DNA of 64,000 bases from assembly GCA_964007475.1 (NCBI GenBank), contig OZ023275.1:41659381-41723380 (forward strand), in the 5' to 3' direction. Origin of the DNA: Hybos culiciformis. Lineage: Eukaryota > Arthropoda > Insecta > Diptera > Hybotidae. Both the position numbers and the translations under genes were made by a program. The number at the start of each line of letters is the position of its first letter. The first letter of the stretch is position 1. This document shows positions 1 to 64,000 of the stretch, piece by piece. Below the pieces are notes generated by a model. The model saw only the letters and a list, made by a program, of their open reading frames with translations. It was not told where the DNA came from and ran no database searches.

Positions 1-2810
1 ACCATATTTTGTTCCATGAAAATGTCCACAATTTGATTAATATCAGCTAAGGGCTCCTCGTCGGCCACTAACATAGATGCAAATCCTGCTCCCTGTTCTG
101 GATTAGTGCGCATAACCGAACGAAGTAAAAAAATGTAGTCAGGAGTGTAATTAACTTTTTTAGCGTAGAGTACGATTTTTTGAAATTGACCTGTTTCAGC
201 GAAACATTGTATTACTTTATTAGGGACATTTGCTCGTAAATAAATTGACAAAGCCAAAGTTAAATCAGATCCTTTAACAAGATCACCCAATTCTTCACTA
301 CACTCTAATTTTTCTTCTTTAAGCCATTTTTCACAAAGTTGTTTCTTTCCTTGTAACAATACTGGACGGCACAATTCAAGTGACTCGTACTTATTTAATT
401 TACCTTGATCAAGTAAAATGCCAAAGTACTGCAAAAGTGGTGGAGTTGCAGATCCAGCAGGAGTTTGCACTTGCTGAAAACGTTGAATTGTTTGTGGCGT
501 ACGCAAAATTCCTTTAGGAGCTAATGCCGCCACTTTAGCTGCTTCTGCATATTGACTTGCTTGGAATAGTTGATTAAATTTTCGGACAAATAAATCTTCA
601 GCACCAGATAAATTATTTCGAACTGCCATACGTAGTGCCAAGTCTGAATTCTGAAGAACTGTATTTATGTAAGGAATTATTTGTTCTTCTTCTACAGTAA
701 CAGATAGTACTTGTCCTTTACGATTAACCCCTATTATTCCTCCGCTTGACTCATGCTGTGCTGTCACGAAAATTGTATCCGCAGAAATTCTATTCATATA
801 AATACATGTTCCGCTTTCAATATCATACAAATGGATGTAACCATATTTTGTTATTAAATATATAACATCGTATTTGGACGAAACTTGCATTGCCACTGGA
901 AAATCTGATTGCGCTTCTGGTGGAAAGAATACATCAACCGCCTTTTTTGTAAAAGGCTGATTTCCTGCCGGTGGTGTTCCAACTTCAATTATATGTAATT
1001 TACCTCCTTGAGCGGTACGTACAGCAAAGCAAAATAAAGTTGATGTTTCTTTGTTTGCTTCCATTTTAAATGTTGCGAAAGAAGCAGCATGACCTAAAAA
1101 AAAAAAAAATGAGCGAGTCTTATCTTAAATTAATCTCGATAGAGAAAAATTGTTGTTAAAATATTAGGATCTGATATTGATTGGATTGTTTCACTTATTT
1201 ATTTCTAATTTTTTTAAGAGACTTTTATGGATCTGTGTTCATTTTTAGAGAAAACTTGTTATCCAGGAAAGTTACCAAATGTTCAGCTTCTGGATTTCTG
1301 AAGTTCGATATTAAAATCACCACTTGCAATCATGGAATGTAAACGGTTATCTTTTTTCAAAAGAGCTGAACCACCTTGGGTACGTATGTCGTTTACAAAA
1401 AAAAATTTATGTCGTTCAATAAGAAATAAAAATTGAATAGTGTATCGTCCTATTTCCCGTTACACAATTCTGTCCTATTTAATAAATTACTCCTACGAAA
1501 TCCAACATACCGAAAGTTAAAATGTTAACACATTATTAAAAATAATTAAAATCTTTTCTTAGTTTACCTTCAATAGCTTGAGAAACTTTACGCTCAACTG
1601 AATACAATTGCATTGCACCAGCAACACGATGTTGTAATGCAGTAATACCAACCAATAAAAGCCATTGCTGTTTATGATCGCAGCGATAGTTAATTATTTG
1701 ACATCCGTTTAACGATGAATGTCGATCAAACATTTTTACAGGAGTCGAATCACCTTCCATAGACCAATGAAAAACTGCTGTTTCTGTTACAAGTGCCAAT
1801 GTATTTAATGAAATCCATTTCCAGAAAACAACATCTTCGGTCATAGTATGTGCTTTCATTTTAGATTTCATTTCAATGTTGAAAATTTGAAGTGTTTTAG
1901 CAGCTAAAAATAATTTAAAATTATACAAATAGATAGGTAGATATAGGTAGGTTTTTTTTATTTAGTAATTTAAATTACCTTTTAATGCAATTACTTTACT
2001 CGCTGGATTCATTATAGCGGAATCAGCTGATATTGGTCGACGAATAGGATTAGCAGAATCATTCATGTCAATAATGACAACTTGAGCTGTTTCTCCAACT
2101 TTTTCACGGACACAAATAAATTTATCAGATTCCATTGTGAGAGTACTGAATGATATGGAACTTGCATTAATTCCGACATTTGTAAGCTACACAATAAAAT
2201 AGAAAAATTAATAGGTATAATTAAGGAAAGGTAAGTATAATTCAAATATAATAGGTGGATATTAGGCATTGAAATAACCTAAGTTCAATCAATATTCTAA
2301 AAATGGTTAATTACCGGTTTTTATTAAAAAAAAAGAAAAACCAAAATATTTTTTATTAAATCTTCAATAAAGGTGGCGCCAGCGAACATTGAACAACAAG
2401 TAGATATATCTGCCTACCCCCTCTAAGACTAAATCGGTTGGTATGACAAGAAAAAAGTTAAAATAAAAAAAATTTTTTTTAGGTATTACTTTTGTTACCG
2501 ATGACTCATTTTTTTTTCTTTCATCCGCTTAGCACAAGATAAATTTTTTTTTTATTTTTTTTTGTGACAGCAGAATGAAAAAAATTATCAAAAAAATAAA
2601 ATGTTTTTCATAAAAATAGGGGCGTTAAGATTTTATTTATTAATTTTTAACAATATGTAATTCTTTTTTTTTTTTTCTAAATGATAATATAATAAAAAAA
2701 AAAAAATTATATACCTATTTCTTCTAGAACTTCAAAAAAAAAAAAACAAATAATATAAATTTTACCTGCAAATGCTCTTGAAATCGAATTGGTAAAGCTG
2801 GCGACGTCAT
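1..2810 (-). CDS. Chc: Clathrin heavy chain, 5' (N-terminal) part, continues past left edge
   Basis: Coding exons on the minus strand are 2810-2766, 2186-1979, 1903-1568 and 1093-1 (open at the edge), about 560 of the usual ~1,675 residues. Every junction has GT/AG and the phases agree (0, 1, 1). The start ATG is 2810-2808; the protein begins [15 protein letters not shown], as clathrin heavy chains do. Visible family blocks include [43 protein letters not shown] and [12 protein letters not shown] from the seven-bladed N-terminal propeller, then [12 protein letters not shown], the linker and the first alpha-zigzag repeats ([25 protein letters not shown]). The product forms the triskelion leg of clathrin coats; the propeller binds clathrin-box peptides of adaptors. 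I see no frameshift or stop. The 5'UTR is not resolved; a donor-like CAG/GTATGT near 4482 could end a leader exon. It is transcribed leftward, away from the region upstream of RpLP2. Confidence 0.97.
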
Positions 2811-5800
2811 TTTTAATTCGGATTTCTTTTTTTAAGAATTATTTTTTTAAATTGCAATACCTATTATTATTAGGCAAAAAATGTATAAAGCTTTTTCTTC
2901 TAGTTTTAAAAAATATTTTAAACAAAAATAAAAATTACAATTTTTTTTTTAAATAACTTAGTAATTAAAAATAAACAAAAACCACAAATTTTTTTTTAAT
3001 TTTTTATTTTAAGGAAATTATGATTTAGCACTTTTTATTAAATTTTTATTTTTTATGTAATGAAAACTTTTTTTTTGTCTCGATATCGTTTTTTTTATGT
3101 TTTTTTTTTTATATTATTTTTTAAGTTTTTGATCAATCTGAAAAAATAAAAAAAATTTATTTGGAATTTTTTTTTCTATAACCAAATTTTAATTTTTTTT
3201 TTATCAAATAGGTATTTTTGAATGGAAACTTTTTTTTCTTTTATTTTCTAACAATGAATGAATAGAGTGGCACAAACTCATCCAAATAATACTTGATGAT
3301 CCCCAATATGGCCGATATTAAGTTCTTTTTTTTTTTTTTTAAATATTGGACCCTTATTTTTGATTTCAAATCGAATTAAAAAAAATGAATGTTAAAATAT
3401 TGAAATATAAATGAAGTTACTTGCTAGATACACTAATTGAAATTGAGCCTGAATAGGCTCTTTTTTGAATGTGCAGTTTAATGCAATTTTAGGTGCAGTG
3501 CAGCTTAATGCAATTTTAGGTTTCATACCACTTATGAGATATATGTAGGTAAAAAGATTTTATTTTGTTTCTTGTGCCGTGCCTACCAACCACCAACCTT
3601 TTCTTCAATGAGGTTAGGTAACCTTCGTAACAGATAGGTAAGTATAAGGTGACAACTTACGACTTAAAAAGTTTCGCAAAGTTAAGAATTTTAAAAACAT
3701 TTTCATGGGTAGGTACCTACCTATACTTACCCACCTACCTAGGTACCTAATCCATTCATGAATTAGGCAAAGACGATACGATCACTACAATTATCGGTCG
3801 TTCAAAAATGATATTTTAAATATATTCTTTCCTCACTTGAAATTGAAAAATAAATGGCTCAATATTAAATGGTAAATTTTATAAAAAAATATCACAATTT
3901 AAGAATTAAAAAAAAAATTCCCATCGTATAAATTCCAGAAATTGATGTTATTAATTTCAGCACTGTGATTTAATTCAATAATTTTCATTATTGTTTGATA
4001 ATGTGAGTGAATTAAAAAAAATACCGTTGCAATAAAAAAAAATGATAAAATAGAAAATTTAAATTTATTCATTCATTTTCTTCAATTAATTTTATTAATA
4101 AAAAAAAAAAATTTTTACTTTTTTTTAATAATTTATAAATCTTTGTTTCAAAATTACATTTTAATATTAAAAAAAAAAAACACAAAATAGTGCCACATAA
4201 ACAGGGTCAAATACATTCAAAAAAAAACTATTCTCAATTTAATCAAAATTTTTTTTTTTGTTAAATGGGGGGCGAAATTTTTTTTTTTTTTCAATTAATT
4301 TCGAAATCCATAAATTTCTGAACTTTAAATTTTTTTATTCTTTTATATATACCTTGAATAAATCAATTCACTTTTTATAATCTCAATAATTTTCAATTTT
4401 AAATTAATTTTTTTCAATGAAAATTTCTTAAAATTTTAATCTCACATTTTATTATTGATTTTCAAGAAAAAAAATGACATACCTGATTCATGGTTGACTA
4501 ATGAAAAGCTGAAATTTATATAAAAATGGAATGTGGAAAAATGTGGAATATGTAGAAATATTATATGGGTTAACTTTACAATGCTATTCGAGATTAGAAG
4601 AATAGGTTTTTTATGATCCTACCTTAAAATGATAAAGCTCTAAACATGATTGGTTGTAGTTTTCTTTTGCCGTAGAAAAAAAATTGAAAGAAGAACACGT
4701 TTGAAATATGTTTTGGAGAAAATATGTTCTTATTCGTAGATTCTTATTTGTAGTTATGTGTTGAGTTTATCACCTTTCATACACCGTATTCATATTTTAA
4801 ATTTTTTAACGTACATTGACTTTGAGCCCTTTTTACTTCCTCTATGACTTAAAAATGTACATTATTAAACATTACGATGCGGTTATTCTAATGTAAACAT
4901 TAGAATTAGAAAAACATGTTTTTATTAGTAGATACCCACTATATAATTGGTATAATACAATTAACAGATTCGTGCAAAAATAGTGCATCCTTCTAGTGAC
5001 TTAGTAGTCAAAAAAAATTTTTAGCTGTAAAATATCTAAAATCTAAAATCATCTATCTTGTATTTCTCACATCACAAGAAACCCTTAGTTTATTTTCAAA
5101 TGATGTTATTGACATTAGGTACATTCCACATTTCCAGATCCTTATGTATATTTCTGTTATCAAAGACTGAAAAGTTCATAATTTTATTCAAATGCTAGGC
5201 TCCTAGAGTCAGCATATTTCAACTCATGTGGTATCTAGATTGTGATATGAAAATAAACGCATAATTGGAGATAAAATGATTTCTTTCTAATATTTTTAAA
5301 TAGAAACACAAGCAGAAGATTACGCATTATTTGGTAATTTTCAATATCAGTCAGTCCACTCCACAAGAAGTCATGTGATACTTATTTTTTATCCCGATTT
5401 CTGCGTCGAGTCACTATGAAGGCCTAAATTAAGAAAATTCATGTTATTTGACCTCCTATCCTGATGGGTTGTTTTGCAGAAATGTGTCCATCTTAAAGAA
5501 TTTTTATTTTTCAATATAATCAAGTAAAATCAAGAATTGTACTTATTTCAATAATCGCGTAAGAAAAAGAACACAGTTTAGTTTTTCTTTTCATCTCATC
5601 CATCGTCGCAAGCTAATAAAAAAAATTTTCTAAATATCGTGTAAAACATTTTTATTTCACAGAAATAATATTTTTGTACAAGATTGATATTTTAATTTGC
5701 ACATTTGATGTTGCTTAACTGCTAACAACTGATGTTCTAAGTGGAGATAATAAACGCTGAAAAAAAAAAGAAATATATAGTGGTACTTGAAAAAAAAAAA

Positions 5801-6501
5801 ACAAATTTTAGTTAACATGAAATTTATGAATATTCAGAAATAATAAAATATCATCAAAGCATTTCAGCCGAAAGATGGTTAAATTGAAATCATCACAATT
5901 TTTTTTATTTTTACTTGCAAGTCTATTTTTAGAATTATAAATTTAAATAAAACTTTAAAAACCTAAATAAATCTTCATCGATATTTAACTGAAAATCTGT
6001 TTAAAAATATCTACTTAAAATTAATTAACAATATATGATTAATGAGACATCAAATAAAATAATTTTAATTACACTGTAAAAATTAATATTCTTAGGTACA
6101 ATAGAATTATAGATACAACTTAAGTTAAAATATAAATGAAGTCTTTCTAAATAAAACTTTGTCGAAAAATATTTAGTTTTTGTGTACCTATAATAAAGTA
6201 TCTATAAATTTTTAAGAGAATTTAAAACCAAATTAAAGAAACAAAAATTCAAACGAAGACAGATTAAAAATTTAATTAAATGTGATAGGTAAATCAAAAT
6301 ATTGGTAATCAAATACTCCGAATTATTATTAAAACATTAATATAATATCATATGTAATGCACGTTACTCTCATTAATCCTGTTACTAGGTACTTAAAAAT
6401 TGAGGTATAATTTGATGGAGTTTAAAAAACTTAGTTGTTAATTAATAACTCGCTGGATTTAAAAAAATTACCTTTTATCACGAAAACTTTGCTGATTTAT
6501 T
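2811..6501. other. AT-rich spacer between Chc start and RpLP2 stop
   Basis: There is no coding exon that I can support here. It must contain the Chc promoter and leader and the RpLP2 3'UTR. It is dominated by poly-T/poly-A tracts. At 3705-3753 there is a cluster of TAGG/CCTA steps that includes the palindrome TAGGTACCTA. A minus-strand sequence ATCAG/GTATGTC at about 4478-4490 would serve as a splice donor for a Chc 5'UTR exon, but nothing confirms it. Confidence 0.5.
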
Positions 6502-6926
6502 TTATTCAAAGAGACCGAAACCCATATCGTCATCTTCAGATTCCGATTCCTCTTTTTTCTCTTCTTTCTTTTCTTCTTTTTTGGCTTCAGCGGGTGCATC
6601 ACCTAAAAACAAAACATAAATATTAATTTAATAATGAGAATTGTTTTCTTCCATCCAATCAAAAATTTAAGAAAAATATGCTTACCTCCAGCAGTTGGTG
6701 CTGCGGCTCCAGCGGCAGCTCCACCAACTGGCATTGCCGATAGTTTTTCTCTGCCCTCTTTAATTAATTCTTCAACACTTTTGCCTTTCAATTCTTTAAC
6801 TACTTTTGTTAGACGTTCACTATCGACTTCAATACCAACTGAACTCAATATTTTTTCGATATCAGCATTGGCAGGATTGTCTTTACCTCCGAGAACAGCC
6901 AACATATAAGCAGCCACGTAACGCAT
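6502..6926 (-). CDS. RpLP2: 60S acidic ribosomal protein P2
   Basis: Two coding exons on the minus strand: 6926-6686 and 6602-6502, joined across an 83-nt intron (donor GGAG/GTAAG, acceptor TTTTAG). Together they give 113 residues, typical for eukaryotic P2. The start MRYVAAYMLAVLGGKDNPAN is the conserved P2 N-terminus. The dimerisation helices follow (IEKILSSVGIEVDSERL, VVKELKGKSVEELIKEG), then an Ala/Gly hinge, a Lys/Glu run and the conserved acidic tail ESEDDDMGFGLFE. That tail, shared by P0/P1/P2, recruits elongation factors to the ribosomal stalk. An acceptor TTTCAG/AATG lies one base before the ATG, so a 5'UTR exon must lie further right. An AATAAA overlaps the stop codon. Confidence 0.97.
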
Positions 6927-7473
6927 TCTGAAATTGACATATGTATATTTCTTTAAATTTTTACAACTTGTTTTTCATTGGAAATGAGAAGCTACTTCTG
7001 CTTGGCAAAACGATTTAATTTTTTTTAGGTTAGGTTAGATAGATATATACGATATTTTATGAATGTAAAATAATGTAGATTGTATATTATATTGTATATA
7101 CATTATGTTGAAATAATGAATACTTTTTTTGCATTAGTTTATTCGTAATTGGGCTATTTGTTTGTTTTGTCTTTTGACAATGTCGGAATGTGCTTGAAGG
7201 TCGAGTAGATATAGTTAAGCAAAAGAACTACGTTTATGTTATTTATTCACATTATTTTCAAGATATTGCTCCCATAATTGTGGATTTTTTTATTTTTGGT
7301 CTAAATTGTAATATATATTCCGCAATTATATTGATTTGGTTGTAGATTTAGATACAAAGAAATCGCACAACATCTCCCAAAAATCCACAAATGTAAATCG
7401 AATAATTTGCTTTTAATTATTGCCAATTAAATAAATTTTAATTTATTCATAATATTTTTTAAGAAAAACTCAC

Positions 7474-7592
7474 TTTAAGTCTTGTTTTATGACACGAAAC
7501 GTGTAAGAGCTGAATAAAAATAATTAATTTCCGATCGAAATTTAAAACGCGTGTAAACGCTTCAAGAAAATAATCGAAAAAGAATGAAAAGA
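7474..7592 (-). promoter_or_regulatory. RpLP2: Probable 5'UTR exon and TOP-type start of RpLP2
   Basis: The RpLP2 ATG directly follows a splice acceptor, so a non-coding first exon is required. A donor AAAG/GTGAGT-like site on the minus strand (last exon base 7474) is the best candidate. Above it, at about 7575-7595, the minus strand is pyrimidine-rich (CTCTTTTCATTCTTTTTCG), resembling the terminal oligopyrimidine start of ribosomal protein mRNAs. The implied intron is about 550 nt. No transcript evidence is available, so the boundaries are inferred. Confidence 0.4.
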
Positions 7593-7710
7593 GCAATGAA
7601 ATCTGACAAATGACAGTGACATTACATATGTTTTTGTTTTGACTACAAAATCAAAGCATACTTTATTTTATTCTCCAATTAAAAAATTAAACTAAACGCA
7701 CTCAAAGTAT

Positions 7711-7745
7711 GTTCGGTCGTGGGTTCGATTCCCACCTCGGACTGG
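7711..7745 (+). repeat. tRNA 3'-half-like fragment (B-box and T-arm)
   Basis: The sequence GTGGGTTCGATTCCCAC forms a perfect 5-bp T-stem with a TTCGATT loop and contains the pol III B-box GGTTCGATTCC. No matching D-arm, anticodon arm or A-box is visible upstream in the AT-rich flank, so it is not an intact tRNA gene. It is probably a tRNA pseudogene tail or the remnant of a tRNA-derived SINE. It lies about 120 bp beyond the inferred RpLP2 start. Confidence 0.45.
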
Positions 7746-7997
7746 AGTTTGTGTTAATTTTTCAATTTATCCACTTGAATTAAGTGTTTGGGTTGTTTTA
7801 TTTACTCTCAGATCCTTAGTGCCAAAATTACTCCTAATTCACTAAAAGAGAATCGATTTTTTGGCCTTATTTGGGACGAAATATTGCTTAGAAATAAAAA
7901 TTGTAGCTCCAACCTAAGAATACTTTTTTGTTTTTAAATCCTAATGAAATCCCACTGACAAACCGCCAGGATAAAAATATTTTGATGCTGTCAAAAA

Positions 7998-8815
7998 GGG
8001 GGGTTGGACATTTGTCCGCGGGACATTTGTCCGCAATTTGTTTTTGTGTCGCAGACATAAAAATGACATTTGTCCGCGATTCGAAATGTCTTTTGTCCGC
8101 CGCGGACAAATGACATTTCAAAAATGTCATTTGTCCGCGATTAAAATTAATCGCGGACAAATGACATTTTGCAAAATGACATTTGTCCGCTAAAAATTTA
8201 AAAAATCAATCGCGGACAAATGACATTTTGCAAAATGACATTTGTCCGCTAAAAATTTAAAAAATCAATCGCGGACAAATGACATTTTGCAAAATGACAT
8301 TTGTCCGCTAAAAATTCGAAATACCAATCGCGGACAAATGACATTTTGCAAAATGACATTTGTCCGCTAAAAATTTGAGGCTAAAGTGCAGATGACGTGA
8401 ACCAATCAGAATCGGTACAACGAGAGAGAGGTGGGGGCGGCGGGCGGGCGGGTGGACTGGTGGTTGGTCAGTGGGATTTGCACATACAAAATGTATGAAG
8501 AATTTGGGGGGCCTCTACCCCTCTACCCTTTTCCAACCTTCAGACGATTCTGAGTGGTTCACGTAATCTGCAGTATCTCCAAAATTGAAAAATCAATCGC
8601 GGACAAATGACATTTTGCAAAATGACATTTGTCCGCTAAAAAAACTGAAAAATCAATCGCGGACAAATGACATTTTTCAAAATGACATTTGTCCGCTAAA
8701 AATTAAAAATTTCAATCGCGGACAAATGACATTTTGCAAAATGACATTTGTCCGCGAAGTTTTCCATACAAATTTCATCGCGGACAAATGTCCCGCGGAC
8801 AAATGTCACGGCGCC
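7998..8815. mobile_element. Foldback-type element A, palindromic-unit arms, 8- or 9-bp target duplication
   Basis: The element is flanked by GTCAAAAA at 7990-7997 and 8816-8823 (GTCAAAAAG, 9 bp, if one G of the left G-run belongs to the duplication). Its ends read inward GG-(GGGTT)-GGACATTTGTCCGC and GG-(CGCCG)-TGACATTTGTCCGC. The arms are tandem arrays of a 38-bp palindrome bounded by GCGG and CCGC. On the left, units start at 8153, 8212, 8271 and 8330, an exact 59-bp period, plus a variant at 8101. On the right there are three units between 8599 and 8755. The centre has a further inverted pair (about 8388-8416 and 8539-8571, GTGAACCA...CAGAATCG). It also holds a half copy of the GC-rich cassette, with ggttggtcagtgggatttgc at 8462-8481. 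I see no transposase, so it is non-autonomous. It sits between RpLP2 and dynamin, ending 330 bp before the dynamin ATG. Confidence 0.85.
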
Positions 8816-9145
8816 GTCAAAAAGATACAAATTTTCAGAAAATTTACTATTTAAAATCGCTACACTTAAATCAAGTGTAGTGATTTTTGATTGTAAAATA
8901 CTGTGGGCAATAATGAACTAATTCCCTTAATTTTGCTTAACAAACTTTAGGGATTTTTTTGGTATATTTTAAGAATTTATTAAAAAAAATAAAATTTGGC
9001 AAAGTTCTCTTCAGTAGAATTTTATTTCATTAGAAAAAGGTAGTGAAAAAATTGGTGGATAAAAAAAATTCGCAAAAAAATAAAAAATAAATATATATAT
9101 AATTAAAATAATTATTTCTTTAATTTGGTGCAAATTATTTACAAT

Positions 9146-11443
9146 ATGGATACATTAATTCCAATTGTTAATAAATTGCAAGATGCATTCACGCAGTTGG
9201 GCGTTCATATGCAAATCGATTTACCACAAATTGCCGTAGTGGGCGGACAATCTGCTGGCAAATCATCAGTATTAGAAAATTTTGTGGGAAAGTAAGTTAA
9301 ATATTAAGGAATAAAACCAATTTTATTAAAAAAATGAATAAAGAAAATTAATTGGAAAAAAAAAATTGAAAAAATCGAAACCTGAAAAATCAATTGAAAA
9401 AATGGATTCTTTTTCCTGTCAAATAGAAAAAAAATTAACTAAGAGAAAAATGAGAGAACCAAGAAAGAGAATTTTTTTTACAAACATTTGTTGACTTTTT
9501 TATTTTTTTTTATTAATCCAGCCATCCGTCGTCATGTCATAATAATATCTAAAAAAAAAAAAGTTGTTTTATTTATTTTTTTTAGAATTAGATTCTTTTT
9601 TCTTTTAATCTTATCAATAGTAATAATTCTTTAAATTTGATAAAAAAAAATTAAAAATATTTTCTTTATAGTAAATAAAAACAAAAGATAAATTAATATT
9701 TATGAAATTTTAAAATTATTAATAAATTTTATTTTCGACTTGACATGACATTCTTGTTATTATGTTAGGTATATATTTGGGTATATTTAATTTTTCATGT
9801 TAAAATAATTATATACTTATTTTAACTATTTTTATGTTTTAAACGCCATTAAGATGAAATTAGAAATTATTTTTTTTCTTTAAAATTCAGTAGGTAGGTA
9901 GTAGGTGTTCCTCCTTAGTTACCTCGTAAAATTTTTTCCATCCTCTTGGCGTATTGACTTTGTCAGTTTTTGGGCAGAATGAAAAAAAAATGCCTATCAA
10001 TTAAGAATTATGAATATGATATAGGTAGGTAGGTACCTAAATGTTATCTTCAGCCTTATTTTTCGTTTTAAGTAGATATTTTAAAATTTAGTTTAAAATT
10101 TAACTGATTCCGAAATAACAAGGGCTTCGATTTAATTACCAATTCTATAAAGTTGGTTCCAGTACCTGGACTAACCAGCCGTAGCTCATCACTGTGGCTA
10201 GGTACCTAGTAATAAATACATTATGTAATTACCTAGGTATACCTACCTACATTACATAATTAAAAGAATTTTCCTTAATGAATAATGTGTTAATATGGAT
10301 ATAAGTATAAAAAAGTTAAGATTTTCACTTAGAGCCAATAAGAATTATAATAATCAGAGATAGAAAAGAAAAGAAATATAATTTCAATGAGAGGGTAAAG
10401 AATTTTTTTTATTTTTTTTTTATTTTTCAATGTTGAGAGCTTCTCAATCGATTTTTATTCTTGTTATGATATTTTCTTTCTTTCAATTTTTTAATATTAA
10501 AAATTCAAGTGTTGTATTTTAGTGATTTAATGTTTTGGTATATTTTAAGATAGCAAAGAAAATAATGTTTTTTTTTGTATGTAAAATTTTAAAATTTAAT
10601 GTTTTTTCTTTTCTTTTTTTTTTTTGTTCTGCGAATAGAGCTAATTTAGATAAAAATTTTTAGAAATTTTAAAAATTTTAATTTATTGTTCTTTTTCCTT
10701 GTATTTTTTTAAATAAAAAAAGATAAAATAATTTCCCTCATAATTTATTTTCATTCAATTATTATAGTAAAATGTGGGTGTTTTTAAAACTTTTTTTTTT
10801 CTGTTAACAAAAAAAAAAAAAAAAAACCGAAAAAAAATATACGAAAATCAATTTTTCTGATTAGTGTACCTACAAGAGTTTTTCGAGTTTTTCGAGTTTT
10901 TTTTTTAAGGGGAAAAAAATCCTTTTTGAATGTTTTTTTTTTTTTTTCATTTTATATGTCAAAAATTACAACATTGTCCTAATTTTGATAATATTATGAA
11001 AGAAATATGTTTTTTTTTTTTTTTTGTTTTTGAAACGTAAATTAATATTTTAAGAGACTAATGAAATTTTACCGTCACTTACTATATAATAATTTTAGAT
11101 AAGAAAATAATTTTTTTTTTCTAGGTGTATGTAATTAAATCTTTATATATAATTAAAACAATTTTTTTTTTTCAAGAAATTTAATTTTTTTTTTAAATAT
11201 AATGTAAGCAATTCCATAACGATTTTTTTTTTTGCTAAAATATTTCACTTATGAAAAATTTCTATTTTGATTGTTTTTTTTTGTTAGCACAATAGACTTA
11301 AAAAAAAAAAACAAAAAAAAAAAAAAAAAAAAACTCGCGACCTTGAAAAACACTATTAGCTATCAGAAAAAATTGTATACCTACTATTTACTACTGTACT
11401 CAAAAAGAATGTAGATACATTTCTTTTGACATATGAAACTCTG

Positions 11444-11475
<32 letters not shown>

Positions 11476-14400
11476 AGAAATTATTTTCTGTATCAAAATT
11501 ATTTTAATTAATATAATATTGAAGTGAGACATGACGAAGAATTTATGGCATACCTACCAAATTGAATGAAAATATTAAATAGTTAGTTAGCTATAAATTT
11601 TTTTTTAAATGGCTAGGTTAGGATCCGAAATCCAGCAATATTCAACCATTCATAAAATTTCATTCATTTGTAATTTGAAAACGATAAGATTCATTCACAA
11701 TTTAATTATCGATATTAATAAAAAAAATTTCTTGATGTTGTAATTTATTATTATTTACATCATAGCTACTTACCCTTATTGTATCATTATTATTGCATAA
11801 CACCATAATAAAAAAAAATTAATAAATTGTATGTTAGGTACTACATGTATCCAAATAATTAAGAATTTTGAGATTGCAAATTAAAAAAAAAAAAAATTAT
11901 TTTTCTAAATTGCAATAAAAATTAATTTAAAGTTCCGCAAATTCCTCATTCAATGTATACTACCTATATATGCAAAAATCGTAACATAAGTGCATATTTA
12001 GATAGTTAGTTTTTTTTTGTATTTTCATTCACGTAATGTATTTATAAGTATATTATGTTTAATGTACATATATATACTATTGAAAAAAAAAGGCTTAGAA
12101 TCAGAATGATTCATAATCAGAATTCTTAATAATAATAATAAAAAAATTATAAACATCATTTTCGTTTATAACTATGTTATGTTTTTTTTTTTTTTGTTTA
12201 GCTACTAAAACAATGTTTTATTTTGGAAAACAAGTTAGAGTTATATACCTATATGAGTATGAAATAAAATAAAAAGAATTGTACATTATTGTTCAATTTA
12301 AGCGGAACAATTTAATTTACGATAATTCATAATAAATTTGTATTATAAGGACATATTAAATCGAGTATTAAATGAAACAATTAAATAATTCAGCTACTTA
12401 TAAAGTAATACCTAAAGAATGAATCTATTTTTTTTATTAAAAACAAATCAATTTTTTGTTTTATTGTTATGTGTAAAAATGAAATTGACATTCTAGTTTG
12501 AATTAAAAAAAAAAATTCTAGTTCTAATACTATAAAACCCTTTTTTCAACTGATTTCGATTTAATATTTTTAATTTTGGTCGACAGATTGAAACAAATTT
12601 ATGAAATATGTATAAATAACAACTGTGTATATTCCTCGTGAGTAATAAGTTCAAACTATATTTTTGCTAAATTGTTTCACAACAAATTGTTATGGATTTT
12701 CCTTGAAGTATCAGAAAAAAAGTATGATTTCACCAACATTTTTAATCTTTAAGTATTCAATTAATCGAATATCAAATTATTTTTTTATAAGCACGAAAAG
12801 ATGATATCTTAAACAATTATCAAAAAAATTATTATTTGTGTATATTTAATTTTTTTTGTTTTTTTGCAAGATTTAGAATTAGAACAACGCAAACACTTTC
12901 TAAATTGAAAAAATTTTCGTTCAATTTCATACAAAATATTCTGCTCATTAGATCGATTTTTTATGTTTAATTTTTAAACCTATTAGATTTATAAAAATGT
13001 ATTCTCTTTAACAGCCTGGATTGATGGAGCAGTTATTATTCAATATCTGTTGCATTTATTAATCAATAATTTTTTTTAATATACACACATATTCATATTT
13101 TGTGATAATTGGAATAACAATTTGTGATAAATAGAACCTAATTAAAAAATTTAAAATTACGTAGGTACTGAAGTCACATGCATTACAATATTGTAATGTT
13201 TACATTTCAATAAATAGTTCAAAGTTCGCCTGAAAAGTTTCTCAAAATTATTACATTTAGGTAGTAGTATAAGTATATCCACATAATAATAGGCGAAGTT
13301 AACATTGCTTTGTTCTGCGAAATCAAAAAAAAAAAGGGTTGAATGTCTTGACTAAAATTAATCAACAAAAAACAAAACCTTTTATTTAATGTACTCGAAT
13401 TATTATTTTTTTTTAACAATTTTAGTAATTATAATTATATTTGAAAAATTATTATCTGAAAGCTTTTGTCTCCTTTATTTCATCAATCAATGAGTCATTT
13501 CATTTTTCATTTTCTTCTAAAAGGTGATTTAAGTTTATTGAAAATTAATCCATAAAATGAATAAATAAATAAAGATTTTTAATAATTTCCGCCTTACTTA
13601 TTTTATGATTATCAAATATATATTAATACTTGTCCCAGCAAAATATTTTGTTGCAGCATAAACTTCTAAATTTTGTCAACGAGTGAGTTTTATTTTCTCA
13701 TTAAGTAATATTATTGAGGTACAGGATTATACGCTAAATTTTACAGTTTTACATTCAGAAAACTAGACGATTTTTATTTAATGAAAATTATTAATTTCTT
13801 TTAGAGATTTTCTACCTCGAGGATCCGGAATCGTGACTCGTCGTCCCTTAATATTACAACTGATAAATGGAATTACAGGTAATTAGTACTGATTTAAAAT
13901 AAAATAAATATTATTTTAATATTAATTAATTTTTTAGAATATGGCGAGTTTTTACATTGTAAGGGGAAAAAATTCTCAAATTTTGATGAGATTCGTCAAG
14001 AAATTGAAGCCGAAACAGATCGAGTTACTGGTAGTAACAAGGGTATTTCAAATATACCAATCAATTTGCGAGTTTATTCGCCACATGTATTAAATTTAAC
14101 ATTAATTGATTTACCTGGTCTGACAAAAGTTCCGATTGGCGATCAACCAATAGATATTGAATCACAAATAAAAAATATGATAAATCAGTTTATAAGGAAG
14201 GAAACATGCCTTATTTTAGCCGTTACTCCGGCTAATACTGATTTGGCGAATTCAGATGCATTGAAATTGGCTAAGGAAGTTGATCCTCAAGGAGTAAGAA
14301 CAATTGGTGTTATAACCAAATTAGATTTAATGGATGAAGGTACAGATGCAAGAGATATTTTGGAGAATAAGCTCTTGCCTTTACGTCGTGGCTACATTGG

Positions 14401-17400
14401 TGTTGTTAATCGCTCACAAAAGGATATTGAGGGAAGAAAAGATATTCATGCCGCTTTGGCAGCTGAGCGTAAATTTTTCCTGAGTCATCCATCATATCGT
14501 CACATTGCTGAACGTTTAGGCACACCATATTTACAACGGGTTTTAAATCAGCAATTAACAAATCACATTCGTGATACGTTACCAGCATTAAGGGATAAAC
14601 TACAAAAGCAGATGTTAACCTTGGAAAAAGATGTCCAACAATTTAAACATTTCAGACCTGATGATCCTAGTATCAAAACAAAAGCAATGTTGCAGTAAGT
14701 TTATTACATATATTTTTGAATTAATAATAAAATAATTATTGAAAAAAAAATTATTTTTTTCTTAAGGATGATTCAACAACTGCAATCTGATTTTGAACGC
14801 ACCATTGAAGGTTCTGGTTCTGCTTTAGTTAACACAAATGAATTATCTGGTGGTGCCAAAATCAATCGCATTTTTCATGAAAGGTACAAAATAAATTAGA
14901 ATATATATTTTTTTTTTTAAATTCTAAAGTGCTAAGATATTCATTGGGTTAAAGCGAAACGATAAAAATAAAGGAAGTCTTTCGATTTTTTTTTTTAAAT
15001 TCTAAAGTGCTAAGATATTTATTGGATTAAAGCGAAACGATAAAAATAAAGGAAGTCTTTCAATAATTACGATAAGCAACTAAAATTTTGTTCAAATTTT
15101 CATAAACGGAACATTTTAATTTATTAATTGACCGAAATTATACTTTTTTAGGTTACGTTTTGAAATCGTTAAAATGTCTTGTGATGAAAAAGAACTTCGC
15201 CGCGAAATTTCATTTGCTATTCGTAACATTCATGGTATTCGAGTTGGTCTTTTTACACCAGATATGGCTTTTGAAGCTATTGTGAAAAAACAAATTAATG
15301 GTCTGAAGGAGCCAGTCATCAAATGTGTTGATCTAGTCGTTTTAGAATTGTCTCACGTCGTTCGCTTATGTACTGACAAGGTAAATTATTTGAAAAAATA
15401 TTTTTATATATTTAGACATTGCATAAAAAAATGTGCCTTGGTTGTACTAATCAATAGGCAGACTTGCAATGTGATAGTTTTTTTTATTTGCTTTAAACTT
15501 TAATTTTATACAAAATTGTTTTTTTAAATTTCGTAATTATTTTTGATTGTTCTTTGTTTGCTTTCTTATTCATTTAATTTATTTAATTATTTTTCTGTAC
15601 GTTTTAATATTAAATTATTTTTTAAATAATTCGTTTATTAAACTTTTAATCTACTTTTACCTTCTGGATTACATATTAGAAAAAATTTTTATTCTTTAAA
15701 TTTAAACTTTTTGATTGATTTTAGATGTCACGCTACCCAAGGCTTCGAGAAGAAACTGAACGTATTATAACAACTCATATTAGACAAAGAGAACAGCATT
15801 GCAAGGAACAAATACTTTTATTAATTGATATGGAGCTTGCTTATATGAATACAAATCATGAGGATTTTATTGGATTTGCAAAGTAAGTTTATTAAAAAAA
15901 AAACAAAAAAAAAAAAAAAAAAAAATTTGAGTAATCAAATTTAATAATAATTTTTTTCTATTTTTATATAAAAAATCTTCAGTGCCGCGTGCCCGCTTCA
16001 AAGAAGGTTTTTATTCAGTTTTGTTATTAAATTAATTAAAAATATTTAAGCTAGAATTGACAAAACGTCCAAAAAAAAAAAAAAAACTATGGTTTTTTCA
16101 CTTGAGATTCAAAATTTGCAGTGCATTATAAAATTGTGTGTCATTCCAATCAAATCACCTTCCTAACTGTATAATAATATTAAATTGGATTCATTGCTTT
16201 TTAATTTTCTAAAACAAAAAAAAATTTGATATTTTTTATTTATTCTCCCCATTTTCACTAAGCTCTTAATTGGTAACCGTCAAAATTATATCTCAATAGG
16301 TATTTGAAATAAATTTTTCTGACGCTATGAAGTAGAATTTTGTGTTATAGCGGGCGGTTCAGGACAAATACTAGTACATCCAGTTTTCACTTATTTCAAT
16401 TTTAATACTGATTAAATCGAAAATTTTGCAGATGATTATTATATTTTATGTAGGTAATTATTTACTAAAAACCTAGTTATTTCAAGTTTAATTAATAGTA
16501 TTCACTTGCAACGGGCATATAATATTATTGAAGAAACTTCTTAACAAACATGTAAATCGCAGCACGCCGAAATAATATTTATTCAGTGCCATTTACATTA
16601 TTGTATGTACGTACATATGCATTAAAATGAAAAGAAGCTCTAAAAAAATTCAAATCCATAAAACGTTTGTAATTAAAAAATATCAAATTATCAAAATTAA
16701 CAGCAAGTTTTTGGTGTAAATTTTTTGGAATATTATTTTTAAAAATATTAGAACTTTTTTCAAGACATTGTTAATTTTTATTATAGGTAGCCTCCAAAAA
16801 TATTTTATATCGAAAAATTTTCTAAAGGTTTTGAAACGTTTTGTAATTAGATATTTAAGATGTTAGTGGTATAGTAACTCGGTCGTCCTTCGACACTCAC
16901 AAATTTTGGAAATTGCAGCGAAACAAAGAAGTTTCTATAAAAGTTTTTTATTAGTTTTTTAGATTATTTTATATTTATGTGTCAAGAAGAAAAATTAAGA
17001 AATCTATGTTTTATGTTAAGTTTTGAAAATAATGATTTATTTATAAAAATCCAAAAAATGTTGAAAGTCCGACAAAGCAAGGATCATCTACAACATTATT
17101 TCATAAAAAATTAGAATTAAGCATATTTGCTTTGGATTTTTGTTTTTATTGATAATACAAAAATCTTGAATTAATTAAATAGTAATAGTTTCTTATGACA
17201 CGTTATTTTTTAACCGAAATAATCGTCGGAAGTAACCCGAATTCTGATTTATAGAATTAATTAAATTATTTTCAATTAATATTTTAAAAATTGAATCACT
17301 TACGTTCAAGAATTCACCCAATAGTTCAAATTAAAAAAGAAATTCACTCAAAAATCTTACATTTGATTTCTCAATGTTAAAGGTTTCCCTACTCCCTATG

Positions 17401-20400
17401 TCCGAGGCGACCGATCTACTCGGCTTTTTTGTTTCATTTATTATTTTCAATTACAAAAAATTTACTCAATTCAATTTATTTCGGTTATGGCTAGTTTATT
17501 TGTACGTTTTTAATCTATATTTTAATGTATAATAATAATTTTTTTTTATGATTTATATTATGCATAAACATACTAGTTGGTATTAAAATTCAAATAAATG
17601 TATTGATGGCATTCTACCAAATGTCTAAAATCTTTGAACTAATTTGTAAAAATATATGCAAAATAGTGACACTTGACATCTCATAAAATTGAACACCTAC
17701 AAAATGTGGGCTTTTTTTTAATTGAAAAAAAACTGGCAAAATAATGTTTATTGCATTTGCTGTAACTGAACGAATCAAAAATGCAAAATGCTTTTCAGAA
17801 CTTATTTTGAAATACGAGGGACACATAAACAACGCATGTAAATAAAATATGCAGCTCCCTGTAAAAATATCCCAGAATTGAATGAAAATTAATTTTTAAA
17901 ATATTTTGCATACCTATTGAAATTTTAATATAAATGATAATTTTTTTATATAGAAATATTAAAAAAAAAGCTTTTCTTTTATTTTTCAGTATTTTTTTTT
18001 TTTGCTGTAAAACATAGCTATGTAAGCTCATAGATTGAATTTTGAAGAAAATTTTGTTTGTGTAAATAATACGACACGAGTTTAATCTTAGAATTAAAAT
18101 ATTTTGGTTCTTGAGTGCAAAAACAATCCTGTAAGTAAACTTTGCACTATTTTTGAAATTCCTTGCATAATTCGCCTATATGAGTATTATTTAACATAAT
18201 GTATTTCGCGAAATTATATTTTGTATATAATATAATATTATTATACTCTATGTAATGTTATATTTTATGTAATATTATATTATATGTAATAAATATTATA
18301 TTATATGTAATAAATATTATATTATATGTAATAACTATTATATTATGTGTTATTTTAAGCTGCACTACGCGTTTTCGTTCGGTTTTTTTTGTTTTATTTT
18401 ATTCCATTCCAATTATATGTCTTGTGACTGACACAATATTATGAATATAGATAATTTGAGATTGTTTTGAATATAATTCAGCCTTTTTCCTAAAAAATAA
18501 GAGATGAGCTTAATCCATTCAAAACAATTTTGCATAACGTAGTTTATTCATAAGTCAATTATAATGCAATGTTTTATTCATAATTTTCATTATAATATAT
18601 TGAACAGTAGATATAGATTAACTTCACATTTTAAGAAAAATAAAATAAAATTATTACATAAAGTCTTGTTAAAAATATGTAAAATTTCTAAATTAAAATT
18701 ATAATAAAACTTTTTAGATCAAATACTGTAAGAGGAAGAAAGTAAATAAAGAACCTCAACATAAAATATTCAATATAATTTTGAAAATTTAAGTTGTTCG
18801 ATTATATACTATGTGTATGTGCATAACAAAATTTTAAAATTTTTTGTTTTATAATTCTAAATTTTCATCTAATGGTAAATTGACCAGTTTTTTTTTTCTG
18901 ATTTTTATTATCACGGTGATTTTATTTTTCTATCCAATCTATGAACTATACATAAAAAACTTTTTTATTCGATTTTAAAAATTAGAGATTTGGATAAAAA
19001 ATTAAAATTTTTCTTTTCAGTGCTCAAAGTAAATCAGAAAATGCTGCAAAAACTGGAACGCGTGCTCTTGGAAATCAAGTGATTCGAAAGGGCCATATGT
19101 GCATTCAAAATTTGGGAATCATGAAAGGTAATATCAAGAAAATAATAATTTAACAAAAAATAAAATTAGTGTATGAAGTAAAAATGCTGAGCTCTTTTGG
19201 CTTATGATAAAAAAAAAACTAAATTTTCTTTGCATTATTTCGTCATACAAACTGTCATGTAATCAAAATATTTCCTTCACTTCACGAAATGGCTGTGAAT
19301 TGTTATTAAATTGTTTTATAAATTTAGAGTTACACGTTAAAATTGGTACATGTAAGTAGTCATATAATATCATTCATTCACTTTTCAATTTGTAGAAAAT
19401 TTACATACCTACATAAGCAAAAACAAAAAATAAATATTTTCAAAGGTGTGCTGTAATATAAATTTCGTGATTTACTACGTATTGAATAACAAGTCTATAA
19501 ACTATTCTTTTCTACACATACTTTATACATCAGTATAAATTAAAAAATATTGTCTTATGTACTTTGCTATCAAAAAGTGGAATCCAAAAGTTTAGTTTAA
19601 TGATTAGGCTATGTATATTTTATTAGCAACTTCGTTAAATGTTAGGGTTGAATAATAATTGTAAAAATTTCATTAAAACATTTTTCCAGTTATGGGAATT
19701 GTCAATGAGATGATTTAAGTGTTTTTAGCCCGTTTTCCATTAAAAACGAAAAACGGACTTTATGCTTTCACTCTCGGTCTGTACATCGGTCTATTTTGAA
19801 AAATGTACAAATTTATTTAACAACTCTGGCATAAGTTTGCAACAAAAAAAACCATTTACAATGTTTGTTTACATCAATTAAATATCAAATCTGACATTAA
19901 CACAATATCAGTAAAAGATCCTAATGATAATTATAATACATAACAAAAGATTAAATAAACAAATCAATCCGAATACGCGGCAGACAATCTTGATCTGATT
20001 ACCATAAAAAATGGGAAAATGGAACATTGTGGGTGGAGCAAAAATTTAAGTAAGATCTTGCCTAGGAAATAAAGACTAGGAAGATTGTTAAGATTTAGAA
20101 GACAATCAGCCGCAGATGAAAAATTAAAACTTTTTTTCTGTAGACTTTAAATTTAAATTTTCTGATATGTGTCTTGTAGTTTGGGGTTCAAACTAGACAA
20201 CAATATTCGATATTAAATTGTATTCAGCACTAACAGGTGGATAGTTTGCTAAATCATGCTTAAATTGATCTATTTACTTTCTCTCTTTTTTTATTTATAA
20301 TCTTTGTGCATAATTTACATTGAATTTTGAACTTGGTTTCATTATTTATTAATTCCAAATTTTTACTTTCTTCTTCTTAAGCATAATTTCAGAAATACTT

Positions 20401-23400
20401 TCTACTGGTTGGCTATTCAAAATGTATTTATATAAAAAACGAATAACATTATTGAGTTGAAGTCAAATCAAGAATTTGACAACTATAAAAAATGCATATT
20501 AATTAAACTACCAAAATTTGCATAAACTAAAAAAAAATCAAATACATTTTTCGTTGTGTAACATTTTCTTTTTAATTTTTTTTTGTTTGTAGCATTATTG
20601 ATGAGTTTTTTGAGCCCAATTATTGGTTTGTATTGTTTAATTAAATTTTAATTTGAAATTTGTGTTAATATTTGCGAAAATAAAACAATGCTTTTAATTG
20701 GTTAACAAATGAATAAATAAATATTATTGAAATTTTAAGGTATGGGAAATGCACAATTTCTACACTATAAAGTATTTTTGTCATTAAATTATACCAAAAT
20801 GGCGTTGGAAAGAAATATAAATGCTTGTTGTTTGTTTAAATTTATGTTGTTAATTTTTTAACCCTTCGATAAAGTTTTAAGTGATAACAAAATGCACATT
20901 TCTAGCATGATTTATGTAATTATTTTAAAATATGTTATGAATTATGATTAAGTATCGATAAAATCTAATCTGATGTTCCTTCGCAATTTACTATTTTAAA
21001 ACCAGTAAGGTCAATTATTAAATACTTCGAAAGAGTCTTTTTTAATTTTGTATCTAGGGTTTAGAAAATTTGAAAAAAAATTGGAAAAATAATTTAAAAA
21101 CTTTGGTGTTTCTTTTTTCCAATATTACAACCTTTTATTCGGGAAAAATATTTTTTTATTAATTTGTTCGTTTTGTTTATTATGTTCGTTTATTTATTTA
21201 TTTACTTTAATTTTTTATTTTTATTGCAACTGCTTTTTTTTTTTAATTTTTTGATTACATTTTTGATTTGATTGAATATTATTGTATACCTACGAGTTCT
21301 AAACCAAAAGGTTAATCTGACGTAGATATACAATAAGTATGTTAATATATATTTTATGTTATGTTATGAATCTTTCTAGTCTGATGTTTAATTGTACAAT
21401 ACTTTTTTTGATATTTTTAAGAAATTTAATTTAATGTTTGGAAATGAATATTAAATTTTAATAAACGTAAACAAAGAGGCTTGATTATACAGAAACGGAT
21501 CTAAATAACACAACTTTACTTCATGTTTATGTTTTTTTTTATTTTAGTATTAAGTTTATATGCAAAATATTGGCAAATTAAAACCATATGCTGACATAGA
21601 TTTACTTTTTGGAATAATTTTGTTTTTACATGACAGTTTATGGTATGGTATTATTAAAAAACTCATTATGATCTTTAACAGTGGACATTTTAGTTCTAAA
21701 TAAAGAGTTTAATATTTCATTTTATTACAGGTGGATCCCGCCCATATTGGTTTGTTCTTACATCTGAGAGCATTTCCTGGTTTAAAGACGAAGATGAAAA
21801 AGAGAAGAAATTTATGCTACCATTGGATGGTCTCAAACTTAGGGACATTGAACAAGGTTTTATGTCACGTCGTCATACATTTGCACTTTTTAGTCCTGAC
21901 GGACGAAATGTCTATAAAGTAAGTAGTTATTGCATATACCACATAAGTTTTAACAATTGGTTTAAAGTTAATAAATTTGATTAACAGTTTATTACCATTT
22001 TTTTATATTTTAAGTAGTACATATTATTTTCAATTTTATTTATCTTTTTCATTATTATATTTTTTAGGACTATAAACAATTGGAATTATCATGTGAAAAT
22101 GTTGATGAAGTTGACTCATGGAAAGCATCCTTTTTACGTGCAGGAGTTTATCCAGAAAAAGATAATACACAGGAAAATGGAGAAGACGGGGTATATATAT
22201 TTTTTTTAAGTTTATCAAAATTATTAAAATTATCTAAAAGAAAGCTATACTGATTAATGTCTGGGACAAACATTACTTGAAGAACTACATCATGTATTTA
22301 ATTATTTATTTTTATTTAGAAACTAAATTATATTTATTTATTGATGCGATATGAATCATTTTAAGATAAATCCATAGTAAATTTATAAAGTCGCAAATCT
22401 TCTTACAAAAAAAACAACAAAAATTCAAATGCTATCCAATTAATAAAGCTAAATTTCATTTTGGCTCGGTGGACTTAAATATTAATTGATTGTGAAAATA
22501 TAATCGTACTGACAAATGAAAAAAATAATTTTATAATAAAGACAGTCAAAAATTAGTATATCTTATGAAATTAGGAAAGTTTAAAAAAATTCAACAAATA
22601 CATTTTCGATAAAAACCGTAAGTTTTTATTTGATCTGCATTAAGTGTGAAATAAATGATTCCAAAAATTTGCGTTTACATTATTTTAAAGTAAATGTTTC
22701 TTCCCAAATAAGTATAAGCATTAAACAATTTTATATGAATATTTGTTGTCATTATTAAAAATTGGGTTCTAAAACTATTTAGAAGTAAATGTCTATAAAT
22801 AATGTGATAAAATGTGATAAATATAACAAAATTATAATATAATTAAATTAAAGCAATATACAATAATTATATAAAATTAAATTAAGAATTTTCAAAATAA
22901 TAATTAGAAATAATTTTTTTAAAATAATTTTTCAATTCCTAATTTTCTCTTATAATATATAAGCAGGAAGGAAGTCAGGTTTGTTTCATGATTTTGAGAT
23001 TTTATATTTATTTGCATTTCAAATTAAATTACCAGCATTTAATAATTTTTCATTCTGTTGAAATTAAAAAAAAAAAATAATAGTTTTATTCAAATTTTAT
23101 ATGCTGAGTGATTAGTTCATTAACTATATATAATTTTAAATTTTGTTTGTTTTGTTCTCCATCTTATATAGTAATGTTAAATATATATATATTTTTTTTA
23201 TTAATTAAAGTTATTGTTAAAAATAAAAATCAAACAAACACTATACTATATTGAATTAGGCAATTTGTTATTAAGTTCATATTTTTGTTAGCGACAAGAA
23301 ATTAAACCTATTGCAAATGATAAACCTACACATCTGAAACTATTATAAAAAGAATATCCCAAATATGAAATAATGAATTAATTAGTAGAGTAAAAATTTT

Positions 23401-26400
23401 CATCTGCTGTGTTAAAACAGCGGTTCCAGCAGTAAATAAGAAAGTTTTTTAAGCGAAGCTTCTTAACGCACGTTTGGGATGGGGACCAAAATGAAGAAAA
23501 GTGTCACAGACGCCAGTTCCGAAGAAAAGTGTCACAGACGACAGTTCCCGACGAGCGCGTTTCCAAAAAAAAACCAGAAGTACTAAATGTAACAACGGCC
23601 GGCAAGCGTGTGTTGAAAAAAAATATAAAAACCACAGAGTTCAATATACAGAACGCCCAGTGAAAAATGTTTTTGAGGAAGGAGTGCAGTGTTAAAGACG
23701 ATTTAAACGGGTTTAATGTTTATTCAATTGATCTTTCAGCATGTTGAAAGTTTCACTACAGACATAGAAACTGAGTTAAAAAAGCTTACCTTTTAAAAGT
23801 CTTTCAGCATTACTACATACTACTCAACTTGTCTTTCAACTTGTACGCACACTGTAACTGTATACATGAAGCTTTTTTGATGATTAATAATTAAATTTTA
23901 CAATTAATCCTGATTTACTTTTGTGATTAAAATATAGTTTTATTTTGTTTGAATGCTAGTTTTTTCTTTACTTTTTTACATGTAATACCTTACTAATGAT
24001 TAATAATAATTAATGATTTGAATGAATTTAAAAGAATCCCATTTTCAACACAAAATTATTCTTACATAATATTGAACAGAGAAGCATTATTTGATTTTTC
24101 GTTCCTATTATTTGATTTTTCATTGAAAAATTATGTTTGTAGTTTTTAGTCGACCTACACTAAAAGTCTCGTATTCACTACATAAATAATATATCATAAA
24201 TCACAATTTGTAGACATTATTTCACTGACATTTTATGCATTATGTAGGTTTAAGTTGTTTTTACAGGAAAATTTTCTTATTTGAGTAACATTGTAATATC
24301 GTAAATGAAACAAAGGATTGAACGTTTTAAATGAAATTGATGGTCGTATACGCTAGTTTTGTCCATTACAAATGTTTCCCATATTTCCGGCACACTACGA
24401 TCAATTGGTTATAAAATGTGTGCAAATGCGTTATCATGTTTTTATGAAACTAGTAGATCCCAGCGCCGACATTCTTTTTCTATAGCCTTTATTAATAAAA
24501 GTTATGATCTTTCTTGAATTTTCCAATTTTCCGGACAAGTTTTCCAATTTTTCTTTCCCTAATAACTATACGAACATTAAAGAAAAAAATAATTAGCCAA
24601 ATCGATCGCCGTGCTCAAATGATGCGATTTTCAACGAACATCATTTAATTTTTATTTATGTATAAGATAGGTAGATATAAGATTTTAAAGAAATTTTCCC
24701 TTCACTTGTATCAGCTTGGATTAAGATTTTAAAAAGCTCATTAACTTAACTTTGATATTTAGTTTAAAGAAATTAAATAAAAAAAATTTCCTGTAAAAGT
24801 TTAATAAATATTAAATAATAAATTTTAACTTATAATAATAATAATAATAGTTTAATAAATATTAAATTATAAATCTTATCTAAATGTCTTGAAATTAAAA
24901 CATTTGAATTTAATTGAATATTTCTTAATTTTAGTAATAGGTATATATTTTCAAAAGAAGGCAAGTAAAATTTGAAGAATAAAGCTCCGTAGACAACTGG
25001 CAAGTAAATTGGACAAGTAAGAACGTTTATTTACTTGCTTAAACTTCCAATTAGTAAAATTGTTCTTACTTGTCCCGATTTAGTTACCATATGTAAACGA
25101 AGTTTAAATAAATAAAAAAAATGTTCTTAATTTATTGACTTTCAATAAAACTAAGAATAATTATTATCACAACGATGCGACTGAATTAAATTCTTAATTT
25201 TTTTTTTCATTTCATTTGAAATTTTTTTTTTTCATATAAAGTTCAAAAACTTTTACATACGTTCAATATGTGGCTTGCTTTGACTCATATATATACCTAG
25301 CATAAAAATTTGCTTATATTATTTGTCATTCTGAGAAAATAACATCTCTTCCTATAAATTCTTGCAATCGCGAAAAATTTTATTTCAAATGTTTTTTTTT
25401 CTGTAAATTTGAGGTAAAGTTATACATTTACTAGTAATTTTACCACCAATCAATTTTGAAGGACTTAAAGTACAAATATGTCCTAAAATGTTTTACCTAG
25501 TTTTTCATTCCAAATTATTTCTAAAGAGATGTTGCTATTTCAAATTGATGATATTTTAATGAAAATTTAAAATAATTTTTAATATATAATAATTATAACT
25601 TATATTTGCAGGAAGCCGGAGAAGTTGAAACGAGTTCATTAGATCCTCAATTAGAACGACAAGTCGAAACGATTCGCAATTTGGTTGATTCATACATGAA
25701 AATTGTTACAAAAACTACACGAGATATGGTTCCAAAATGTATTATGATGATGATTATTAATAATGCTAAAGATTTTATCAATGGTGAATTGTTAGCACAT
25801 TTATATGCTTCCGGAGATCAAGTAATAATTTTTTTAATTTTTTTTTTTTTAAAGCTTTGTACATATTTTATTCTAATTTATTATGAAATTATTTAAGGCT
25901 CAAATGATGGAAGAAAGTCCTGAAGAAGCAATAAAAAGAGAGGAAATGTTACGAATGTATCATGCCTGCAAAGAAGCCCTTAGAATTATTGGTAAATGCT
26001 GCCTCTATTTACAAAATAAAGTGCAATATTTTAATATGTTTTTAAACTAATTATTTGCGAAATTTTCATAAAATCTTAATATAAAATTTATTTGAAGGTG
26101 ATGTATCTATGGCAACTGTGTCCACACCAGTTCCACCTCCAGTTAAAAATGATTGGCTCCCAAGTGGTTTAGATAATCCAAGATTATCACCACCAAGTCC
26201 CGGTGGTCCAAGAAAGCCAACTCCAAATCCACAGGTTAGAATTTATAAAAAAAAAATAGTTTTTTTTTAACTTCTAAATAACTTAATTTATTTATCAGCC
26301 TCCAGCTGGCGGAGGTAGGGTACCTCCACCACCACCTGCAACTGGTAGACCAGGTAAGGTTCAAATTTTTTTTAAATGTTGTTAAATAATGATAAGTAGT

Positions 26401-29400
26401 CCAGCTTTTAAAGGAATAGTGGCCCACGTTAAAACTTCGATTGAAAAAATTTTTTATTCATATATTTTGTTGTTGCAACATTTTGTGTATATACGTATAA
26501 CTATGAAGCAACAACTTTTTTCAAAACAATTCTACCAATGGTTGTCTTTTAAATAAAAAGTGAAATAAGTACTCAATTTGTTCACGTCCCATTTGAATTA
26601 AGTTTGTATATTATAACAAACTATCAAATTTGGGGATCATTAATCAATATTATCAGATAAAAATCAAATAATTAATTAATTTTTTAACAATACATATATA
26701 TTTTTACTCATTAGCTCCAGCCATTCCTGGTAGACCAGGAGGCGGTGCTGCTCCACCACTTCCTCAAGGCAGACCAGCGGGAGGACAAGCGCTTCCAGCA
26801 CCCTTAATACCATCGTAAGTCTAGTAATTCTTATTTAAGCAAATATATATTATAATTTTTGTATATCATTTAAAAAACTTGAAAGGTATCCTTTTTATAA
26901 AAAATTAAAGACAATTTTTACAAGTAAAAAATGTTATTAATATCAATTAGAGCCGCCTAAAATAATTTTAATTGTCAATTACATACTTTTATTCACACAG
27001 AACAAAAAGAGTCTCTGATGAACTTCTGATGGGAGATGCCTTTATTTACTATTCATTTTTTAGTTATTTTAGAATCGACTAGCTGTATTTTATTTGAAGT
27101 CCTTGATTTCATAGTTCACAATTCACATAAAAAATAATTCATAGTTTACATAACACTTCAAAAAGTAACTTCTTGTTAGCTGTTAGATTTTTAAAAATTT
27201 GAAAAATTGATCTGCATTATTTATGCACTTGAAAGCCTCTCATTTTGACATTAAATTATGAATAAAAAACTTCAAGATACATAAATAATACTATAATATG
27301 GAATATAATTGTAACAACCAATGTCAATAAAACTTTAGTTCATGGAATATTAAATAAAATTTCATTCTCATTTATGGAGAAATATTTGTTGAATGTCTTA
27401 TTTGTTATGCAATATAATATCTAACATTAATTGAAAAAATAAAAAGAATAATAAGACATGATAAGAGGACATAAATTAAAATTATATACATATTTTTTTT
27501 TTTTTTATAAAAAGGTTACCTTTTAAACTAATAACTATTATGTACATGTTAATGTACATTCATTCGAAATATTAATATTTTATCGATTTTTTTTATGTTT
27601 CGTTGAAAGACAATTTTAATACACTTCCAAAATAATTTTTTTCTTTTTGTTCTATTCTTACTTAATATTAAATAAAATAATTTTAGGCGGCGCTAAACAA
27701 GAAAAAAAAAAATTAAAAAAAAAAATTCATTACTTATTCAAAAATTTTAAAATAAATATTCATTCCAAATATATAAAAAATACATAAAATATATTAAATA
27801 ATTTATCATTATATAGCTTGATATTAAAATTATACGACTTATGTACAGCAAATAGAACTTTTTTTTTGGCGCTTGCAATGACAGCTTTAATTAAATTTGA
27901 AATTGTCATTTTAATTTTGGTTTAAAATTAATTAATAATAATTTGAACATTGCCAAAAATTCGATTCGCATAACTAGAGAATTTTAAAGTCAGTTTCCCT
28001 AAATTCTTGCCAAATTTACATTTAAAAAAAAATTAAAAAAATTGGTAGGAAAATTTAAATATTTTAAACATCTCAATCTTATTTTTTTCCAATTGAAACA
28101 ATTATTACGTTCATTCAACACTGACATAAATTACAAGTCGTTTAGTTAAAAAAATAAAAAAAAAAATCAAGTAGGGATAAAAATCATAACAAATATATGA
28201 AACTGTATGAAAATGCCTGCATAACTAACAAAAAAATTAAAGATTAATTTGTAAAAAGATGAAAACAAAAAAAAAGTTATCAAAATCAAAAATTCGACAT
28301 AAAGTTATCGTATTGTACAATTGTAACGATGTTGTCTATTACTTAGAAATTCCTCCGAAATTTGATTAAGTAAAATCTTATTTACTCATAACTTTAGAAA
28401 GAACTTGCGATTTGGCAGATATTCAAACTTGACTTGTCTTTTACGCAAATGCCTTTTCTCTGTAAAATTTGAAAAAATTCTGTTGTGTTTGAATTGAAAG
28501 CAGTTATAATATAAGTATTAAAGATAGATAGATATACAGAGATCGATTTCATTATATATTTAGAATTTTAGATATATTAGATGTTTTATAAAGTTTCATA
28601 CATTTGTGTGCTTTCTATGCCTACGAGATCCTTTAAATGTATCAGTAGACGATTTAATATTTATGTTGGTGTTGGCCAATTTGATAACACATTACACACA
28701 TTATATTATAGAATAGACTTTTGTCGTATGTCGTATTTTTATAAATAAAAAAAAACATTTTCCTTGATTTGAGTTTATTTGATTTAATTGATATAAAAGC
28801 TATATATACGTATATTCATGTAATATTAAATGCTTACGCTTTTACCTTCTTTTTAACGAAGAAATTTAATTTCAAGTGAAATATTTATTTTCTGTGCAGA
28901 TATCCATTTGCTTAAAAAAATATTTATTGAAAAACGATTGACAAATCGTAATTAACAGCTAAAAGTATATACCTACCTTCCTAAATTATATATTTTTTCT
29001 ATTTTCTGCTTAGCTGTAGTGGCATAAAAACATAAAAGTAATATTAATAAAATAATCAGTAATTTAATGAAACACTAAGAATAATAAATAACATAGCCTA
29101 ATTTGGAGACTAAAGAAAATTAAAATAATTGAGAATCTTACAAGCGTATAACATAGTTTTATAGTATATAGATTATAAAGAACATTTTTGGCATTTTTTG
29201 TTTAATAATAATGTCAAAAATTCATCAAAATAAATTATATTCAATATATTCATCAATCAATCAAGGAATTTTTTTGACCAAACATTCTACATATAACAAT
29301 ATATAATATTAAATTATTAGTTAAATTGGCATTTAAAAGGAAAAACTGCATAAATGTATCGTGCTATAATTTGTTGTAACACGGACATTTGCGTTACCGA

Positions 29401-32400
29401 CCGACGATAATATTTATGGAATTGCGAATTTATCTGCAGCAGTTTCCGTGTGATGTTTGAAATATTTTCAAAATTATTTATGAAATAAATGTAGAAATTA
29501 AAACAGCAGGATGTAAATAATTAATTAAATAAAAAGAAAGCAAAATAATAACTTATTGTAAAAATTGTCTTTATATTTATTTGATCATAATGTTTGAGCC
29601 GTTTAAAAAGTTATATAATGAACCGGAAAATTTTATTATTTTTATTTTAAGAATCACAGACGAAATTATAAAAATTAAATTAACTTAAAGCGTTTTCGAA
29701 ATAAACGGCACATTTTTTTTAAGTTAATGGAAATTGTTCTAGTTTTTATTTCAAATTCATATGAAGTACATATATTGATATTATTTAGGTTCGAGCACTG
29801 CTGGTTATTTTAGTCGATAGCGTAGAATAAATTTTCCGGAAAATTAGGGAAATAATAATTTTTGATAAATCGTGCAAGCTTTTATTTTGAATTCAATTCG
29901 TATTCAGTTAATAAAAATATTCAAGGTGAAAGGACATTTTTTAAATTTTAAAATAATAAGGTAAGAATTAAAATTTGTACATCAATTTACTTTAATAATT
30001 TTTTGGAAACTGGAAGAATCTTTTGTTTCATTATTAATTTACCAAAAACTTACGAATTTATTTTTTAAAATAAATTGATGTACATATATATTTTTAATTC
30101 ATACCTCTTTATTTTATGATGATTTATGTTATATTATATAAATAAATTTTTATTGTGTATTTGTTCTTTATATTCAGCAGTGGTTTGAGATATTCAAAAG
30201 CCAAATTTCATTCTAAATTTTTTTGTTTGATATTTTCTATCTTGAGAATATTAAGTGACAAAAGTAGAACAATTTCCTGTTTAAATTATTTAATTTTTTT
30301 TTAAAAACTATGTAAATATTATCTTTATTTCAAAAATTGTAATATAAATAAATTCAAAAAAGAAAATCTTCAAAAAAATTGGAGATTTTTTTAATTTTCA
30401 GTATGAAGTTTTTAGAAAGTACATTATTAGGCTTTCTTCTTTCAAATTATACGAATAATTTTTAAAATATAAATGCTCTTTAGTTTAATTTATTTGTTTT
30501 GGTAAAAATAATAAATTATTTTGTTAATTTTATAACAAATAATAGTCGAGCACAAGCGCAAGCAGCTGCTGGTGTTTATAACCAATTACCTCCACAAATG
30601 AAACAGCAAGTTAATCAAGCAGTTACAAAAGCAGCAATGAATGAGTTATCAAATGTTTTTGCCAGTAAATTTAAGTAAAAAGCAAAATAAATATGAAATA
30701 TAAACAAATAAATTGCAAATATTTAGATTATTGATCATATAATATTGTCGAAGTTCCATTGTAAAGTGCTGTAAATTAATTACATTATCAATGTCGGATA
30801 TATTAATTGACTTTACTTATTGAATAATAATAAAATAAACCATATCATTTTTGTTGTTTGAGACTTCTTATTGAGTACCAGATTATAAAGATAAAAGAAA
30901 AAAATAAGTTTTATTTGTCAAAACTATTTAATTTAATTTAGTTACGAATAATCGTAGCGTTAAAAAGATTTGTTACGCACAAAAATGCTTCAAGTAAAAG
31001 AGAGTAAAAAAATAAAGCTTAAATAAACGTTGAGATGTCCAATAACTACTTACCTGTTTGTTACATAATAAAATTTAAATTTATTAATTTTTTTTATTTA
31101 AAGCTTATGTACATAGTTTTGATTGAAAAAAAAAACTAAATGAAAATGTGAATCGATATGTACTGAAGCAGCAAGAATTTAGTTTATAAAAATCCTTTTC
31201 TTGAACTAAAATTCAGACAAATATAAAATTTTGCTATAATCTTTAATGATTTGGTTTTTTTTATTTCCTATTTTAATTAATTCTGCCTGTTTATAAATAC
31301 TCAAATCATATAAAGTAGTTTTGTATTGGTTTACTTTAATTTTTTTTTTTATTTAAATTTTTGATCATCACAAACTATTCAAATTTAGGGAAAATTGTTA
31401 AATATGTTTTTTACTCAAAAAAAATATACAAGATTAAAAAAAGTTTACAAAAATTGGAATGGAAACTATTTTGTGATTTCCTTAAGAAGGAATTTAATCC
31501 ACATTTAAGTTAAGCTCGTAATAATTTTTTGATGAATAGAAATTGATAAGAAATTAATATCGTTTACTTAGAATTATTATATTACTCTTCGTTTATATGA
31601 AATTGTATGACTTGGAGTAATATAAATATCAACCAACGAAATGACATTTTAAACAAAATGTTCGATTTCTGAAGATTATTTCAATGTTGTTCCATTCCAA
31701 TTATGTAAAAACAAAATTAAAAAAATATTGACGTCTTATTAGTAATACAATTACTTTTGACTGTAGAATAAAAGTATATTGTATAATTAAAAAAAGTTAA
31801 ATAATTATATTAATACATTGGAACCATTAATTAATGTTTAAAAATATTAATCATAAAAGTATATTTAACTATAAAATTAAATGTGTAATGTTCTTTTTTT
31901 CAGTAGTTTTCAAATGACATTATGAAAAAAATTTATAAAAATAACATTCCATTTTTAAATGTTCATTGTTTTTTTATGTGTGACAAAAATCACTTAAATT
32001 AAAAAAAATGACGCACGCTTAAAAAAACAAAGTTTAATACTATATGTTGTATTTGTATATATTCATTATATTTTAATTGTGCGAATATAGTAAATATCGT
32101 ATAATTTATCTATTAACAATAAAAGAAAAGAAACACAAGAATGATAAAAATAAATTCTGATAAAGTAGTAATAATATAATATTTGGAAAAATACTTTCTA
32201 ATTTTTGTATTGCTATGACTACAATATTAATTAACTAACCATTAACTATTTCACTAATAAACTATGTTCTATTTTAACCTTTCATTCGATATTTACTATA
32301 TTAGCCAGATTATAATCAATTTTCTAATCTCAGTAAAAATTTATTTTCCCCCAATGATGAAACGATGAAAATTTCAAACATGTATATTGAACTTATGTTC

Positions 32401-35400
32401 AAAAATTTACATTGAACTTATGTCCAAAAATTTGCATTGAATTTATGTCCAAAATTTTACTGAGAATAGTTTATTGAGATAAGGAAAAAGATCTGAAGAG
32501 GGTCTGGTGAAGGTGGAAATAGAAAACAGAATTAATTCTGAATTTATTTTTATAACAGATGCATTTAATTGTATTTAAAATGGAATCGCCTGTAATTTTT
32601 ATGTTGTGGTGGAGTGTTCTATTTGAAGCCAAAATAACGTTTAATGACTTTACGTATGACCTTAAAAAAAATAAACCATGAAATAAAGACAATTGAAGTT
32701 ATAACTCTTTATAAAAGGGGTATAAAATCAAAATTTAAAAGGACATAAAGGAAATAGCTTTGAGATCATTCCGATAAGTGTTCATTTAATTAAAACTGGA
32801 CAAAAAAATAAAGAACTTAAATTTGTCCAAAAAATATTTAAATCAATGCTGATATTTATTTGAATAAGTTTTTCTTATTAACGACATACAAATGTGTTTT
32901 TTTTTTAAGGAAATAACAGGTTTATTTCCAATAATCCGCAACGGGATCGGGTATGTCAAATAACACCAACATCACTTTCTCGAATTCTACATTTATTGCC
33001 AGAAAGTAAAATCCTAAATTAAAAAAGTAAGAATATAATAAAAAAAAAACCGTTTTGTAAGTTAAACACTATAAAAAAATAAAATAAGAATAATCAGATT
33101 GGATTAACAAATTAAAAGATGAATGTGATATAATTTGGTTGCTAACAAACTAATGAGCTATAACAAGCTTAGTTACAAGATGAAGAAATTTGGTTTAAAT
33201 TAGAAATTAAAAGACAAAGAATAATTATGAAAGCTTATAAAAGAATCAGAAACAAGACATAAATTTCAATTTGAGAATGAATTAAGCAACTCATTCTTAA
33301 AATATTAGGTCAGTCAATCTATACTCTTGAAATTGAAGCGAATACTGACGACAGTGTTGGCAAGTTTGACGTTGTAACATCCACCATAAATAAATCTAGC
33401 TGCCTTAAGCTTGACATTATAACAAATTTTTATTAAATTAATATATTTCTTTCATTTTTCATTTTCGTTAATTTTTCAATGAGAAATACTAAACTAACTT
33501 CATGATATTGGTTACTATTAGTTCTTTCTTTGCTCTTTTGGCTTCTTAACCTGTTTTCAAAATTATACATTGATATTGGGTAGAATGTTGAAGTATCAAT
33601 ATAAAGATTTTTTTAGTTAAATAAAATTATAATTTTCAAAATTAAGCTTAAAAATATTTTTCCTTTTTACAAAAATCTAAACGTTGTTTAATAACATAAT
33701 AAAAAAAATATTTATACGAAGGGACAAAATTTAAATCTCGGCATAATTGTGTTGTACAACTTACATTAATGGAGAGCTTAATGAGAAGAGAGCCCCTTTA
33801 AAGATAGCACTTAAATGCAGGTGCATATTATATTTCTAATAGTCATACTTTTTAATAGAAGTATATAATTAAATATCCATATTTATAATTATTTTTCTTT
33901 TTTATAGTAGTACACTTCTAATTATATGATTTTTTATTTTCTCTTTTTTCTTGGTAAATTATTTAATTTATTGTGTTTTAATTCGATTTCAAACAATATG
34001 TTTACCCTTTATTAAATAAGCTCTTGTTCTACTCTTCGAGATTTATTTTTATTCTTTTTGTAGAAAGTAAAAAAAAAACAAATAAAAAAGTAAATGTAAT
34101 TAAATTAAAAAGTATTATTGCTGTTATGGAGAAAATTATATATAATTATATTGATAAAAATAATTTGTAAATTGTAGGGTATAATATAAAGCTACCTATG
34201 GAATAGAAAGCTTTTTGATTATTTGTCAGAATTTGAACATATTTTTCGAGCAATCAAATTATAATACTGTACTAAAAAAATAATTGTGAATTATTATTAA
34301 ATTATTAAAAATAATAATTATGAATTATTAAATTCCGTAAAATGTTCTTATCTCTTTATGATTTTAAAAATCAATAGTCGTCAAGAATATAAAGAAAAAA
34401 TTGCTTTTCAATTATTCATTCAGAACCGTCATGTTTTTAATCACTTCAATTATTTTAGATTTTTGATTTCATGTATAGGTATCGCAAAATTGACCAATAA
34501 TATAAATTATTATTACTAAACCCTAACCATATATCAAAACAAAATAAATATGATGACACCTTTTTTCACACATTAGGAAAGTGAAATCGAAAAGTGATTA
34601 CAATCATGGTTTATTAATTTTTCTTTGCTAACGAATTTTTCCGAGGAAATATATTTCTTTTAAAATTAATACTTTGTAATTTCAGCGACAGCTTGAATAA
34701 GGACCTATTTTTTGCGACATCTGCTATGTAAACATTTTGACAAGTAATCGAAAAGCTAATATTTACAAAAAAAAGCTTTTAACTAAAACAAAATAAAATT
34801 AAAAATGAAACGAAAATGACAAAAAAAATTATAAATATATTTAATAAATATTATTATTATATCTCTTGTAGAATTAAAAATATACATAAATGAGATAATA
34901 AAGTTCTACTGATTATTGTTATAAAATTATAAATATTTAGGCGAAAGCAAAACAATTAATATGCAACAACAAGATGTTAAAAATTATAATTTTATGAATT
35001 GAATTTAAATAAAAAAAAAATCAAATAAATTAAATTAAAAAAAAGGAAAATTCTTTTAAATAATGTGTTATGTAAAGCAAAAAAGGAAAAAAAAATAATA
35101 AAATGGAAAATATTAAGTTATAAAGAAAAAATTAAAATTTCAAGTTTTTCATTTCTGTGTAATGTGTTCGTTTTTTCTCATTGGTGTAGGTTTTTCATTT
35201 TGTTTTAAAATGTTATGTTCATATCTTTATACATTAAAGTTTTTGATAGAAGTTTTCATATATTTATCGGTGTAATGTAATTAAGACAATTTGTCATCAT
35301 TTTGGAATAAGCGCAAAATTGATTCTAAAACTAAGACAGCAGCGTGAAAACTGTAATTGACATAATACTATTCGAGAGAAATAAAATATACTTATAAATA

Positions 35401-36347
35401 ATAATGAGTTAATATTTTTATGTAGTAAAAAGTGGAAAATCAAATTTTTTGAGTTGTAACTCTTTGCAGAAATAGTGCAATATAACATAACGTACATAAC
35501 TTTATCTTAATTGAAAATTTCACAATTTTGAAGTCCAAATATTATTTTTGTATTAAATTTAAATTTTCTAATTGCTGTGATTTTCTACTGCAGCTAGTTA
35601 TGTGTAAATAAGTGTTTTCCTGTTGCAACTTATGATATGTGCTACAGGACTGAATTTTCGGTGATAGATTATAATAAGTATTAATTAATAATAGTAAATT
35701 TAAACTTAGTTTTTTCATATAGGCATTTTGTTTAACACATTTTTTTTGCAATTTTTGTTTAAAGTTGTTAATAAAAAATACTACTTGGGTATTATCAATG
35801 CATTAACTTTGTTTTTTTTGAGAAAAAAAATATGTTAAACAAATTGTATGAATAAAACTGATTTTATACTATTATTAATCAATGATTACTGATTAGATTG
35901 AATTAAAAACTTTTTCTTCACAAATTTTCTGAATATATTATATGTACCTATGAACATTAAACGTTACAAAAGAAAGCAAAATATTAAAAAAAAACTAAAC
36001 ATCGCTCTAAAAAATAACTAACATTGTTTGTATCCAAGGTTCTGGGCCTACATCACTTCTCAAATCATAAATATATATGTTTTTGTTAGAAACAATGCAA
36101 CTGATGAAATTAAAATTTTGTATCATTTCCCAGGGGATACTTGTGATTTATTTTTTTTTATTTTAATTTTTTTTTAGCTTTTATTTTTTGCTTTTACTTA
36201 AAATTTTTAATTATAATAAAAAATATGTTTAATTTTTTCTTCAATTTTTTTGTTAATTTGATTAATTTTTTTTGTAGTCGCCCAGGTCAAGCTCCGCCAA
36301 AATTACCAGATAGGCCATCATATTATGGTAACACTACTCATCATTAA
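9146..36347 (+). CDS. shi: Dynamin GTPase (shibire)
   Basis: Coding exons: 9146-9291, 13805-13878, 13938-14694, 14767-14883, 15152-15380, 15725-15882, 19021-19127, 21731-21918, 22068-22190, 25612-25821, 25898-25991, 26098-26234, 26299-26353, 26715-26814, then either 30546-30678 or 36278-36347. All phases close, giving 875 aa (proximal end) or 854 aa (distal end). Domains: GTPase with P-loop GGQSAGKSS (33-41), DLPG (131-134) and TKLD (200-203); middle/stalk; PH domain about 510-625 ([24 protein letters not shown] region); GED about 644-735; Pro/Arg-rich tail with PPPPP and [12 protein letters not shown]3-ligand motifs. Dynamin is a membrane-scission GTPase acting at necks of clathrin-coated pits and needed for synaptic vesicle recycling. 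Exon 6 ([14 protein letters not shown]) corresponds to the exon that is duplicated and alternatively used in vertebrate dynamins; I found only one copy here. Intron 1 is 4.5 kb, and the introns leading to the last exons are 3.7 and 9.5 kb. Confidence 0.97.
11441..11471. repeat. Long poly-T tract
   Basis: This is an uninterrupted run of about 29-30 T in dynamin intron 1, the longest homopolymer I noticed. Similar but shorter A/T tracts occur throughout the intron (about 10806-10826 and 11300-11332). The copy number in the assembly may be unreliable. Confidence 0.7.
14921..15065. repeat. 78-bp tandem duplication in dynamin intron 4
   Basis: Two adjacent copies of a segment starting attctaaagtgctaagatat begin at 14921 and 14999 and share nearly all bases, including aaagcgaaacgataaaaata and aaggaagtctttc. 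Only a few substitutions separate them (cattggg versus tattgga), so the duplication is recent. It lies inside the 268-bp intron between dynamin exons 4 and 5 and touches neither splice site. Confidence 0.85.
18270..18355. repeat. AT-rich tandem repeat, 21-bp period
   Basis: At least three imperfect copies of a unit read tatatgtaataaatattat, with starts at about 18281, 18302 and 18323. Degenerate versions occur on both sides. The repeat lies in the 3.1-kb dynamin intron between exons 6 and 7. Confidence 0.75.
22967..22978 (+). other. shi: Candidate 12-nt microexon of dynamin (EGSQ)
   Basis: Between exons 9 (ends 22190) and 10 (starts 25612), both in phase 0, lies TATAAGCAG/GAAGGAAGTCAG/GTTTGT. 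It has a pyrimidine-rich stretch upstream (ttcctaattttctctt), an AG acceptor and a GT donor. The 12-nt insert keeps frame and would add Glu-Gly-Ser-Gln in the acidic linker between the PH domain and the GED. This linker varies between dynamins. The donor is weak and no transcript supports it, so it may be chance. Confidence 0.4.
23404..23840. repeat. GC-richer segment, probable transposable-element relic in dynamin intron 9
   Basis: Base composition rises sharply relative to the flanking intron. Within it is a 28-bp direct duplication (gaagaaaagtgtcacagacg, copies at 23493 and 23521), a small hairpin gctgtgttaaaacagc at about 23408 and the near-palindrome aagcgaagcttctt. A later part repeats ctttcagca twice. 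The 64-codon open frame at 23501-23695 resembles nothing I recognise. A solo LTR or other element fragment is the likeliest explanation, but I could not find matching termini or a target duplication. Confidence 0.35.
30546..30678 (+). other. shi: Proximal alternative last coding exon of dynamin
   Basis: The acceptor AATAG/TCGAGCACAAGC follows phase 2 of exon 14 (CCATC/GTAAGT). The exon encodes [18 protein letters not shown] and ends [12 protein letters not shown] then TAA at 30676-30678. That ending matches the C-terminus of the long insect shibire isoforms. AATAAA signals follow at about 30686 and 30834. It gives an 875-residue protein. Confidence 0.85.
36278..36347 (+). other. shi: Distal alternative last coding exon of dynamin
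   Basis: The acceptor TTTTTTTTGTAG/TCGCCCAGG is in the same phase as the proximal exon. It encodes [18 protein letters not shown] followed by NTTHH and TAA at 36345-36347. The segment completes another proline-rich SH3-ligand-like motif ([13 protein letters not shown]) in place of the Gln/Ala-rich tail. An AATAAA lies at about 36408. It gives an 854-residue protein. Both the phase match and the proline-rich content argue that it is a genuine terminal exon. Confidence 0.8.
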
Positions 36348-36419
36348 AATTAGGTTTAGAATAAAAAAAAATTGCCTCAAAATACAAATTGAAAAAATTG
36401 CTTAAAGTAAATAAACTGT

Positions 36420-39400
36420 TGAATAGATATTAAAAATACATAATAATTAATATTTTCTACCTTAATAATTTTAAATTTATATAATGATTTAAAATATATA
36501 TATATTTTTGTATATTTTTAATTTATTATTTTATTTTGTTATTTGTATAAAATAAAAAAAATATATCATTATTTATTTGAACAATTTTATTCGTTTAAAT
36601 TTGTTAGACTGTTAGAGAGTGTGTTTCAGATCTTGATGATGGAGATTAATGTTGGAATTCCTTAAAGATGCTATAACTAAAAATACTCGTCCTGATAATA
36701 AACATGTATTCCTTTGACAAAAAATTTTCTTTCTGGAAATTTTCAAAATGATTGGTATAAAAATATGTTCATGATTAACTACAGTTTCGTCAATTTTTCC
36801 ATTCTTGATTAATAGAAATCTTTAAAATAATATGAAAGGAAAACCTTCCTAAATAGTAACCAGGTACCAGGTAAGTAATAACGATATTTTTGAAATAAAT
36901 TTAAATAATAATAAATTTAAAATACAAGCGTCATAGTTTATGATATTTTATTTATTACACCATTTAGAAAAATTGTGAAAATTTATAACAGTAGAATTGT
37001 TTCTTACAGTTATCTGCTCGTACGTTTTACACAATAATTGACCAAACTTTTAAATGAATTCAAATTCGAACGCGAAATAAATTACTAAATACCCCTGGAT
37101 TTGTTCGGAAGGTACATTTAGTAAGCAAAGAGAATCTTGATTTCCAGAAAGTATTACGAGAACAAAAACCTACACTATGAACTATGATGTTACTTAAGAT
37201 AAATATGGCAAAAAAATCCAATGCAGGTATTAATTTAAAATTAAAATCGATCGTCACAGCTTGATTTTGGTTATTAATTTTATCTGCGGAAATAATAAAA
37301 CAAATTAATTATTTTTACCATTTTTATTAGTTGTAATTTTTATTCACTTTTAGACTTTTATTCGTTTTCACGTAAATTTTAAATATGTTTTTATTAATCC
37401 TCTATTAACGTTATTGGAGAAAGAATTTTTCCACTCCGCATTTTAAAGTAATTACCTATTGTTGAATAATGTTTTATTTAATGAAATTTAAATTATTACT
37501 TTTTTTTAATTCAATGTTTTCAATAAAATTTTTATTTAAGTATCTGTAAAAAAATAATCAATATTTACAGAAAAGAAAAAATTTTAGGTAGATTTAATTT
37601 TGGGATTTATTAGAAAATAAAGATTGAATTAGATTTAATAAATAAATAGATTAGATTTAATAATTGAAAAAAAATAAGGAAATTAATTTTTTATCTGTCT
37701 CCTTAATGTATAGATAATGTATTCAAAATGACGATAAATTTTTTTAGAACTTTTCTAATAATTGCAATTGTCAAATTTTTTCTTTTTCCGAAATATTGAC
37801 ATTTTTATGCAGTAAAGTAAAATAATTTTCAAAGTATACATATTTTTGTGGTGTATAACAATTCTTATTTAATTAGGACAAAATTTATTTAATATATTTT
37901 TGAAATAGATATTTTAAAAACTTTTTGGATACTCTTATATTTAAAAAAAAATAACTATAAATATAATACATGAATAATTGAATAAGTTTTTTTTATAGAA
38001 ATACTATATAATTATATTTTTACAAGAGATGCATTAAACTTTTCATTCGAAAATTTAATTATTTAAATAATGAAAAAAAAATTTAGACCATTAGAACAGA
38101 AAATATAATATGTATATTAATCAAATATCGTTTTGATTAAATAGTTTTCATTTTCAACATTTCCTTAACTAGGCTTAAGATTTTTATTTATTTAAAAATA
38201 TGTGCTTGATTGACATAAAAAATATGTAAAAATTCATGCACCAAATCTTTTCAGAAAGCAAAAGGAATTTTTCTTTTAGAACAAAATTTTAAACCTAAGA
38301 AAAAAATTGCTTAAAATTCCTTTAAACATTTTTTTATCGCTTTCCTTTGCTTCGCCAAGAGTTCTAGTTTTTTGTATTTGATTTGCAAAAAAAATAATTG
38401 CTATTTATCTTATTTTATCAAAATCTTACAAACGAAGGGAAAACTATTAAATGAAAATCTCAAGCCAAGTAGTAACTTACTAACATATGTTATATTTTAT
38501 AATTGACATTTAATACATCTCATTTTATCTTTTACTATTATATATTCAGTTAAATATCACATAAAAGTTATATTTGATTTTGCAAGTATTGTATATATTT
38601 GTTCTTGTAACAAGTTAGATTTATATTATAGTAAAATTTTTAAGAAAATTTTAAATGTTTTTTAAGTGTTAATTTTTTGACAAGCAAGATAATAGAAATG
38701 GGCAGTTAGTCAGTATAAACTTAATACATGATAAGTATGTTGTAATTATGATATTGATTCAATTCAAAATTGTACATGTTATTCATACATAATATTGAAA
38801 ATTTTGAGACTTGAATGAATGTAAATAAATGTAAAAGAACACTTAATATATAAAAAGTATTTTTTGTTATTTGTTGAACCCACTTCTATTATTTCTTCTT
38901 AACGTCATCCACAAATTACGAAATTTGTTTTAAAATTTAATGTAATTTTTGGACAAAGTAAAATTACGTTCTATTAAATTCAGTGAAACTCCTGGGCGTT
39001 ATTATGAATAAAAATCAATCGTAAAAATCTTACGAAAATCCTATTATACCTCTTAATTCAAATAAAGCTGGGAATGCATTCATTGAATTTTATAAAAACA
39101 AGAATTCAAAAATGGGATCTTTATAATATTTTTACGATCGATAATGATCGTTAATTGTACATGAATCGAGACATTTGGTAAGTTTCACTTAAAAGAGTTG
39201 TTTTATTTTGGTTCTATGTATTAATATCATCAAAAAACTAATTGTATTTGTCCTAAAGACACAATGAACACTCCTTCTTTTGAAAAAAAAGCAAAGCGAC
39301 CAAGTAATTTTTTTTACAATACGAAATGATTGCTTTTTTCTAAAACGTCCGTTTGCTTTTGCTAAACTGAAAGTTTGAAGCTATACCTTATTAAATTTTA

Positions 39401-40587
39401 AAAAAATTGGAATGTTGTTTATTAACATTGCTACGAATTATTTTAAGTAACTAGTCGCACTATTAGCGTTTATTAAAAATTAATACAAGTAAAATCTGTG
39501 TTAGTTATTTTATCAAGAACGTTTATCAAACTGATCCCGAACCAATTTAAACAAATTTAACCATAAAAATAACCATATTTTATTCTAATATTAATTTCAA
39601 CAAGGTATTAATAAAAAACTAAATAATAATAACTTAAAAGTAATCTCAAATGCATTATTGTCGTTTATTACAGTTATGCAGATATTTTAATTACTCAATT
39701 AAAAAAAAAATAATAAAATTAAAAAATCTTTTAATACTAAAAAAAATTAACAACTTGTTTTCTGAGAGAAAGTTATGACAAGTTAGTTATCATAATCAAA
39801 CGATAATAAATTTATTTAACTTGAACTTCATGAATAATGAATCGCATTTAAAATTACCTTAGATTAAAATGTTTTTCACTTTAAAAACAAACAATATGTG
39901 TATAGATATAGAAATAATCCGGCCTTGGAAATATTGATTTCGAAATTAAATTAATCAAAATAATTCGTATTGCATAAAAAGCCACGTTACAAATTACAAT
40001 TAGAACTTAATTTATATTTCACAATTTTTGGGATATACATGAAAGATATTACATAATTTATTTTTTATTATATACCCATTTGTGATTTTAAATACTTTTC
40101 GTTTTATATAAGTGATGAAAAACTTCTAAATATATATCTTATATCATAAATTAAGAATAATAACATTTATACTGTTGAACAATTTATTGTGCCAACTTTA
40201 CATATAAAAAAATAAAGCTCGCATTTAGCTTAATTTTTTATTAAGGTACTCAACTCAAAAAAATAATTATGTATAACAAAATTAATATTCATTTACTATT
40301 GCCTTGTGTAAACATATTACATTCAATTAATTGCATGATAAGCGTAATTATTTTTTTTTGTTGAGAAAATAAAAAATTGAATTCGATCCGAGCTTAACTT
40401 TTTTATAAGGCACACAAATTTGTTCTACAGTAGAAATATTATATAGTTAATTTATGCTTATATATAAAAGCAATAATGTTATATAATATAATTTTTGAAA
40501 CAATTTTTAATAACTGATTAATAATTAATACTTATTATACGAAAAAACTGTAGTTCTTAAAATAAAAGAAAAACGTATAACTCAAAT
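36420..40587. other. Intergenic spacer between convergent dynamin and Rop genes
   Basis: It contains the 3' flank of the distal dynamin exon and, at its right end, the Rop 3'UTR. Open frames here are short and AT-driven, without recognisable motifs. I see no RNA gene or element. Confidence 0.5.
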
Positions 40588-47163
<6,576 letters not shown>

Positions 47164-48010
47164 ATTTAATACTTTTTTGTATTATTTTAACACTCTTTTT
47201 AAAATTTTTATAATTTTTGAATTCCTTTCAATCCAATTGATGGTAATTTAAGTTTAATAAAAATTTTCTTTTTTGACTTTTCTTGTTTTCTATCTTTTTT
47301 ACACTCAAAATGTCACTTTTATAGTAGAGAAGTGTGCGCCGCAATTCAAAAGAAGTCATGAATTCTAGCGGATATTTTTTATTAAATTTGTAGTTGATGT
47401 CGATCTTTGGTTATGTTTTTTTCGGATTTCCAGACTTTAACTGTTGTTTTTGATTTTATTGTTTCCAATATATAAAAATATGTATAAAAACATAACTAGA
47501 TAAAATCGGCTACATGACATAACCGCGAATGTCATAACCGCGAAACTTTTTTGTCATAACCGCGAAATAAAAAATAAAAGTGTCATAACCGCGAAAAATG
47601 TCTTATATTTTTTTTTGTCATAACCGCGAAAAAATATGGCAAAAAATTGAAAAAATTTCGTTTCGCGGTTATAACAAAAATTTTTGTTATAACCGCGAAA
47701 CACAAAATTTCGATTTTTATCATTTCGCGGTTATAACAAAAATTTTTGTTATAACCGCGAAATGACAAAAATCGAATTTTTGTGTTTCCCGGTTATAACA
47801 AAAATTTTTGTTATAACCGCGAAACACAAAAAATCAATTTTTATCATTTCGCGGTTATAACAAAAATTTTTGTTATAACCGCGAAACACAAAAACTCGAT
47901 CATTTTGAAAAATTAAATAAGACCTCGATAAAAAAATGTTGTGTGGTAAGCACACAGGAGGGGGGGGCAGCAGGGCGGCGGGCGGACGGTTGGTCAGTGG
48001 GATTTGCGGC

Positions 48011-48107
48011 TGGCTCTTCCCCTTCCATTATCATATTCACCTTGAGTTAAAACTCCAACAAGAGTTGATTTGCCAGCATCTGCACCACCTAAAACCGCAA
48101 CTCTGGC
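48011..48107 (-). pseudogene. Captured GTPBP1/GTPBP2-type P-loop fragment, copy 1
   Basis: Read on the minus strand, this 97-bp segment encodes [20 protein letters not shown] then [12 protein letters not shown]. It contains the Walker A motif GGADAGKS and the TQGE.DNGRGRA stretch typical of GTPBP2-like GTPases, where it lies near the start of the G domain. There is no start codon and the GTPase is otherwise missing, so it is a captured fragment. It is flanked on both sides, in opposite orientation, by the cassette end gggatttgcggc. On the minus strand it is preceded by GCCAG/AG, which resembles a 3' splice site. Confidence 0.85.
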
Positions 48108-48270
48108 GCCGCAAATCCCACTGACCAACCGCCCGCCCGCCTCCCTGCTGCCCCCCCCCTTCCGTGTGCTTACCAGACCTCGAAAAAAAAATGTTGTGGG
48201 ATAAGCACACGGAGGGGGGGCAGCAGGGCGGCGGGCGGCGGGCGGGCGGTTGGTCAGTGGGATTTGCGGC

Positions 48271-48367
48271 TGGCTCTTCCCCTTCCATTATCATATTCAC
48301 CTTGAGTTAAAACTCCAACAAGAGTTGATTTGCCAGCATCTGCGCCACCTAAAACCGCAACTCTGGC
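48271..48367 (-). pseudogene. Captured GTPBP1/GTPBP2-type P-loop fragment, copy 2
   Basis: Same fragment and orientation as the copy 260 bp to its left. I saw one base difference (gcaccacct versus gcgccacct, a silent change in the Gly-Ala-Asp region). Both copies keep an open frame. Near-identity shows a recent tandem duplication of the whole cassette/fragment/cassette block inside element B. Confidence 0.85.
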
Positions 48368-48828
48368 GCCGCAAATCCCACTGACCAACCGCCCGCCCGC
48401 CTCCCTGCTGCCCCCCCTCCGTGTGCTTACCTCACAACATTTTTTTATCCAGGTCTTATTACATTTTTCAAAATGATCGAGTTTTTGTGTTTCGCGGTTA
48501 TAACAAAAATTTTTGTTATAACCGCGAAATGACAAAAATCGAATTTTTGTGTTTCGCGGTTATAACAAAAATTTTTGTTATAACCGCGAAACACAAAAAT
48601 TCGATTTTTATCATTTCGCGGTTATAACAAAAATTTTTGTTATAACCGCGAAAAACTTAACATTTTTTTTGTCATAACCGCGAATTCGCGGTTATGACAA
48701 ACATAAAATTAGTTTCGCGGTTATAACAAAAATTTTTGTTATAACCGCGAAACTCATACAAATTCTAGTTTCGCGGTTATGACAAAAATTTTTCGCGGTT
48801 ATGACATTCGCGGTTATGTCAGTTCACC

Positions 48829-50519
48829 ATAAAATCCATGTTATGTTTTAATAGGGGTTTGTTTTTATATAAAAGCATAAAAAGTCAGAGAAGCAATTAA
48901 CATTCGCATAAATAATTTTAGCGACATCTACTGTATTGTTTTATAAACAGTTTGGTGGCATACAAATTTATAATCGTTTGGAAAATAGCCTAAATTTGGA
49001 GGGGGAGTAGAGGTGGTGCCAAAACCCGCAAATCCGAAAGCTTTTTTCTCGGAAATGCCCCGTTTCGGAGATATGGCCCCTCAAAAAGTTTCACACATTT
49101 TTGTATGGCAAAATTTTTTCTTATCCGATTTCAAACAGAATATCATAAAGCATTTTAGTATGTTCAAACCACAACCATAGAAATATCTTTATTCCGCGAT
49201 CGTGGATCAGGATCACATTAGGAAATAAAAAATTTTTTTTTTTTAATTAGAACTTTATTTATTTAAGCAATTTTATTTTTATATTTTGTGAACTAAATTT
49301 ATTTATTTTCATTACACTACAATAATATTTTCTTTTAAATATTTTATCATAGATAATTTTTTAATATTATAAATTTTTATTTTTGTCAAAAATCTTTTCT
49401 TTCAATTTATCATAATTTAGCGAAATTACTCAAACCTATAAAATTTTTTCATTATCGTAATACAATACAATACATTAAAATATAAGTCATGAATTCAATG
49501 TATGAAAATTTCTTAATTGATAAAAAAAAGTTGGAAAATTTATCACGAATTATTAAAATTTTAAGCAACATCTATGTAATTGGCAAAAATAAATTATTTT
49601 AATGATATAATTTTTTTTAAACTAATGAATTTTTTGATTTCTTTCGACGACAATTCTTAGATCAAGTTTATTTTATAGGTTTAAGTATTTCGTTACTTTT
49701 ATGCGTTTCTTTATAATTCTTTTGTTCTGTGCACAAAGCCCTAGGTATTTATTTAAAATTGCATTTAGTATATTTTATAAGAATTGGATAAAAAACGAGT
49801 ATTAAAAACTTTTTGTTATTCTAACACAGATCTGACTTGTTGGTCATTACTAAGTAAATAATAAATGTTTCGTTTTAATACTACTAATGCATATATGTAT
49901 CAAATTTTCTTTGGGAGTTTAGAGAAATAAAATAATAACAGAACTTATATCAACGACAGGATGTTATAATCAAATTGGGAATGAAAAAATCTACTTTTAT
50001 TTATAAAGATTTTGTTAAAATGAGAGCATGATATACATCCAAGATCAAAGCTTTATTTGACTATAATCTAATTCATAATATAATTGAGAAATTACATTAA
50101 CGAAAAACTAAAATATATCACACATGTACATAAGTAAAAACAATGATTATTATAAATATAAATTTTAATGTAAACTTAAAATTAATACTTAGACCTACTT
50201 TTCTTTTTTTATAAAATTAAAAATTAATTTTATTCTATGAAAAAATAATATTTCGATGTGGATTAAAATTAAATTTTTAATGGAAGGTTCAATAAAAAAG
50301 TTTTTCTTTTGAATAAAAAAAGAATTTGTTTTCAATAGAAGCTGTTTTTTAAGAAATTGGTTTCGATTTGAACCTAATTCACTTTGCCCAAAATTCCTCG
50401 CATATTTTTTCTTTTGTTGACTGATTTTTTAAACATAGAATTTTATGTAACTGATATCTAATTAAACTTTAGTTTTAGTTTTTTTTTTTTTAATAAATGT
50501 TAATTTTAATCTCGGGCTA
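48829..50519. other. Spacer between elements B and C, with a TE-like patch
   Basis: At about 48995-49215 the sequence is less AT-rich and has phrases such as ctcggaaatgccccgtttcg and gagatatggcccctcaaaaa. These look like repeat-derived DNA rather than coding sequence. The remainder (49216-50519) is AT-rich with only short open frames and no feature I can support. Confidence 0.4.
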
Positions 50520-50527
50520 AAAATTAC

Positions 50528-51677
50528 GGGTGAGTGCCACTTGTACAATTTTTCAATTTGTATGGCGAAAAAAAATTGTACAACTGGTATTTTTCTCTGT
50601 ACAACTGGTAAAAAATAATCCAGTTGCACAATTGACCAGTTGTACAATTTACCAGTTGTACAGACAAATTTACCATTTGTACAATTCAGTTATCACCACT
50701 TGTACATTTTAGACCAGTTGTACAATCCTTTTTTTTTTTTTTTTTCAAATTAACCACTTGTACAATGTTTGACCAGATGTACAATATTTATTTTTATAAA
50801 ATTAAGCACTTGTACAATTTTTGACCAGTTGTACAATTTATCTTTTATCAAATTAACCACTTGTACAATTTTTAACCAGTTGTACAATCTCTATGGTAAA
50901 GTTATAACCGTGAGAAACTAAGCAAAATGTATGGAAAAGCTGTTGTGCATAATGGGTGACCGTGCCCTAGCGGGGGATGGAAATAAGGCCGCTAGGATTT
51001 TTTGTTGCGGTCTTATTTCATTTTGAAAAATGAAATTAGACCGCAAAAAAAGTCCTCGCGGCCTTATTTCATTTTGATAAATGAAATAAGACCGCGACCA
51101 AAATCATCGCTGCCTTATTTCATTTTGAAAAATGAAATAAGACCGCGACAAAAAAAAATTTTTTTTGGAGGGCTAATTCCATTTTTATAAATGAAATAAG
51201 GCCGCGTAGTAATCCGCCGCAAATCCCACTGACCAACCGCCCGCCCGCCGCCCTGCTGCCCCCTGCTCTGTGTGCTCACCTCACAAGATTTTTTATTGAG
51301 GTCTTATTTCATTTTGAAACATGAAATTAGACCTCCACGCGGCCTTATTTCACTGCGCCGCCCTAGCGCCTTTTCCAAAAATTGTACAAGTGGTAAATTA
51401 CAAAAAAAAAAAAGATTGTACAACTGTCAAAAATTGTACAAGTGGTTAATTCGAAAAAATCGAGATTGTACAACTGGTCTAAAATGTACAACTGGATTGT
51501 ACAACTGGCACTAGTCTGTACAAGTGGTCAATTGTACAAGTGGAATCTTTTTACCACTTGTACAATCCAAAAAACCAGATGTACAATTAAATTTTAAATT
51601 GTACAAGTGGTATTTTAGATTGTACAACTGGTACAAAAAAATTGTACAACTGGTAATTGTACAACTGACATGCATCC
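50528..51677. mobile_element. Foldback-type element C with CCASTTGTACAA repeat arms
   Basis: Target duplication AAAATTAC at 50520-50527 and 51678-51685. The ends read inward GG-(GTGAG)-TGCCACTTGTACAA and GG-(ATGCA)-TGTCAGTTGTACAA. The arms (about 50535-50891 and 51375-51670) are built from CCACTTGTACAAT and CCAGTTGTACAAT motifs. In the clearest stretch, units start near 50754, 50806 and 50857, a period of about 51-52 bp. Unlike A, B and D, the arm motif has no GCGG. The middle is interrupted by element D. There is no coding capacity. It lies about 600 bp downstream of the Unc-76 stop codon. Confidence 0.82.
50972..51359. mobile_element. Foldback-type element D nested inside element C
   Basis: The perfect 8-bp duplication GCCCTAGC (50964-50971 and 51360-51367) lies inside element C, so D inserted after C. 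The ends read inward GG-(GGGAT)-GGAAATAAGGCCGC and GG-(CGCAG)-TGAAATAAGGCCGC. The left arm has three 38-bp palindromes of type GCGGTCTTATTTCATTTTG, starting at 51007, 51058 and 51109 (51-bp period). The GC-rich cassette sits on the right in inverted orientation, with the invariant 20-mer at 51219-51238. It is followed by gctcacctcacaagattttt, nearly the same as the cassette flank in B. At 388 bp it is the most compact of the four. Confidence 0.85.
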
Positions 51678-52280
51678 AAAATTACAGTCATAATTCTTAA
51701 ATATGCTAAAATATATTTCATGAAGGTATCCTCATTGAAATTATTATGGTAAAACATTTTCCAAATTCTTTTAAATATTACTCATCAGAGCAGTTATAAA
51801 GTAAATACATCTTCTTGTAAAAGTAAATATTAAAAAATTTCCACAAAATAACACCTTAACGATCTTGTATTAAATATAAAATAAAAATATTTTTGTCAAT
51901 TAAACTGATGCTGTGAAAAGGCTATAAATTTATAAAAAAAAATTATTTTGAATACCAAAAAATTAACGTTATTGCTAGACATTTTATGACGCGATTTAAA
52001 GCTTTTTTTCTTCCTACGAGAAAACAAAAATTTAATTTAGTTTTTGTACTTTTTCTTGGAATAAAAAAACGATCATTAAGGTATCAAGAAAGCTTTACAC
52101 ACATACATATGATACTAAATATCGTTACAACATTAAAATATTTATAACTTTTTCCTTATATTAAAAATAATTTAATTAATTTTATATTTAAAATTGATTT
52201 AAAACAAAAAAAAAAATATCAAAATATTTCTCATCAATCATATTAAAAATTATTATATTTGTTTTTATCTTTTATATAAT

Positions 52281-53260
52281 TTATGTTGGACATAGAACTT
52301 TCAAAATGTAATCTGTTAATAATGTCGGAACTGTTGGGCTGTTGTCATTGATTGCTTTCAGTACTATAAATAAAAAAATTATTATTAAAATAAGCAACAA
52401 ACTCCAAAATTTTAGATATTCTGTATCCTTTTAAGGCAATAGACTTACTTTTGATTAAGACTTGTAAAGCTTGATTGTCAGGCGCACCGTTTTCCAGATG
52501 ATAAGGAATAACTGTAGTTAGGTACTTAGGCTCCAAACCTAAAACAAACAATTAATTTAATTCTTAATTAGTATTTCTTTCAATATTCTTACCGATTGAT
52601 GGTTTACCTTGTAATTTTCCTCTTTTCTTTTCAACATGATATTGCCTCCGCTTATTTTGTACCGCTAATAATAATGAAATAAACGTATTTTTCAATTCCT
52701 TTTCATATTCGAGTTCGTCACGCAAAGCTAATTCATGAATTAAAGTTTCACTGAATTCTCTGATCAAAATTTCCATTTCCATGTAAAGTTCATTTAATTG
52801 AGACATAGTGAGAGATTGTAATTCTGTATAAAAATGAGTAAAGAGTTTTATTTGTATGAGAAACTTTATTAATTAAAATAACCTACTTTCTTCATATAAC
52901 GGTGCACCTAAAACTTCTTTAGCTTTCTCCATTACTTCAGATTCAATAATTTCACCATCTGATTCATTGGTTTCATCAATTATATTTTCAATTTCTTTTA
53001 TAACTTCATCGGCCGTCTTAATAGGTTCTTCAATTTCGGGATTTAATCCGTTCAATATTAAAGCGTGCATATCAAGATCATTTGCAACCGCTTCATCTTC
53101 ACTTGAAAGATCATTAATTTCATCTTCTGGCGTTTGACATGAATCTTTGGTACGTTTTTCTTGTATATTTAAAGTTGGCAAATACAATTGTCGAGCATAA
53201 GATTTCGACCAATCAATTGGTAATATATTACCGAAATTTCCCGTTATTGTCCACCACATT
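52281..53260 (-). CDS. Unc-76: Unc-76 / FEZ-family kinesin adaptor, C-terminal part
   Basis: Four minus-strand coding exons: 53260-52887, 52823-52593, 52538-52449 and 52363-52281 (stop TAA 52283-52281). All phases agree and they total about 259 codons. The first exon begins at an acceptor (TTTCAG/AATGTGG), so earlier exons exist to the right and I could not locate them. The sequence runs MWWTITGNFGNILPIDWSKS, an acidic stretch, then a predicted coiled coil (LNELYMEMEILIREFSETLI, LRDELEYEKELKNTFISLLL, AVQNKRRQYHVEKKR). The conserved FEZ tail follows: LEPKYLTTVIPY and PTVPTLLTDYILKVLCPT. FEZ/Unc-76 proteins link kinesin-1 to cargo in axons and support fasciculation and transport. It is transcribed toward elements C/D and B and toward Rop. 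Confidence 0.92.
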
Positions 53261-56200
53261 CTGAAATTTAAAAATTATGATAGTTAAAAAATTTTTCTAT
53301 TTAATATTAAATGTTAGAAAATAAAAAATAAATTTTTTTTAAGTTTTTAACTTCATAATCGAAAATGAAATTAACACAAAAATATCGAACATTCACGAAG
53401 GTGAAACTGATAGGTGAATATGTGCTTGAACAATGTTAAATTATAATTAAAAATTGTTCACCTTATTTCATTTTATTATTAATTTTCATTCATTACACAT
53501 TTTGCTACTTAAAAAAAACATTGTCGAGAACAATTATGATAAAAATAAATAGATATGACTCGGTTTCTTACCATTATTAAAATTCTGTTTATAAATTTTA
53601 ATTTATTCCAATCTAACAAATTTTTTTTTTCATCATATTCAAATATTAATAAACATATTAAAATTTCTTAATTATTATTAAGAAATATTTTAATTGCCCA
53701 AAAAACAAACAAATTAAGATATAAACTGGAGCAACGTAGGCAATTCAAATAATATTGAATCAACCACAACCAAAATCTTTGTACAAAAGAAAAAAAATAT
53801 TGATACTAAATTTTTTCTATATAGATTCGAACTAAATCTAAGATTTCAAATAATATAACATTTCTTACTTAATCATTCTGTACTAATATCTCGTATGTTA
53901 AGTTTGTTGGGAACTAATTTTTGAATTTTTAATTTAAATGAAAAAGGTATGAATGCACCTACATTTTAAATTTTTTTTTTTTGAAGAAAACTTGGAGATA
54001 AATAATATTAGAAGATATTGTCGGGGAACACACAAAAAAAAAATCAACATAATATGTACGATACGTTTTTGAAATCCAAATATTTTTCAAATTGCTTAGA
54101 TTTTATTTGTAGGAAAAAAATGTATGTATGTCAATTTCAATTTAATAGAATATATGTCATTCAATTAATTCTAATTGAAGTTCAAGATAAAATCTAATTA
54201 CTTAAATAGTAATTTATAATTATATTTGTCTTTATTTATTTTTTTTTTTGATGTTATAAATAACTATTAGAACCACAAGAATAATAAAATTGATTTAGCC
54301 CATAAAAATGTTGACATGATGCAGTATAATTTATACAGGTCAGTTTCCAAAAAATATGTGTACACTATGTATTTAGAGATGTACATGAATGCACATAAAT
54401 ATGTTAATATGTACAATGTACATAAATATTGTAAATGTTCTTGAATTTGGCCCACATAAACATAAAAATTTCAAAATTGTTAAATTTCGAATTGCTGAAA
54501 AAATACATAAATATCTAGACTAGTGATGAATATACAACATCATTTCTTTAGAAATTAAATGTTCATTAAGTACTTATTTAAGCTTACTTATAATTTATTT
54601 TTTTTATAATTTATTTAAATTATTTTTTTCATATTCAGTTTGTAATTTGTAATTATCACAAAAAAAAAACAGTCAAGGGTGTGAAACTAATGATTAGTAT
54701 AAATTTATAAATATATGATAAGTGTAAGTACATTGATCAAAAAAAAAATTGTTTATTTAAAAAAATTGGCTTATCATCATCTAATTTTGATTAAAAATGT
54801 AAAATGTTTCTTTCATTTGAAAAGTGATAAGATATCCGGTCACTACTCTTTAACCGTAAACACGACGCATTTAGTTATCATTCAAATTAATGTATATTCG
54901 TGAATACTTGACTACAATATTCCGTGTCTGGGATTTGTCTTCAGGAATTAATTGCATTTATGCTTTAAGTCTAAGGGCAAGCAAAATTGCATACTGAATT
55001 TTCATTAGTGTGTTCCAACTTAGTCAAAAGCTAACAGAACTAACCAAAAAGCGAAAGGCATGAATTTCGTTTTTGGACTCGCAAATCGCAATTTCAATAT
55101 CTGATTTATCAGTGTTTTATTTTGTTTTCGTAAATTCATAATTCGTAAATTCTATGATAAAAACTTTCATCATTAATTATAAAAAATATTATGTGTAGAG
55201 TAGATTGTACATTATGAATAATACTTTCTTGTTATTATAATGTTTTATTTTTAAGTGGCCATATGATTGATTAAAAGAATGAAAACAAAAAATAAATACA
55301 GAAAACATAAATAAAAAATGTTTAATGATCGTGAAAATGAAAATTGTTACAAGTATGTATCTAATCTCTGTTTTTCTATTTTTTTTAAATCACCACCTAC
55401 TAAAGCATAAAAAAATTGAACATACATTATACCTATATGTTGTTCTTATTTATGTGTTCTGATTGCAATGAATATGGTGATTATCATATGTTTTTGTGTG
55501 TGTATTCTTAAAGCAAGCTAAGTGCTTTAATTATACGAGTTTAGCGCGCTTTTGATGAAAAATTTCAGTAATAATAATTTTGTTCTGTTAAAAAATGATC
55601 CATAAAAATGTTATATCAGCATACATTTAATACTCGATTTAATATTATAAGTAAGTAATAAATTTACGTATAAATTATAATGGACCATTGAAGTTTTTTT
55701 GCCCGTATTAACACCAGATATTTTATTTATGAAAATTATTTTTAAATCTTGTCATGCATATAATAATCAATTTATGGTTTTACGTACAATTGAAAAGTAT
55801 ATAGTACATTTTAACTTTGCATCTAATAATTCTAATTTACTGATTTTATATCAGAGAGTTAGATTTAATATTAGTGTTTGAAAATAAGCATAATGAGGAA
55901 TATTAGTTTTAATGAATCAAGAAGTAAAATTGGTCAATAATATACGGTACATATTTTATATTAAGGCTTTCTTCATTTCTATTTTGCAAAAGAGCATTCT
56001 TTTAATAAGCGATTTAAAAAATGTTTAGTATTTTATTTCCACTTCAATCCAATTCATTTGTTATTAATATTGTGGGATATATAGTAAGTAAATATTGTGT
56101 ACCTACATATTGGACAAACATTTTTTTAAAAAAAAAAATTAGTTTTGAAACGTGATATCTGTCTTGAATTTTTTTTTTTAATTTTCAACGCGATTAATTG

Positions 56201-59200
56201 AAGTTAATAAAAAACATCAACTACAAAAACAGAAGCAAAAACAGAATTTTCAGCTTAATATAATTTAATTAAAATTTATGAATAGATAAAAAAAAGAAGA
56301 CAAAGGCAAAAATTCGAATTTTTGTAAATAAGTATCTGTCAATACCGATAAATACAAAATAAAATGAATGTAGTAATTTAAAGCTTAATAAAACTTAAAA
56401 AACGATAAATAATTAATATAAAATTGTTGGTATACTTATATTCCTTTTTTATTTAAATATATTTTCATAATTTTAAAATTTTTCTTTGCTTTAAACTCAG
56501 TCCATGTGTGTAAATCTGAATATGGCAATATGAATATTATTTATATCTACAATATATCCATTAATTTAATGAACGCAATTGCAATGTAATATTATAATGT
56601 AAAATTTATGGGAATTCTACCCCCGTTTTCATTCACAGAAAATATTGCGAATATAAGATATTTTATTCCTTCAATGTATGTAAGTGAAATGAAATTGATA
56701 AGAGAATTAAGTGAACAATAATTATTAGATAGAATTAATGATTTTTTTGAATACAACTTGTCTACATAATTAAAATTGTACATGTACTTAAAAATTAATG
56801 TTTTTTATAGCTATGCGAGATCTAATTATTATTCGTCTTGCTTTAATGGCAAAAATTGAACAACATAAATGTAAAAATGGACAAATTTGTTTGTGATACA
56901 AAAATGTAATAATAAAAACCTAAGAAGTTTGAATAAAGAAGGAAATTATTATTTAGAACGGCACCCACCATAAATAAATTTATTCCAGAGTTTCTTCCGT
57001 TTTTAAAAGATATTAAAAGTTTTTTTTTTAATTATACTTGAATCTTAAAACTTTCTATTTATGGTCATCCCCACAGCAATGCAAACATTAAAAAAAAAAA
57101 TTAATAATATAAAAACATGGAACAAATTAATTCTGGTGTATTTTAAAAACGTTAACCAATAACTTTAAATTACACAAAACTGACGTAATCTCTGTTAAAT
57201 TAAAAGTCTTTCATTTAAGTATATGTATAAGAATATACAATACTGTTGTATTTTATAGCAAATGAATTGAACAAAAATGATTGAATCAAAAAAAAAGTCA
57301 TTAATATAGTTTGGTTTTATAAAAGAACTAATTTAATTGCGTAAAATCATTTCAATATCACAACAACAAAAACAAAACACTATTGATTTATCCTTTTTTT
57401 TGTTCTAAATAAAATAAAAATTGAAGGGAGAAGGATTATTTAATCTTTGTTTCTTTACTAATTTATGCTATATTCTATTGTATTCATTATACAAAATAAA
57501 ACTATTTGTATTTATAGTCGTGCATTAAATAAATTCATAGTCCATGATATTTATGTACGGAAAAATGAAGTTATTCATGATTTTATATTAATGTCTATGT
57601 ATATATTAGCTCCATAGTGTGAGATGAAAAAGTTTTTTTATAGATAGATTACGAGAAAATGAGCTTAAGGTTTCTAGAGCTCGTGAAGCTTACTTTTGTT
57701 TAAATGCCATTTTTTTGGTGCTTTTATATGGAGAAATCCATCTAACTAATGATGGACTCAATTCTCAAATGATAAATATACAGAAAATAAATGCCACATA
57801 CCAAACATTTTCCATAACTTCAATAATTTCATTTATATGTTATATTCCTTGCATGATCAATATATTGGAGAAAATGAATATTGCTTCTACAATATTGACC
57901 GTGTAAAGTGCCCTTAAGTAATAGTATATTTTAGTAGATTAAAAAAAATATTGATTTTATTACTTGTTAAACTTAATAGTCAATAAACATACTTTATATA
58001 CTTATTTAAATATGTAAGGTTATTATATTATACACATCAATGAATAGCATCAAAGAAATAAAAAAATTATTTATTTTTTTTTTACTTTTGAGTATGAAAA
58101 TATTATATTAAATGTATTTAAATATGTAAACATAATTTGTGTATTATATGTAACCATTCGAAAGATTTTACTAATAACCTATTTGCTGATGAGATCATAT
58201 TAAATTTCAAAATATTTGAATGCATAAAATATGTAGTGACTTAAAAAAAACGTAAAATAAAATATATAATGTGGTGATAATATACTATTTTCTGTAGATA
58301 GATTTTTTAATAGATTTTTTTTATTTCAAGTATTTAATATTCGTAACTTATTTCAGAAAAATTAACAAATAACGTTGAAATTTGGTTACTTAATTATATT
58401 GTAATTAAACATCAATTTGGTTAGGAAAAGCTGTTTAAACTGTTTAAACCACTAAGTATATTAAGAAATTAGGTATTTTCATATTGAAAATTTATGTTTG
58501 TGCATAGAATTGAATGCGATGTTCCATAGAACCGACCAATAATTAAAAATCTAATTTAATTCATAGAGTATTTGGTAATAGCGAAACTAACATCTGATCC
58601 TTATTTAGTTCTATCTTATATCCCAATTAAGTCATGCATACTAACTATTTCCAATACCTTCTTCTACATCGCAACAACGATCGAAAGAACTAATATTCCA
58701 TAGAAGAAAAATAATCGCAAAAAAGAAAGTTCAGGTCAAAGGTTATTTCTTTGCTATTATAAATGAACGTATAGCAGAAATAAAGAGATTATTCTTCATT
58801 TCTAATGTTTTTAATACCTTACATTAAAGAACAATTAGTTATGTCAACTATTTGAATCATTTTTAATATATTTTATAGAATTCGTGAATCGTGAAAAAGC
58901 TTCTTTTTTTTCTTTCTTTTCTTCTTTATTTTGAAATAAAAGGCATGAGTTGAAAAGAATATTCAAAGAATTTTAAATGAGCACGGTTTCTCGGTTTGGT
59001 TTTCATATTTATTAAAGAAAAAGTTTACCGTATAATCAGTCAGTTATTTTGAACAATTTTTATATTCTATTTTTTATATATTCTATTTTTATTCTATTTA
59101 GTTTTTTTTTTTTAAATTATAATGAACTTTTTTAACTGTAACGTCTGCTTTAGTAGTTCTTTTTTTTTATATTTTTTCAATGCCTTATTCACTATTGTAT

Positions 59201-59530
59201 GGTAATGGTGTACGATTTAAAACAAAATATTAGCACTAGCAGACAATATATTGAAAAAGGGTTAAAGAAAAAAAAAAACATTTCAACGAACCGTCATGAA
59301 CAAAAAAAAAGACAGAAAATAGTGTGGGTTAAACACTCAACAGATTTTTAGAAGATGATATTTCTATAATTTGGCTTGCTATCAATATTTTTTTCCGATA
59401 TCTTAACTTCGAATTGGCTTGGTCATTAAATATAATAATGTTTTTTTTCCTATCTCTGAACTAAAAATTTATTAATCTTAATCTCATTATTAGCAGAATT
59501 TACATTATTCGGAGAAATTTGACCAATAAA
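53261..59530. other. AT-rich region upstream of the visible Unc-76 exons
   Basis: This is probably Unc-76 intron, because the 53260 exon starts at a splice acceptor. Open frames are short, AT-driven and without motifs. I found no further exon matching the FEZ N-terminal region, and no RNA gene or clear element. Confidence 0.5.
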
Positions 59531-59534
59531 TAGG

Positions 59535-59707
59535 TATTTAACTTTAGAGGATGTGGGAGTCCCCAAACATTTTTTGTCCCAAAATTTGATTGAATAGCCG
59601 TTTTTGATTATTTTAAAGTTTAATCGGTTAAGGCTAAGTTCTCGAAATCTCTTCAAAACTATATAATAGTTTTGAAGAGATTTCGAGCACTTAGCCCTAA
59701 GTTAAGT
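59535..59707. repeat. Degenerate miniature repeat, internal hairpin
   Basis: It shares tttttgtcccaaaatttgat, the stretch ttattttaaagtttaa and ggttaaggctaagt with the repeat at 61031-61247. Its right part is a near-perfect hairpin around 59663, with arms ggctaagttctcgaaatctc... and ...gagatttcgagcacttagcc. The termini are eroded (agaggatgtg instead of agaggacttg). It is an older or rearranged relative of the 61-kb element. Confidence 0.6.
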
Positions 59708-59905
59708 TAGGAATTTTAAATTTTAATCCAAAAATTACAATTCCTCCAATATTGAAATTTATTTTACTATTATCGAAATTTATTTAAATAAAAGTTAGGA
59801 TTTTCGAACTTGTATTGAATTCAGAAATACTACGTTAATTAAATTAAGTGTTCAAAGACAATGTTAAATGAAATAAAAATTCATTAAAAAAAAATAAATT
59901 AATGA

Positions 59906-59967
59906 TTATTTCATAATATGATCTGTGTTTACTCCACTCCATTTTTCAAGATTTTGAATGCGATCTT
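59906..59967 (-). other. Possible terminal exon of an unidentified minus-strand transcript
   Basis: On the minus strand a long pyrimidine tract ending TTTTTTTTCAG is followed by AA GAT CGC... encoding EDRIQNLEKWSGVNTDHIMK and a TAA at 59908-59906. The composition is unusually protein-like for this region and the acceptor is strong. I do not recognise the peptide, no partner exon was found, and no AATAAA follows closely. It could be an alternative or unrelated last exon within an Unc-76 intron, or chance. Confidence 0.3.
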
Positions 59968-61030
59968 CTGAAAAAAAAATAAAAATATTTTTTATACCAT
60001 TTGAAGTTTTTCCCACGTGCATAACTGAAAACGATAAAATAATATTATAATGTTTAAAAATAAATTCTGTAAATCTTAAAAAACAAATAAATTTATATAC
60101 ATACAGAGAAGAGAGAGAGAGATACCTAGATACACGGTAAGGTAATATAATATTGAAACCTTGATAAAAAGAAATTTAAAACCAGTATTTTTGATATAAT
60201 CGTAACAACAACAGAGATCTTCCATCAAAATAATAACATAAGAAAAAAAAAAAGTAAGCTTGAATGCTGTTGCGTTTGCGATTAAAGATTTGAAAAAGAA
60301 AATATAAAGAACGATCTTTTTTTTATTTTGTTTAATTACTTATTTCTTTTCCTTTTTGAATAATATTAAAAAAAAAAAAAAAAACAATTTTTAGGACAAC
60401 TTGTTCATTATTGCTGCTTTGTTGTGAACGTTTTAAAATCTTCTTAACCAGTGTCTTTTGAAAACTAACTGGTGGAATGGAAATGGATATGTATTTTTAT
60501 GCAACCGGTTTTATTTTTATTAAGAAATTAATTAAACAATAATAAAAATAAATTGCATAAAATTTATTTAGGCTAAAAACAAGGGTTTTTCTTTCTCATT
60601 TTTTCATTATATACCCATTCTTTCCTTCTAAGGTTGAAAGAAGTAAATTCGTGTATAAATATTTATAATCATTTTATGCAGGAAGTTTGAGGGGCATTGA
60701 AAGGAAAACTAGTACTAATGCGAAATTATTAAAATAAATATAAATAATTTTAAATTCTTTTCTAAGTTCATCTTGTTGTTTAGTGTCGATGAGTAAGGTA
60801 GATTGCATAATATAAGCATTAAATACCGATTAAGAATAATCTTCACTTTAATATACAATTTTCAAAGTACTAGGGATTTTTATAGTTATGCGTTTCTAAA
60901 TCATTCAAATACTTAAATAAATTACAAATAGTCAGCAGTCAATTACACATAAAGATAGTTGTTTCGCTTTTCAATTAATTTAGAAAAAAGAGATAATCCA
61001 GAATCGGGATAGATAAATTATGTATGTAAC

Positions 61031-61247
61031 TTAAGAGGACTTGGTACCAGTTTGGATTTTTTGTCCCAAAATTTGATTGTAGAGCCGTTTTAGATTATTT
61101 TAAAGTTTAATTTAAAAAAAACATTTCATTCACAACCTCAGGAATGTTTCATAGTTTAAAATGACATAAAACTTTTTAGAATCGGTTAAGGCTAAGTGCT
61201 CGAAATCTCTTCAAAACCATTTTGTGACACATAACAAGTCCTCTTAA
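61031..61247. mobile_element. 217-bp MITE with 13-bp terminal inverted repeats
   Basis: The exact terminal inverted repeats are TTAAGAGGACTTG (61031-61043) and CAAGTCCTCTTAA (61235-61247). The outer TTAA may be the target duplication, giving ends GAGGACTTG. There is no coding capacity. The interior is homologous to the degenerate copy at 59535-59707, so at least two family members lie within 1.7 kb. TTAA targets are typical of piggyBac-like elements, but the superfamily cannot be fixed from one copy. Confidence 0.7.
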
Positions 61248-64000
61248 TAGAAAACTCGATATCCATTTTTCAAAGATACAACGAGTGTAATTTTTTTTTG
61301 TTTCCTGAAATTTTTTATGTTTCTTCTATCTATGTTAGTAATTTAATTTTTTTTTTTTTGATAAAATTCATATTGTGATTTAAGTATACCGAATCGAATT
61401 CGTATTTATGATTGACTGAATAACATACGTAAGTATATATAGCGAGGTATATAGTATGTATAATAACAAAGAGTCTACAAAAAAAAAAAACTTAAGTATT
61501 TCAATTTATTTATTTTTTTTTAGATTAAAAAAAAAATAAATTTTTTTTAAACGTAATTCAATTTAAAACAGTGAAGTAATAAAATATTATTAACATTTTT
61601 ATATTTGTTTGTACACTTAACTTTCCCCATAATTTCTTATAGCAGGAAATTAAAAATTTTGCAAAAATAATGAAAAGTTATAAAATAAAAAAATATAAGC
61701 TTATGTGATAGAAATATGATCATTTTTTGTTATAATTTAAAAAAAAAATTTTGTAAATATTTTAAAAATTAATATTCAGTAAAATTCATATTCTTGTTAT
61801 TGATATTATAAAACACAACATATGGTGTGAAAATCAAAAGCATGAAAATAATAATATACATATTTTATCTTTTTGTATAAACTTAAAATTAATATTTTTG
61901 CTTACAAATGAAATTCCGAATTATAAAAATTAACTCATTTTGATTTGATGGGAATAGATAATACCTCTCTTAATCAAAATTTAGCAAACGTTTATAAATT
62001 GAATTTGATAATAATGGGAATAAACATTATCTATTTGAGCGTTTGAATTTTAATTATGCAGAGTAATATATTATTTTAATAATAGTTAGGTATATATTTA
62101 AATTTGTAATGGAAAACTGAATAAAAGAATGTCAAAAATGTTGAAATCAAATATACTTAAACAGTTCACAAGAGGTTGAATGTTACTGTTTACATTTATC
62201 AAAAACCTATTTATTTTGATACTTATTTACAAAAAACCTCTTTCCAATAGTAGGTGACTTATATTGTATGTTACTAAGAAAAAACTATAATAGTAAAAAA
62301 AACGAACAGATAAGTATAATAAATTTAAGAACATATTCATTTATATCTTCAACTTTTTTAATCAATCAAATTATTGGAGATTCAACGTCAGTTCATTAAT
62401 CAAAATAGAAATGTTATGTTTAAGCAAATTTTTTGTTTTGAAAACGATAGAAATTACTTATGACTTACAAAAAAAAAAAATACTCGTTAAATTATATAAG
62501 ACGTTGTCCCATATTTTTTGTACCTATTGAAGATTGTTTGGGTTTTTAATATTTTAATTTTTTGTACTTTAAAGAAAATTTAAGATTATTCATTAAAGTA
62601 AATATATGATAATTAGGATTGTACAGAAACAATTTATAATTCAATATGTGCTTGATATTTTTACTAGAGATTAGGTAGAATTTAACTTTCAACGGGTAGG
62701 TATTTAAGAGTCTCAATTTTCGAATGATATGATAACTAAAAAACATTTCTATTAACTAAATATTTTGTATGACTAAATCATATTTATTTCTAACATTTAA
62801 AAATATAGAAAAAGTACTTAAAAATTAGTCTTATTACACATATTCTACTTTTTCACATATGCATATAATTTTTCATAATAAAATTTGAAAAAAAAAAAAT
62901 GTTTTGAAGAGTTTATACTTAATAGTCGTTTAAATTAAAAACGTTTGAGCTGAAAATTGCTTTGATACTCATCATCAAGTTACTATGTATGTAAATTATG
63001 AACAAATATCATGAGTAATTTTTAATTAAGCTGATATTCTAATTTTGTATTTTGTTTTGATAAGATTGGGTCAAAATGTTTTTTACTTTATAAAGGTTAA
63101 AAACAGATTAAATTTTTTTTGTTGTATAGCATTGGTATTGCGATTTTCTGACTTTTTCACCATAATATACTTAGTAACATATACTATTACAAGATTTTGC
63201 TATAAATTTTCATCCTTACAAAGATATTGATCGAATAAAATGAGATTGTCAAAAATTAAATTATTGTGAAAAATTTATCAAAATGTTTATAATTATTAAG
63301 ATGAAAACATTTTATTATAATTTCAAAGATTCATTATTAGTTTAACACTACGTCATACTCAATATTTTTCCTAAAATGGAAATTTTATATGTATTCAATT
63401 ATTTTACCATATGGAAATTTATTGGCTTGAAGATGTTGAAATTAATTTTTTTTTTGTTTAAAAATAGGGGAGACAATAATTTCAATTTTGTTTTATTTTT
63501 AAAAATATGACGATTCTTTCGTATTAGCTTTGTGTATGTACAAAATAATGTGTCATGGCAAGTGGGAAAGAATATAAGTATCAGAAACATTTGAATGATA
63601 TTTTTTTAATTGTGCTTAGTAAGATAAGTAATAAAATTTGTACAGTTATAAGCATATAACTGAGCATATAACCATAGAGAAAGAATCTTATAGAGAGAGT
63701 TATTTTCATACACAAAAATTTGTACATGCAATTTGATTTAAATTGGTCCAATATAAATTTTGTGTGTAACTTTAATACATGAAAATAATGGTCTTATAAC
63801 ATCAAATTCAAATATAAAAATTCCGAATCTAAGTTACATTCAGGAGTTTTCGTCGGTCGCGTAACTTAAGTAAAAAAAAAAGTGAATTTTATTACTTTAA
63901 GGAACAAAACTAAGTACATAAAGTTATTTGTTCGAACATATAAGTACTTATTGATACTTAAATCAATTGCATTTTACTTTTAATAATGTTTAAACATAAA
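61248..64000. other. Right-hand AT-rich region without recognisable genes
   Basis: Only short open frames of AT-rich composition occur on either strand, and none has a family motif. I see no tRNA, splice-supported exon or element here. Confidence 0.5.

Follow-up and report, generated by a model that had tools for sequence, protein, structure and literature searches.

Foldback elements of Hybos culiciformis as probable Phantom-like Mutator elements, with a composite element and a captured host exon

Four foldback elements, A, B, C and D, in a 64-kb window of the Hybos culiciformis genome (the whole stretch of 64,000 nucleotides analysed) are very probably non-autonomous Mutator (MULE) elements of Phantom-like type, which on sequence evidence would be moved in trans by transposases with matching repeats, D having spread within C as a composite, C[D], and B being a Pack-MULE. 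They resemble Muta1 and Tm1 and most likely represent new families of a known kind, the Phantom-like Mutator foldback elements. In each family, GG and five end-specific bases (N5) are followed by direct and palindromic copies of a family repeat of about 12–17 bp. A long terminal inverted repeat (TIR), subterminal repeats and unequal outer bases were found together, the composite TIR structure known from Tm1.

The window was scanned mechanically for elements of 200–3000 bp bounded by a target duplication of 8 or 9 bp, with GG-N5-(T/G)G at one end and C(A/C)-N5-CC at the other. Only A, B, C and D were recovered, in five hits since A scores at both 8 and 9 bp (Table 1), while 20 dinucleotide shuffles of the window gave one hit in total and none with similar arms. 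The order of duplication, GG, N5 and TG or GG, which the first-pass annotation had described for all four elements, was thus reproduced, every element having GG first and T/G-G at positions 8–9. Its description of foldback elements with a common end plan and unlike arm repeats also stood, the repeats being ACATTTGTCCGC(TAAAA) in A (read by eye), TGTCATAACCGCGAAA with the palindrome TTATAACAAAAATTTTTGTTATAA in B, CCASTTGTACAATTT in C and GAAATAAGRCCGC in D. The 9-bp register was the better one for A, the inner 20 bp of its ends being 95% alike versus 35% at 8 bp; the duplication of D was compatible with 8 bp (GCCCTAGC) or 9 bp (GCCCTAGCG), of which 8 bp gives ends of equal length. As D is nested in C, the four elements are not four independent local events. 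Host exons in the window included four frames with clathrin, dynamin, Sec1 and FEZ domains, plus an RPLP2 frame named by its homologues, of which the species-named ones among the best 120 of 941 were from flies (75–88% identity) and one moth (84%). Rfam and tRNA scans of the window gave 0 and 0 matches. All genome-wide counts given below cover the 342-Mb assembly.

Table 1. Elements, target duplications and exon-bearing modules located in the window
Feature	Position	Strand	Description	Basis
Element A	7999..8815	none	foldback, non-autonomous; ends GGGGGTTGG.. / GGCGCCGTG..	scan
A target duplication, left	7990..7998		GTCAAAAAG, 9 bp	scan and sequence
A target duplication, right	8816..8824			scan and sequence
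Element B	47508..48828	none	foldback; ends GGCTACATG.. / GGTGAACTG..	scan
B target duplication, left	47500..47507		ATAAAATC	scan
B target duplication, right	48829..48836			scan
GC-rich inverted module of B	47958..48158	none	loop contains exon copy 1	
Exon piece copy 1 (GTPBP-like)	48013..48104	-	91/92 identical to parent on another contig	
GC-rich inverted module of B	48220..48425	none	loop contains exon copy 2	
Exon piece copy 2 (GTPBP-like)	48273..48364	-	92/92 identical to parent	
Element C	50528..51677	none	foldback, split by D; ends GGGTGAGTG.. / GGATGCATG..	scan
C target duplication, left	50520..50527		AAAATTAC, 8 bp	scan
C target duplication, right	51678..51685			scan
Element D	50972..51359	none	nested in C; ends GGGGGATGG.. 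/ GGCGCAGTG..	scan
D target duplication, left	50964..50971		GCCCTAGC	scan and copies L082, L083
D target duplication, right	51360..51367			scan and genome-wide flank count

A search of the genome for the MULE domain gave at least 145 matches, from which 62 loci (30 + 6 + 12 + 14) were fetched with roughly 1.2–1.9 kb read per side, and transposase frames were taken as single uninterrupted stretches, none being joined or mended. Many of these loci had arrays of 14–16 bp repeats beside the gene that were specific to the lineage (e.g. CACTGTATTTCATTT, AAAATCCCAAAAATT, CAATTCATCGTAAAG and CATTTGTTCGTAAAA), and at many others no repeat array was seen. Duplications, for which the repeats bordering directly on the arm ends were selected among those listed, were present at the arm boundary in 12 of 27 transposase loci examined (eight read as 9 bp, four as 8 bp) and were not found in the other 15. 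The transposase-bearing copies started with GG at 21 of 24 ends and with GA at three (L033, L034 and L058); the duplication of L050 matched at 10 bp and was read as 9 (at 10 bp, five of the 24 ends would not be GG), and that of L038 was low-complexity. T/G-G at positions 8–9 was not general among these copies, L020 having CC, L036 GG/GT and L056 GT/GC. FLYWCH and MULE domains occurred together in eight of ten scanned proteins, the remaining two having a MULE domain only and a MULE with a ZSWIM-like domain, respectively. The L050 transposase had 47 homologues in a protein search (25–54% identity), mostly unnamed and with no named Phantom among them. The 12 copies sharing the plan were picked by their MULE domain and show that MULEs have it, not that only MULEs do.

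The main competitor, that A–D derive from another cut-and-paste superfamily and evolved foldback arms of their own, is improbable. Merlin, P/Galileo type and hAT elements also have duplications near 8 bp. In addition, the 62 of 145 MULE places read contained no transposase gene flanked by A, B, C or D arms, and so no MULE carrier with the same arms. Galileo is described as a foldback element of the P superfamily (PMC4079207). Against these points, 9 bp was the commoner length in the duplications of the B family (6/7), and elements of like end plan with 15-bp tandem arms encode MULE transposases. The search for an autonomous relative proposed in the first-pass annotation yielded MULE carriers of like plan and none with the arms of A–D among those places. 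In the presence of such carriers, its view that the superfamily was not decidable appears too cautious, although the link from plan to superfamily runs one way and none of the carriers read has the arms of A–D.

Several MULE loci had features of their own. The same MULE frame was found twice, in L070 (region 1183-2785) and in L067, each time beside a C element, and the two loci look like copies of one locus; as candidates for an autonomous C they were rejected, as the end of C there points towards the MULE gene and the element stops before reaching it. Behind the MULE frame of L070 lies a second frame (2387-2785) with many paired cysteines, judged by eye to be RING-like and reminiscent of the Ghost clade. 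L028–L032 and L037 formed a transposase-bearing MULE family, six read copies of which were more than 99% identical over 2.4–3.2 kb, and this family probably spread recently, as judged by that identity. At G000:C3:8429637-8432036, two facing MULE matches lay in open frames of 963 and 1272 codons about 1.8 kb apart, unlike the transposases of about 470 codons read elsewhere in the genome.

The five bases behind GG had been described as freely variable, and in the families counted this was contradicted. Before the counts reported here, L002 and L004, which overlap L001 and L003, and L062, which overlaps L067, were removed. For B, ends were located via an inner motif with GG not required, in the window and in 16 other stretches of the genome that contain B palindromes. 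Among the 25 ends in these 17 stretches, 11 read GGCTACA, 12 GGTGAAC and two otherwise, so that 23 of 25 were of two kinds; seven of the nine two-ended copies paired one GGCTACA with one GGTGAAC, and L006 and L013 had a variant second end. The 40-base palindrome of B occurred at 1107 places in the genome. A 29-mer of the right end of A was found at 446 places genome-wide, and GG-N5 stood before a slightly shorter motif at 436 places, with N5 being CGCCG in 93 of 100 listed and one base off in the other seven. At the right end of D, N5 was CGCAG in 88 of 92 places genome-wide, and at the left end it varied by 1–2 bases over the three copies read: GGGAT in the window, AGGAT in L082 and GGTAT in L083. 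The outer bases of C recurred at both ends in L067 and at one end each in L070 and L083, differing by a single base (GGATGAG instead of GGGTGAG). In L084, the sole other A copy read, no second end was visible; at L084:13-30 an A left-end tip, GGGGGTTGGAC, directly adjoins a full A right end, as though a second A end had inserted into the first. On balance, N5 is, where counted, an end-specific and family-specific sequence with occasional single changes, not a free spacer. That N5 is unequal between the two ends of one element was confirmed, and it was also unequal between families; the inequality between ends arises because the outermost seven bases do not belong to the inverted part, which is also the arrangement described for Tm1.

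To relate arms and transposases, 16 loci were chosen so that each arm-repeat family with a readable array was represented once; repeat units were hand-picked among TRF consensuses and read inward from the outer end. The transposase tree was internal to this genome, held no named Phantom, Muta or Tm1 sequences and had 2 of 13 inner branches well supported. Across the 16 lineages, dissimilarity of repeat units correlated with transposase distance at a Spearman coefficient of 0.34, a value as high being reached in 4 of 2002 permutations. The A unit was closest to that of L050 (score 43, versus a mean shuffled maximum of 20, with 0 of 200 shuffles equalling it), and L050 had 24 places with at most two changes from the 12-base motif of A. 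For the units of B, C and D, no match beyond shuffles was found among the fetched lineages, 18%, 9.5% and 14.5% of 200 shuffles, respectively, being as good. Since a like boundary plan is found on many lineages, each with its own repeat, and arms and transposases co-diverge modestly, the arms look like transposase sites particular to each lineage and not like exchangeable parts, as far as sequence comparison can suggest.

The first-pass annotation had regarded the arms as exchangeable and suggested a single transposase. Under such a scheme, one enzyme would read GG-N5-TG ends or the fold alone and move all four families with interchangeable arms; GG and T/G-G at positions 8–9 are indeed common to the four elements, and a GC-rich core module is common to A, B and D. 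This scheme is less probable still than a different superfamily, as transposase lineages with readable arms each have an arm repeat of their own, arm similarity falls modestly with transposase distance, and N5 is conserved within the families counted, which is expected of end sequence and not of a spacer. The GC-rich module, GCAAATCCCACTGACCAACCGCCCGCC.., lay in the cores at 47958-48425, 8440-8479 and 51216-51268 of the window, and diverged forms of it were seen in two loci with other MULEs (L019:3103 and L046:2809).

The history of D was examined with a query of C minus D, meant to reveal empty sites; of 351 candidate copies of C, 40 were scored, the window copy included. No empty site for D was found, the alignment breaking at the D insertion point in 40 of 40 scored copies, and in 32 of them a D right end lay 96 to 1422 bp beyond the break; L083 was a thirty-third C copy with a D right end, missed by the pattern. 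The comparison of C and D locations used 56 of the 92 D ends and was made by position irrespective of strand; the other ends are on contigs or stretches that have no scored C copy. The flank GCTAGGGC was exact at 54 of the 92 D right ends genome-wide, and 72 of the 92 had this flank or lay beside a scored C core, one C copy having two ends nearby. L082 and L083 contained shorter versions of D at the same insertion point with the same duplication. An independent local insertion of D was rejected, given the D right ends near 32 of 40 scored C copies and the flank shared by 54 of 92. From the breaks in all scored copies, the co-located D ends, the shared flank and the common duplication in L082 and L083, it is most likely that D entered an ancestral C once, after which the composite C[D] would have spread with the D body changing in length.

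Duplications of the 8–10 bp length of Mutator elements were present at all four elements, with 9 (or 8) bp in A, 8 bp in B and C, and 8 or 9 bp in D. In the B family, seven of the nine two-ended copies had a duplication, in seven different sequences, which by eye was 9 bp long in six copies (L001, L003 and L012–L015) and 8 bp in the window copy. The earlier reading of exactly 8 bp in B, C and D and 8 or 9 bp in A therefore held for the window copies of B and C, whereas D can be read either way, the B family has mostly 9 bp, and A is better at 9. That the terminal repeats are products of chance or recombination and not insertion duplications, for which one could cite the B copies L006 and L007 (2 of 9 two-ended copies) and the C copy L067, where no duplication was found, and the lack of an empty D site among 40 scored C copies, is a very remote prospect, as seven B copies have seven distinct flanks, each with its own 8–9 bp repeat, and shuffled sequence fails to produce such elements.

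The core of B encodes, twice on the minus strand, a GTP-binding loop, whose best solved-structure match was GTP-binding protein 1 (E 1.9e-9); Pfam assigned no family to either of the two frames. The captured peptide had four matches in the genome, namely two in B, one at C1:12706209-12706307 and a 73% paralogue on C2. The parent match lies in a 541-codon frame, and the 92-bp coding exon piece corresponds to C1:12706212-12706303. A host gene fragment is thus found between MULE-type arms and inside duplications, which is the arrangement of a Pack-MULE if, as we infer, B is itself a MULE. Each exon copy occupies the loop of a GC-rich inverted module, the loop being 97 bases long in both window copies and four bases long in the siblings L006 (TGGC) and L010. 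The module hairpin of L006 had an unbroken inner stem of 49 bp and a folding energy of -97 kcal/mol versus -34 for shuffles, none of 200 being as good. As the two exon copies are 260 bp apart, the exon-filled hairpin unit was probably doubled within B. The capture fits replication stalling at a hairpin followed by a template switch, which a single case cannot show; a model of this type was proposed for a Drosophila FB4 element (PMC8277862). More generally, it is a tentative suggestion, somewhat short of an even chance, that foldback MULEs take up host DNA at the tips of the hairpins in their own cores, in which case a stalled or cut hairpin and a subsequent switch to a distant gene would be the entry step.

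Among the closest known systems is Muta1 of Aedes aegypti, as described in PMC5225508, in which duplications are 8 or 9 bp, the foldback type was assigned by its authors, non-autonomous derivatives are many and about 20% of derivatives carry host gene pieces. Muta/Phantom MULEs also have arms of subterminal tandem repeats like those of A–D (12 bp in Muta1 and 15 bp in Muta5), and the mixture of 8 and 9 bp in the B family is the same as that produced by Muta1 in yeast (PMC5225508). However, according to the same account, Muta1 has a 10-bp terminal palindrome, whereas the outer seven bases of A–D are unequal between ends; arm sequences also differ, and A–D are without a transposase gene. The Mutator/foldback element Tm1 of Meloidogyne, with a Phantom-like transposase and duplications of 8–10 bp, mostly 9, resembles A–D in its unequal 7-bp outer motifs A1 and A2, followed by GGA and variable numbers of a repeat of about 14 bp, although these motifs (CGGTTAA/CCTACCC) do not start with GG and its arm repeat and host are different (PMC3169594). 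FB4 and Tetris of Drosophila are other elements that share with A–D duplications of 8–10 bp, repetitive arms and, in the descriptions given, no known transposase of their own (PMC8277862, PMC4079207). Like B, FB4 has captured a host gene, Ssk (PMC8277862), but the piece captured by B measures 92 bp and lies at the loop of a hairpin. Spectre and Ghost are arthropod MULEs, the former with 8-bp duplications; they are unlike A–D in that Spectre has perfect TIRs of 74 bp and Ghost is described as having none detected (PMC6446971). In animals, host-gene captures have been published for Muta1 (PMC5225508) and FB4 (PMC8277862), and a survey of 100 animal reference genomes is described as reporting no Pack-MULE (PMC8277862).

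If A–D are Phantom-like MULEs, the FLYWCH domain of each lineage would bind the arm repeat of that lineage at many points, the MULE catalytic domain would cut at the outer ends and join with a stagger of 8–9 bp, and each of the four elements would be mobilised in trans by the transposase whose repeat it carries. An apparently new boundary rule would thereby become a testable case of a known one, in which several Phantom-like lineages with their own arm repeats of about 15 bp have numerous dependent foldback copies. Three points keep their interest: a single genome holds arm repeats of many lineages, C and D form a nested composite, C[D], and a host exon was freshly captured. With a near-identical exon placed at a hairpin loop and a short-looped sibling, B offers a fresh animal case on how MULEs acquire gene pieces, and capture at the hairpin tip, if true, would make a stalled or cut hairpin with template switching the first step of gene capture.
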